Shown here one piece after another: positions 1-64,000 of a stretch of DNA of 64,000 bases. Source of the stretch: Physcia stellaris (lineage: Eukaryota; Ascomycota; Lecanoromycetes; Caliciales; Physciaceae). The stretch is taken from contig JABSSW010000007.1 in NCBI GenBank assembly GCA_018902385.1, positions 885,599 through 949,598 on the forward strand, in the 5' to 3' direction. The notes beneath the pieces were generated by a model. It made no database searches. It was not told the DNA's origin and was given only the letters and a program-made list of their open reading frames with translations. Each line of letters starts with the position of its first letter. Position 1 is the stretch's first letter. The position numbers and the translations under genes are program-made.

Positions 1-862
1 GATTAGTAGAGATTAAATAGATGGTCTGCTGTCAGCCTCGTTGGAGACGGATGTGCTCCTTTTGGCTTAGTACATGCAGCTGCACTGCCAGCGACTTCTC
101 CTATCATTGAGCAGTCCCACCCAGTAACTTCACAGCCTCTGCAGGCAGATCGATCTACTCCAAATAAAGATGACATGACGTCTGCCACGTCAAGAAGATG
201 TCAACATAAGGCTGTGTCCACAATCTAAGTGCCGTAACTGATTGTAGGCCGGTAAGCGTAAGATAGATGAGACCGGTGATGAAGAGCACGATGAGTAGAT
301 TAAAATCTTCCGAGACTTGTGCCTTATTGAATGATGATGATGCTGCTGCTGACAACGATGATTGTTTGTTGATTTGACGGTCTGCCGGCGCGTATAACTC
401 TCTCTCGCCTGAAACAAGACAACAGTCTGTATGCCATTGCCCGGTCTAGTGCGATTCTGCCTCCCACGCCTCGCCACCAATACACCCATTGTGGCACCCG
501 TCCTTGTAACACAACGCATGAAAAAGACATGGAAGAGAGACCATCAACTGATTCCGTTCTAAACCGAGTAATCGTAAATTCGTCGAGGTCACCACTTCCT
601 ACTAGACCACGGGATATTGCTTTCTCTTTTCTGTTCTAGCCCGGAGTTTAGAGATCTCTAGATCCATATCCAATCCAGGTAAAAAGTGTGATACTGATTG
701 ACGTTGATGCTATGACAGAGTGGATGAAGGTGATAACATGACAGAGTTGATGTCACCGGCTCAAAGACATACCGGCAGCTTTAGATCGATCTTGTCCGAG
801 AAAATGACACAGTCTGCATACAGCTCGTGCTAGCTTGAGGGGGATCAATCCTCTCCATCAAA
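1..862. other. Left-edge intergenic DNA, no supportable gene
   Basis: No reading frame here looks coding. The short frames on the minus strand are low in recognisable protein character and lack a domain. A purine run followed by a TGTGAGAATACTATGG motif at 833-878 looks like the end of an older LTR element, described separately. Confidence 0.5.
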
Positions 863-881
863 TGTGAGAATACTATGGTTG

Positions 882-886
882 CGCTG
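882..886 (+). repeat. Target-site duplication CGCTG (left copy)
   Basis: The five bases CGCTG immediately precede the left LTR and recur at 6029-6033 directly after the right LTR. This fixes the element boundaries. Confidence 0.9.
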
Positions 887-1031
887 TGTAGAACTAGGTG
901 GCCAATCAGGGGCCGCCAAGAGCTTAGTCATTAGTACGCATTTCAATGACATTAGATGCTAGAAACCATGTAAATTAGCACTAGATAGAACATCATGCAA
1001 TCAATGATTTACGACTCCATGCAGTCTGACA
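887..1031 (+). repeat. 5' LTR of the Copia element
   Basis: This 145-bp terminal repeat starts TGTAGAAC and ends TCTGACA. It differs from the right LTR at eight positions. Four of the differences are transitions, and in all four the left copy carries T:A where the right copy carries C:G; the contexts are CpT twice, CpC once and CpA once. Confidence 0.93.
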
Positions 1032-1042
1032 GTTATGAGCCC
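1032..1042 (+). promoter_or_regulatory. Primer binding site matching the anticodon arm of initiator tRNA-Met
   Basis: The eleven bases GTTATGAGCCC directly after the left LTR are the reverse complement of GGGCTCATAAC. That is the anticodon stem-loop of fungal initiator tRNA-Met. Drosophila copia and several fungal Copia elements prime from such an internal tRNA site (a half-tRNA) rather than from the tRNA 3' end. The base match is seen directly; use as primer site is inferred from position and family precedent. Confidence 0.8.
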
Positions 1043-1216
1043 GGATCACGCTTTATTGCTGCATCCAATACGTGATCTAATTGACTATCGATACCTCCAG
1101 CATTCGATTGCTTCGGCAGGCTAACGAGAGAGGTCAGAACACCGCGAGAACACTCCTGTGTTTACACCCTCCTACAACGAAGAAAACCCTTCCTACTTAT
1201 CCGCCCGTCCAGCACG

Positions 1217-4200
1217 ATGACGGATACGAAGCGAGAGCTCAAGCTGAGCTCCTCCAAGGACTGGGACGCGTGGCTTTCAGTCGTACGAGCTAAGGCCACC
1301 GGATACTCGATTTGGGATCTCATCGACCCATCCAAAGATACTCGGCCAACGGGCAAATTTGAGCCCGTAGAGCCCAATCTTGATGCACAACAGGGTGTGG
1401 ATTTCAACGAAAAGCATGCCCGATACAAGATAGCGTCATCGAGATACAAGACGGAGCTTCAAGACTGGAAGGAGCAGAAGCAATCCATGGCGAAGATAAT
1501 CGATCACATCTATGATACAACAACGATTACAAATCTCAGCTTTATTCAGTTCGTTGAGATTCATCCATGGACCGTTCTACGCGCTCTCAAAGCACGTCTT
1601 GCACCCACCGATTCGGCTAGGAGCTTGGAGCTGGAGCAAGAGTACAACCGCATGGCCAAGGGCCCATCCAATCGTCAGAGCATCGATGCCTGGCTAGACG
1701 ACTACCTGAAGATGCTGGCTCTCGCTAAGCAGGCGAAGATTGCTGAGGTCACCGATAGCAAACGAGCGTATCGTGACTTTCTACACGCAATCGACAAGAT
1801 CGCACCTACCTTCGCTGAAGTATATCAACTCCAGCTAGACACCATAACGAATCACGAAACCCAGCTTCTCACTCTCATTGAAACCTTCCGCCAACACATA
1901 CGCATGAAGGAAGCTCGAAGGGGGAAAGAAACGATATCCAATTCGGCATTTGCTGCTGACGAGTGCAATCACACAAATCATCGAGACCATTCTGGCACCC
2001 CGTCATTTCGAGGTCAGAATCAGTCTCGAGATCCCTGCATTTGCGGAAAGAAGCATTTCTACGGCGATTGCTTCTACCTCAACGAGAACATACGTCCAGA
2101 TGATTTCAAACTGAAGCCAGAAATCGTGGCTAAGATAGACGAAGCAAAGAAGAATCCAAAGAAGAGGAGGCAAATAGAACAGAGCATCAAGCGGGCTGAC
2201 GAAAAACGTCAGAAGAAGGACGATAATAACAAGAGCACAGAAGCCGAAGTAGGGTCCTTCGCCGCCATCCACGTCAATGCCATAGGGTCGTTTACAAGCG
2301 ACTCGTCCTCGTCAAGTTACTCCCTTCGTTCGTCATGGCTTATGGATCACGGCTTCGGCATCCACGTGGCCAACAGCACAATGAAACAACGCTTCCAAAA
2401 GGAGCGGGATTGCACAGACGGATCGAAAGTTATGTCCGGCATGGGACCACTTCCTATTCTGGCATATGGCCGGATGCGTATCGACGTCGATACACCCACA
2501 GGAAAGAAGCCAATGGAGCTTCTAAATGTTGCCTATGTACCCGATTTCATGGTCAACATCGTTGCGGGTAGTATTCTTGCAGACAAGGGCCTGCACTTCG
2601 ATACGGCACACGGTCATCTTCATAGAAACGGTAAACCGGTCGTCCACGTGCCGAGAGTAGGTGCACACTACGTTCTCGAAGATAATAGATCTGAAGGGGT
2701 GGGCACCTTTGCAGCCACTGTGCGACAAGGATCTACTCTAGAATGGCACCAGCTTCTCGCCCATGCGAATAATGACGCCATACAGCATTTACAAGAAGCC
2801 GCTGAAGGGGTGGAGCTTACTAACAAGGATAAGGTGCCCTTGACTAACAAATGCGAAAAATGTGCACTTTCCAAAGCACATAGAATCGTATCCAGATCCC
2901 CTGAAAAGTCAGAAACTTCAAACAAGCCGTTCTATCGAATTACCTACGATCTCATCGATATGACAACGGCATTGAACAAGCACCAGTGGATATCACACGT
3001 GGCATGCTCCGAAACAGGCTTCCACATGATATACACGCACGAGAGCAAAGGACAGGCCACGGAGGTGCTTATTCGGGCCATCCATACAATCGAAACCAGA
3101 TACAACGGCAAGGTCGTATTTGTACGTTCTGACGGCGAACGTGCGTTAGGCACTGCCTGGGGTGACTACTGTGCATCCAAAGGCATTACACATGAACCCT
3201 CGGCCGTTGATACTCCAGCACAGAACGGCCACAGCGAACGACTAGGTGGCATACTGTTGACCAAGTCACGAGCAATGAGACTCGAAGCAAATCTACCTGT
3301 TTACCTATGGCCGTGGGTCAACGAGACGGCTGGTTACATAATGAACCGTACACCCTCCAAGAAGCATGGATGGAAGACACCGTTCGAATTGGTTACCGGC
3401 AAGAAGCCGAATCTTGCTCACATCGTTCAATATGGAGCAAAAGCATACCCCTTGGATAAGGATATTCCAAAGAAGGAAAAGATGAGGGCCAAAGCACACA
3501 TCGGCTTCCTTGTAGGGTATGACAGCACCAACATCTTCCTAATTTGGATTCCTAGTCAACGAAAGGTTATACGCACACGTGATGTCACATTCAACGAAGA
3601 CTTACGTTATCGTCTTAACGAAATAGACCTAGCCCAGCTCGTCAACGAGCCCTTTCTGACTAACGATACGCTTGACATACCGCAGAGCGATTTCACGAGA
3701 ATAGTGGACATCGAATCAGACAGCGACGAAGATGTATGGGAGTTAGCATCTACAGGGTCCATTACCGATCGCGATGCAAAGAAATCTCACAAGCAAGTAA
3801 CTGAGGACGATTCTGGACCAGGATATCTACCCTCACCTGCTCCATCTTCGTCAAGGGGTGAGGACACGTCAAATACGCCTGATCCTTCGTATCCTTCGTC
3901 ACCTGCCGCTACAGAAACCGCTACAGAAAATCCCTCGTCACCTGCCGTTGCAGAAACAGTGGAGGAACTACCCCCGCCTGCACCGCCGTTGAAAGAGAAG
4001 AAACCGAAGCATTGGGCGAAAACAACGATTGACGAGGTCAATATTCAGCCTGAAGGGTTCACTCGTATTCGCAAACCAAATCCGCTTCGAGGCTTCAGTC
4101 ATTACACCGCCCTAGAGGATGCGTCCGCAGGAGGAATGCGTTCATTCTATGGAGCATTCATGACTTCAATGACGAAGGAAAAGAGACCGCATCGTGACGA

Positions 4201-5959
4201 TCTCCTCGCCGAATCACGTTTCTATCATCAGATGCTCAAGCATCCTGAGGCCGCCGGATTCCTACGGGCCATTGACGTGGAGATCAAGGCATTACAGTCA
4301 AAGCAGACCTGGAAGGAGGTTCCATGGCATCATGCCAAGAACGCAGGAAAGACTTCTATACCTACCACGTGGGTATTCAAATACAAATTCGACAATGAGG
4401 GATACTTGGTAAAGCATAAGGCTAGATTGTGTGCCCGAGGAGACCTCCAACAAACCGAGCAAGATGTCTATGCTGCTACACTAGCTATTAGAATCTTTCG
4501 CGCACTAATGGCCATAGTTACAGCCTTCGGTCTGAGCACTCATCAATATGACGCAGTCAATGCCTTCGCAAATAGCGATATCGACGAACCCACCTACTGC
4601 AAGCCGCCTGACGGCTGGAAAGGAACACCGAATGTGCTACTTCTTCTATTGAAAGCACTCTATGGACTAAAACAGTCCCCAGCGCTATGGTATCGACATC
4701 TTTCGGCCACTCTTAACAAGCTGCCAGGCATCGAGTGCCTATTTATGTGCGACTACATGATTCTATTCTTCTTCGTGGATGATATAGCAGTCATGTATTA
4801 TCCTCAGTACTCCAAACAGGTCGATGCCTTCGAAAAGAAGCTCTTCGAAGCATATGAGATGAGAAACATCGGCGAGATCGAATGGTTTCTCAATATTCGC
4901 ATTACACGCGATAGGGAGCAACAAACAACGTCGTTTTGTCAGGACAGCTACATCGACAAGCTCATCAGCAAGTTCAACATTGACATGACTAAGAAAGGGC
5001 CAGGATCACCTATACTCACTCATATTCCGATGGTAAAGAATGAGGGTAATGCCACTTCACAGGAAACTCATATTTATCAGCAGAAGGTCGGCTCAGTCAA
5101 TTTCGCTGCAACAACAACTCGACCAGATGTAGCCGCTGCAGCTTCGTTACTATCTGAATATCTTACGAATCCATCTAAACACCATGCGGAGCAAGCGACT
5201 CGAACGCTAGAATATCTAGCACACACCAAATACTACGCCATTGTCTACAAAGGTCAGGCAGGTCATGAAACCACCATCTTTCTAGCCTCGTCAGATGCGT
5301 CATTCGCAAACGATCTAGACACCCGTCAGAGCTCAAATGGATACTGCTTCATGCTCTTCGACGGTCTCATTGATTGGAAGGTCACAAAGCAGAAGACAGT
5401 CACCACGAGTTCCACCGAGGCCGAATTGTTGGCCATGTCAATGACGGCCAACACCAAGATGTGGTGGGACCGTTTCTTTGAATCAATACAAATGAACATG
5501 GGGGGATCCACTCACATCCAATGCGATAATCGCCAGACTATACGAGCGTTTACTATGCCAGCGGCCAAACTAACCACTAAGTTACGTCATGTCGATATAC
5601 ATCGTCACTGGTTACGTCAGGAGGTTCAGAAGGGCACGATTAACATTCAATGGACTCCTACAGCGAGTATTCTGGCCGACGGTTTCACCAAGGCCCTACC
5701 GCCTCAGAAGCAGAAGGCATTCGTGAAGCTGATTGGTCTAGAGTCTATTTCGGTACCAGGGTCAAGGAGGACAACGAATCCGGCCAATCAGAGGCCGAAT
5801 AGGCCGCATCATGGGCCACATCGAAGAATGGGTAAAACACCAAGGGTAGGACGAAATATCAGATATTTCCTCCTAAAGGGGTGTGTAGAACTAGGTGGCC
5901 AATCAGGGGCCGCCAAGAGCTTAGTAACTAGTGCGCACTCCAATGACATTAGATGCTAG
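1217..5959 (+). CDS. Copia gag-pol polyprotein
   Basis: This is a single uninterrupted frame of 1580 codons. The gag part (about residues 1-330) ends with a non-standard zinc knuckle near residue 275, C-x-C-x3-H-x4-C. The protease motif near residue 375 reads LMDHG where a D-S/T-G triad is expected. Integrase follows, with an H-x-H/C-x2-C zinc site (about 510-560) and the D, D and E catalytic residues in YDLID, RSDGE and NGHSERLG. RT (about 1060-1300) carries the QYDAVNAF aspartate and FVDDIA. RNase H (about 1350-1500) retains SDAS, SSTEAE and CDN. The frame runs through the purine tract and stops only inside the 3' LTR. The ATG at 1217 is the first that gives the full gag. Whether the element can still move is unknown, given the protease change. 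Confidence 0.93.
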   Translation: MTDTKRELKLSSSKDWDAWLSVVRAKATGYSIWDLIDPSKDTRPTGKFEPVEPNLDAQQGVDFNEKHARYKIASSRYKTELQDWKEQKQSMAKIIDHIYDTTTITNLSFIQFVEIHPWTVLRALKARLAPTDSARSLELEQEYNRMAKGPSNRQSIDAWLDDYLKMLALAKQAKIAEVTDSKRAYRDFLHAIDKIAPTFAEVYQLQLDTITNHETQLLTLIETFRQHIRMKEARRGKETISNSAFAADECNHTNHRDHSGTPSFRGQNQSRDPCICGKKHFYGDCFYLNENIRPDDFKLKPEIVAKIDEAKKNPKKRRQIEQSIKRADEKRQKKDDNNKSTEAEVGSFAAIHVNAIGSFTSDSSSSSYSLRSSWLMDHGFGIHVANSTMKQRFQKERDCTDGSKVMSGMGPLPILAYGRMRIDVDTPTGKKPMELLNVAYVPDFMVNIVAGSILADKGLHFDTAHGHLHRNGKPVVHVPRVGAHYVLEDNRSEGVGTFAATVRQGSTLEWHQLLAHANNDAIQHLQEAAEGVELTNKDKVPLTNKCEKCALSKAHRIVSRSPEKSETSNKPFYRITYDLIDMTTALNKHQWISHVACSETGFHMIYTHESKGQATEVLIRAIHTIETRYNGKVVFVRSDGERALGTAWGDYCASKGITHEPSAVDTPAQNGHSERLGGILLTKSRAMRLEANLPVYLWPWVNETAGYIMNRTPSKKHGWKTPFELVTGKKPNLAHIVQYGAKAYPLDKDIPKKEKMRAKAHIGFLVGYDSTNIFLIWIPSQRKVIRTRDVTFNEDLRYRLNEIDLAQLVNEPFLTNDTLDIPQSDFTRIVDIESDSDEDVWELASTGSITDRDAKKSHKQVTEDDSGPGYLPSPAPSSSRGEDTSNTPDPSYPSSPAATETATENPSSPAVAETVEELPPPAPPLKEKKPKHWAKTTIDEVNIQPEGFTRIRKPNPLRGFSHYTALEDASAGGMRSFYGAFMTSMTKEKRPHRDDLLAESRFYHQMLKHPEAAGFLRAIDVEIKALQSKQTWKEVPWHHAKNAGKTSIPTTWVFKYKFDNEGYLVKHKARLCARGDLQQTEQDVYAATLAIRIFRALMAIVTAFGLSTHQYDAVNAFANSDIDEPTYCKPPDGWKGTPNVLLLLLKALYGLKQSPALWYRHLSATLNKLPGIECLFMCDYMILFFFVDDIAVMYYPQYSKQVDAFEKKLFEAYEMRNIGEIEWFLNIRITRDREQQTTSFCQDSYIDKLISKFNIDMTKKGPGSPILTHIPMVKNEGNATSQETHIYQQKVGSVNFAATTTRPDVAAAASLLSEYLTNPSKHHAEQATRTLEYLAHTKYYAIVYKGQAGHETTIFLASSDASFANDLDTRQSSNGYCFMLFDGLIDWKVTKQKTVTTSSTEAELLAMSMTANTKMWWDRFFESIQMNMGGSTHIQCDNRQTIRAFTMPAAKLTTKLRHVDIHRHWLRQEVQKGTINIQWTPTASILADGFTKALPPQKQKAFVKLIGLESISVPGSRRTTNPANQRPNRPHHGPHRRMGKTPRVGRNIRYFLLKGCVELGGQSGAAKSLVTSAHSNDIRC
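5873..5883 (+). promoter_or_regulatory. Polypurine tract of the Copia element
   Basis: The run CTAAAGGGGTG lies immediately before the right LTR, where plus-strand DNA synthesis is primed in LTR elements. It is translated as part of the open gag-pol frame. Confidence 0.75.
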
Positions 5960-6028
5960 AAACCATGTAAATTAGCACTCCATAGAACAACATGCAATCA
6001 ATGATTTACGACTCCATGCAGTCTGACA
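5884..6028 (+). repeat. 3' LTR of the Copia element
   Basis: This copy of the 145-bp LTR is followed by the second CGCTG duplication. The pol stop codon TAG (5957-5959) lies inside it. A short GGCCAATCAG-type motif near its start recurs in the internal sequence at about 5782, just upstream of the purine tract. Confidence 0.93.
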
Positions 6029-6033
6029 CGCTG

Positions 6034-6471
6034 TTGTTTATGTCGTTCATTTCAGGTACGAGTGCCGTTCCAAGTGTACGTGTGGAACTGCATTGTGCAA
6101 TACTCGCTTAGCCTGGAGATGACTAAGCAGGCTTGGCATATATATATGTACTGTGATCAGATCGAAATAAAGTACCTTGACGCGTTGACCTTTCGCGCAC
6201 CCCACTACTACTACCTTACTCGCAAGAGAAGAAAAAACCGGCGATGAGATCTCTCAACCCCAAATGTTCTACACAAGTCTTTCATCTAATCCACTCCCTC
6301 AAATAGCTGAAAAGGCCGAAAAGAGGCAGAGCAGACAGCTGCGCTCTGAAGTCTAAGTACACCCGGAGTAAACAAACACGGCTCAAACGCCATCTTCAAT
6401 GGCCTGGCTTCTCCTTCTCTCCTCTTCACGTCTACGGTCTCGCATCTCATTCTCCCCACTGTGCCCAGCAA
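6034..6471. other. Intergenic region with possible remnant of an older LTR
   Basis: No gene is seen. The first 180 bases include a TATATATATGTA stretch, an AATAAA-like signal and a CTACTACTACC end. Together with the 24 bases left of the Copia insertion, they could be a solo LTR that the Copia element split. The rest lies downstream of the minus-strand AAA ATPase gene and probably includes its 3' untranslated region; the pyrimidine-rich plus strand continues into that gene's last codons. Confidence 0.35.
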
Positions 6472-9400
6472 CTAAACCTGTGTCTCCCTCCTCACCCGTC
6501 CTTTCTCACCCCCTGCCTCCCTCTCCCCCTCCTTCACAGTCTCAAACCCATACCCGCCCAACTTCTTCCTTCTACCTCTGCGGTCGCCGTATTTCTCGTC
6601 GAATTTACGGATAGCGCTCAGACTGCCCATGTCTTCGCTTATGCTGGCCGAGATCTCTTCGAGTGCACGGGTGAAATGGTGTGCATGGAGAGTGCGTTTA
6701 GGGTAGGTTTCGGGCGAGGAGGATGGGGAGTCGGTAGATGAGGGGGTTGAGGATGAGAGTGTTGAAGGGGATACTGGGGGCGATAAGGTCGCGGTAGAGG
6801 GGGATTCGGTTGTTGATAGGGGGATATCGGGCGAGGGAGAAGATTGAGTGCTGGGATCGGAAGAGGATGTAGTTTCAGATGATGGGGTGGTGGTAGATGC
6901 AGATTTGGCAGCCGCAGCCGCAGCGTCGAATTCTTCACGAACGCAAGCCAATGCGGCGGCGACGGCGACATTCTTGAGGTCGGAGCCGCTGTAGAAGGGC
7001 GTTTGTGAGGCGAGATTTGAGAGTGAGACATCTTCCGCGAGCTGCTCGTCCTTGAGGTGTATGCCAAGGATAGCTTCTCTGTCTTTCTCCGTCGGCAGAT
7101 CTACGAGTAACCGCCTTGGTAATCTTCTCAACGAAGCCTCATCGAGATCGAATGGCCTGTTGGTAGCGACCATGATGAAGGCACTCGTCGCCGTCATACC
7201 GTCCCATTCACGCAGGAACTGATTAATTAGCTCACGATGCGTCGTTCGATTTGAGCTACCACCTCGTGATCCTAAAATAGCGTCCGCTTCGTCGATGAAC
7301 ACAATGCACGGCGTGAGTTTCTTAGCGAGAGTAAAGATCGCGCGGATGTTCTTCTCGCCCTCACCCACATACATGTCATAGACGTCAGAGCCGCTGACTT
7401 CTAACACTGTTGCGCCACTTTCCTTAGCAACAGCTTTGGCAAGTAGAGTCTTGCCTGTACCAGGAGGGCCGTAGAGCAGTAAACCCGGAATGCGGTCGGT
7501 AGCAAGGACACCATACGTGAATGCATCTGGGCGAACGAGGGAGAGAGAGGTTAGTGTTTTTAGGGCCTCGATAGTTTCTGGCGGGGCGCGAACGTCGGTG
7601 AACGTGGTACGGATGGCGGAGGGGTTGATTACGCCGTGGAGAAGTTTCTTCTCATGAGTGTTGCAGGATTTGCGGAGTTTTTTCATACGCTCGTCGTTGC
7701 TGGCGGTAGATGCTGGGTCGCGATGGAGTGGATTAGAGCGCTGCTTTTCAAGAGCTGCTTCCTTCTCGAGAAAAGTCACTTTCGAGGTGTCGCTCATATC
7801 GATGAGACTCAGTGCGCCTTCAATGTCATCAACTTTCATTTCTTCATTTTCTTGAAGCCTTCCAAGGGCGAGAGTGGCAACACGATGGACCTTATCCATT
7901 GACCACACAGACTCATCTAGACCCGAAGAGAAGACTAGATGAGAGTCAAGCTCCAGGGTGGCTTCCGAGAGGAGAGCGTTTGTTTGGAATGGATCTGAAG
8001 ATATTCGACGAAGCATGTCACGAATGTGGCGAATGTTGATATCCTCTATCCGCGTCTTTGACTCTTCCGCAAATTGGGTGTCTGCGCTTGGGGCAATAGA
8101 AGGAGTAACGATGGTTCTTGTGAATCTGTTACTCTGATCTGATTGCACATGCCGCAGTCCAGACTTTGATAAGGAGGGCAAAAGCTCTTCGGCAGTAGTT
8201 GTACCGATAATGATAATCCTTTGGCCCTCACCCCGTTTCCGTTGCACTGTCTCATGTAGCCTTTCTAGCATCCTGCTACCATTCTGCGTCGAGATAATCT
8301 CATGATAATCTCTAATGTGAATAATGATTTTCTGTAAAGGATTGGAAGACGAATTGATGTTCGGAGCTTCTTGGAAGATAGTAGATTTCCCTTCTGCTGT
8401 TTCAGTGGTCGAGGATGCTAGACTGTCGGCATTTGAATCAAACGACGATGAATCTTGAATATCCTCCTTGATTGGCTCGCCATCTGCTGCCGCTACACCG
8501 GATCCCATAATTATTGGTTGGGCTTTTCTCTTTGCTTCAGTCGCAGAAAGCAATGCCTCGATGAAGAGCGATGTCTTGGCTTCTCTGTTTGTTTCTGCAT
8601 TCTGACTTTGAGGTGTTATAAGTTGCCCAGAGAATTTACTTGGCATCATGGGGCGTCCTCCCTCACCGCCCAACATTCCCAGGAAGTCTGCTAACTTTCC
8701 CCCAGACACCTGTACAGGAAGGATGCTCATACTGGGCTTCGAGATTGGGAATGACATAGACTTAGGCCTACGACGATCATCCTCCTCTTCAAGGTCTTCC
8801 CCTTCATCTTCGGCAGCATCGTCATTCTCTTGGACTTCTCGAGAAGGGGGCACCATGTAAGTCTGATATCCCAACACGCTCAGAGTATTGCCATGCATAT
8901 CTTTGAAATCTTTGATGTATCGTCCCCCTATTTCCGCAATATCCTGAGCATCTATTCTGACTATATCGGTTTCGGAAAGCAAGGCGAAATGTTTCACCAA
9001 GAAATCCAGGAAATATGTTCCGCCTTCTTGGGGGCAATGCAAGATGAGATGTGGCCTTGATGAGGAGGAGTTATCGGGATCGCGAGGAATGTTGAGGCCT
9101 GCAGAGATCATATCACGTATTTCCTGGTATACACTCGCGTCTATGGAATAAAGGGCGTCCTTTTCCGATTTCCAGGCAGAGTCGGCTGCACCGGGGGATG
9201 TTTTTCCTTCTTCCTCAACTCTTGCATTGTATATTCTTGTTTTCAAATTCCGATTGAGCTGCTCTAGGCTTCCACCACGGTACAAGTCTGCCGGGTTAAC
9301 GCCATTTTCCTCCTTCAGGGTTACGTTCCCCTCGAGGAACCAGCTAGGAAGAGCTGGCGGGGTAGCTGGTGGGCGTTTAACATTTCTGAAAGCTCTCCGA

Positions 9401-9717
9401 GAAGCTGAACCGTATGGGCTTGGATCTTTTGAATTCGAAGGATGTGGGGGGGTTCCACCAAAGCTTTCCGCTACCTCTTCGGCTTCCACCTCTTGACCCT
9501 CTGATGATTGCGGCGGTAGATACTGTTCGACGATGTGATTTTGCACGGCTTCTGGCAGCTCTGACGGCTCTGGAGGCTCATCTTGGCGATTGCGTTGTGG
9601 TACGCTTTGAAATGATCTTTTCGAGGTAGGGAAGCGTCGGCCGGCAATGAAACGGCAAACAAGAGGATTATGTCTAAGAGCTGCTAGCCTCAGCGCTTGC
9701 CATGCTGGAGTGTGCAT
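6472..9717 (-). CDS. AAA ATPase, Msp1/ATAD1-type module, probably mitochondrial
   Basis: The protein is 1081 residues in one exon when started at the ATG at 9717; the frame is open 30 codons further, to 9807. The 9717 start is preferred because it gives an Arg/Ala/Leu-rich N-terminus (MHTPAWQALRLAALRH) typical of a mitochondrial presequence. The C-terminal half holds a complete AAA module: Walker A GPPGTGKT near residue 750, Walker B CIVFIDEADAI near 806, sensor ATNRP, and RRLPRR in the arginine-finger region. A Ser/Thr/Pro-rich tract of about 60 residues (about 945-1005) interrupts the lid before a conserved C-terminal helix. Near residue 220, LHCPQEGGTYFLDFLVKHFA resembles a P-loop that has lost the GKT residues, so the protein may carry a second, dead ATPase domain. 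Family and compartment are inferred; exact function is unknown. Confidence 0.88.
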   Translation of the reverse strand: MHTPAWQALRLAALRHNPLVCRFIAGRRFPTSKRSFQSVPQRNRQDEPPEPSELPEAVQNHIVEQYLPPQSSEGQEVEAEEVAESFGGTPPHPSNSKDPSPYGSASRRAFRNVKRPPATPPALPSWFLEGNVTLKEENGVNPADLYRGGSLEQLNRNLKTRIYNARVEEEGKTSPGAADSAWKSEKDALYSIDASVYQEIRDMISAGLNIPRDPDNSSSSRPHLILHCPQEGGTYFLDFLVKHFALLSETDIVRIDAQDIAEIGGRYIKDFKDMHGNTLSVLGYQTYMVPPSREVQENDDAAEDEGEDLEEEDDRRRPKSMSFPISKPSMSILPVQVSGGKLADFLGMLGGEGGRPMMPSKFSGQLITPQSQNAETNREAKTSLFIEALLSATEAKRKAQPIIMGSGVAAADGEPIKEDIQDSSSFDSNADSLASSTTETAEGKSTIFQEAPNINSSSNPLQKIIIHIRDYHEIISTQNGSRMLERLHETVQRKRGEGQRIIIIGTTTAEELLPSLSKSGLRHVQSDQSNRFTRTIVTPSIAPSADTQFAEESKTRIEDINIRHIRDMLRRISSDPFQTNALLSEATLELDSHLVFSSGLDESVWSMDKVHRVATLALGRLQENEEMKVDDIEGALSLIDMSDTSKVTFLEKEAALEKQRSNPLHRDPASTASNDERMKKLRKSCNTHEKKLLHGVINPSAIRTTFTDVRAPPETIEALKTLTSLSLVRPDAFTYGVLATDRIPGLLLYGPPGTGKTLLAKAVAKESGATVLEVSGSDVYDMYVGEGEKNIRAIFTLAKKLTPCIVFIDEADAILGSRGGSSNRTTHRELINQFLREWDGMTATSAFIMVATNRPFDLDEASLRRLPRRLLVDLPTEKDREAILGIHLKDEQLAEDVSLSNLASQTPFYSGSDLKNVAVAAALACVREEFDAAAAAAKSASTTTPSSETTSSSDPSTQSSPSPDIPLSTTESPSTATLSPPVSPSTLSSSTPSSTDSPSSSPETYPKRTLHAHHFTRALEEISASISEDMGSLSAIRKFDEKYGDRRGRRKKLGGYGFETVKEGEREAGGEKGRVRRETQV

Positions 9718-10418
9718 CAAGTCGAATACAAAAGGTTGTGGGAGGTTGACAGAAGGGTTACCAAAGTCTATCGAAGTTTGAATTTCCACGTCACATCCCC
9801 CTGTCATGCCAAGCCCGCTCTTGCCGCGCCTAGAGTAGCGCCAGCGGAGAATCGAGGCCCCCCTTCTCCATCCGAGCCCCTTATCTCCGCTAAGTGGCTA
9901 TGAAACGGAAGCCACATTTCAATGTAGCTTGCAGCGCACGATTGGCCATACGTCAAGGTTTTAGAAAATGCACGCGTACTGATTTTAGGCCTATCTTATT
10001 GTTCCCTAGGGTCTCGGACTCTCATCGATTCCTTGTTGTGGTACAGCATTTCATAGGGTCTTTCAACCGGGGCAAATCTCTACTTCTCCTTGTGTCTTTG
10101 GCCCCTGTCTCAACAGTGTCCTACCGTCCCATGTCGACCTTTTTGGATGTTTCTACAAATCTTCAAGAGGTCCAAAGAATGATACTAGCAGACGCATATG
10201 CATCTAAGCGACCCGTGCTGTGCAGCGTTCGGAGCGTGCCGTTGTCGCATTTGCTTTTGTGAACATGCGATGACTACTTCTTTAAATAACCCCCCTCCTC
10301 AACATGATACCACAGCCATGTCGACCTTCAAGCGTGGTTCTCTCTGTAAACAAGAATTCAGTATTTCATCCTCTCCTCATATGTAACCCATATCTACAAT
10401 ACCACTATCGATGGGCCC
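9718..10418. promoter_or_regulatory. Divergent promoter region
   Basis: This stretch separates the minus-strand AAA ATPase from the plus-strand secreted protein, so both promoters must lie here. A TTTAAATAA element at about 10281 could serve as a TATA-like box for the right-hand gene. No other coding frame is convincing. Confidence 0.4.
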
Positions 10419-11000
10419 ATGTTGATCGCCAATATCTTCCTCGCGCTCTTGTTCGCTGCCTCACATCTCTCCGTCACCGATGCCTTATCAACAGGACGAA
10501 GAGACTCCACAGTTCGTCGAGTCAGTAGCCCTTTACAAGACGACCATCGCCTCCCCCCAAACTTCCCCAGTCCCCCAGTCAAGCAACCAAACCCCCCAAA
10601 CCCTCACCTAAACCCCCGAACAATCGGCGCCGTCCAACTCACCGACCACTGGATCCTAGCCCTCGAATCCTACCAATGGTTCATCCCCAGCGCACCCGCC
10701 ATCCCATTCATGGCCAATTTCTACCAAGCACTAGAAGACAACGCAGCCCTGAGAATCGACCAAGTCAGCGAGCTCCCACAGATGATCCTCCACGCCGGCG
10801 GCATGAATCTGCAGTTCTGCGCCCTTTTCGGCGGGATACCCTGGTCTTTGATTTTTCACTTCGCGACCTTCATGCGCGCGATGACGGATCGCGGGTTTGC
10901 TGGATTTTACCGGGCAAGGGCCGTGCATCGGAGCGGGATCATTGTTTTCATTACGTTGTATATCGCGCAGGAGGTGGGCGGTGGGGCGGCTGCTCCTTGA
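10419..11000 (+). CDS. Small secreted protein, unrecognised
   Basis: This is a 193-residue single-exon frame starting at ATG 10419. The first 22 residues (MLIANIFLALLFAASHLSVT) form a clear secretion signal with a hydrophobic core. The next 45 residues are Pro/Asn-rich and look disordered. The rest is an ordinary mixed globular sequence with a single cysteine and a mildly hydrophobic C-terminus. I recognise no domain. The low cysteine content argues against a typical cysteine-stabilised effector. It is transcribed away from the AAA ATPase. Confidence 0.6.
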   Translation: MLIANIFLALLFAASHLSVTDALSTGRRDSTVRRVSSPLQDDHRLPPNFPSPPVKQPNPPNPHLNPRTIGAVQLTDHWILALESYQWFIPSAPAIPFMANFYQALEDNAALRIDQVSELPQMILHAGGMNLQFCALFGGIPWSLIFHFATFMRAMTDRGFAGFYRARAVHRSGIIVFITLYIAQEVGGGAAAP

Positions 11001-11479
11001 TGGGCCTTCATACCCTTATCCCCTCTTGTCCCTAAACTGTATGTTATCATGTATCTTGTGGCTCCAGGACAGTAACCTTCAACAATGTGCGAGAAATCCT
11101 CTTGAGAACTAAGATCCTTCGACCAAAATCGCCAAAGACTACAATTCGGCACAACGTTGCCGGCCCGAACGGGAGGATTACTGGTGCATAGAGGCGGCTA
11201 AACCACAGTAGCTTGATATTCTAAGCCCATTTACACATACGTTATGATCAGGCAGGCTTTCATGGACTCTATTGGTCTCCCTAAGAGCACTATCAACGTA
11301 ATATCTCAACAAACGGAACAACAACAGAAAGATGAAGCATTTCGTAGCATCGTTTCATCACACCCTCGTATATAATCCAGAGATTCAATTAGTGCCCACA
11401 AACACCACCTGTACGCTCGCGAACCTAAAGAATAACGTAAGCCGATATTTGGAAGAGCTCACGATCCTCAGCACCGAAC
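11001..11479. other. Intergenic region between convergent genes
   Basis: About 480 bases between two genes that point at each other. I see no coding frame, RNA gene or repeat. Confidence 0.45.
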
Positions 11480-12362
11480 TTACGCGCAAGTAGCTGCGAA
11501 GATCTCGATCTTCCGAGACCTTGTAAATACCGAGAGAAAGAGGGAGAAGAGGAACAAGAAAACCGCTATAACAAGCAAGCGAGCCAGCTTGCTACTGATA
11601 TAATTTAGCACAATCACCGAGGTCATCGTCAAAGCCGAGCCCAGGCCAGTTCCCAGTCCTCCAGATAGCCTTGCAAGCTTGATGTCACTGTATCGTGTGA
11701 AACCCGCTTCTTCGTCTCCAGACTGTGACTTTGGGTAGACACGTTCGCCAATGTACTGAACGTAACGATGGAAGACTGTTAGGGGGCGGTTTGCAACCCA
11801 GCGTGTAAAGGCATCTTCCTGGCACGCATCCGTGGCTAAAGCTATCAGATCGCCTTCGTTGGGCTCCTTCCAGATGTCATTATCGACCCTGCGGAGAAAG
11901 CTTTTCCCTTCATTTGGGTGCTCGAGCCAGCTTCGCAAAATTTCGACTTGCTGCTTGGGAGGCTTTGGGAGCTGCAGTAATTGGCTTGTCTGGATGAGTG
12001 CGTGGTCTAATGCCACTAATGTAAGCAAATATAGTATACCATTCACGTTGGTCAGTCTGACTATATTGAGCCAACTTCGAGCGTATTTTTAGCCATTGCC
12101 GCCACTGCTTGCCAGCGGAGCCTGATGACCTTGCAAGTTTGATCCATTCCTTGGAAAATTTAGCCCGCTGAGGATCTTCTGACTCATAATTATCTCGCGC
12201 GATGTCCTGGTAGTCTTCAAGCAAGTGGCTTATTTCTGACTGGAGGTACAACAGGTTCTCTATGTTCAATTCGCTAAAGCCTCGGAAAATCGCTACGCGA
12301 GGGTTATCAGCCATGAACGCTGCAAGCTTGGGATAGCCATCAAATGTCTGTGACTTGGTCAT
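11480..12362 (-). CDS. DUF6594-type fungal membrane protein, two exons
   Basis: Exon 1 is 12062-12362 and exon 2 is 11480-12006. They are joined across a 55-bp intron (12007-12061) with donor GTCAGA, branch-like CTTAC and acceptor TTAG. The join gives 275 residues and restores the family pattern KLAQY-NHALIQ. The N-terminus (GYPKLAAFMA, then LNIENLLYLQSEISHLLE) is the hallmark of fungal proteins annotated as DUF6594. The C-terminus has two closely spaced hydrophobic helices (about residues 205-262), so the protein should sit in a membrane with a cytosolic N-terminal domain. Function is unknown. Family assignment is from memory of the motif. Confidence 0.82.
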
Positions 12363-12989
12363 GATTTCATATAGAAACAGTGCCCGTTTGCACTTCGTAA
12401 TCGTACAGTCACTGGGTTGATGTATGAGGTGTCATGTGTAACTGGTGTATGCGTTTGGATTTTGACTTACCTGCCATGAGATTACACGAATAATTGACCG
12501 GCTGATGCATGAATGACAAACATTCAGCTGCCAATCATTTGAGGCTTTGTTTTTGGCCTTGTTGTGTTGCGTCCAATGACCGATCCGAGACCGGTTACCT
12601 GCAGCAGAGGATGGTGATAGGCCAAACGTAGATGAATCGATGATGGGAGATTGTCTGCCGATGTGTTCTTACATGAGTTGTAACTTTGATGAGGACAAAT
12701 CAATTTCGATGTTTGTTGTTTTAGAAAATGATGGTATATAAGCTCAACAAGCCTATTATGTATGAAGGGGAGCAAAGGAAGAGAATTAACACGAGGTTTC
12801 GCGAAGTATTTTTGAGCACATACGAATTAGAACAATTCAGGATCTATCTCCATAGCTGGGTAACCCCCAGAGACCTATAGCCTGGTTCAACAGAGCCTCG
12901 CACTCGTCCAGCAAACATCGTAATACTTGCAACAATGGTCTGAGAATAATCTGCTCAGGGTTTCATTGGAAGATACGCTGACGCTTTAG
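12363..12989. other. Intergenic region, may include a 5' exon of the next gene
   Basis: No complete gene is seen. A CTGACGCTTTAG branch-plus-acceptor ends at 12989, directly before the open frame of the retropepsin-like gene. That gene's first exon and ATG are therefore expected inside this stretch; candidate donors are GTAATA near 12920 and GTCTGA near 12938. Confidence 0.4.
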
Positions 12990-13596
12990 TAAGACCAATC
13001 CCTCCGGAGGAACCGCACTTCATGTGTATTCCAATGGAGATGATGCCTTCGTCGTTGTACTGGGGCTTCTTGACTCCGGTGCTAGACATAATTGGATATC
13101 TCGCGACCTAGTTGTGAGGCTTGGCCTATGCCCAGTCAAGCTTGTCGAACCGGCCGATTTTGAGGACTTCCAAAGTGGAACTTTTACAGCCTATGAGTAC
13201 GTCAAACTAAATTGGTATGGCAGATCTAAGCGCACGAAGGAGGGGCGTTTTTTGGTGGCTGAGAAGGGCCCGTTCGATGTCGTAATTGGATCAGACTTCC
13301 TGTTCTCTGCAGAAGTGTTCACTTACAATGAGATGGTCTTGGGGAACGCACCGATCCCTCTAACGAATGGTATATGGCACCACACTTCCCGTAGTTAACG
13401 GACTGACAGCCTCACAGACCAAACAAAAGAGCAAGCAGAGCAGAAAAAAGCGCAAGATGACGAAATAGCCAAGGACGCAGCCAGAGTAGCAGTCCAAAGA
13501 GCGAAAGACAGGGAAGCTGAAAAGGCTGCCCAGGAGAAACCTCAGAACGATGCTTCGAGTAGCACGGGCACCAAAGGATCATCATCTAGCAGCTGA
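12990..13596 (+). CDS. Retropepsin-like aspartic protease domain gene (5' exon missing)
   Basis: Exon 12990-13369 is joined to exon 13418-13596 by a 48-bp intron (13370-13417, donor GTATAT, branch CTGAC, acceptor CACAG). The join keeps frame and adds a charged, coiled-coil-like tail rich in Glu, Lys, Ala and Gln that ends in a Ser run. The first exon encodes LLDSGARHNWIS, the catalytic D-S-G-A flap of retropepsins, and about 75 residues later FDVVIGSDFL, the second hydrophobic-Gly motif. No ATG in frame precedes the domain (the ATG at 13022 is in another frame), so an upstream exon is missing. There are no LTRs, RT or gag nearby. This is likely a domesticated retropepsin-fold host gene; a fossil fragment is the alternative. 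Confidence 0.6.
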
Positions 13597-14985
13597 GTTA
13601 CTGCTCCACACTTACATCAGGTCGTGGCATCAGCGATGGCGTTAAGTCGTGTTTTTTCCATTCCATTTCGCTGCACCAGGGGTTTTTCCACTGGCTTTAG
13701 GTAGTTTGCTTTTGCTTTCATGAGGCCCAACAAAAATGCATGCAGGGATTTTCCTCATTGAAGTCATAAACTGCGTGCTCCTTGAACTGTGAAACAAGAA
13801 CTCTGTTCATCAATAGTGAGACTTTGAGGCGTAGTCATGACTCTGAAATTGTCTTCGAAGCCGACGATGCTTTCTCACGTACTCGGAAAGAAGTGGGTGC
13901 ACTGGATGGAGAGCACAAACCCGGCGATATGCCGTTGCAGCTCTGTAGTCGATGACTGCGTCTGTTAAGGGGACGATGGTCAACCCGTTAGCTGTCATTT
14001 GACGCAGGCACAAATCGGTGATGCTATTGTTGTAGGTGTAGACTGTAGTACGAATCTGCTACGAAGTAGCGAAGATGAAGAAGTAGTAAATGCGCCAAGC
14101 CGGCTAGCACCGGCCAATTAGAGTACATAGATCGTGAGAAAAGCGGATTAGCAGCACGTGGTCTGAACAAATGACGTAATGCCTTTAAGGATAGTCCCAT
14201 CGCAGGTCTCAAGATGATGCTTTATGAACAGCCAATTATCATGCCAAATAGGATTAACCTTAGTAACCCTAGCCTTCGTTGCCCGGCCCATTTTGCACTC
14301 CTTCCGGCCATCATCAACATCGTAACCAAGAAACACAATATTACCATCCCCATCTAATCCCATCTTCTCTCCCCATCCACCCTATTCCCCCCCACTCCTC
14401 TTCCCTCCTCTCCCCTCCCCTCCACTCTTCTCTCCCCCTCACATCACCCAACAACCCAAACATCTCCCTTTCGCATCCACATCTCCAATCATACTCCTAG
14501 TTTCTAAACGAGATACAGCTTTCCGCACTACTGACCACAGCCTTGTCCTAGCGCTGCGAGAACGTGGGGTTCTTGAGTCGGAGATTGGGTGGGTCCATCT
14601 GAGGATTTGAGAGATGGGTTTGGAGGGAAAGTGGGAGAAGAGGGGGGAAAGAGTTGGGAAGACGTTGAAAAGGGAGGGGAGGAGATGAGGAGATGGGAAT
14701 TGGATAATTTGAGATTTGATAGAAATTGAGACAGTGATAGACTGCCCTTCAAAGCTAGAGGGAGCCAAAAAGAATTTTTTTGAAAAAGAGTTCAGATAAT
14801 GTTATAGTGAGTAAATATAAGCAATCGCTGTACGTGCTCTGCACTAACCAGTCATTCTGCGCTCGAAGCAACAGAGTCATGCGTGCGGTCTAAAAGAATA
14901 GGTACGTCGGAGCCACCATCATCTTTGTCGTAATAATTTCCCGATCCATCTTCGTCTCATCCCCACCAGCATGAAATCTCTCATC
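13597..14985. other. Intergenic region with pyrimidine-rich low complexity
   Basis: About 1.4 kb without a supportable gene. Short minus-strand frames at 13810-14013 and 14148-14363 read like ordinary protein but have no recognisable domain and do not join into one frame, so they may be fossil exons. The stretch 14340-14460 is a strongly C/T-rich tract on the plus strand, with an inverse G-rich tract at 14580-14700. Confidence 0.4.
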
Positions 14986-17457
14986 TCACTTCATCTCCGC
15001 CCTCTCCTCAGCTCTGCCTGCATCTCCCTTGCCACCCATGAAGGGGAGAGAACTCTTCATCTCGCCCATATTCGGGAATTTAGATGGGAGGCCCGGGGTA
15101 TACTTGCTAAGCAGCCCCTGCTCCGTCTTCTGTCTAACCTCCTCCTCCATCTTATGTGCTTCCTCTTCTGCTTTTTTCTCATCCTGCGCTTTCTCCTCAT
15201 CGCTCTTCTTGACCGTCTTAGGCTTCCCATCAGCCCCATATACGACCTTCTCGCCCGCGCTGTACGCTTGATCCAATAGTTTCCTATGCTCTTCCTCCTC
15301 ATCCATCTTCTTCAACGTCTCGCGCTCCTTCTCTACCTGCTCCAAATCGAGATCCTCGAAGCCGATCTGTGCCAGGATGGCTCCCACAAGGTAGCGGTAT
15401 CGAAGATGTCCACTGACCGTTTCACTTACATCCACATTCTCGACCCCTGGCAGTCCTTCGATCTTTTGAAGACCGGCAACACCGAGCTGGACGCTGGAGG
15501 TACGGTACAAGAAGCCGAGGACGTAGTCATTGGCGCTGAAAACATTGACGACTCTTCCAGCAACCACACTGCGGATTTCCCTCCAATCACTCGTACTCGC
15601 GGGGGCAGGTGCGCCCATCAGCACAACGCTCTCCACCAAGCCAAACGCTCTTCTCTTCGCTAGGCTCATTAAACAGGAATAAATGACGCGCGCACCGAGC
15701 GAGTAGCCGACCAAAGTGACAGGCCGCTCGCCCTGCGCTTTGTTGATCAAAGCATCAGCAAGCACCTCCCCAGCCTTATCAGCCCTGATCTTCGCGACAC
15801 TGAATGGATTATCTACCACCCGTGACACCTTCAATAATGCCAAGGGCCACAGCGCCATTGATAATTGCGCAAAGACGGTATGTTTAATAACCTCGCTCTT
15901 CGCATAGCCCCAAGCCGCTGAAGAGACCATCGTCGTCATACTATTCCCCAGATTTAGTAAAGCTTCAAGTTCCCATCGCAAGGCGAAGTTTTCGGAACCA
16001 GAGCCAAGGACGCGCCATGGGGTTAGGATCTCGGGCTTTGAGGTCAGCCAACCTGAGATACCGATTGTGACGCGCAAGCGGCGGGAGGAGGGGTCGTCGA
16101 CTGCGGCTTTTTCGGCTCCCTTTAGGGGTTTGCCATCGAGAGATTTGCGGCCGCCGGGATGGTGGAGGACATCATCTTCGGGTTGAGAGAGGGGGTTTGA
16201 AATAGCTGTGGGTTTGCTATGGTCACCGTGGTGCTTCTCGCCCTCGGTAAGCTGCTTTTTCGATGTTTCGCTGGCTTTAGCGTCCAGATCTTTGAGGCCT
16301 TCAGGAATTGGTAGGAAGGCGAAATCAGACACTTCGCGCGCATAATTGTCCATCATCTCGCCGGTCATTTTGCCGCCGTAGGCACCGAAGAGACCGCCAA
16401 CTATAAGCGTGCTGCCTGCTACACTGCCAAGGTAGCCTGCTGCTGCAGTAGCACCCAGACCAAGCCCACCCATAACGCTACCGACGCCTGCTGCTACAAG
16501 TGGGGCAGCGAGTCCGCCTGTGACACCGATGACTGCTGCACCGGCAACGGAGGCGAGGCCGACTTTCCATTTTCGAGAGGTCTTGTTTTCGTCGGCTTTC
16601 TTTTGGGTTTCGGTATCGCCCGACATTTGCTTTGCGGCTTCGAGAAGTCCTTTGGCTACTTTTTCTTCGTCTTCGGTGAGGGTTTTGAGGGGGAGGTGGA
16701 AGGAGGATGTCATGTAGAGAAGGAGGACACGGGATAGGGCGGTGTAGTGCTCTAGGGAAAGGAGAAGTAGGAGGGTTGAATGGAGGATTAGTATTTTCTT
16801 AGGCTCGTCCATGTCGGCGAGAGGTGTAGCAATTGGAGGGAAGAGACTTGATAGCTTGTCTTCAGCAGCGCTTTTAATAGACTTAGTTGGATCAGAGGGT
16901 GATGGATTGATCTTGGTATCGGACGGTGAGTGTACGGTATTGTCAGGTGCAGAAGCTTGCTGAAGGTGCGACGAGGCCTCTTCTTTGGAGTTTACAATGG
17001 AGCCAACGCGCTGTATAACATGTAATCTCCATTGGTCGATAAACTTCAGCGACTCTTTCTTCATTTCCTGCGTTTTCTCGTTGCTGAGCTCTTTCCGCTG
17101 CTGCTCCCTAAATTTACGCTCTTTGTCGAGCTGAGCGACATCGCTGGTAGCAGGATCAACATCAGGATTCATGATTTTCTCATCTTCGGATCTTAGATCT
17201 TTCGGAGGGTCTGATTTCGGAGCAGGTCCAGCCTAAATATGTCAGTATGGGGTTGCGGAGTTGAGTGAAGTTGATCGACTGACCGAGGCGTCAAAGTTGG
17301 ATTCGATAGTCTTGCGCATGGCAGCCGTAATGCTCGCAATGAACAGTGTGAGCTCGCCCCGTTGATTCTCATCAAGTATACTCGTGAGAGACTCCTCCTC
17401 CTCGGCGCTGTGCTTCTGGCCCTCCTCGTGGGAGGACCAGGGCATTTTCTTGAACAT
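14986..17457 (-). CDS. DUF726 membrane-associated alpha/beta hydrolase (Mil1/TMCO4-like)
   Basis: Exon 1 is 17284-17457 and exon 2 is 14986-17232. The intron 17233-17283 is 51 bp, with donor GTCAGT, branch CTGAC and acceptor TTTAG. The product is 806 residues, starting MFKKMPWSS. A Gly/Ala-rich hydrophobic stretch at about residues 282-340 probably forms membrane hairpins. The hydrolase domain follows, with the nucleophile elbow GYSLGAR near residue 567 in the G-x-S-x-G form. The tail is highly charged and Lys/Glu-rich. This architecture matches fungal DUF726 proteins, including yeast Mil1 and animal TMCO4. Yeast Mil1 binds clathrin adaptor subunits, so a role at Golgi or endosome membranes is plausible but inferred. 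An upstream in-frame ATG at 17544 exists and is less likely. Confidence 0.88.
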
Positions 17458-17830
17458 GTTGGTTGGTGAGTGTAGTCCTCTGGCGTTCAATTGACAGAAC
17501 TGTCTAGTAGGAAGCCGGGATTGACTTTTGTCAGGGTACTTCACGAGGCGATAAACCTGAGGTAGTAATAATACTTATCGGAACGACCAGGTGGTCAATC
17601 CTTAAAGATGTTGGCACGCGAGGCACGGTTGGTCCTTCGCAACTCCGATAAGATATTCTACGTCATAATTCTGGGCCTTATCAGCACGTGATAATGTATG
17701 AAGCCCTAAGCTTGGAGTTAGCCGAATAGACAAACTTCCCGTTTTTTCGTCTTCTGTTTCCATCCACTTCAGACTTCCAGAGCTACTTACACTGAAGAAT
17801 TATTTACCATCTCTAGGACGTTAAAACTCG
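17458..17830. promoter_or_regulatory. Promoter side of the DUF726 gene and edge of the AT-rich block
   Basis: Composition is normal up to about 17830, then drops sharply. The stretch should contain the promoter of the minus-strand DUF726 gene. No coding frame is seen. Confidence 0.45.
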
Positions 17831-17899
17831 TGTCTTCGGAGTATGCTAACAAAACTAGTAATCGTGAATCTGTTGAAGTAAACTCACCATCAAAGATAA

Positions 17900-20800
17900 T
17901 GTCAAGACGTTATATTGTTATAAACTAGAATGCAAACTTTGTACAATAATTCACATTCATCACATGTACGATAGATAGTATTATCATGAATAAAATGCAT
18001 GTTGCATTTACATATTTACAACAAATTATGAATTCGGCAATGTTTGTCAGATATCATTCGAATCGATTCATACTATTTTACAACGTTCAAACGTTGATTT
18101 CATGCATCGATCGAAAAATTTTTGATTGATTAAACGACGATCAAATTCGAAAACATCAAATTGAATTCACAACGAATTTATCGTCATTTAGTGTCGTCAA
18201 TAAAATGCATATTGTTTATTTTAACGATCGTCATTTAGTTTTTCAAAAATTCAAAAAATCAATATCGACGTCGATCGATAAAAACGTCATTTATCGTTCA
18301 AACGAACGTCAAATTCGAACGCACGATCGATCATTCGATTTCGATGAAAACGTTTTCAAAAAACACGAAATTTCACATACACGATTCGATGATTCAATGA
18401 ATTCGTCATTGTTTCGAATTGATGTTTCGAATTCATTTGTTACGAAATGAAAAAAAAAAAACAAATACGACATGAAATTCACACGTTTTACACGATTTCA
18501 CGAATCACATACGTTTTATTTTTTTTTTTTTTCATTTATACGATTCAAATTTTCAAATTCAAATATCACAATGATTACGTCAAATATCATTCACAATTTT
18601 GTCGTTTTCATTTCAAAATCAAAACAATATTTCAATTGAAAAATCGACGTCAAAAACGATTTTCGAATCAATCATGTTAAATAAACAATCAATTTATCAA
18701 TAAAATCAATGTTTATCGTCGAATTTTTACACAACAAAAATATCGATTAAAATTTCATCGATACAAAAACGAAAATCAAATTCACGAATTTCATCATCGT
18801 CGTCGAAAAACACGAACGAAATTTGAATAAAATTTTTTTTATTTGTTCAATGCAATGAACGTCAATTATTGTTTTTTTATCATTGTCATAACGAATTCAA
18901 CATCATTGATTTATTGAACAAAAATAGCAAAACGTTTCAAAAAAAATATTTTCGTTTTTTTCGTCGATATCATTTTCGATTTCATTGATCGATTTGTTAT
19001 TTTAGCGAACGTCGAATTTTACATCAAAGTCGTTGAATCATTACACAATCAACTGATCATCGAAAACGCTGACTCGAAACTCACTGTCGACGTATTCTGT
19101 CAGAATATTCTGCTGTTCAAAATGCACAAATTAACTCATCTCAATTATTTCGTGACTCGTCAACGTGACGAGTGAATTTTCGAAAACACAAATCTCATCG
19201 AAATCGAAATTCTTTTTCTGAATTTCGTTAAAATCATCATCGATACGATAACAAAATCAAATTCAATTGCATTAATCGTTAATCGTTTCGAAAAATTTAA
19301 ACGTATTCGTTTCAATACATCAAAATTTGAATACATCGATTTTTTTACATCAATCAAAAATGTATAAACAACGATTTCATCAAACATGATTTTGAAAAAT
19401 GTTATTATAATCATTCAAAAACGCTTTCAAAAATGAATTGATAAAAACATGTTTGATCATTCATACGACAAAACTTTGAAAAAAATTCAAAATTTACAAT
19501 AACAATCAACGTCGTTGATTGAATTTTGAAAACAAATTTTGTTCATTAATCATTCAATCAACGATATGTTGTGATACACAAATTCGAACGTCAATATTCA
19601 CGTGTGCAAAAATCGAAATTTGATACATTTTTTCATGTTTCACATCGAACATGTTGTAATTGCAAACAAAATTCGTTTCATTGTTGAAAAAAAAATCAAA
19701 TTATTGCTCGTTTTTTTTTACAACAATGCAAATGATCAATTCATTGATTTGTTAATTTTTTACATGTCAGATTCGTCAACAAATTTGTTGTCAATATCAA
19801 CATTCGAAAAACAAAACGTTTATTGAAATATTGAAAATTACATTTTCAAACATCAAAGCAAATCAATCGAATATGTTTTTTTTGCAAAACAACGAATTAT
19901 ACGTTTTGAAATTGCAATTACATCAAATGATTGCATTGTCAACAACATCATCATTGTCGTTTATCGTATGACATCGAAATTTGAATCACATGAATTTTTT
20001 TATTTCGTCAATATTTAAAAAAATTGAATCATTTTTATCAAAACGATTGCAAAAATAATCATTGCGATGTTTGCAAACTAATCAAAACAAAAAAATCGAA
20101 TAAAAAGAATATTCATCATGTCGAAAAAACGTTTCATATTATTCACATTGATTTAATATCAATAACGATCGAAAATTTTGAAAATGAACGTTATTACATC
20201 AATATCATCGATGACAAATCACGTTGAACGAAAATATACATCGTCAAAAACAAACACGAATGATTACAATGTTTTATTAAATACATCAATTGAATCAAAC
20301 GTCAATTCGATGTTGACGTCAAAATCGTACGTACAAATTATGACAACGAATTTCGCAACACGCAATCAATTAAGTATTTTGACAATCAAAACATTGAATT
20401 CAATTCAATTTCAACAAATGCTCAAAACGTCAATGATGTAATCGAAACACATCAACGCATTTTCATCATTATAATCAAAACAACGTTATTGACGAAAAAC
20501 ATATCGAATTTTTTGTAATCAAACATCACACATGCAATGACGTATATCAAAAATCGACGTTCAATTTCGTATTTTGAAAATCAATCATCGTTCGAAAATA
20601 TTTACGAACAATTTTCGAAATTGACGAACATGTATTCATTCGAATCAATCGTTTACGTTGTTATCAACAAAAAAATCAAAAATCATTTGAAATCGAATGT
20701 CGAAAAAAATTTTCATCGAATATGACGATGACATCATTTATCGAATTTACATATCGATTAGTCAAAAAATCGAACGCGTCAAAAATTTCGATATTTATAA

Positions 20801-22023
20801 TCACAAATCAACATCAAAATTGACATTGAATTGAATGAAAATCTTATCGAATCAATTGTTGATTTAACAATGATAAATTTTTTGTTATTCACATTGAATT
20901 CATTGCAAAAACAAAAAATTCAATTTTAAATTTTTCAAAACATTGAAATTCGATCACATATCAAAATCAAATTTTCAAATATCATTATACAAAAATCAAT
21001 GACGTCACAACAACAACAAAATTTCAAAAAATTTCACAAAATACGTTACAATGCGCTCAAACAAAAAAACAATTCGAATAAATTTTTTTATGAATTTTAT
21101 CGTTTACAATGTCATAATTTTTGTCAATTTCACGATGTTTCATTTAACAATACGTGAATTGCTCGCGAATTGAAATTCAAATTCAAATGATTTAATCGTT
21201 TTGTTCGACAACATTGTTGATTTTCAATCAATTTCAATTGCAAACGTTGAATTTGATACAATCAATTTCGTTTTATTGTTGATCGATTACGTCGAAAACA
21301 TCGACGTTTTCTCGTTTGAAAAATTCATAACAATGTTGACGATTGACGAGAAAAATCAAATAATTACAACGACGTTGCACGAAATTTTCACTTTTCACAA
21401 TGATTAAAAACAATGCAAAAAAAAAAATCTCGACTTTTTATCGAAAAATCACATTTGAAATTTAATAAATTTTACGTTCGATGAAAAAATCGTTGAACGA
21501 TAAATGAATTTACAAACTCAAACGCAATGTCGCTGACGTTGTAATACGATACAAAATTAAATAATGCGTCAAAGAATTTTTACAACAATACGACATTGAT
21601 TTTGATTAAATTTTTGTTTTCGTCGTCAAATCAATGATTTTTCGAATTTTATTCGTCGTTGTCGTTTTTTTTTGAATCTAAAAATTGAACAAATGAACGT
21701 GAAAATTGCGTTTCTATACGAATTCATTGATTCAAACATTTACGTTAAATATTCGATTGAATGTGACAATGACAAAGTTATTTGCAAATTGAACAAAATA
21801 TTGTATAATTTGAAACAATCATTCAAACTATGATATAAACGTTTGTTCGAATTTTTTTACAAAAGTTAATTTTCAATTTTTTCGACGCGAATCAAAACAT
21901 ATTCGTCACGAATGTTGATTTCAAGAATTTTATCATCATTACATAAATCGATGATATATCAAAATCATTGTTTTCAATAAAATCATGACTAATAAAACAA
22001 AAACGAAATTCAATAGCGTTTTT
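17900..22023 (+). mobile_element. Copia-like retrotransposon remnant C1 (mutated)
   Basis: Plus-strand reading frames, broken mostly by TGA, can be followed in Copia order. A gag-like part lies at about 18.1-19.5 kb. A gag-pre-integrase part (19602-19826) contains FFYNNANDQFIDLL. Integrase (20024-20227 and on) contains NNHCDVCKLIK and HIDLISITIENF. Then come RT pieces near 21.6-21.9 kb (LKIEQMNVKI, YNLKQSFKL). It ends abruptly at the left LTR of G1. No LTR of its own could be assigned, and its RNase H part is not seen after G1. It resembles C2 closely enough to be the same family. Confidence 0.75.
20024..20263 (+). pseudogene. Integrase fragment of C1 with Trp codons turned to TGA
   Basis: The frame encodes the integrase zinc motif (HCDVC) and the first catalytic Asp region (HIIHIDL). 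It then reaches TGA at 20225-20227 and 20261-20263 where the family normally has Trp after DDKSR and after the KNKHE-like stretch. Reading past the stops continues sensible integrase sequence, so these are point mutations TGG to TGA. Confidence 0.75.
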
Positions 22024-22250
22024 TGTTACGAGCATGTTTGACAAATAAATTTGACAAATAAATAGTTGATATGATATGATCGAACAACGAATTATGTTTT
22101 AATTTTACGTCGAAATTAGCGTGATTTGAAATTTGACGTCGCACATTGTTTGCAATTTCAACATTTTGTATTTATTTGTTTTTGCAAACTTATTGTTTTC
22201 GTCTAATTAGTCAATAATACGTTTATTCAAACACGATTCATGATATTACA
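22024..22250 (+). repeat. 5' LTR of G1
   Basis: Direct repeat of 227 bp matching 30515-30747. Between the two copies, by eye, most C:G versus T:A differences lie in CpT/ApG and two lie in CpA/TpG. Confidence 0.8.
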
Positions 22251-22277
22251 ATAAATTTTCAATTTTTATCGCTCGTC

Positions 22278-25200
22278 GTGATACGCGAACGTTCAAAAAT
22301 AAAATTTCAAATCGATCAAATTTTTCGTGAAAAACAAACGACGAAAAATTTTTCTGACGAAACAAACGACGAAAATCGTGTAATTACAAATCGAATTTAC
22401 ACGCAAACGACGAAATTTTCGACGATAAAAAACGACGAAACGACGACGATTTTTTATTTTTTTTTTTATTTTTCGAAATAATTCGCAATTATCATGAAAC
22501 AATTTCATTCAATTCATTTCGTCAAAATTTGAATATCGACGAGATACAAAAAAACGTTGAACAAATGTTGAAAGAAATTCACGAAATCGATGAAAAATTC
22601 ACGATTCGTTACAAATTTCGTCAATTTTTTTTTATTTAAACGTTGTGTCGAATCAAAACGACGATATCACGCATTTTTTGAACATAAAAATCGTTCGTCA
22701 ATTGAAATATTGAATTCAACATTATTTCAACGATTTTTTGAACGTGTTCAACGATTTACGTATCGATCGAAACAAATATTTAATTATTTTAAAAAATTTT
22801 CAGCAATTCGTCAAGTTGTTCAAAATTCAAAAACAAAATTTTTTTGATATCGACAATATTTTTGAAAAAATACGCGACAAATTTAAAACGTTAAAAAAAT
22901 GAAAAAAAACGAATTATAAATCAATTCATTGACAAACGTATCGAATACGATTTGATCAAATCGAAAAAATTCGTCGTTTTGAACGTGTTTTAATTTCGAT
23001 TCAAATGAAAATTCAAACAATATCGACGATAACGAAAAAAATCTGTTGTTGACGATTCGATCGTTACAAATTTTGTCAAATTTTCGAAAAAAAAACGCAC
23101 GAACAAACATTCGAATTTCGATAAATTCACGAACGATGTGAATTTTGATTGATTTACGTGAAAAATTAACGTTCACGATAAATTCACGATCAACAATGAT
23201 TGATACGAAATTGTTCGATTCATAATCACGACAATAATCGATTGAATTAAAAAAAAACAATCAAACATATTCAATTTCGTCGATATAACAATTTGAATTA
23301 TTTCGAAAATAAAATAATGATAATCAATTTTTTCGAAAACATTTATGAAAATTCAAATTATCAACGCAACGTACGTCGAAAATATCGAAATTTAATCATG
23401 TTCGACATTCAAAATTTTCAATTTTTTTATTCGAATTTTTATCGTTTGAATATTCAAATCAATTTCGATGAATTCACGTTGATAAAAAATTTGATTGACA
23501 AATTTATCATGTCGTTGAAACAAATTTTAAACAATTCGTTTCGTCATTATTTTTTTTTTTTTTGTTCGCATGAAAAAATGACATTCAACAAATATATAAC
23601 GATTGATCAACATTCGAAAAAAAAAATTTCGAATTCGAATTCAAAAATTAATTTTCGTGATTTTCAAATCGACGTTTGTTGTTTCGATTGCAATATCGTT
23701 CGTCAAATCAATTATATCGACGTTTTTTGTCAAATTTAAAAACGATTATAAATATGATTCGATTATCGATCAATTGATTGTCACGAACAAATATTTTACG
23801 TGTAAAAAATTCGATCATATTTGAAAATTCTGTTTCAATGTCAATAAATTTCAAAAACGTTAATGACATAAATTACAAATGTATCAATTGAATTTCGATA
23901 TTGATTCGAGCGAATTTGATTCGAAAAATTGACAATTCACGTCAAAAACGCGATTGATGAATGTTTAAAATTTTTTTTTATTTACGATAATAATATGTTT
24001 GACTTTTTCATCAAACGATTTTTAATTATTATTTGTACGTTATCATTCAACGATAATAAACATAAATTAAAAATTTTAATAAACATTGATGCAATTGATT
24101 ATGCGTTCATTGATAAAAAAATCGCGCAATTTGTATGCAACATGTTGAACATGAAATTCGTATTTTTATTGAAATCGAAATCATTGATTGAATTCGACGA
24201 TCGTCATGTTTTTTTTATAATTCACGCGATATATTTCAAATTGACGATAAAATTACATTTCGAATTGATCGTTTTTTTGTTAATCATTGATTTTGATAAT
24301 CATTCGATAATTTTAAAAAAATCGTGAATGAACAAACATGAAATCATATTGAACATGATTTACGATAAATTGATTTTTAAATCATTCAAATGTAATCATC
24401 ACGACAATATATTCAATCAAACGATTCAAATTCGTCGATTGAAAATTTTCAAATCAAATCGTCGATGAAACGTGTTTAATTGACGTCGCGATGCAATATT
24501 ATCGCAAAAAAATGATACAAAACACATAACGACGATGAAATTTCGATATATCATTTTGTTTCGTTTCAAAATCAAATTTTTATTTTTTATTGTTAAAAAC
24601 GAATTTGATATAATCGATTCGAAATATTTCGAATATTCAATTCATTCAAAAATCGATATCGACAACGAATCGTCAACAATCGAATCAAATAATTCAAAAT
24701 TGATATTACGATTGTTACGAAAACGACATTCGTCAAAAAAAAAAAAATTGAAAAATCAACGTAATAAATGATGAAAAACGAAAAACAACAATCAACGTTT
24801 TCGTTATTTTCAAAATTGAATTTTGACGATTCGATGAATATCGCAATGATTGATGCAATTTTTTTTTGTTTGTTGATCGATGTCAAAAATCGAAAATAAA
24901 ACGTTCAATGTTTTTTCATTACGATCAATCAAATCGATTTCGCGTTCAAAACATTACAAACGAATTTTGAATCGTTAAAAATCGTCGTTATAATCAAAAA
25001 AATTTTAAAACACGAACAAATCAAATCGATATTCGAACGCATAATGAAAAAAATGTCAAAATATTTTCGTCATTTATCAAAAATATTTGATTTTCAAAAA
25101 ATTATCAAATTGTTTTTTTATAAATTATACGATTATAAAATCGAATTGTTGAACGATAACAATTTTTTGTTTCGCAATCGAATGTATTTTTTATTCGAAT

Positions 25201-28200
25201 TCAAATTTAAAAAATTGAAAAAAAATTTGAAAAAAAATTTGCAAAAAAAATTTATCGTATTTAATCAAACGACATATGTTTTATTTGTTTTATTTGCGAT
25301 TAAATTTAACGATCAATTACGTTTGTGTGTGAATTATCGTCGATTCAATCACATTACGAAACGCAATCGATATTTCATTTTTTGATTGAAAAATTTTGAT
25401 CAAAATTCAAAATTGCAAATATTTGATCAAATTGAATATCATATCAATTTTCAATAAATTTCGAATAAATAAAAAAAATGAAAAATTTATCACGTTCGTC
25501 ATTTTTATAAAATCGTATAAATATCGAATATTATTTTTTGAATTAATTAATGATTTTGTTAATTGACAACATTACATAAATGATTTTTTGTTCAATTTTT
25601 TAAACGAATTTTGTTAAATTTATTTGAATGACATATTCATTTACAACAAATTCAAAAAAACATATCGTGCACGTTCGAACAATGTTGAAAAAATTCAAAA
25701 AAATCGATTTACAAATGAATATTAAAAAATGCGAATTTTTCAAAAAAAAAAAATGATTTTTTTGAACGTTATATTTTCGATAAATGATTTTCGCATGAAT
25801 TCAAAAAAAATACAAATCATAATTGATTGAACACGTTTTATCAATTTCAAAAAAATACAAATTTTCGTGAATTTCGTCAATTTTTATCGACGTTTTATTT
25901 GTGATTTCTCGAAAAAAATCAAAATTTTCATTCGAATAATCAAGAAACTCGTAAAATTCGAATGAATTACAAAAACAAAAAAAATTTTCAATTTATTCAA
26001 GAAAACGATGATCGAAATTTTCATATTTCGTTATTACGATAAAATCAAACAAATTATTTTAAAAATCGATTTTTCAAATTACGTCAATGCGAAAATGTTA
26101 TCGCAATACGATGACGAAAAAATTTTACATTTTGTTGTTTTTTACAATCGAAACATGATTTCAATCGAATGCAATTACGAAATTTATAACAAAAAATTAT
26201 TGATCATTATTCGTTGTTTAAAACATTGACGTTCAAAATTCGAAAATATTGACGAATCGATCAAAATTTTTATCGATCACAAAAATTTGAAAATTTTCAT
26301 AATTTCGAAAAAATTAATTTTTCGTCAAATTCGTTGAACAAAAATTTTATCGAAATTCAATATCGTTATTCAATTTCAATCAAAAATTCAAAACGTTAAA
26401 ATAAACGTTTTGATTCGCATGTCGAATTCACGATTTAAAAACGATAACGACGAACGACATCAATATAAAAAACAAATGTTATTCATTTTCGAACGATTCG
26501 AAATTTATGTCGTCGAATTTAACGAATCAATTTACGAACGAATTTTCGTCGTCAACAAAACAAACGACGATTACAAAACATATCGTAAAACGTTCAATCA
26601 AAAATTTATTTTCGTGAATAAAATCAATTTACGCGATTGTCAAAAAAACGATATTTTATATTACAAAAATCGATTATAAATGTTCGTCGATATTTTTTAT
26701 TTGTTGACAAGTAGATTCGAAGTTTTTTTAAAAAAACTTTGTTTGAATTGATATGAAAAATTTATTTTCATCAATTTGTATGCGATCAAAACTTCGCATT
26801 TCAATAATTGAAATTCAACAAATATTCAGCATCAAATTTCTTTCAAAACTTTACAATTTTGACTACATAGACGAAAATCATATCAAGTTCTTGATTGATT
26901 GCAATGTGCGAAGAAATTATTGATGTTCTTCGCCAAGATTTCTAATCCAATAAGATAGTAACTTTTTGAAGAGAAAACGATAGATATTTTTTATAAAATG
27001 TGTTCTATTTTTTCAAAAAAATTCATGAATTTTTCGCGTCGAATTATTTTGAATTTAATCGCATGAAAAATTTTTTACGTCGTAATTATTATTAATTCAA
27101 TATGCGCAAAACAATTCGTCAATACGTACGTAATTGTCATAAATATTAACGAATTAAAATTTTTCGAAATCGTAAAAACGATTTATTCATTTTTTTGATT
27201 ATATTTTTACAACGTTGAACAAATATATCAATTAATTTCGTCACGAAATTATTGAACGTTCACGATTATAATGTCATTTGCACGATAATCGACAAATTTA
27301 ATAAAAAACGTCATTATACATTTTGTACAACGAAAAACGAAAACACGAATGTTAAAATCACAACAAAAATATTTATTCAATACGTGTTTCGTATTCATAA
27401 TTTTTTTTTTTCATAATTTTTGATTGAAATTTTCAATTCGTGTTTTTTGTATGACAAATTTTTTGCAAAATTTTCGATATCAAATGTAAATTTTTCACGA
27501 TTTTTTATTCAAAAATTGATAATTAAATCGAAAAAATCAATCAAAACATCGAAAAACAATTGCGACAATATTGCAATTACATGCAAAACGATTGAAACGT
27601 TTAATTATTTATAATCGAATTCGCAAACAATAACGCGATTTTTGCATTTATTGAATTATTATCGTTTTTCGTCAACAAAAATTTTCATTTTCGTATGAAT
27701 TTTTCATCGAATTTTATTTCGTATGTTATCACAAAAAAACAATTTTTGATTGTCAAAACGAAAAACATCACAAACACAATGCAAAATATTTTCGATTATG
27801 TACGAATTCACGTCGAAATAATTCAAAAACATATAACGACACAAATTAACAAACATCGCAAAATCGTGAAATACGTCGAAAAAAATTACGTTTTTTTGAA
27901 TCGACGAAACATCAAAATCGTTAAATCATTCGACAAATTTGATGACAAAAAATTAAATTCGTACAAAATGTTAAAACGTATAAACAATTTTTATTAATTT
28001 GAATTGTTTGAAACAATGCGAATTTATGATGTGTTTCATTGTTAATTTTTTCGCAAAAATTTTTGTAATTTTTTCGAAAATCAAATTAACGAATCATTCG
28101 ATTTTGTTATAATCAACGAGAATTTCGAATGAAAAATGAACGATATTTTAAAATTTCGATATTATTACGATCGTTTTCAATATCGCGTCAATTGATCGAA

Positions 28201-28260
28201 TTGATCGTATAATCGAATTTAATATTACGTCGATAACGATAAATTCGATAATGTTCGTGA
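22278..28260 (+). pseudogene. gag-pol of G1, heavily mutated
   Basis: Open stretches in order: gag (22590-22847 and 23293-23739), retropepsin (23929-24327, where the expected D-S-G reads DAIDYAF), RT (25044-25385, with LRLCVNYRRFNHIT) and RNase H (26008-26229). A TGA at 25963-25965 stands at the conserved Trp of the F-x-W-T motif that precedes RNase H. The pre-integrase and zinc part is at 26410-26679 and, after the insertion, near 27110 (YVRNCH). The integrase tail is at 27695-27997 and a chromodomain-like segment near 28127-28250. Not functional. Confidence 0.75.
26707..27007 (+). mobile_element. 301-bp insertion in G1, short relative of the 43.3-45.6 kb insertion
   Basis: The G1 pre-integrase frame is interrupted after LLTS and resumes at about 27010. 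The insert starts ACAAGTAGATTCGAAG followed by a T7A7 palindrome, and ends TTATAAAATGTGTTCTA. Both ends recur at the ends of the 2.3-kb insertion in G3. It keeps CC, GG and AG dinucleotides (for example GCCAAG), so it arrived after most of the surrounding mutation. It has no coding frame, as expected of a MITE-like deletion derivative. Clear terminal inverted repeats were not found. Confidence 0.6.
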
Positions 28261-28697
28261 CGTAATAAATAATTATTATCGAAATTATTTTATCGTCGCA
28301 AATTCGAAATCATTCAAAATTACATTTTTCGTTTTTTAAATCGATGATCAAAATTCATTTGCGAATCGTCGTCGTTTTCGAAAAAAATCGTCGTTTTTTT
28401 ATTCATTGAAATTACGTTCGATTAAAATTTGAAAATTTCAATTAAATTTGAATTTATTTTGATTTCATTCGTTTGTTTCAAAAAAATTTTTTCAATTTCA
28501 AATTTCATTATTATCGTTTCGACGTTGTTTACAATCAGAATTTACGTCGCATAAAAAACTGAATCGTGTTAAAAATATTTTCAGAAATTGTTGTTCGATT
28601 TTATTGAATTGTGAATTGATGCAACATATTGAAAAAATCAAAAAATAATAATCGTGAAAATTTCGAATTTCGAATTTGTTCAAAACAATCGACAACG

Positions 28698-28855
28698 TGT
28701 TAGAGACTGTTCCAGAGACGTCACGTGACAGTTTCAATAGAACTAGCGGCGTCAAGGCGATCATCGCGAGCATGTAAATATCTTCTCGCACACATCCTGC
28801 TAGTGAATCAATCAATATTTATCCAACCACAAGCAGTTCAACTTTCGTTGTAACA
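28698..28855 (+). repeat. 5' LTR of E1
   Basis: 158-bp LTR; the right copy is 151 bp, a net 7-bp difference near 28756. Both contain CACGTG and ATGTAAATATCTTCTCGC, possible promoter elements. Relative to the right LTR it carries T:A for C:G at 28728, 28733, 28734, 28741 and 28742, each in a CpC context. Confidence 0.9.
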
Positions 28856-29087
28856 ATTGGTAGCATCATCTATACGATGTCCTCCGTCTAGTTACTGTGT
28901 AACGTCCATTTGCTGTGCAATATCTAGCCCCCGTGGAGCATTCAGTCGATGCCCGACGATAACGGCCTCAGTTGCTCTGCAACACCCATTCAGTCAGAAA
29001 ACACCTACCTACTCACCTACCTATCCATTTACCTACCTACCTCGAGTCCTCCATCCATTTCGCCAATATCCTACCTATTCGCATATC

Positions 29088-30215
29088 ATGGCCTCAATCC
29101 CGCCTTGGTCCTCCACCTTATGCGACTGTTTCGCAAGTGGCCTCATGTCCGATATGGCCGCCTCCAAAACCCCTCAACGCATCTACCAAATCCACCGAGA
29201 CCATTCCCTTTGCTGCAAATGGTATCTGCAAGTCGAGCGAACCCGCGATACTCATGCAAAGCAAACCCGACAAGCCGAGCAAGCCCGCCTGACCGAACAA
29301 CAACCAGTTCAGGATCTGAGCGCTCAGATAGTCGAGAATGTCATGAACTCTTGGCAGAGCACCTGGAAGAAACTGGTACAACAACAAGCCAAAGAAGTCC
29401 GTCTAGAAAAGGAGCGTCAAGAAGCCGAAAAGGCCAAAGCAGAAGCCTTTGCATGCAGGCGTTGCCCTGCGAAATATCCTAGCAACACCAAGCTTCACGA
29501 GCATATTCGCGATCACCATGCGAAGAAGCCGAAACCTACTCCTCCTCCTACACCTCCTGAATCGATAACCTCCCTACCTGATAGCCCGAAGCCTGCACCG
29601 CAGCCGAAGGCCCTACCTACTCCACCTCCTTCACCTCCTCAATCGGTAATCGCCTCACTCAACTCCACTCCTCCAACTTCGATATCCTCACCACCTTCTA
29701 CACCGAAGCGAGTCACCTCACCGAAACGCTCACCTCTCTCGGGTTCTGCACCAGAATTCGTACCCAAGCGCTCAGAGAGTGCTCCGCTTACTCCGCCTCC
29801 TTCGCCTCCTCATACGCCTGCTGCAATGCAGTCAACACCCCCCTCCAAATCGACCTCCAAAACACCTTCGAAACCCTACCTGACGGTAGATGATCTGTTC
29901 CGCATGTTTGCTGGGAAGCCTAAACCAATAGGCCTGCAACAGCACCAAAATCACCAATCCTCCCCGCGCACCTTTGGCACTCCGAAACGAGGCCCCATGC
30001 AAATGCGCATAACCTCCTACTTCCTACCCGAAATCGACGAAATCCGAAGCCTCCACATCAGTGTATGGTTCGGTCAAACAGTCGGCCCGCATTTCACCTC
30101 CGCGGTCTCCTCCATCTCGACCTTCTCCTTCGGTTCGATCCTTGTTCTCGACAAGCCCCTATTCCTCTCCTGTCTGCTGGCGCTGTCAAGGACCTTCCGC
30201 CACCTATCTGCCTAG
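29088..30215 (+). CDS. C2H2 zinc-finger protein encoded by LTR element E1
   Basis: From ATG 29088 the frame gives 375 residues. The frame is open further upstream to the LTR, but without an earlier convincing ATG. The N-terminal third is followed by a charged, probably helical segment (KEVRLEKERQEAEKAKAEA). A single C2H2 finger comes next at about residues 122-145, CRRCPAKYPSNTKLHEHIRDHH (C-x2-C-x12-H-x4-H; seen at 29452-29520). The rest is Pro/Ser/Thr-rich with repeated TPPPSPP-like units, then a conserved-looking YLTVDDLFRMFAGKP motif. A CCTA-type simple repeat lies just upstream (about 29001-29044). It has no similarity to gag-pol that I can see. It could be a captured host gene or an element-specific nucleic-acid binder acting as a gag substitute; both are inference. 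Confidence 0.75.
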   Translation: MASIPPWSSTLCDCFASGLMSDMAASKTPQRIYQIHRDHSLCCKWYLQVERTRDTHAKQTRQAEQARLTEQQPVQDLSAQIVENVMNSWQSTWKKLVQQQAKEVRLEKERQEAEKAKAEAFACRRCPAKYPSNTKLHEHIRDHHAKKPKPTPPPTPPESITSLPDSPKPAPQPKALPTPPPSPPQSVIASLNSTPPTSISSPPSTPKRVTSPKRSPLSGSAPEFVPKRSESAPLTPPPSPPHTPAAMQSTPPSKSTSKTPSKPYLTVDDLFRMFAGKPKPIGLQQHQNHQSSPRTFGTPKRGPMQMRITSYFLPEIDEIRSLHISVWFGQTVGPHFTSAVSSISTFSFGSILVLDKPLFLSCLLALSRTFRHLSA

Positions 30216-30301
30216 CAATTGGACTGGTTCCATTGCCGCAAGAGCTGGGATACCTATGGGACGACGAGGGCGCCGTCTTTTCGTTTAAAAAGTGGGCATA
30301 T

Positions 30302-30452
30302 TGTTAGAGACTGTTCCAGAGATGTCACGTGGCAGTCCCAATAGGGCTAGCGCCGCCGCAAGGCGAGCATGTAAATATCTTCTCGCACACATTCTGCTAG
30401 AGCATCAATCAATATTTATCCAACCACAAGCAGTTCAACATTCGTTGTAACA
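30302..30452 (+). repeat. 3' LTR of E1
   Basis: 151-bp partner of the left LTR, followed by the CAACG duplication at 30453-30457. It keeps CCC (30337-30339) and GGG (30344-30346) where the left copy has TTC and GAA. Confidence 0.9.
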
Positions 30453-30514
30453 CAACGTTTTAATTTCGAATCAACGACGAATCGTCGAAACGACGTTCGC
30501 GAAAAAAAAAATAA

Positions 30515-30747
30515 TGTTACGAACATGTTTGACAAATAGATGTTTGACAAATAAATAATTGATGATATGATATAATCGAACAACGAATTATGTTTTAATT
30601 TTACGTCGAAATTAACGTGATTTGAAATTTAACGTCGCACATTATTTGCAATTTCAACATTTTGTATTTATTTGTTTTTGAAAATTTATTGTTTTCGTTT
30701 AATTAATCAATCAAGACAATTATATAAACACGATTCATGATATTTTA
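30515..30747 (+). repeat. 3' LTR of G1
   Basis: Matches 22024-22250. It is preceded by an A-rich run (30501-30514) that could be the mutated polypurine tract of G1. Confidence 0.78.
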
Positions 30748-32784
30748 TGTTTAAATTATTGTTCAAACGATCAATAACATCAATCGTCATTCAAAATTTC
30801 GATTCGAATTTTACACACAAATTTTGAACATTTGCGCACATTTTTTTATCAAATTGAATGCATTGTTTGCGTTAAATTTTTCAAATCGAGTTTTCATATT
30901 CGAATCGACGTTATTTTCGATGAAATTTCATTGTTGAAAATTATGTTTTTACATTAAATTTCATTTTTTTATTAATTTATTGTTAAATTACATTTGATTC
31001 GAATGTTTGATTATTCGTTTATTTTGTTCGTTGTTCAAACGTTTGATCGTTTGTTGATATTTTCGTATCGTATAAATGAAAATTTGAACGAAATTTTGAA
31101 TTCGAAAATCGTGTCATTAATTCGTTTTTTACAAAACAAATAATTGATTTCGTTATTTTTTTATTACATATTTTTTGTATTTTTCATTGTTCGTTGTTTT
31201 ATTTTCAATTTATTTTCGATACATATATCAATACATTTTTTTGTCTATTTTATTTCATTGTTTGTTTCGAAATAAATTATACGATCGTCATTTCGAAAAA
31301 ATCAAACAATTGACGCATTTGTTTTCGTCGTCGTTACACAATTGTTTATAAATTTTGACAATAAAAAAATGCATGAAACGAAACAAACACGATAATCATT
31401 TTATATTATTTTTTTAATAAACGTATTCAAATCAAAATGAAAAATCATTCGATCAAATTTTTGATTTACATCAAATCATTATATCGTTTCGAAAATGATT
31501 ATTTTTGAAAATTTGAAATCAAAAATCATTTTCAATTTTTAAATGTTGAATGAATTATTACGAAATTTATACGAATTCGTTTTATCAAAAATTTCATCAC
31601 AAATGAAATCAAAACGAAAAATTATACGAACGAACATGTCGTCGTTAAAACGTTTGATTTGAAAATCGTTCAAAATCGTCATGATTTTAAAATCATCAAA
31701 ACACATAATTTTTTATTTAATTTCGTGCATGTTTCATATCGTTTCATTATTTTGAATTAAAATATTTTTTTGAAACGTTGAATCGTTATTGTATTTCAAT
31801 TCAAAAAAACATTCGTTTTCGTTATAAATATCATTTTTACATTTTTAAATTTCAATTCAAAATCGAATGACGTTGAATCGTTCGTCGTTGTCGTGAAATT
31901 TATTCAAAATGATTTTATCATTATGAATGTCGAAATTTTCATTATTATATTTGTCATTTGTCAAAACATTTTGTTCGTCAAAATGAAACACGTTCATTTT
32001 TTTTTCGTTCAACAACAACGCAACAATTGAATCGAATTCAATACGAACGTCAATAAACTTTGTTTCGAATTTCGTTATTATGCAAAAATCGTTCAATTTT
32101 TCAAATTCGTCGTCATGATCACACAGATTTCGAAATCGTCAAACAAACGAACACGTATTCACGATGATCAAACGTTCATTTTCACGTCAAAAAATTTCAA
32201 ATATGTGAAATCATCGTGATTTTTTTTTAAATACGTTGAAACAAATCAAATTCATCATAATTTCAAACGATGTTTTTGACAAAATTTCAACATTGCATAC
32301 AAAAATTGACTAAACAAAAACATGTTCGATTACGTTAAAAACGAAACGAATTGACAATTACAATCGATCGTCAATTGAAAACGTGTTTTATTGATTGTTC
32401 GAACGATCAACAACATATTGTGATACGTTGATTCGAAAACAAATATTCACGTTTGCAAAAACAAACATTTTATTCAATCATTTCGTTTTCACGAATTTAT
32501 CGTTTTAATCGTCGATAAAGTTCGTTTTTCGATTTCAAATTTGAACATAATACAATTTTTTATCGTTTTATCAAATGAAAAAATCATTGAAATTTTCATT
32601 TTATCGATGTATTACATGTTCGATTCGTTTGTCAATTTTTTTTCGATATTTGTTTTCGAAAAACAAAATATTCATTGAAACACATTCGATCACGTGTTTA
32701 AAAATCGTGATGTTTTTGTTGTTTGAACGTTTTTGAACGAAAATGATTTTTATGCAATTATGTTGCAAAACAATCAAATAATTG
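30748..32784 (+). mobile_element. Copia-like remnant C2, first piece
   Basis: The first 600 bases show no coding sense. From about 32.28 kb the sequence parallels the gag/pre-integrase part of C1 (19.5-19.9 kb), for example the shared stretch around TTGTGATACG and the following FTCAK-like frame. The piece is cut at 32784 by the insertion of G2 and resumes at 40313. Confidence 0.65.
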
Positions 32785-32981
32785 TGTAAGAATGTAAGCA
32801 TTGCGTGATTAAAATGTGCGAATAATAATATTAATTGTTATGATAAATGCTAGACACATAGTAAAATTAATTGCTAAAAAAACAGAAAAAAATTCGTGAA
32901 ACTTCGAATATATAAACACGAAATGCGACAATTAAATTCGCAACGTTTTAGCGTTCGTTTGATCGATTTCGTTTCATTACA
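32785..32981 (-). repeat. LTR of G2 (3' LTR in the element's orientation)
   Basis: 197-bp direct repeat of 40111-40307, preceded by AATTG. It contains the shared run CTAAAAAAACAGAAAAAAATTC. Confidence 0.85.
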
Positions 32982-34039
32982 ATTGTTTTTTTTTTGAATG
33001 ATCGATTTTTCGTGTCAAATATCAATGTCTTTATAACATATCAGAAATGTATCGTAACAACGTTGTTTTGTAAATAATTTTGTGCTTTCGACGTGTAATC
33101 TTGAAACACTGTAATTCAATAAATAGAAATAACAATAACAATATAATGCAATTTCAAATATCGCGTTCGTGTTGTGAAATCGAGTCGAAATGAATCGCGT
33201 CGTGTGTTGATGAATGTTTATTTCAGTTTTTCAATTCATTTTCTGAATTTTTTTCTCTTAACATCTTTATTTCATAACATAATAAATATTTCATTTGATT
33301 TTTTTGTTTTTGCGATAACAACAATTATTGCGACAATGATGTCAACATGATATATTGTTGTCTGTACAGTTATCACATCGTTTTTGCAAATGATAATGTT
33401 GTCGCAATGATGTTTCAATGACGACGAAATTGATTTTCGAACGTCGACAATGCAATACGTGTGTTAACAACGCAATAGATCATGACGTCGTTTTTTTTGC
33501 TTTTTACATTTCGCAAATCGTTTTTTGCAATTTTCGTTGTAAATGTATTGCTTATGATGCTTGACGTTGTTGATTGATGTTAAATTGATAAACTTTTTTC
33601 TTTTGAACAATTGAATGAAAATACGACAATTCAAATGTTTTTTTCGCGTGACAATCGCGAACGCATGTTGTCAAAATTTAATAAACAAACACGCATAATT
33701 GTTTCGAATCAATGTTAATGTATGACAAAATCAATTCATTTCTGATGTCAACGTTGCGTTCGAAAGTTTCGTACAAATTCTAAACACGTTTGCGAAGTTT
33801 CGAAAAGTAACAAACGCGTCAAATGTCAATTCTGTAACAAAAACTCGCATTATTGCGAGAAAAACATGATTTTTTCGCAATTTCAAATTACTGTTCGCGT
33901 TTTTGCTGTTCAAAATAGCGCTCAAAACAAATTGAAAACAATTTTGAAATTTTGAAAAAATAATAACATGCAGATTTTGTGCGTAACGTAATTAACATGA
34001 CGCAAAAACGAATCGAAAAAACTCGTTGCTTTTTGTTTT

Positions 34040-34345
34040 TATCGCGTTTCGCAAAATTGTTGCAACAATTACATCAAAATTTGTCACAAAGAACGATTTT
34101 CTGCTCGTTGTTTTTTCGTTTTCGTTTGTTTCTGCGCTTGTTCGAAAGCAAATCAAAATTTTTTTTGTTTCGTTTGCTGATTTTGATTTTGATTTTGATT
34201 CGTTTCGCGTTGTTTTTTTTTCGATTTTTTTCGTTTTCGATTCGTTTGCGTTTGTTTTCGATTTCGTCTCGTTTGCGTCGCAAACAAATTCGTTTGTTGT
34301 CGCGTTTGTTTTTGCGTTTGTTTTCGCGCAACAAAATCGCGTAAT
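34040..34345. repeat. Low-complexity GTTTGCG/GTTTTCG tract inside G2
   Basis: About 300 bases of irregular short repeats built from GCGTTTG, GATTTTG and GTTTTCG. It stays open in several frames on both strands, producing Phe-rich and Asn/Lys/Thr-rich translations. It lies in the non-coding tail of G2 between the integrase and the LTR. The frames are most likely a by-product of composition. Confidence 0.5.
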
Positions 34346-35289
34346 ACATGATAAACAACGTTTCAATTAAACGCGACGACAATTAACATGACGCAATCGA
34401 AATCGATTTGATTGTTGTGATTTGAATTTTGATTGATGAATTTATCGACGCGCTAACGTACATTTTCGTGTTTTTGAATTCATTAAATCGCATATTTGAT
34501 GTTAATTCTATTTGTTTCTGTGTTTGTTTGCGCTGAAATGTTAAAATTTGTTTGTTTTTGTTGTGACGTGCTGTTCTGTGATTTGCTTGTTGAGATTTAC
34601 GAATTTCAATATATTTTTTATAGCATCGAAATGTATGCAAACTGCGCATGTAATCAAGAACAATTCACAATATCATTTTATTGTTTGTGTTTTTGCGTCG
34701 CAATTACTGTTATTTTTGCTTTTTGAATCGTTCACGTTTTTTCAGTTTTAAAAATTGACGTGTCTGTTCTTTTGTTGAAAATTTCTCGCTCGATTTCGTT
34801 TTGAATTTGTTTGTTTTTCGACGTTTCGCAGTTTTTTCAAATTTGCGTAACTCGCGCGCATTTTCGAATTTGACAATTGCGTTTTTCGCATTTTCGAGAT
34901 GTTTCATTGACTTTCACGAGTTCTCATATGACGATGAATTTATTCATGCAATAAAATATTCAGACTGATTTTTTCTAATGCGCTTGTTTAGCATCTGCGA
35001 TATTTTTCATTTTTTTTTTTTCGTTTTTCATTAATATTGATTGCGATTTTGAATTTGCGTCGTCACGACTATATCAAAGTTCGAGTAAAAAAACATGAAA
35101 CACAGAATATATGAATTCATATTGTTTAAACAAATCAAATTCGTAAATTTGCGTATCTATTTTCTTGACAATTTCAAAAAAATTCAATTGTTTATGATCA
35201 ATTTTTTCTTGAAACGCAATGTGCGTATATTGATTTCACGTAACAACATTTTTTTTTCAAATTCAAAGTTTTTCATTATATGATTTTCA

Positions 35290-38200
35290 TTATAATATTT
35301 GACTTGCTGTTCGAAAATCGTTTTTCACAATTTCATTAAATGCGCTCGATTGCTTCGCAACGTTTTTGCTCTGTCTGTTGCAAATGCTTTTTTTTCTTTG
35401 AAAATTGTTCACAGAATCGTCGTTTAATGTCGCAACGTATTCAGACAAAAATTTTTGAAAAATTTGATCAATGTTTGAATGTTTGCTATTATTGTAAACA
35501 AATTGTGTCATAAATAGCAATTCTGATCAATTATTTTGCTTGAAATTACAATACATTCGCAAATAATGTTCGAACACAACATTTTGTTTTTTTGTTTGCT
35601 CATTTGTTTGTGAATGAAAAACAATGCTAAATTTACGTTTCGTTTTCAAATTTCAGCACAAAGTAAATCAGAAATTGCTTGTGAAAAGAAATTTTCGATT
35701 TGAAATAATGCTACGCATCGTTTCATGACGACATACGAATTTTCGTCATAGCAAGTTCGCAAGATTTATCGCGTTTAACGTTTTTGTGATTGTTATGTAC
35801 GTTGCGTATTTCGTCAATTTGTTTATCAATATTAATATTGAATCGTTAGTTTTTTCAGTATAAAAATTTCTAGCAAAAAACATATTTGTAATGAAATTCA
35901 TGATAATTGTATCAAATGATTGTTTTTCATTTGATGAAATTGCTATTATATCGTCATAAAATTTATGTCGATGAATTCGCATTCGTTGACAATTTGAACA
36001 AATGCGTACATAATTTGTTATTTTTTTAATCATGTCAAATCAAAAATATTTGCGTCGCACAACATTTTCGATTTTTGTTTGCGCAAAATGTTCAACATTT
36101 GAATCGTCATGATTCATACGAAAAATTTTTTGTTTTGTAACGAAATTTTCAAACACATAAATTGCGAAATCACGACGAAACAATTCATTTTTTTCAACAT
36201 TTCATTTCGAAAATTCGTTTTGTTTGTTTGCGTATTTTTGACGTCATTGTTTTTCAACAACAAAAGCGTTTTTTTGCTGTAATTTGAATAATCACGCAAT
36301 CATTGATTTTCGCAATTTCAAATAAAATTTTTCGATTTCATAATTTGATGAACTAAAAGTCGAAATGCGACAGTGTTTAGAATTTTGCAAGCACATTTAT
36401 CGAGAACTTTCTCATTCGAAACAATATTTCGAATATTTGTCGTAACAGTGTTACGCAATCGCGCTGTCGATGTTGCAAATTTGATTGAAACAAACACACG
36501 TTGATCGTTTTGCAAATCAGATTGATAATTTTGATTGCGAAACTTGTTTCGCAAAATAAACAAGAATTTATCGTTGTTTTTGTCGTTATCGTTCGATTTC
36601 ATAAAATCAAATTTTTTCGACGACGCGTTCGCAAAATTCAATTTGTTTTTGCGATATTTTATATTGAAATCAAACGCAATTAGTTTTTCAATTCAGCGAA
36701 TCTGTTTCGCATTGAGTCTTTTGATTGTCATAAAATATCGAAAATTGTTGTGATCAAAAATAACGCGAATGAAATGTTTGTTATTTTGCAAATAATGTTT
36801 TCAATTTTTGAAATCAAACATTATCGCATACAGTTTCTTGTCATGCGTATTTCAATTAATTTTTGTTTTTTTGAACTTGTAATTGAAAAACGCAATGAAA
36901 TGTCATTGATCGTTTTTGTTTTTTTGATTGAACATATCATTTGTTTCGCGATCAGAAACATCAGTTTTCATGCGTAATTTCGTTTTTCAATCATAATGCG
37001 TAAAAATAAAAGCAGTCGTGAATTTAATTTTGAACTCGTTGAACGCAATTTTAGTTTTTTTCGTCATAGCAAACGAAAAGCGATTTTTTTTTTTTCGCAT
37101 CACGCGTCAAATTCGTAAATAATGTTACGATTTGCGAAAATTTTTTAACAAAACGTTTATAAAATTCAACAAAATTTAGAAAAATCATGATATTTTTCGC
37201 ATTTTCGAATTCAAATCAATCGACGATTGCGTTTATACGCAAACGTTTCATTTGAATATCATTGCGCTCAACAACGAAATTTAAAAAATTGATTTTTTTT
37301 TTGTTGAATTCGCATTTTTTCAACTTGACATACAAACGATAACGTAACAACGTTTTGAACATCAAACGAACATGTTTTCAATGTTGTTGTTCATTCTCAA
37401 AATAAATCAGCACATCATTCAAATACATCACGCAAAAAACGTCAATGTATGATTTCAATGCTTCATTAACATAAGATTGAAAAGTAGCAAAAACGTTAAC
37501 AAAATCGAAAAACATAATTTGATATTCATATTGTTCATAGTGAGTACGAAAAGCAATTTTTCATTCATTTTTTTGACGAATACGAATTTTATGATACGCA
37601 TTTCGAATGTCTATCTTGATGAAATGTTTAGCATTCGCGAAACGTTTTAGCGTTTCAAACAGCAACGACAATGAATAATTGTTTTTGATCGTGATTTCGT
37701 TGAGTTTTCGATAATTCACACATAAACGCAAGCTGTCATCTGATTTTTTGACAAACAACACAGATGTTTTCGTAAATGCGTTGAAAAAACGAATTCATTT
37801 TTTCGTCAACGCGTTTTCGAAATAATTGCGTATAACAATAAATTCGTCATGCGACATATTGTATATAAATTCAAAACGCGATTTCTTGTTTGATTGCAAA
37901 TCGATAACATGCTCGATTTAATCATGCGTATTCAAATTGTTCGACAGCGTTTTGAAAAATATTTCGATTACTTTTTTGATAGATCAAAAATGTGATCGTT
38001 GCGATTCACTTGTAACGCATTACAACGAGCAACATTTCGTTTTCGATATTGATAATTCTGTGTTAAAAAAAAGCATTTGATATGACATTGCGACATAAAC
38101 ACGATCGCGATTCGCAATGACAATCATAATTAAATCAGCAAATTTTTCGCAAAACAAAAACTGATTGAAATTTGCTTGAATTTTCATAATTATCATCACG

Positions 38201-40183
38201 ATATAGTCAGCGACGATCATATCAACGAATGTCAAAATCGACAACATTCAATCATGAATATTTAAAAATCATGTCGTATTCACGCATGTCGATCGTTCAA
38301 AAATCAACATTTTGTTTTTATATGTTTTTCATTATTTCGTGTCATGATATGCACGTTTTCATGATGTTCATATATTTGAATCACACGATCGTCAACAGTT
38401 TTTACATGCTGTTTAGCAATTTTTTTGAATTCAGACAATTGCATTTGTTTGACAAAAATTTGTGATATAAAATTCGTTTCGACATCAAAATCAATCAAAC
38501 AAATAATTGTTGTATTGTCTGTTTGCGTAACAAATGTCTTGATTGATAACGTGATTATCAAAACACGAAATTTACTTCGTTTTAAATTTATTTTCAATGT
38601 TTCAACGACAAACATCAGATTCGTTTTTTTCGACGATTGATTTTGATTTTGATTGCGTTTTTTTGAATTTGCGCATAATTTTCACACACAAAATCATTTG
38701 CTATGTGATTCGATTTGTGACATGAAAAACATGTGCGTTTTTCGAATTTTGAAAATGCGAAATTGTGATTTTGATTTCGATTTTCATTTTTTTTTTCATT
38801 TTGTTGATTTTGTTGCGATTTCGAAAATTGATTTTGATTGTTTTTGAGCGTTGTCAGATTCAGCAAATCTGTTACGCGAAACTTTTTGTTTTTATTTTTG
38901 TCGTCGTCATTGTCATTTTCGTGATTTTTCTGATCATTTTCATTATTCTGTTTTGTTTTCGTAACATTGTTCGACGATTTATTTAAAATATTATCGTCGA
39001 CGAGCAATTGTTTCGCAATCAACAAATTGACGATTAATTTGAAATAAAAATCGATTTCATGATTTCGCATTTTTACACATTTGATGCGAATGAAAACATG
39101 AATTTTGATCAGCAATTTTTTTTGTCGTTTTTCGTTCGAAACGTGACGTTTCAGTTTGTTTCACAATTTAATTAAATATTGATTGAACGCAACAATGCTT
39201 TGTCGAAACAATTGCTTGATATTTTCAATAACAATAATCGTGTTCATGACACGAATCATCGAATTGTTAAGCAACGTCAACAAATAATTTTTATATTGTT
39301 TTCATGTTTGTTTTTCAGATTGAACATCAACATAATTACGTCATTGATTTTTTTTTGTCGTCATCAAGAACGACGTCGATCAGTTTGTTTTCATTTTTTC
39401 TGTTTGAAAGTTAACAGAATCGAAAGCGATATACTTTTCGCAATCACGCAATCAGCTTTTCAGATTGTTTCAATTTTCACATTTTTGCGTGTTTGAAATT
39501 TTTGATCGTGCGATTCGTTTCTTGATATGCGAGAACGAATTTTCATATTGATCATCGCTGTTGCGACGACGACGACGATTTCGATCACGTTTCGTTTTCG
39601 TCTTGATCAAGAATATTTTAAAATCATTGAGTTTTGATTCAGTTTTCAGCATTTTGATACGCATTTTCATTTGTTTAAAAATCACGTTTGAATCGACAAC
39701 AACAAACACAACGACATCGTTATTTGACGACAACGAAACAAAATCATTTTTTCGTTGTGTTTCATTTTGACTAAAATGCGTAACAAATGTTGAATTGAAA
39801 AATTGATCAACATTTGAAATCAAAAATTCGAAAATTGAAATGTGTTTAATTGAAACGTCGATATCATTAAAATCGACAAAATCATTGTTTTTCATCAGAA
39901 TTTTCGAATTGAACATCATCGAACAATTCAATAATTCGATTGATAAAAAAGAAAACATAAAAAGATTGTTTGATGAAATGATGTTTGATTGTGATGCAAT
40001 CGATACGATCGCACGATCACGAGTCTGCGAACGAGTTTCGCGACGACGAAACGCATTTGTTGAGCTGAACATTTTTAATCGAGCAATTCTTGATGTAAAG
40101 CAATTAAAACTGTAAAAATGTAAACACTGCGTGACTAAAATGTGCGAATAATAGTATAAATTGCTATGATAAATGTTAAACAC
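35290..40183 (-). pseudogene. gag-pol of G2, mutated
   Basis: Separate open stretches on the minus strand cover gag, a zinc knuckle, retropepsin (LIDFDVETNFIS where D-S-G-A is expected), RT and integrase. The protease Ser-Gly has become Phe-Asp, changes explained by C-to-T and G-to-A mutation. Frames between them are broken, so no functional polyprotein remains. CT and AG survive somewhat more often here than in C1 and G1. Confidence 0.75.
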
Positions 40184-40307
40184 ATAATAAAACTAATTGC
40201 TAAAAAAACAAAAAAAAATTCGTGAAATTTCGAGTATATAAGCACGAGATGCGACAGCTAGATTCGCAGCGTTTTAACGTTCGTTTGATCGACTTCGTTT
40301 CATTACA
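40111..40307 (-). repeat. LTR of G2 (5' LTR in the element's orientation)
   Basis: 197-bp partner of 32785-32981, followed by AATTG at 40308-40312. Confidence 0.85.
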
Positions 40308-40312
40308 AATTG

Positions 40313-41734
40313 TTTTGATTATTGTTTCGTTTATTTCGCTATTTACATGACATAAACGATTGAAACATTTTAATTATTTTGTTTTTCGAATATATTTTAA
40401 ATTTTTGCAAATCAATTATGTTGACGACGTTTCGAATAATCATTGCGATATATGCAAACAAATCAAAATTAAACGAAAATTCAATCGAAACGAAAACATC
40501 AAACGAATTTCAAAATTTTTTCACATCATACATATTGATTTTGTATTTATTTCGATATTCGATTACGAACAAAAAACGTGTTATATCACGTTTATTTGTA
40601 ATTGATGTCGAAAAATTGATGTTTATACGATCAAAAACAAAACAAAATAAATAATTCATTTTTCGATTTACATTTTCATGATTGAAAATCAATATAATGT
40701 GAAAATCAAAATCGTCAAAATTGATTATAATTTCGAATTTCGCAATATCAAATTCGATGCATTTTTGATTTTCAAAATCATTTTATTCGAATTCGTTTTT
40801 ATCGACGTTCAAAACGTAAATAAAATCGTTGAAATTTATTAACGTACAATTATAATCATGATTCAAACGACGTTATTTGATAACGACATATTTGATTTTT
40901 GTGATCGAACGTCATTTTAATCATGACATATATCAAAAACGTCGTTTTTCGATTTTTTTTTTTGACGACATAAATTTTATCGAAAAATTTATCGACATTG
41001 TTTCAAATTTTTTTAATTTACATTCATTTAAAATCATCGTTTACGTTGTCAAAAATTCGAAACACAAAAATCATTTCGAGTTTCGCGATGACAAAAACAT
41101 TTTTATTGAATACGACGACGACACGATTTATCGTGTATGAATTTCATTTTTTAACGACAACGAAATACGCAAAATCAAAAACGTCGATTTTTACGATGTC
41201 GCAATTTTCAAACAATACACGATTTTTAACGAAATCATTGCATTTGAACAAAAAAAATGTTTTATTATTTCAAACACAATTTCAAACGTTATTGTTTCGA
41301 AAATTATCATATTCAAAAATAAATCGATCATTTTTCGCAAAATCAAATTCGCATCAAAAATTTCACAAAATATATTTTCAATCATTTTTCATAAATTTAT
41401 TATCATGCGTTCAAATCGTCAAATCAAACAAATTAATTTTTTTATGAATTCATTTGTTTATTCGATTATATCAAACAATACGACAAAAATATTTAACGTT
41501 GTTATAACAAAATTATTAACAAATTGAAAATATTTTTTCGACGATTTCGTCGTTTTTTTGAATTGTATCGACGAAAATTTTATTTTCGTCGAACGTTTTT
41601 TCGAATAATATAATGATTCATGCGTTGTCAATTCAATTTTATTGTTAATTGATTTTATCGAAATTCAAAACATCATAAATTTTGAAAATTTCGTTGTTTT
41701 CAACAATATAAATGACAACGAATTCAACACATAA
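40313..41734 (+). mobile_element. Copia-like remnant C2, second piece
   Basis: The pre-integrase frame cut at 32784 continues here. The frame at 40360-40605 contains NNHCDICKQIK and HIIHIDFV, the same integrase region as in C1 at 20024. Further pieces (40877-41447) match the later integrase part and the linker to RT. The piece ends at 41734, where G3 begins. Confidence 0.75.
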
Positions 41735-41916
41735 TGTCAGAAAGTCGTCGCATGTAATTAATTGTATTGAAATTGACGAAAATATTAATTATGCAACGAT
41801 ATTAATTACATGTTGAAAAATTTTTTATTTGCGATAATCATTCGATTAATCGTTTCGATGATTCGCAAACTCGTTCAATTCGAATTTGACAAAAATTCGA
41901 AATCAAAATCATCACA
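41735..41916 (-). repeat. LTR of G3 (3' LTR in the element's orientation)
   Basis: 182-bp direct repeat of 51597-51777, preceded by CATAA. By-eye comparison of the copies shows about six transitions in CpT/ApG, three in CpA/TpG, one in CpG and none in CpC; no CC is left to mutate. Confidence 0.87.
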
Positions 41917-42249
41917 TTATTTTTTTTTTAAAATTTCGCGAAATTTCGACGAATTCGTTTCGTTGTTTTTTCACATGCATGTTGTCATAAACGATCGTTA
42001 AATGTATCAATTTAATTTCTAAATCTTTTGAGCAACGCATAGTGTTCATTTGAAAACGTCAATGTACGTGAAGCAATCATTTTAATGCGCTTTCGTTTTT
42101 TCAATGATTTCATTAAGCGACTAAAACTGATTTTCAGTAATTGCGTTCGTTCGTTTTCATTAACATTGTTCAATGTTCATTGAGTTTTTGCTATTTCGTT
42201 AATTATCTGATGAGATTCAATTTTCAAATCGTACAAAAATTGCATGTGA

Positions 42250-43296
42250 ATTCGTCTTTTCTGAATATCTGTGATGAAAATCGACTATCAAATGCGATGT
42301 TGTTTTCAAATCAATGTATGTGTATCAATCGAACGTTGTATTAAAATTATTTTGATTTGATCATTTCACTCGATATTTTAAACAGCTTTTAGTTTTTGTC
42401 GTTGAATCATTCATTTTTCTATCGATTTTGAAATTCAGAATTTCGTTTATTTTTCACAAATTTTCATTGACGTCGATCGCAACAAATGACGATTGCACGT
42501 TTTGTTGTTCAAACATCGAATTTTCATCATCGAAATGTAAAAATCAAAAATGAAATATTGAAAAACATTCTTTCATGATTTGCGACAATTTCAATTCGTA
42601 AACACAATTGTCAATCATTCGTATGATTTTGAAAAAATTCAAATTTTTATAATCGAAATTTTTGTTGAATCGCATGATTTTAATATATCGCGCATTGAAC
42701 ATGATCATGTCATTTATTTTGAATTCGAATGCAAATGTTCGATGTGCGTTAACATATTTTTTTTGTTTGATTTGAAATCATTTGAATTCGTTTTTCAAAT
42801 ATTGTTTTAATTTTTTTTGTTTAACAATGAATTTATCGACATTTTTCATTTTTCGTCGTTGCACAAATTCGTCAATTATCGAAATCGATGATTTCAAATT
42901 TGATTTAAAAATATAACTTTTAGTGATCAAAAATGATTCAATGTCACTTGATGCGTTTTTGTTGAAATTGCTTTCGAATTTCGTTATAAAAAAATAATCG
43001 TATCAGTCGTTCTGACTGAAATTGACGTAAATTCTCAAATATTGTTTGAAATTTGCATTGACGTTCTCGATCTGATCGTCTGTTTCTGAATGTCAAACGA
43101 TGAAAAATTTGAAATGAATGTCTATTCTTTCGCACAATCGTTGTCAGAAATAAAACACAAACTGAATGTCTCGATTTGATACTATTGAATTTGAATAATT
43201 CTTTTCTTTTCATACTCATTCTATGAAAATCTGTATCACGACACTGACTTTCAAAGAGTTTAATGAAATATATTTTTTTTTTGAAAAGTTTATTCA
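42250..43296 (-). pseudogene. Integrase core and chromodomain tail of G3
   Basis: On the minus strand the integrase core resumes right after the nested insertion. It has a KKKYISLNSL-like start, a second catalytic Asp in NSIVSNRD and a HSETDDQIENVNA stretch that carries the usual Glu. TGA stands at complement 43210-43212 and 43216-43218, where the family has W-x-W, and again near 43020. A chromodomain-like segment (INEILNFKID) follows near 42440. It is broken by stops and frame changes. Confidence 0.7.
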
Positions 43297-45595
43297 TAGA
43301 ACACTTTCTATAAAAAAAAGTTCGTTTTTTCTTATCAAGAAGTTTTTTCCCGATCGGAACATCAGTCGTAGAAATTCAAGAACATCAACTTTCATTGCAT
43401 TCTCATTCACAATCAATCATTATGCACACAGACTCATGAAATCATCAAATTGTAAAATTAACTCAGCGCATTTCAACGCATCAACAATCATTAAAAACGA
43501 ATATATATCAAGAATGTTGTGAGATTCAGAAATATCGAGATTTTCGAGCTCGTCAAGCTTGCTCGCAAATCAGAGTCTGATTTCGACTCATTTCAAAATC
43601 TTTTGTTAAATTCGATGTTTTCATCAATATTTAATTCAGATTTTCAAAGAGAAAAACGATCATTGCTCATTGAATTTAGCACGAACATCAAAACAATTTG
43701 AATTCATACAATTGCTGTGCAGTTTGCACATCAATCATCAATCACATGAAATTTTGATTTGTTGACATTCAATTATAGAACAGATTAAACGCATTTCAAT
43801 GAATCAAAAATAACGAAAATCGATTCATTGACGCAAAAGTTATGATCGATGTAAATTATATGTTTTGTTGAAAAACTTGTCGAATGATCGAAATCTCGCA
43901 GAATCTCATTTGTTTATTTATCTATTTATCTATTTACTTATTTATCAACTTGCTCATCTGCACGTTCGTTATGAAAGATTTTCTCGATTTTGATCTGTGT
44001 ATCAATGTCTTTTCACGAGAACAAGTTTTTAGACGCGCGAAAAAGCGAAAAATGCGTCACAAACAACAATCGGATTCTCGCTTTCGATTTACTTTTTACT
44101 CTTTCTTTTTCTTTTCTTTTTCTTCTTTTTTTTTTTCTATCGACGATTGAAATCATCTGCTCGAAAAATGAATGTTTCAATCAACAAACAATTTTTTATC
44201 GAACATAATGTCGAACAGTACATCGACAATCTGTTCGATTTCGTCAAAAATATACTTTACTCAACTCGACGTTTCATTTTCGATGTTTTTTCATTGAATG
44301 AAAAATTAAGAAATCGATCGAAACGATTGATTGAACACGTTCAGATTGAAATTAGACTTGCAAAAACTGCATGATTAATTCATACAATTCTTGATGTTTT
44401 CGAATTCATGAATTTCGATCGAATTCTCAAAACTCGATACAACATCATTAAAAAAAATTTACTCAAAGTCATCGTCAATTCAAAACGTTGCGATGAGTTT
44501 TACAGACAAACTTTTCACGATGTCGACGACGAGAAAATTGAAATTGCAATTCGTTTTCAAATCGAATATCATCGAGCGACTATTGAAGTCGAATCAGAAA
44601 ACAACAAAAAAATGCAAAATGATTCGAATTGAATATTTCTAAAACGTTTCAAGAAACGCAAAAAATGAATCATGATCGACTTTCTCAGAAAATCATTCGT
44701 GTATGAATCGAAATTATTGAAGACGTCTTCAGTCAATTCGACTTTTCTGAACAGAATACGTTCGTATTTGATCAATATCAACGTTTTTCGTTTTCGTCTT
44801 CAGCGAAAACAGTTAAATAATCTCAACTTATCAGCGTTGTTGAAAATCTGCGAGAAAAAAAATCATATTGCAATTTTCAAAAGTCAACATAAATACATAG
44901 AATCGAAAATGATCGATATTAAAGCTAATTCAAATTAAAACTCTATCGCGTTATATTCAATCGAAAATCATGATATGTTTCGAAGATGTGCTCAAATGAC
45001 TGCAATTTCTGCAATTCAAACTTCATGTTTGACATTGAGACTTTTCAAGTTACTTCAGATTTGCGACATTTTTTCTCGATCTGACTAACTCAAAATCTAT
45101 TTGACGATCAATCATCAAAAATGTAGTTTGTCGTTGCAGTTGATTTGCAGCTTGCACATCAATCAGCAATCAAATATGATTTTCACTTATTTGATCAAAA
45201 ATGTAAATCAAAATAAGCGCATTTCAACGTTGCAAAAATAACAAAAATCGATTCATTATCGCAATAGTTTTGAAATTTGAAAAATCATGTTAAAAATGTG
45301 TTTGTAAAACAATTTCTCAACAACGTTTGCAAAGCAATTATGCGATATTCATTATAATTCAATGCGCACTCGTTCGATTTTTGATGTTTTTGATTTTTTG
45401 AATAATGTTCATTTCGTATTTCAAAACGAGTCTTCGAATGTATAGTTTACTTACTGAATTAAAATGCTATTAAAATGCGAAATCGATAAGATCGCAAAAC
45501 GAATGCGAAACGATTTCGCAATCTTATCAGATCTGACTCTAACTCTGAAAAATCTCGACAAAGTTTTTTTTAAAAAAACTTCCGAATCTACTTGT
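43297..45595. mobile_element. 2.3-kb insertion in the integrase of G3, larger relative of the 26.7-kb insertion
   Basis: The G3 integrase frame breaks after IIIIT (about 45596) and resumes at about 43296. On the minus strand the insert begins ACAAGTAGATTCGGAAG plus a T7A8 palindrome and ends TTATAGAAAGTGTTCTA, matching both ends of the 301-bp insertion in G1. It retains CC, GG and many AG/CT dinucleotides (for example TTCCCGATCGGAAC near 43347), so it is younger than G3. It carries an unrecognised frame on the plus strand and a TCTA/TTTA simple repeat near 43915. It could be the longer member of an undescribed element family. Confidence 0.6.
44408..44938 (+). pseudogene. Unrecognised ORF in the 2.3-kb insertion
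   Basis: One plus-strand frame is open over 44408-44632 and again over 44672-44938, separated only by two TGA codons. If these were Trp, the frame would run for about 177 codons. The translation is basic and mixed (for example NSKRCDEFYRQTFHDVDDEK) and matches no transposase, RT or other domain I know. Its codon character is better than that of other frames here, but coding is not proven. Confidence 0.35.
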
Positions 45596-48500
45596 TATAA
45601 TTATAATGTGTTTGTAATTTTTATCGTTACGTTTGCATATCGATAAAAATGTTATGAAATCTATCGATATGTTTTGAGAATAGCGATTCGATATAGATAA
45701 CGATTTCAACAATTTTTGTTTATTTTCTCGATATGTTTTGATTTTTTTGCATTGATGACAATTGTTGACGTATCGAATCACTGTATCAGTCATGCGTGAT
45801 CAAAAATAATGCGTAAAAATTTTATCATAAATTGTCGCTTTGTCGACATGTTCGCTCGATGATGACTCGTGTATTTGTTTAAACATTGTTGAAAAAACGT
45901 CATCATTATGAAATACGTAAAGTTTGTTTTTTATTCAAAATAATTCGTTTTTTATTTCGCAGTTTTCTAGTTTTAAACGTATTTCGATTTTGATAATGTT
46001 TGTCAATATTCGTTTTAAATCATTGCGTTTACTTTTCATTATTCTTTGTAAAATGATGTCATTTGAATATGTCGCTCTTATTTGCTCTACTATATCGAAT
46101 TGAAACATAAATGAATCAATCGTTGATTTTTCTTCTGACTTCTCAATTGTTGATTTTTTTTCAAAAACACGTTTTGCAAACGATTTTTCATCTGATTTTT
46201 CGTTTGCAAAAAGTCTCTTTTCGCTCAATTCGTATAGCATCGTCGCTAAGATAGTAATTTTTTTCTAATTCTCATTCATTAACAACGATGTCAATTTGAT
46301 AACATTGCGAACTCTCTCGTCGAAATAATGAGACTTTAATAAAATTCGATGATTGAATTGTTGACGTTCATCTTGTTGTTTTTCAAATAAATTTTGAAAT
46401 CGTCGAATTAAATTGTCAGATTTGATGTCTTGTACTTTCGATTTGTACGTTATCTTAAAATTGAATTCGATCAAAAATTCGACTCATCTAATTTGTCGAC
46501 GATTTAACTGCTTTGACGTCATGAAATGTTTCAAATTTTTGTGATCGATGAAAATTTTAATAAAATTTTTCATCGACGTGTTTGCGCATTTTGATCGTCA
46601 TTTTTCGAATGTTTTTATTATTGTCAACAATTTTTTGTCGTAAATTTCGTAATTGCATTTTGTCGACGACATTTTTTTGAACATGTAAACAACGAAATGA
46701 AATTTGTCGTTCGATTTTATTTGATTGAAAATTGCGACGACGACAAAATCGAAAACATCAATTTTTATTCACGTTTCATTATCAGAATTAAAATGTTGCA
46801 ATATTGATGTCGTAATAAATGTTAATTTCAGAATTCGAAACGCGACTTTTTCGAAATCATTTGAACTTCATGAAAATGCGAAATTTTTTTTCTCATTTTT
46901 TGTCAATTTATTCAAAGATGTGATTATTTTGAAATAATCAAAAATGAATTTTTTATAGAAATTAGCGAAATCGAAAAAAGCTTGAACGTTTTTGACGCAT
47001 TTGAGTGATTTTCAATTGATTATGACATCAATTTTTTTAGAATTCATCGTGATTTCATTCGTTGTTATGATCAATTCGAAATATTTGATTGATGTCACAA
47101 AAAATTCAAATTTGTCGATGTTCAAATACAAATTCGCTTTTTTTAGTTTGATTAGAACTTTAAATACGTGATTCACATGAACTTTTTTAATGTCGCTGTA
47201 AACAATAACATCATCTGCGTATTTTGAACAAAAATCGTCAAAATATTCTCTCAGTGTGACATTGATAAATGTCTGAAAAATTTCTGAAACGTTGCACAAT
47301 TCGAAAAACATAATCACATATTCGAATAATTCGTAGCGAATTAAAAATGCTGTTTTTTTTTCATTTTTTTCTTTGATGCGTATCTCGTTGAATGCGACTA
47401 TGATGTCGAATTTGCTGTAAATTTTGATCGAGCACAATCTCGTTAATGTTTCTCTAATCAACGAAAATGCGTTTCTATTCTTGATTGTCAAAACATTGAA
47501 AATTCTATAGTCAACGCACACTCGCAAATCATCTTCGAATTTCTTTATTATCAAAATCGATGTTGCGTACTCGAAAAAGTTTGATTTGATGAAATCTTTG
47601 TCTAACATATCGTCGATATATTTTTTAATCATTTTGATCTGATCACGAAACAATTCGTACGTTTTCTTTGTTGAAAATGTCGTTTCGAATTTCAAATCAA
47701 TGCGATGATTTCAATCTTTTCTGAAAAAAAGTTTATTTGCTTCGACAAAACTGAAGATTTTGACGTATTTGTGAAATTCGACGAAAATTCTCTCTTTCAG
47801 TTGTTTTTTCGTGAGCGAAATTCTGTCAATTTTGCTAAAAAATCTCTCAAAATCTTCGACGAAAATTGTCGTTATGTTTATCGCAAAAGAATTCGTCAAC
47901 ATGTATTTATTTTGTTTTTGAATTTATTCAACATTTCAAAATATTCGAATCACATTGTTATAATTTGATTTTTGTTTTGAATCGTCATTTTCATGAATGC
48001 AATAGTTGTAATTTCTGTTATGTTTGCATCGATAAATGATTTTTGTTTGACGATTTTTTGATGTCGAAATTGTAAACAATCGTTGATTGATAATTGTGAA
48101 TGCAATTTTCTAAACAATGATCGAACGCAAAAATTATTGATTTATTTTTACAAAATATATTCATTGAGTGTTGTTTCAATCATGACATATTCAAAATCAA
48201 ATCGAATTTTTTTAAAACTGTTATCAGACATCAAATTTCATTGACATGTTTTTTCAATTGAAATTTTATTCGAATCATGCGAATAATATTGAAAACAAAT
48301 TTGTCATCGACTAATCGAAACTTGATGAATTTAATGAAAATCATGATATCGAATTTGTATTGTTTCACGAAATTGACATTCACGAAATTCGACGTCGAAA
48401 TTTCTGTATTCGTTATAATTGATGTTTTTGTTGTTTTTGATGAAATTTGAATTTTGTCTTGAAAATTCAATTGTCGTTCATTGATAATTTTGAATTACAA

Positions 48501-50747
48501 AACGTTCAAAATTAATAACGATAATTTGACGATATTGAAATGCGAATCGATTATGTGTTCGAATTGTTTGATTCGTTTGCGCATTTTTTGAGAAATTTTC
48601 GAACACGATTTTGTTCAAAAATTTTCAGTTTTTTTTGTTCGTCGTCGATCGATTCGAAAAATTTATCGTTCAACAAATTGCTTTTTCAATTTTTATTTCG
48701 TTTCATTTCATTTCGAATTTCGCGAATTCAATTATGATTTTCTTAAAATCAAATTTTTGATTTTTGCACGAAACATCTTGTTCGTTGACTCGATAATCGA
48801 GTTTAAAGCACTTGTAACATTTCTTTTCGACTTTGAATTTGTTGACAACATGAAAAAACAATTGAAATAAATTGTATCTTGCGTTTCTGTTTTTGACTAC
48901 TCGAATCGTGAAAAAAATGTTAACGATTCTGTTCTTAATTACACGAGAGATTGTATTCGTAGTTCGAACTCTGAAAGTCTTCGAAATCTTGAACTCGAAA
49001 TGACGATCAATGTCATTCAAAATCTTTTTTTGATGTGCTATCGCTCTCATCTCTCGAACGAATCTATGATAATTTTTGCACTTCGATAAATGAATCATCG
49101 CATTAATCAAGCGCTTGATGATAATTCTAAATAACTGATTAATTTTGAATGTATCAATCAAATTGACGATATTATCAAATTATTAAAACGATTCAAATAT
49201 TGTTCGAAAATTTCGTTTTTGTTTTTGAATTTCATAAAAATTTGCTTTTGAAAAATTCATTGTATCGAAATTATTCATTTTATCGAAATCATCGCACACG
49301 TTTTCAAATCGTTTATTAATTTTTCAATGAATTCATACGAATACGCGTTATCATAATCGACACGATGTTGATGATATTTCAGATTAATTTTTTACAATGA
49401 TTTCGTACGTAATAAATTTTATTTTTCTCGTTAGAAAATTGTCATGAATCTGATTCGAATTTGATTTTCAAATGAATTTTCATTGTTTTTCATTCGTCAT
49501 GATTTTCATAAAAGTTGAAAATGTCTTGATATTTAATTTTATGCTCGTGTTGAATACGAAATATCAACGAGTGTTTTTTTGAAAATGTTGACTCATGAAA
49601 GCGCCCGAAAACTCGTTCTTGAGAAAATATAATTGATTTTCGCAAAAAATCTTTAGATAGCAACTCGATAAAATCTTTTTCATGTCGAAAATTTTGACGT
49701 TTAAATTTTTTACGAATATTTTTCTGATCAGAATCATCAATGAAATTTTTTTGACATGTTTGTTTATTGATGATATTTAAATTTTTTTCAAAATTGTTTT
49801 ATTCAATCGAAAAGTTTTTATTTTTTCGATTAATTTATTTTCGAATTCGATGTTGATTTCGACAACGTTTCATTCGAACAATTTTCATTTTTGATGAGCT
49901 AAATTTTTGTCGACAATTTGATTGAATAACAATTGATTTTTCGTTTAAATTAATCGAAATTGAAAATCAAAAAACTTTTGAATTTGAACGATGTTTTGTC
50001 GTTTTTTTTTCAATTGAATATTTGTTTTCGCATATTTTTGTTGAGTTTTTGTTTCAATTTTTTTATCAAATTCATTTAAATCAAAAAACATAAAAATATT
50101 TTGCATTCAATCAATTGATCGATCGACAACGTTTTTTTAAACTCGTGATGTTTTTCATTACAAATGAAATTGATGATTTGACATCTTTGTCAACGAATTT
50201 AAAATATAAATTAAATCGTTTTTTGCGATAATAATTTTTTGATTCGAAAATTCGAATTCGATAATAAATCGTCGATGAAATTGTTTGTGTCGAAATCGAC
50301 GTCGAATTTTGATAATCGAAAATATGATTTGAAAATCGTTTTCTCGTGTCGACGTATGAAAATTTTCGAATGCGATTTTTTGTGAATTTTCATTTTTTTC
50401 ATTTTTTTTCGATTTTGAATCAGATATGTCGTGCTTGACAACGAATTCGAAAAATCAAAAATTTTCGATTTATAAAATTTTTTTTGAATGATTTGATTTT
50501 GAATGTTTAGAACTTTTTCATACGATTCAGTCGAATATTGAAAACTGATTTTTTAAAAAACTGATTTGATTGTTCGAAAAAAATTCTGATATTCGATAAA
50601 AGAATGTTTTTCAGCAAAAAAATCAAAATAATGAATAAATTTTCGAATTCGATTGATACGATTTCGATTTGTCATGTTGACAATGATATGTTTTGTAAAT
50701 ATTTCAGATTTCGACTTTGAGTGAATAAAAAAATTTAAACGAATCAA
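45539..50747 (-). pseudogene. gag to integrase zinc region of G3, mutated
   Basis: The RT part (47695-47012) is still open for 227 codons despite heavy mutation. It shows LRVCVDYRIFN, KYADDVIVYSD (the catalytic DD pair is intact) and Pro-to-Ser and Gly-to-Asp/Glu changes throughout. The integrase zinc part (45793-45539) has YVNNCHQCKKIKTYRENKQ. Gag is split between 50747-50211 and 49161-48703. Retained His, Gln and Arg codons and lost Pro, Gly and Trp codons mirror the loss of CC/GG with survival of CA and CG. Confidence 0.75.
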
Positions 50748-51596
50748 TTTAGATATGAGATTTTCTGAATTTTGATTTTTGATTATGTAATAAAGTTCGA
50801 ATCTTGAGAATTTTCGAAAATTAAAGTAAGAAAAAATGTTTGAAAATTCGAAACGTTATTTAAATGATAAATATGTATGATTTGACATTTCGAAATAATT
50901 GTTTCGAAATGTTTGAATGATAAATAAAATGTGATTTTTGATGAATTGTAAAAAATGTAACACGAATTTCAACATTATGTTTTATCGTTCACGATGCAAA
51001 AATTGAAAAAAATTTCGTCGTTCTATTTGTATATCGAACACGATGTTTTCGATGAAGATTCTTTTTCGCGTTCTGATATTAGTTTTTCAAAATGAGTGTT
51101 ACATTGATATTTTCAATCGTAATTTTCAATTAACGATATTTTCGTCAAAATTGAATAACATTCGAAAAATTATTATTGTGTCATAGAATCGCAATTTTCG
51201 ATTCACGATATTTTCGTCAAAATCGAATAATTTCGAAAACTATATATTACATTGATATTTTCAGTCGTAATTTTCAATTCACGATATTTTCGTTCGAGTT
51301 GAATAATTAATTAGTAAAAATTTTCTTTTCGCGTTTTGAGATTTTACTTTTTCAAATTGAAATAAACGATTGTTACAATGCGTCGAAATCGTTTTCGTCA
51401 TACGTCAAAACTGAGTATTTTTCATACATGAATATACAATCACGATTGTTTCTGAAATCGTTTTCAAATAAATGATTCGCATCGACGATAAATATTGCGT
51501 ATTGAAGTCGTTCGAACATTATCAATACGAAATTGACGAATAATTACATTTTTTGAATAATCGTCAAATTGTCAAATAGATGAATAATTAATATTG

Positions 51597-51777
51597 TGTC
51601 AAAAGTCGTCGCATGTAATTAATTGTATTGAAATTGACGAAAATATTAATTATGTAACGATATTAATTACATGTTGAAAAATTTTCTATTTGCGATAGTC
51701 GTTCGACTAATCGTTTCGATAATTCGCAAATTCGCTCAATTCGAATTTGACAAAAATTCGAAATCAGAATTATCACA
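51597..51777 (-). repeat. LTR of G3 (5' LTR in the element's orientation)
   Basis: 181-bp partner of 41735-41916, followed by CATAA at 51778-51782. Confidence 0.87.
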
Positions 51778-53530
51778 CATAATCACAAATTATAAATAAT
51801 TCAAATTCGTCAAATTGAATGAACGTTGTCGAAAACGAAATTCAATTTTGAACAAAACAATATATGAATTTTGATAAATCGTACGTTCGATAATCGAAAA
51901 TTTTTAAACGATAAATGAATTTTCAAAATCAAACGAAATGTTGAAAAAAAATTCGTTACAAAATTCGATGAATTGTTAAAAATTATTTGCAACAATATGA
52001 CATTGATTTCGAACAAATTTTTGTTTTCGTGATCAAATCAATGATTTTTCGAATTTTGTTCGTCATCGTCGCATTTTTGAATTTGAAAATCGAACAAATG
52101 AACGTCAAAATTGTTTTTTTTTTTTACGATTTCATCGATACAAAAATATACGTTAAATATTTCGAAAATTACAACGAAAAAAATTTTGCAAATTTCACAA
52201 AACTTTATACGATTTTAAACAATTTTTCGTTTATGATACGAACGTTTAACAAAAAAAAATTTTTGAAAAATTGAATTTGCATTATTTATACGTCGATCAC
52301 AACATTTTTGCAACGACGAAAAATTTCAAAATTTCATATTCATTTTTTGAATTGACAATATCAAAATCATTGTTTTTTTATCGTCATAATCAACAAAATC
52401 AAAAAAAAATTGTTCGTTGTTTTCGAAATGTTTGATATGAAATCAATTAATTTTTATTTAAACATAATCGTCATCAAAAATCGTGATTGCAAAAAAATTC
52501 AATTCAATTAAAAATTTATATCAAACGCGTCGTTATCAAATTTGATCGAAATGAAATCAAATCAATACATATTTCAATGCGAACGAATTTCGTTTCGATT
52601 TTTAACGAAAATTAAATTTTTGAATTCGACACAAAATTGTATCAAATCAAAATTGATTTCGTTATGTTTGTTATAATCGAAATCAAATCAAATGTTTTTA
52701 ACGTCATTTTTATCGTCAATTGTTTCGTTCAAAATTCAAACAAAATTCACATGAACGTCGTAAACGATATTTTCGATTATTTTAATATCATTAATCGTTT
52801 AAACATTGTTTACGAAAAAAATTTGAATTTATAAAATTATTGCGACGTCAATTACGATGACGATTTGATTATTAAAAAATCAATTGACGTTTACGTTTTC
52901 ATTTTCAATAAAAAATCAATAAATTGAATGTCAAAATTTCAATTTATCGTGATCATTTTCACATGCGTTGCAAAATATATAATCATTTCGACGATCATTA
53001 AAAAAATTACGTGATTTCGAAATTTGTTCGTCGATTTACACATTTATTATCAAAACGAAAAATACGTTATTTTACAAATACATATCGATAATCAAAATGT
53101 CAAAATTTTCGTCGAAAATTCAATTTATCATGATCGCATCAAACACGTCGATATCGTTTATTATTACATTTGAAACGAAATTAAAATTAATCGAATTTGT
53201 TTACATTACATTTTTATTCAAAACATGTTTGTCGACGAATTTATCAAAATTTTGATTTTTATCAAATTTCGTTGTTTTATTCAAATGTTGAACATGAATT
53301 AAATTCAAAAACGTTGTATTGTTATCATAACATGTTGAATTTTTCGATTTTAAATCATTACATTGAATATTGAAATGTTTTACAACGTAAAATGAAATTC
53401 ACATCAATTTTTGATGATAAATTCATTTTCGTCAGTAAATTTTATTCGAATTCGATTCGAAAAAAAATGTTGCAATTAATTCATTTAGAATTAAAGTTGC
53501 AAAAAGTTCGATGAAAATCTCAATTTCAAA
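51778..53530 (+). mobile_element. Copia-like remnant C2, third piece
   Basis: The Copia frame resumes with RT (51987-52274, QQYDIDFEQIFVFV and LKIEQMNVKIVFF) and continues to RNase H. There HIDNQNVKIF and IKHVDIVYYYI are visible near 53080-53170, then a FVDEFIK segment near 53230 equivalent to the usual A-D-G-F-T-K. An A-rich run near 53460 may be the mutated purine tract. The right LTR could not be defined, and the block ends at about 53540. Confidence 0.72.
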
Positions 53531-53540
53531 TTTTGTACAC

Positions 53541-53936
53541 TTAGTATTATCATCGATATAATCAATGAACTATTCCTACTTCAACAGATCTACTTCTGAA
53601 TCTTCTAGCTGCTGGCACTAGCAATGCATAGAGGTCAAACACGGTCAAAAAAAGAGAGCCCCATAATAATTCGACGGTGAAAGCCCGTTGGAAAGATTAC
53701 GGTAGCCGTTAAGGCCGCTTTCAAAGTTTAAGCTCGTTGTTGAACCGTGGCGCTTCAACCGAATAATTAATTGACTCACGGAAGACTCAAATACTTATCT
53801 TCTCTTTCTCAATCTACTTATATATTTCCTTTTTCCAATCTTTCTTACCCTGCCAATCTTTCCAATTCAAGCAATATTTCTCCTTCGAGTGCTCCGCGAA
53901 GACTTTGCTAACAGAGATACCTCCCCATCCGTGATC
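53541..53936. promoter_or_regulatory. Promoter region of the F-box gene
   Basis: Normal base composition returns here. TATATATTTCC (about 53818) lies some 115 bp before the start codon, and a pyrimidine-rich leader follows. No coding frame. Confidence 0.4.
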
Positions 53937-54572
53937 ATGAACTCCATTCCGACACTCGCTTCTCTGCCTGACGAGCTACATCTTCAAATATGCCTTAATC
54001 TCACCACTCAGGATCGTACCCTCATCGCTCTGATTTCCAAACGCATTCACACGCTGTACTACCCAGGGCCAACGATCTTATCCGAAGAATACTCGCTCCT
54101 CGGCGATTTCCCTCCTCCCTACTCGCTCTGGGTGATGGCGGATGTCCGAGACGACGAAAAGGATAATTACCGCCAGCACACCGATATCCAACAAGTATGG
54201 CTCCTGCGCATTTCCCTCGCTCCCTATCTGAAAGCCTGGATTTCTCGCGTCACCCGTGACGCCTTGCAACGATCCAAGGACCTTCGTGGTGAAAAACTGG
54301 AAATGTGCGTCGGCTGTACCCGCTTTCTCAAACCCGATGGACTATGGATGGATGGCAAGGAAGCCCTGACATCGCTTTCCACCAAGGACCTCGAAGTCAC
54401 CGGTGGAGCCTTCTCGGAGGATGATTCCTATCGCGAGGGGCACAGGTTCTGGGATGCGATCGAGGGCGTGATATGCAGCGGGAGGTTCTGCGCACGTTGC
54501 GTGGTCCAGTGGAGTTTGTGGGAACAGGATTTCTTGAGCGAGTATGCGGATTCTTTTTGGCGGTTTGGGTGA
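53937..54572 (+). CDS. F-box protein
   Basis: The protein is 211 residues in one exon from ATG 53937; 16 codons further upstream are open but lack an ATG. Residues 4-40 (IPTLASLPDELHLQICLNLTTQDRTLIALIS...) fit an F-box, the Skp1-binding motif of SCF ubiquitin ligases. The rest has Cys pairs (MCVGCTRFL and FCARC), perhaps a small zinc site, and no LRR or WD repeats. Many Pezizomycotina encode short F-box proteins of this kind with unknown targets. The substrate is not predictable. Confidence 0.75.
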   Translation: MNSIPTLASLPDELHLQICLNLTTQDRTLIALISKRIHTLYYPGPTILSEEYSLLGDFPPPYSLWVMADVRDDEKDNYRQHTDIQQVWLLRISLAPYLKAWISRVTRDALQRSKDLRGEKLEMCVGCTRFLKPDGLWMDGKEALTSLSTKDLEVTGGAFSEDDSYREGHRFWDAIEGVICSGRFCARCVVQWSLWEQDFLSEYADSFWRFG

Positions 54573-55727
54573 GGAGTCCTCTTGGCGTAGACGGGTGTTG
54601 ACATGTGCCGCTGCAAGCTGAGGGGATTCAGAGTGGGTGATGTTGTTAGCTTCCTGCAAAAGGGTGCCTCTCATTTGGCAGGTCTTGCAGCTCGGGTCTT
54701 GCTCGCTGGATCTCGAGGGTTCTGTCAAAACAGGCAGGTGCTCTAAAAGCTAAACGAGATTCCAATTGCGAGATTCACTGAATCTCAGCGAGAGATCCAG
54801 TGGATCTCGTGACTTGGTTTACCTCTTATAACTAAGCGCCGACCAGATTTGACAAAATGTCTCGCTTGTGATTTTCAAGTGTTCAACAAGATTCAGTGAG
54901 CGAAATCCGATTGCAAAACCTATCAATTACTTTGATCGTTATCACTGGATGGTGACTTGAAGACTTACTCCAGTAAGACTCTAAATCAACATGGGAAGAT
55001 GGCCTGACAAGAAGCTCAGGACATCATAACTTAATGGCAAGTCGTGAACGAAAAGTGGAGATTAGTATTCGCAATGGCTGCAAGATGCCAACATACTTCA
55101 CTCTTGTATGTGTTTGCTGTCAGCAGTCGTGTTTGCTTGTACCTTCTTCGTTTGTTTGTTTTTGTTCACTTATAAGTACAGTGATCACTTCATGTTGGCT
55201 AATCTAATTGAACCTTATTTCTGCTTTATGTATAATAATACTGAAGGGAAATACCGGAAAGAGTCATGCAGCACACAGTCCCTACAGCCCCATTTCTTTC
55301 TTGAATTCACTCAATGTTTAGAAAAACAAATATCCTCGGTCCATATATCAGTTCTTGTGTTCAGTCAAATTTTGATCCTATGACATGTGTTTTAGGATAG
55401 AACACAGTGAGTTCGCTATACTCAACAATGTTTTTGTGTCAACAAGTGTGTGTTGGGCTAGCTGTTGAGTCATACTGCACGCCACTCACCTTATATCCAA
55501 CACAAAAGTGAACCACTAAAACTTAACCTTTCTTTTGTTTTTCGAGTTTTACCTATATATTTGCCAGTGCACTATCAAAAATTCCTCTCCTTAAAAATTC
55601 AAAAACCTCGATACACAGAGTAAATTGATATTCAAGACTTCTCGGAGAGACTTTGATTCCCTGCTCTTAAATTTATCCTTTCCCATCCTTTATCCAGATC
55701 GATCACCCAGAACAACGGTTTACTAAG
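54573..55727. other. Intergenic region with paired palindromes
   Basis: About 1.15 kb without a convincing gene. A frame at 55108-55383 (91 codons, hydrophobic N-terminus) could encode a tiny secreted peptide but has no support. Two related 17-bp palindromes lie at 54770-54808. The last 200 bases before 55728 should hold the promoter of the next gene. Confidence 0.4.
54770..54808. repeat. Two adjacent 17-bp palindromes
   Basis: GAGATTC-ACT-GAATCTC (54770-54786) and GAGATCC-AGT-GGATCTC (54792-54808) have perfect 7-base arms and 3-base loops. They differ by a paired change in both arms. Confidence 0.6.
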
Positions 55728-57069
55728 ATGTCGACCACGATCAGCAACCCGACAATCCAGTCGATCTACTCCAAGGTTAACAAAAACTATAATAGTATTG
55801 ACAGCCTACCCGACGAAGTTGTCCAAGAGATTCTAGAGTACACCAACCTCGAAACTTACTCACCTAGGACGCAAGACGGCACCCGGTACCCTATCAATAA
55901 TGATTACCCGACACTCAAAACAATGCGATTGGTGAATGCAGCCTTCAACAAGGTTGCCTCTAGGCATCTGTTTAGGATCATTGTTCTCTACGAACACCCT
56001 GAGCGGTACGCGGCCTTGAACAAAGTCGCTGGCACACCGTATCTCGCATGTTGGGTTAGACGGATACAATTGGCGAACCTTGGGTATCTTCCGGACTGTC
56101 AAGATTTTGAGGAGTACGTGGACCTCATGCATCGTTCGCGCAGCCCCTGCTCGACATACTTCCGACATCCACCAGCTGGCGGTCCTCTTGCCAAGCTGGA
56201 CTTTGCCATTGAAAAATGTTTCGAACGATATACCGACTGGCGTGATGGAGAGCGGATAATGAAAGAGCATGTCAAAAACGGCACTGCCCCTGCCCTCGAC
56301 CTTCACTTACTTCCCAGTCTGAGCCGTGTGGAGTCCATCGGACTCCACGAGATGCGGTCGTTAATAGAAAGCCAGCGGAAACATCGTGTGGCAATCTCCG
56401 GACTCAACAGCCAGAGACTCGAAGATTCTATGAGACTGGGTTGATTGAAGAAAACGCGATGAAAAATATATCTTTTCGATATGTCCAGTTGTGCCACTTA
56501 CCCACTTTCATGATCGCAGCATCAACCTCTGGTAAAGTCATACGATGCTTCACGGTCCATCGCTTGGACGAACTGTTGAAGAGTGAGCATTATAACGACA
56601 ACAACGTCGCTCTTCACCTTCGAACCTGCGTCGACTGGAAATCGACCTGAGGGACATCTGGTACAAATACAATGAGATGGATGATCCCGCCAACTTGGCA
56701 TCATGGTTGCATAACCTGACAGAGCTTGAAGAACTGCACATCTACCAGAACCCCCATATGGCAGCCTGCTCGGCCGACGTGGTCCGACTCCTTCGACATC
56801 TCAGCCTGCCCAAGCTTTCCACGGTCGATTTCCGGAACGTGAATGCCACTTTTACGTCACTCAAGCGCTTCTTGTCGAAACACGATAAGACTCTCAAGTC
56901 GATCAATGTCTTTGAGCCCACCATGAAGCAGGAGAGATGGGACGATTTCCATCGGAGATTCGCTGCGGGAGGACCTCGGGCTGCAGGGAAGAAAATATGG
57001 TTCTCCAAGGAAGTCTGGCGATCGTCTAACGATGGAATTGGCTTCAACCATGGTAATTCGATGAATTAG
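55728..57069 (+). pseudogene. F-box/LRR-like gene with two frame breaks
   Basis: The N-terminal frame (55728-56444) has an F-box-like motif (IDSLPDEVVQEILEYTNLE) from about residue 24. The story then continues in a second frame (about 56400-56650, RFYETGLIEENAMKN and on) and a third (about 56610-57069, LRRLEIDLRDIWYKYNEMDD and on, with leucine-rich repeat-like spacing LHNLTELEELHIYQN). No GT-AG intron of plausible size restores the frame at either junction, so two indels are likely. It is either a decaying gene or assembly error. The intact version would be about 440 residues. Confidence 0.6.
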
Positions 57070-58194
57070 GCTAGATAGAGAGGAACTGAGACCGAGACTC
57101 TACTGAGTATTTGTTGAACGACAGCTAGCATGTTGAAGAAGAGTTGAAACTTCAAGTTGATGCGTTCCCCACTTGAAATACCTTTCGTGCAAAACGCTCT
57201 CTTCAATCACTACCTCCTCTCCTTTCATTCATTGAATTTCTTCCTCAGTAATTTGTCTATATCGTGAAGATGCGCCATAACCGTCCGAGGTAAGGAAGCA
57301 GTGTTGTTAGTAGATCCTTGTTGATCTTAACTACAAACCAAATAGGGAAGCATGAATCTCCAGATACAGCTCACGAAGGCTGAATCGCCAATAATGTCAG
57401 ACTAATGATGATGAGCTCAAGAGCTGCAGAAGTCTGGGCGTTCAAGCGCAGAGTTATGATAGAGTTTGAAGCGAAACCCCAGCTTGGTTTAGCGTATAAG
57501 CTAATCGTATGCTAAGCCAATAGAGTTTTAGCGGAACGTTCAATCTTTGATCTCTTTCCCACATGGATGTTCACTTGGCATTGTCTTCCCACAGACGAAT
57601 TCCATCATACAGTGATCCAATCTTACGAAGCCCTAATTCGTTAGTCGAATGATGCTCCGGATGTGGCACCAGTGGTGGCAAGAGACTGGTGGGAACAATT
57701 CCGCGCAAAAAAGAAGTCTAGATGCTCAGTGGCCGGTTAAGTCCACCATCACGTAAGAGTACCTTATTGGTTGATAAAAGTATCAAACCCCTATCGAAGT
57801 ATACCTGAAGGTAATGCTGTTTCTTGTTCATGTTTCCTTTTCCTAGTGTTTCTGTCCCTGCGTATGTTTGAATATATCAGGTCCAATCTAATAGACCCTA
57901 TCACTGCGCTGCAATCAGCGTTGTCAGGAAAGACTCGTGAATGCTGTTGTTGCGCAAAATGCTTGTTGGAAAGGCGATCGGGCTGTATTGCGCTTCCTGT
58001 ACATGCATGCTTGCTCATGGCCATACCCCACAGTATTCCATACGCGCAGAGCCGCTCTTGGGTAACACAATGGCAATACTTTTTTCAGCTTTCAGTACTT
58101 GCTGCTGGTGGTATATGCCCGAAATTCGGATTCGTGATCCAGAGATTACAATTTCCTGCCTTTCACTTCCAGGTGCAATCTCCAAACCTGTGCA
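57070..58194. other. Intergenic region, no supportable gene
   Basis: About 1.1 kb. Frames at 57771-58364 and 57941-58228 lack ATG starts or domain sense and overlap the start of the next gene in other frames. The last few hundred bases probably serve as promoter of the secreted gene. Confidence 0.4.
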
Positions 58195-59351
58195 ATGCAG
58201 CGCCTCGGAGGTTCTTTCAGAGTCGTGAGCGCCACAGAAGCACTGGCTACATTAGCGCTTCTGGCTCTTTTACAGTCCCTAAGAACGTATGGCAGCTCGA
58301 TGAACTCATTGTCTGCTCATGCAGCGAGCTTATTGGCCAGGGCTTCTTCAATCTCTACGACTAACGCGTCGATTTCTGTCGCAAACTCGTCCCAGTCTTC
58401 GAAGGTTGGGTTAATAACAAATAGTATTCAATTGTCTTGTCGCGGTGCCTTACTGGGTTTCAACTTGGATGTGGAAAGCTGCAGATCTGCTCTGAGGAGC
58501 ATTGATGTTACTGAGCAGGGCAGCATTTCCTGGGGTCCGCGTATCAATCCACGCGTATATGATGTTCCTCTGCCACATCGATGGGTAGCTGGTATGTGTG
58601 CTCAAACAGAGAGGACTTTACATTATTGTTGACTGTGTTACGTCCAGAGGACGGTAAATGCCTAATCCAGGTGTTTGTGCAGGCCCCACGTATCTCAGCG
58701 GATGCCAGTCTCTCGGCGGTCGCTACCAACGCGGCTGCTGTCATTGAGCACTGTCTTCTACGAAACCCTAGCGAAGGGGGCATGGCTAGAGATATAGGTC
58801 GGTCCAATCTGCTCGTTCAGCTGTTACACGGCTGAAAAAGACGGCAGGTGGTGGCAACCTCGCCCTATTCATTACTGTATCAGAGCTGTTCGCCAGCTAT
58901 GTACGATGTTTTGGACGTGCCAGCAGCGTAGCGATAGTAAATTCCTGCGACTCGATCATGGACAGGATGAGCGTCGATGATAGCCGGCGAGTGTTCGGAA
59001 CTCAAGTAGAATTACCGTATACGTGGCATTCATGTGCATCATCCTTATCCCAAACTCGAGTGCTCTCTTTAGACTAAACCTTGGTTTTAGGGGATCGGAA
59101 GTGTATCATGACACTTAGATCGGCTGGTCCTCGGATATTGCCTCATGGTACAAGATATGGGAAGCGGCGACCTTTCTTACTGGCATGTGTGCCATGCAAG
59201 GCAAAAAAGGGATCTATACTCAGCTTGGTAGGTCACCTATAGTGATGCCCTTGAGAATTGCATGTTCATTGACAATTTTATCTCAGGTGCAAACAGGAAG
59301 CTGTATCTTGAAGTTGCAGCAGAAAACGTAAGAGAGATTGGAACGTCATAA
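58195..59351 (+). pseudogene. Tandem secreted protein S1, five exons, one frameshift
   Basis: Exons: 58195-58591, 58648-58797, 58848-59033, 59091-59227 and 59287-59351. The introns are 56, 50, 57 and 59 bp with GT-AG ends. The N-terminus has a hydrophobic signal-like segment (ALATLALLALLQSL). Two modules follow. The first shows SC..AL..I, VPLPHRW and GKCLIQV, then GGMARDIG. The second shows NSCDSIMDRM, VFG, LPYTW, RKCIM and SWYKIWEAA, ending in LYLEVA. Its exon 4 is 137 nt against 138 in S2, so the frame shifts near 59120, between the RKCIM and SWYKIWEAA motifs. It is a paralogue of S2 and resembles a widespread fungal secreted family of unknown role. Confidence 0.65.
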
Positions 59352-59805
59352 CATTCCCCGAACAGACGGATCGCAAGGTATCGATTAGGTCAGATCGTGC
59401 ACAGATGTGATCATCTGTAACCATGTATCAGTCAATGGAAATATTCAGACAAATGATCTTGACCGGCAATCGCCCGGCTTCCCATCACCGGTACGAAACT
59501 CCCATGTATAGATGATTCTGTCTTTGTCTACTCTTAAGCAGCTGGTTTTCCTGCTTCGGTCAGAACACGACAATATGGTGCGTCGTTGGGCAGAAGTCCG
59601 CGCCTCGAACCGTATCCGCAGCGACTTCCGCGCTGATTGTTGCAACCATGGTTGGATCGCCTGGGCGGCTGTATTCCACATGCATCAAGGTTTCAAGAGA
59701 AAAATGAAGAGGGTTTGAATGATACGTACGAGGTACGAAAAGGTGCATGATCAAAAGCTTCCACGTTGGACAACATCAGGCCTTGCAGCACATCATAGAA
59801 GAAAG
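59352..59805. other. Spacer between the tandem secreted genes
   Basis: About 450 bases with no gene. It should include the promoter of S2. Confidence 0.4.
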
Positions 59806-61035
59806 ATGAAGTCTGTACGATTCTGTGCAGACCTTAGTATACTTGTTTCACTTGTCTTGGCTCTTAATGTAGCATCTCAGGGCTCCTTGTCCATACTACC
59901 CAATAACCAATCCTCAAATATTTTATCACCGTCGGAACCAACCAATCCCCAGTCGCCGTCTCTGCTAAATTCTTCTTTCACGCCAAGCGTCCCGCCTACA
60001 TTCGCTGATAACGCGTCAGCTCTTGTTAAACTTGGTTTAGATGTCAATAGACCTATTACTTGGACAGCAGGTGCCAGCGGCAACCCAATCGGCATACAGT
60101 GCAGGCCCGAATTCGGGCGTCAATTAGACGTTCAGGACTGTGTTGACGCATGGCGTTGGATACCAAATCATGCAGATCAAGTAACATTCGCCATGCGTCA
60201 CACTGCACAACAGGACCCCGATATACCACTGCCGTGGAGGAGCATGGGATGTGCGTCTTCTAGCTACCAGCATGCCCACATCATGCAACCTAATTCTGTC
60301 GATGTTAACGTTATCGTGCAGCCAAAGCGAAATGCGCCATAACTGTCGAGCTGATCAGGCCAAATGTGATTGGTAGTGTGAGCACGCATCAAATTGGGGA
60401 AGGTGCTCGAGCTTTGATTCAGCACTGTGCGCGCACTGCGACTCGGTCAGGAGGTCTTGCCGTCAACATTGGTCCGCACAGCCTTCCAGCAACGACATCT
60501 GCGTCCGCGTAATGGTGACACTGATATATGTGACTTCAGGAGGAGACAACAAGCTCGCCGTCATTTTATCGAGATATGAGCCACCGATCCGATGTTTGGG
60601 CCAGAACATCCCTATCGAGCACCAATCCTGCGCGGTCATTACATACGATATGAATGCTGATCGTGGCCCAAAAGTGTTCGGAGATCCTGCCGCGGATCCC
60701 AACGTTGAAGAAAGGCTGCCGTACATCTTTGTTACAAGTATGTGAATAACCTTATCACTAGGTTTTCTCGATCCGATGATTTGAGATCTTTGAAGTATCA
60801 AGGCTGATGTGAGTCGACAGCACACGGAAGGTGTGAAGTACTGATTAAGAGTAATCGTGGTACGGACATTGAAAGTTGGTACCATCTTTGGGAGGCATCG
60901 GTAGCCCTGAATGCCATGTGTGCACGTGCGGGTAAAAGGGGCTCAGCATATCGGCTTGGTAGGTTACTCGAGCTGTTCTGTTTTTAGAAGATCTCAATGT
61001 TCGATGCCGAGAAGCAAGCTAATCGAGTCCGGTAA
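59806..61035 (+). CDS. Tandem secreted protein S2, five exons
   Basis: Exons: 59806-60250, 60322-60471, 60540-60737 and 60821-60958, plus a short last exon probably at 61028-61035. The introns are 71, 68, 83 and about 69 bp. The ATG at 59806 is chosen because it begins a clean signal peptide (MKSVRFCADLSILVSLVLAL). The mature part starts Ser/Pro/Asn-rich, then has two modules with the same landmarks as S1: IQCRPEFGRQ, DCVDAW, PLPWR, KCAITVEL, GGLAVNIG, then SRYEPPIRC, HQSC, KVFG, LPYIF, GRCEVLIKS and SWYHLWEAS. Regularly placed cysteines suggest disulfides. About 312 residues. Exon 2 is 150 nt in both paralogues. The 3' end is uncertain because the expected last segment (GKAFVDIF) lies in another phase. 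Confidence 0.68.
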
Positions 61036-61929
61036 GGCATTCGTGGATATCTTTCCGTGACGATGAGGGAAAGTCCCCTCTTGTCGGCAGTAGGAGCTGT
61101 TAATGGATCTGTAGCCACAAGCTAAAATTCTGTGGGGTTTAAAAGTAATGTCGAATAAGGTCGACTAGAGACTCGCCAAAAGTGCTAGTGGGTGTCTAGC
61201 AAAAGGTCCACATCTTCAACTCATGCCTTATAGATATATGGCACTTACTTTGCACCTGAAGCAACCTGGAGTCAGTCCGTGGAGGCATACTCGCCTTGAA
61301 CAGCTCCCTGTGGTGTCTAAATGGAGCCAGCTAATTTTGAATTCAAGAACACAACGTTTTCTAGACCTTTCTTGGTTTGAATCTGTCATCTCCACAGCTG
61401 AAATCTTCAAGCCCTCAACAATGCTGATATACTACAGAGCCCCTCTAATATGATCTTGATGTCTACGATGCGAGCTGAAACGCGCTCGTATCATGCATGG
61501 CCCCGCACCTTGTGTAACGTCTGCGATTAACGCGGGAAATAGGCTGGCTGGCAGAACAACATTAGATACGCGAAGGGGAAAAAGCCGGCTGATATATCAG
61601 ACTATGCACTCAATAGGTAAAACGATTGAATCCATTCAGCAAAGCGCCTAGATCGCTGCATCATCCTCACCATGTCGCACACCGACTTACCATCCACTCT
61701 CTGGAAACGAGATCGCCTCGAACACCCGACAAGAGCGCGATAGTATCGGCTTTCAGGTCGATTTCAACGCAGCAGACACCTGGTGTCCATTACATTCGCC
61801 TACCGGATAACAGAAAAGGCAGGAAAGCAGCCAAAGAAGCGACCGATTACTGGAAGGCACAATGGAAGATCCTCAATCAGCAAGATCCTCCTAGATTGGA
61901 GGAAAACCTCTACTTCATCATTGATGCTA
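61036..61929. other. Intergenic region, may include the N-terminal exon of the metallopeptidase
   Basis: A frame open from 61626 into 62153 has Ser/Arg-rich, presequence-like sequence near 61750 (AFRSISTQQTPG), but it starts without ATG and cannot be joined to the peptidase with certainty. Nothing else is seen. Confidence 0.35.
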
Positions 61930-63129
61930 ATCCATCAACAAAGTCAACCATTCTCTGTCCGAATTCAATCGTCTTTGCCAAAAACAACGAGTTGGGACAA
62001 GGTTGTGGCGCATCGCCAACCCAATACCCTGGTCGAAAAGACCCCGAATCGTCAGATGGCCAGTCTACGGGTTCGCGGTCTATTACGGCGGACTGTTTCT
62101 TACCTGGCTCTATTGCCATGAAGAGGAGCCCGTCACAGGCAGGTGGCGGTTGAAATGGGTATCGCAGTCTAAACTTGAGAAGATTAAACATTTAGAACGT
62201 CAAGCCTTCAGCGAAGCTATGCAAGCAGCTGAAGCATCTGCAAAGCCGGACAGCTATACAGCGAGCCAGTTAATGAGATCGGTGTTTGATCGTTTGACGG
62301 CCGTGGCGGGGCTGGACGACATTACATGGGAGTTCCAATTTATCGAAGCCCCAGGTAAGCTACCAGCAACATGGAGTATTCAATGCAGCCATGTGCATCA
62401 TGCCCCTTCTAGATCTCAAGCTATTCGCGGCTACGCTGACGTCTTAAGACGTTATCAACGCAACAGTTTCAGCCACTGGACAGGTCATAGTATTCAGCGG
62501 ACTTCTCAAAGCTATCGACAATACCAGAGCCGAGGATGAGATTGCCGCCGTCATAGGCCACGAAATTGCCCACGTCGCTGCCGGCCACAGTAAAGAATAT
62601 TACGGTGTTCATTCACTGATGAGCTGGATCCTTGCACCCATTTTGCCCTTGGTGTGGGGGACTTGCATCCTCCCAGAGCTCCTAGTCATTACTTTGCCAT
62701 TCGGGGTCGTGGCCGGTCTTGTCTGCATGTCACTGTCCCGCCATCGGAAAAAGAAGCAGATTATATCGGTATGCTGTTGATGACAGAAGCTGGGTTTGAT
62801 CCACAAGGTGCGGTAACATTCTGGGAGAATATGAACAAGTGGCGGGAAGAATGGCATCGTCTGAATCCTCACAAAAAGGGTTATCTGAGTTCGCATCCAG
62901 CCATCCACACGTAAGTTCCTGACATGATTGCCTCCCGTTTGCACTAACATATTTCGCCACCCAGGATGCAGCCCGGATAAAACAGACCTCTGAGTGGATA
63001 CGCAGAGGTCTCTCGCTAATACTGGTCGAGGATCTCATGGACAATGTAAAAGCACTTTGGCAGAAAAAGCGCAAATGGGGTGGCTCGAAGCGAAGGCAGC
63101 GAAACGGTGAATTTCTAGCAGATGGATGA
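61930..63129 (+). pseudogene. OMA1-like M48 metallopeptidase, frame broken once
   Basis: Segments: about 61930-62354, 62449-62910 and 62972-63129. The introns are 62355-62448 (94 bp, branch CTGAC) and 62911-62971 (61 bp, branch CTAAC). The first part has a membrane helix (VYGFAVYYGGLFLTWLY) and EEPVTGRWRLKWVS. The second has QVIVFSGLL and the zinc site GHEIAHVAAGH (HExxH at about 62559-62573), then a long hydrophobic hairpin and EADYIG with the third ligand Glu. This is the layout of the mitochondrial inner-membrane peptidase OMA1. One base appears missing in the A5 run at about 62747-62751, just before EADYIG; a sixth A would restore frame. That suggests a homopolymer error or a very recent lesion. 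The start exon is not identified. Confidence 0.72.
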
Positions 63130-63341
63130 GCTGTTATAGGAATTTAGCAGGGCTTCGGTTTGCCCCTCGATGCCTATCGCTGATATTCAAACGGACTTGA
63201 ACATAATCTAATGAAATCATGGATAATCTCAGTTAAGTCAATACATCAATACACACAGTTGGATACAAAATAATCTTCTGATACGCGACCTACTCTTTGA
63301 CGCTCGCTGGAGGCTTCGATCACGCTGCAAAGGTAGAGCAT
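63130..63341. other. Short gap between convergent genes
   Basis: No gene, repeat or RNA seen. Confidence 0.4.
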
Positions 63342-63603
63342 TCACTTTGATATATCGCCAAGACCAAACCAAGAGAATGCAGGCTTTTCACGCACTGAAG
63401 CAGGAACATTGCTCTGCAAGTCTAGATTGAGAGGCTCTGGGTCGAAACCAACGAACTTGCAGATGCAGAGGAATTAATGACTCAAAAATACGCAGAAAGA
63501 AGCACACTGACTCACCCCCTGTTGCCGTCCGCTCGCACAAAGCTTGAACCCTCTCGAAGCTTGGCACAGACATATTGAAGCTTAATCTCACTGTACCGCA
63601 CAT
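63342..63603 (-). CDS. Small two-exon gene, unrecognised (uncertain)
   Basis: On the minus strand a frame from ATG 63603 reads MCGTVRLSFNMSVPSFERVQ to about 63516, followed by a strong GTGAGT donor. After an acceptor at 63456-63457 a sensible frame VGFDPEPLNLDLQSN runs to a TGA at 63342-63344. The exon phases differ by one base, and the junction falls in a G5 run, so a one-base error there would reconcile them. No domain is recognised. The frame remains open upstream of the ATG without another ATG close by. Confidence 0.35.
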
Positions 63604-64000
63604 CCTAATTGCCAAAGCCAAAGCCAGAGCCAGGTAAGTATAATAATTGGAATAATTACCGTTGCTAACAGCGCTTATCTATCAGCTTCGGGCCATTCAC
63701 CTACAACATCCGAAGTTCCGGACATGCACCAAAAGCTCGAAAGCCTCGAAACCAACATTCTGCATCTGCTGGTCTTCTTACCACGTTGGTGGCTTTATGA
63801 GACAGAGTGATTGTTTCCTAACTGTGGAGGCATCTCGTTTCGCCAGCTACTAGGAGACTAGGCACAGAGTAGCTTAACGCAAGATCGATTGACATTTCAC
63901 TCCTCAGACAGTATTATTGACGGCAAGGCGCCCAATGGTGCACCGGACTACTTGCACTATCCGTGCACCACGGATTTGAGCCCAAATAGTGCGTACCGTT
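63604..64000 (+). other. Right edge, possible exon of an unidentified gene
   Basis: GTAAGT at 63632, a GCTAAC branch near 63664 and an acceptor near 63686 form a credible plus-strand intron. A following frame reads DMHQKLESLETNILHLLVF and ends in TGA near 63810. Upstream coding sequence is unclear and overlaps the minus-strand candidate gene. I cannot decide between them. Confidence 0.25.

Follow-up and report, generated by a model that had tools for sequence, protein, structure and literature searches.

Transposons of Physcia stellaris show C-to-T hypermutation at CpC and CpT, with CpA and CpG largely retained

Transposons of the lichen-forming fungus Physcia stellaris carry C-to-T changes in the context order CpC > CpT >> CpA > CpG. 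This context is roughly the reverse of the known ascomycete RIP rule, and standard RIP tests therefore miss the mutation. We regard it as probable that these transposons were hypermutated by a RIP-type process, with an enzyme that recognizes pyrimidines on the 3′ side of the cytosine. Our starting point was a 64-kb stretch of DNA, hereafter called the window, in which we delimited the following features:

885..6028, + strand: normal-composition Copia element bounded by terminal repeats of 147 bp that are 94.6% identical; reference for the direction of change
1217-5959, + strand: open reading frame of 1580 aa in the window Copia
about 18038..28697, no strand assigned: mutated tract 1, degraded transposons; nearly devoid of CC/GG and poor in CT/AG, with CA/TG and CG retained
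28698..30452, + strand: element between the mutated tracts, 1.75 kb, GC 52%, direct terminal repeats of ∼158 bp, normal composition
about 30453..53574, no strand assigned: mutated tract 2, degraded transposons, composition as in tract 1
42201..49489, − strand: Gypsy-like copy in tract 2, split into 42201-43297 and 45585-49489; the genome contains at least seven more copies (83-94%)
43298..45584, no strand assigned: insertion within the Gypsy-like copy, common to L002 and missing from L003-L007
47012..47695, − strand: 227-aa open frame encoding a reverse transcriptase domain (PF00078), used as query against other fungi

Composition was measured over 18038-28670 and 30453-53540 and compared with the flanks as absolute dinucleotide percentages. 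CpC makes up 0.01% of dinucleotides in the mutated tracts versus 5.54% in the flanks, and CpT 1.23% versus 6.63%. CpA (6.38% versus 6.87%) and CpG (5.71% versus 5.32%) are nearly unchanged, and TpA is barely increased (5.72% versus 4.70%). The odds ratios for 17831-53540 on both strands (CC 0.17, CT 0.30, CA 1.27, CG 2.93, TA 0.44; flanks CC 0.91-0.95, CT 1.03-1.08) agree with these densities and bear out the sequence-only reading, which had described CpC and CpT as lost, CpA and CpG as retained and TA as not enriched. The CG ratio is high because C and G became rare; in absolute terms, CpG is about as dense as in the flanks. The longest runs without CC or GG extend over 12,923 bp (30426-43348) and 8,895 bp (18038-26932), and the interval 18101-28000 contains two CC or GG, against a minimum of 265 among 200 base shuffles. 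Genes within the window show ordinary composition. A recount of the seven rows on which the earlier claim was based reproduced 32 CG, 2 CT and no CC, AG or GG, but gave 24 CA instead of 25. The interval then proposed, 17831..53540, is mutated overall, except that 28698-30452 is of normal composition and 17831-18037 is transitional.

The classical criteria for CpA-directed RIP (CpA depleted, TpA enriched, indices positive) fail for the P. stellaris tracts. With thresholds as quoted in an excerpt of PMC7882544, the product, substrate and composite indices were positive in none of the 34 one-kb windows with GC <33%, so that all 34 lie on the "unaffected" side, as had been noticed from a single row. 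Such indices hence yield false negatives, since not one of these plainly mutated windows passes.

The direction of change was determined by aligning three diverged Copia copies (L035, L036 and L037) with the unmutated window Copia as reference. Cytosines followed by C were changed to T at 233/268, 236/261 and 251/265 sites in the three copies, respectively (87-95%), and those followed by T at 162/312, 222/304 and 271/307 sites (52-88%). At CpA, the corresponding counts were 12/349, 26/346 and 44/348 (3-13%), and at CpG 14/328, 22/322 and 21/322 (4-7%). The reverse change, a reference T that is C in the mutated copy, amounts to 0-7%, and two further reference Copia copies gave the same C-to-T result. 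Both strands are mutated to a similar degree; clustering of CpT hits by strand reached p ∼0.05 before correction in two of six tests, from which we draw no claim. Isolated CCA became TCA at 70/77, 69/77 and 63/77 sites in three Copia copies and CpC is therefore hit directly. TpC sites are little changed (TCA 22/254, TCG 16/351). The 3′ base decides, and there is no strong 5′ requirement. The two outcomes named beforehand as contrary to the sequence-only reading did not occur: changes are not mostly in CpA, and unmutated relatives do not already lack CC and CT, the window Copia having odds ratios of 0.89 and 1.01. An original shortage of CC and CT in these elements was rejected on the same ground, as unmutated relatives carry both.

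A second family, Gypsy, of which ten copies were compared pairwise, likewise follows CpC > CpT >> CpA, CpG. In the most AT-rich copy analysed, CpA is starting to go while CpG is mostly retained. The multi-copy alignments thus uphold the preference proposed from the letters, CpC > CpT > CpA/CpG, and refine it to the full order given above. Genome-wide counts of cytosine dinucleotides flanked by eight A/T on either side agree, with 88 CC, 1,020 CT, 14,851 CA and 14,870 CG. At the codon level, pooled over three Copia copies, Trp codons had become TGA in 42 of 44 cases and Gln codons a stop in one of 93; gene callers may consequently read through TGA codons derived from Trp. Within the Gypsy-like copy, the insertion at 43298-45584 has already lost CpC (0.11%) and retains half of its CpT (3.54%). 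Its position suggests that it is the younger element.

Mutated copies are dispersed in the genome, and the tract 1 segment 24614-28269 matches such dispersed copies at 90-92% (L012, L019). At the copy at C7:753190, CC remains ordinary until 55 bp short of the element and is back ∼60 bp past the other end. The copy on C66 has a sharp left border, and CC stays low for at least 2.6 kb past its right end. Confinement is therefore shown on both sides of one copy and at one further left border.

A search for homologues of RID and DIM-2 returned three C5-methyltransferase genes in P. stellaris, two RID/Masc1-like (L031, L033) and one DIM-2-like (L032). RID/Masc1 proteins are recognized by a PF00145 domain, a catalytic PCQ and Glu-X-Thr in place of ENV. 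Judged from their predicted proteins, L031 (SPPCQ / EETFG) and L033 (P0232; SPPCQ / EQTSG) would belong to this class; SPPCQ occurs in 119 of 120 among the L033 relatives listed. The closest match of L032 is PDB 9bap (E 2e-181), which we take to be DIM-2 from the length and title of the entry. Together with the element-limited tracts, the presence of these genes suggests a genome-defence process of RIP type. In the mechanism we propose, cytosines on both strands of repeated elements would be converted to T within the limits of the element. The target cytosine would need a 3′ pyrimidine, CpC being hit first and then CpT, while CpA would at first be barely touched and CpG spared most. Repeat homology would presumably be the trigger and the sexual phase the likely time of action, and the mutator may be one of the three C5-methyltransferases with altered target recognition. 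Because described RIP enzymes favour CpA, a shift in specificity is the simplest cause, rather than new chemistry.

An unrelated mutator, such as an AID/APOBEC-like cytidine deaminase with a 3′-pyrimidine preference that acts on transposon DNA or cDNA, seems unlikely to us. CpC and CpT are not first-rank targets of described RIP, and the candidate methyltransferase is only putative, both of which favour such an enzyme. However, known AID/APOBEC-like DNA deaminases read the 5′ base, whereas here the 3′ base decides, and if a single cDNA strand were edited, mutations should be biased towards that strand, whereas both are about equally mutated. A genome search with PF08210 (APOBEC_N) gave no match, but its controls were equally silent, so that this result is no evidence of absence.

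We also consider it improbable that transposons were densely methylated at CpC and CpT and then lost these cytosines to ordinary deamination in the course of many generations, with no dedicated mutagenic step involved. The three C5-methyltransferases would fit this route, as would the CHH-context methylation known in fungi, according to an excerpt of PMC8016269. Yet the context required is the reverse of that of Zymoseptoria Dim2, for which the published account, as far as it was available, gives most methylation at CpG and CpA, less at CpC and hardly any at CpT. In addition, despite their heavy C-to-T load, mutated Copia copies show a transversion distance of ∼1.7-2.1%, little above the ∼1.3-1.6% among unmutated copies (both calculated by hand), which argues against slow decay.

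A RIP-type process, if fully active at present, should hit the three Copia copies that are ∼95% identical over 4.7 kb, as well as the family of the 1.75-kb element (28698-30452), which is dispersed in the genome, its nearest relative being 83% identical. Both are of normal composition, so the process may be idle or slow, or the copies recent. The Copia copies speak against full present activity and fit either a recent arrival or an idle process.

The remaining explanations carry next to no weight. Ultraviolet damage in a sun-exposed lichen would produce C-to-T at dipyrimidines, which CpC and CpT are, but it would not halt at transposon borders and would have changed TpC, also a dipyrimidine, as well. 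An assembly or sequencing artefact could be suspected because Nanopore reads were used, but, according to an excerpt of PMC7513301, so were Illumina reads; moreover, a normal-composition element is nested between the mutated tracts, copies differ gradually in their degree of mutation, and Pro and Gly are similarly depleted in proteins from other public datasets. The nested element likewise led us to reject a regional AT bias, and CpG-type deamination was discarded with CpG as the best-kept dinucleotide.

It is possible, although we advance this only tentatively, that the RIP enzyme of some or all lichen-forming Lecanoromycetes no longer reads CpA, with its 3′ purine, but has switched to 3′ pyrimidines, CpC first and CpT second. 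If so, index-based surveys would register no RIP in this lineage, although it would have an inverted form of it, recognizable by Trp codons turned into TGA while those for Gln and Arg are spared. Relatives of the mutated reverse transcriptase were sought in viral_contigs and genome_contigs, and none was confirmed there.

Within literature titles and abstract openings, most subscription literature lying outside this scope, we found no CpC-first RIP. The comparisons below draw on excerpts of the papers cited. CpA preference is described as common to RIP-like defences in a survey published in 2025, which covered 1,239 fungal genomes (PMC12543289). Non-CpA contexts are also known from the CpG-biased RIP-like mutation of Microbotryum and Rhizoctonia solani (PMC2621366, PMC4014442), but their target is the dinucleotide best kept in P. 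stellaris. CpT-biased signatures have been reported for Botrytis cinerea, Magnaporthe oryzae, Colletotrichum truncatum and Anisogramma anomala (PMC4352252, PMC6180176, PMC10998396); there, CpT is a main target as in P. stellaris, but it is accompanied by CpA, and CpC is not described as the first target in these excerpts. Cladonia rangiformis, a Lecanoromycete lichen fungus, resembles P. stellaris in its large AT-rich transposon tracts and reported RID and DIM-2 homologues, although its RIP was defined by GC <35%, with no context order given in the excerpts (PMC12542154). In Trichoderma reesei, RIP has been shown experimentally with a context order of its own, printed as CpA∼CpG, CpT>CpC with one sign missing; CpC comes last there. 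P. stellaris shares with N. crassa RIP (RID, DIM-2) the C-to-T changes on both strands of repeats, their very high density and element-limited tracts, as well as RID-like and DIM-2-like genes. Unlike N. crassa, where the order is CpA>CpT>CpG>CpC (PMC5496416), P. stellaris shows scarcely any rise in TpA and gives negative classical indices. With this natural system of opposite specificity available for swaps into Neurospora, the old question of where in RID or DIM-2 the 3′ base is recognized becomes testable. P. stellaris is an exception to CpA preference as a rule: CpC, the last target in Neurospora and Trichoderma, goes first.

The mutated tracts of the window (18038-28670 and 30453-53540, both strands, 67,438 dinucleotides) were compared with their flanks. 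CC makes up 0.01% of dinucleotides in the tracts and 5.54% in the flanks, and CT 1.23% and 6.63%, whereas CA (6.38% and 6.87%) and CG (5.71% and 5.32%) are retained without being enriched. TA rises only slightly (5.72% vs 4.70%). These percentages bear out the sequence-only reading, which had described a RIP-like change in reversed context with CpC and CpT lost and CpA and CpG kept; its sampled rows contain 24 CA, 32 CG, 2 CT and no CC, AG or GG. Base shuffles did not reproduce the tract composition. The classical RIP indices, which that reading had placed on the unaffected side in one row, are negative: at the thresholds quoted in the excerpted text of PMC7882544, all 34 AT-rich one-kb windows score below the mark for RIP on the product, substrate and composite indices alike.

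The Physcia stellaris genome (44 Mb, 147 contigs) comes from an axenic ascospore culture of this lichen-forming member of the Caliciales, sequenced with Nanopore and Illumina reads (PMC7513301); the window frame at 14986-17172 is 100% identical to the P. stellaris protein P0001 (G7Y79_00007g022850). The text of that sequencing paper mentions neither RIP nor “repeat-induced”. We counted cytosines flanked on both sides by eight A/T bases throughout the genome and found 88 CC, 1,020 CT, 14,851 CA and 7,435 palindromic CG sites, equal to 14,870 cytosines; the reversed patterns gave 4,844 AC, 11,327 TC and 1,477 GC sites. Among 30 loci fetched with the Gypsy query, one of them the window itself, the CC odds ratio is at most 0.20 in all and 0.00-0.01 in 26. 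The reversed context is therefore confirmed and holds beyond the window, across the genome.

The direction of change was read against an element of normal composition in the window:

885-6028: Copia element, GC 48.5%, reference for the direction of change

We compared about the first 2.5 kb of three mutated copies (L035-L037), out of 43 matches listed for this element. C-to-T change affects 87, 90 and 95% of CpC and 52, 73 and 88% of CpT, but only 3, 8 and 13% of CpA and 4, 7 and 7% of CpG, and it occurs on both strands. Tabulated by 3′ neighbor, the alignments thus give CpC > CpT >> CpA, CpG. Two further references of normal composition (L038 and L039) yielded the same picture for L035 (CpC 88-89%, CpT 50-52%, CpA 3%, CpG 4%). 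The 5′ base has little effect at either CpC (ACC 0.89, CCC 0.91, GCC 0.86, TCC 0.96) or CpT (ACT 0.71, CCT 0.79, GCT 0.63, TCT 0.74). At isolated CCA sites only the first C is converted, giving TCA, in 70/77, 69/77 and 63/77 cases, so CpC is a direct target and not a by-product of change at CpT.

A mutator acting on CpA would be expected to turn TGG into TAG, and CAA or CAG into TAA or TAG. In the three mutated Copia copies taken together, 42 of 44 TGG codons are now TGA and 2 are TAA; CAA became TAA in 0/39, CAG became TAA in 1/54 and TAG in 0/54, and CGA became TGA in 0/39; CC was retained in 2 of 103 CCN and GG in 1 of 129 GGN codons. In the 150 reverse-transcriptase loci listed, of 792 candidates scored, stops inside the matches, tallied by hand, comprise 272 TGA, 56 TAA and 5 TAG, and six loci are stop-free. 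Two Gypsy-type matches (G000:C5:1166470 and G000:C12:60261) have stop-free frames of 1024 and 1151 aa, unlike most of the family.

Ten Gypsy copies (L001-L010, L001 lying in the window) gave 21 of 45 pairs aligned over at least 800 bp. Of the sites at which at least one copy of a pair has C, the C/T-differing share is 1,820/2,232 for CpT, 1,943/9,411 for CpA, 1,180/6,842 for CpG and 21/28 for CpC. The closest pair, L001/L002, differs at 165/288 CpT, 37/629 CpA and 11/522 CpG. L005, whose GC content of 18.7% makes it the most AT-rich copy, has begun to lose CpA as well: from L003 to L005 the share reaches 161/518 for CpA, vs 38/456 for CpG. The window copy also carries an insertion:

43298-45584: insertion inside the window Gypsy copy, absent from L003-L007

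Here CpC is gone (0.11%) and about half of CpT is kept (3.54%); the surrounding element has 0.00% CpC and 1.87-2.16% CpT. A single order fits all these data: CpC, then CpT, much later CpA, and CpG last.

At the mutated Copia copy at C7:753190, CC is ordinary in the flank until 55 bp before the element and sparse in its first ~60 bp; the remainder of the fetched piece has none. On the far side, CC reappears ~60 bp past the element. The copy on contig C66 has a similar left border, with CC persisting in the first ~150 bp, and on its right side CC stays low for at least 2.6 kb past the element (L042). Mutation thus seems lighter towards the ends of an element than in its interior, since some CC is retained in the outermost 60-150 bp of mutated copies (fetched pieces L043 from 1854, L044 to 197 and L041 from 2191).

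A regional composition bias is countered by an element of normal composition between the mutated tracts:

28698-30452: 1.75-kb element with direct terminal repeats of ~158 bp, 87% identical

Its 452-aa frame has no Pfam match, and its many dispersed, diverged genomic relatives, the nearest 83% identical, are also of normal composition. Slow decay fares no better. The window Copia, L038 and L039 (G000:C8:899306 and G000:C42:395511) share ~95% identity over 4.7 kb and escaped mutation. Transversion distances, worked out by hand from alignment tallies, are ~1.7-2.1% between mutated copies and the window Copia, barely above the ~1.3-1.6% among the unmutated three, while the C-to-T loads are separated by an enormous gap. 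C/T differences among the unmutated copies (CpC 3.0-7.0%, CpT 2.3-3.4%, CpA 2.0-3.1%, CpG 2.2-5.1% of sites) are not of the tract kind; their weak CpC excess may be nothing unusual or may reflect slight activity. From this trio and the 1.75-kb family it follows that either the process is now idle or slow, or these elements arrived recently.

The 227-aa reverse transcriptase frame of the window (47012-47695, minus strand) is itself nearly devoid of Pro, Gly and Trp, which biases the sample of its 111 database relatives, 86 of which lack Pro and Gly (codons CCN and GGN) and 52 Trp in addition. None of these 86 reaches 90% identity to the P. stellaris copies examined. The best match in the P. stellaris genome is 62% for P0126, which has a single Gly and lacks Pro, and 54% for P0216, which lacks Pro, Gly and Trp, so other species appear, from these protein sequences, to carry a similar loss. 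Very strong classical RIP would also be expected to eliminate Pro and Gly. P0126 retains 4.4% Arg and 2.6% His+Gln, as would be possible if CpG and CpA were kept. Some Pro/Gly-free relatives among P0121-P0231 still have 1-3% Trp, probably through gene callers that use code 4 and read TGG-derived TGA as Trp.

Three loci in the genome match PF00145, the C5-methyltransferase family:

L033: NCBI protein P0232, 932 aa, motifs SPPCQ and EQTSG
L031: motifs SPPCQ and EETFG, two in-frame TGA in apparent introns
L032: matches PDB 9bap (2e-181)

By their motifs, we take L031 and L033, which share 40% identity in the catalytic and 34% in the N-terminal part, to be RID/Masc1-like, and L032 is a DIM-2-like candidate. 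The search for RID and DIM-2 homologues thus returned two loci of the first kind and one of the second as putative mutators. SPPCQ is present in 119 of 120 listed relatives of L033, the named ones among them being lichen fungi or their metagenome bins.

A literature search on RIP, at the level of titles and abstract openings, found no CpC-first RIP. In the sections consulted of the respective papers, the order is CpA>CpT>CpG>CpC in Neurospora and CpA~CpG, then CpT>CpC in Trichoderma (PMC5496416); CpA, CpT and CpG signatures are tied to RID or Masc2 classes, with CpT always alongside CpA in the table (PMC4352252); and a survey of 1,239 genomes describes CpA preference as common to RIP-like defences (PMC12543289). 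A contrary statement has CpT changes dominating alignments from RIP-capable fungi (PMC7882544). Our results support a RIP-like cytosine mutator with the preference CpC > CpT > CpA/CpG, as first read from the window. In the features testable here, the process in P. stellaris is RIP-like, except that its context preference roughly inverts the published ones.
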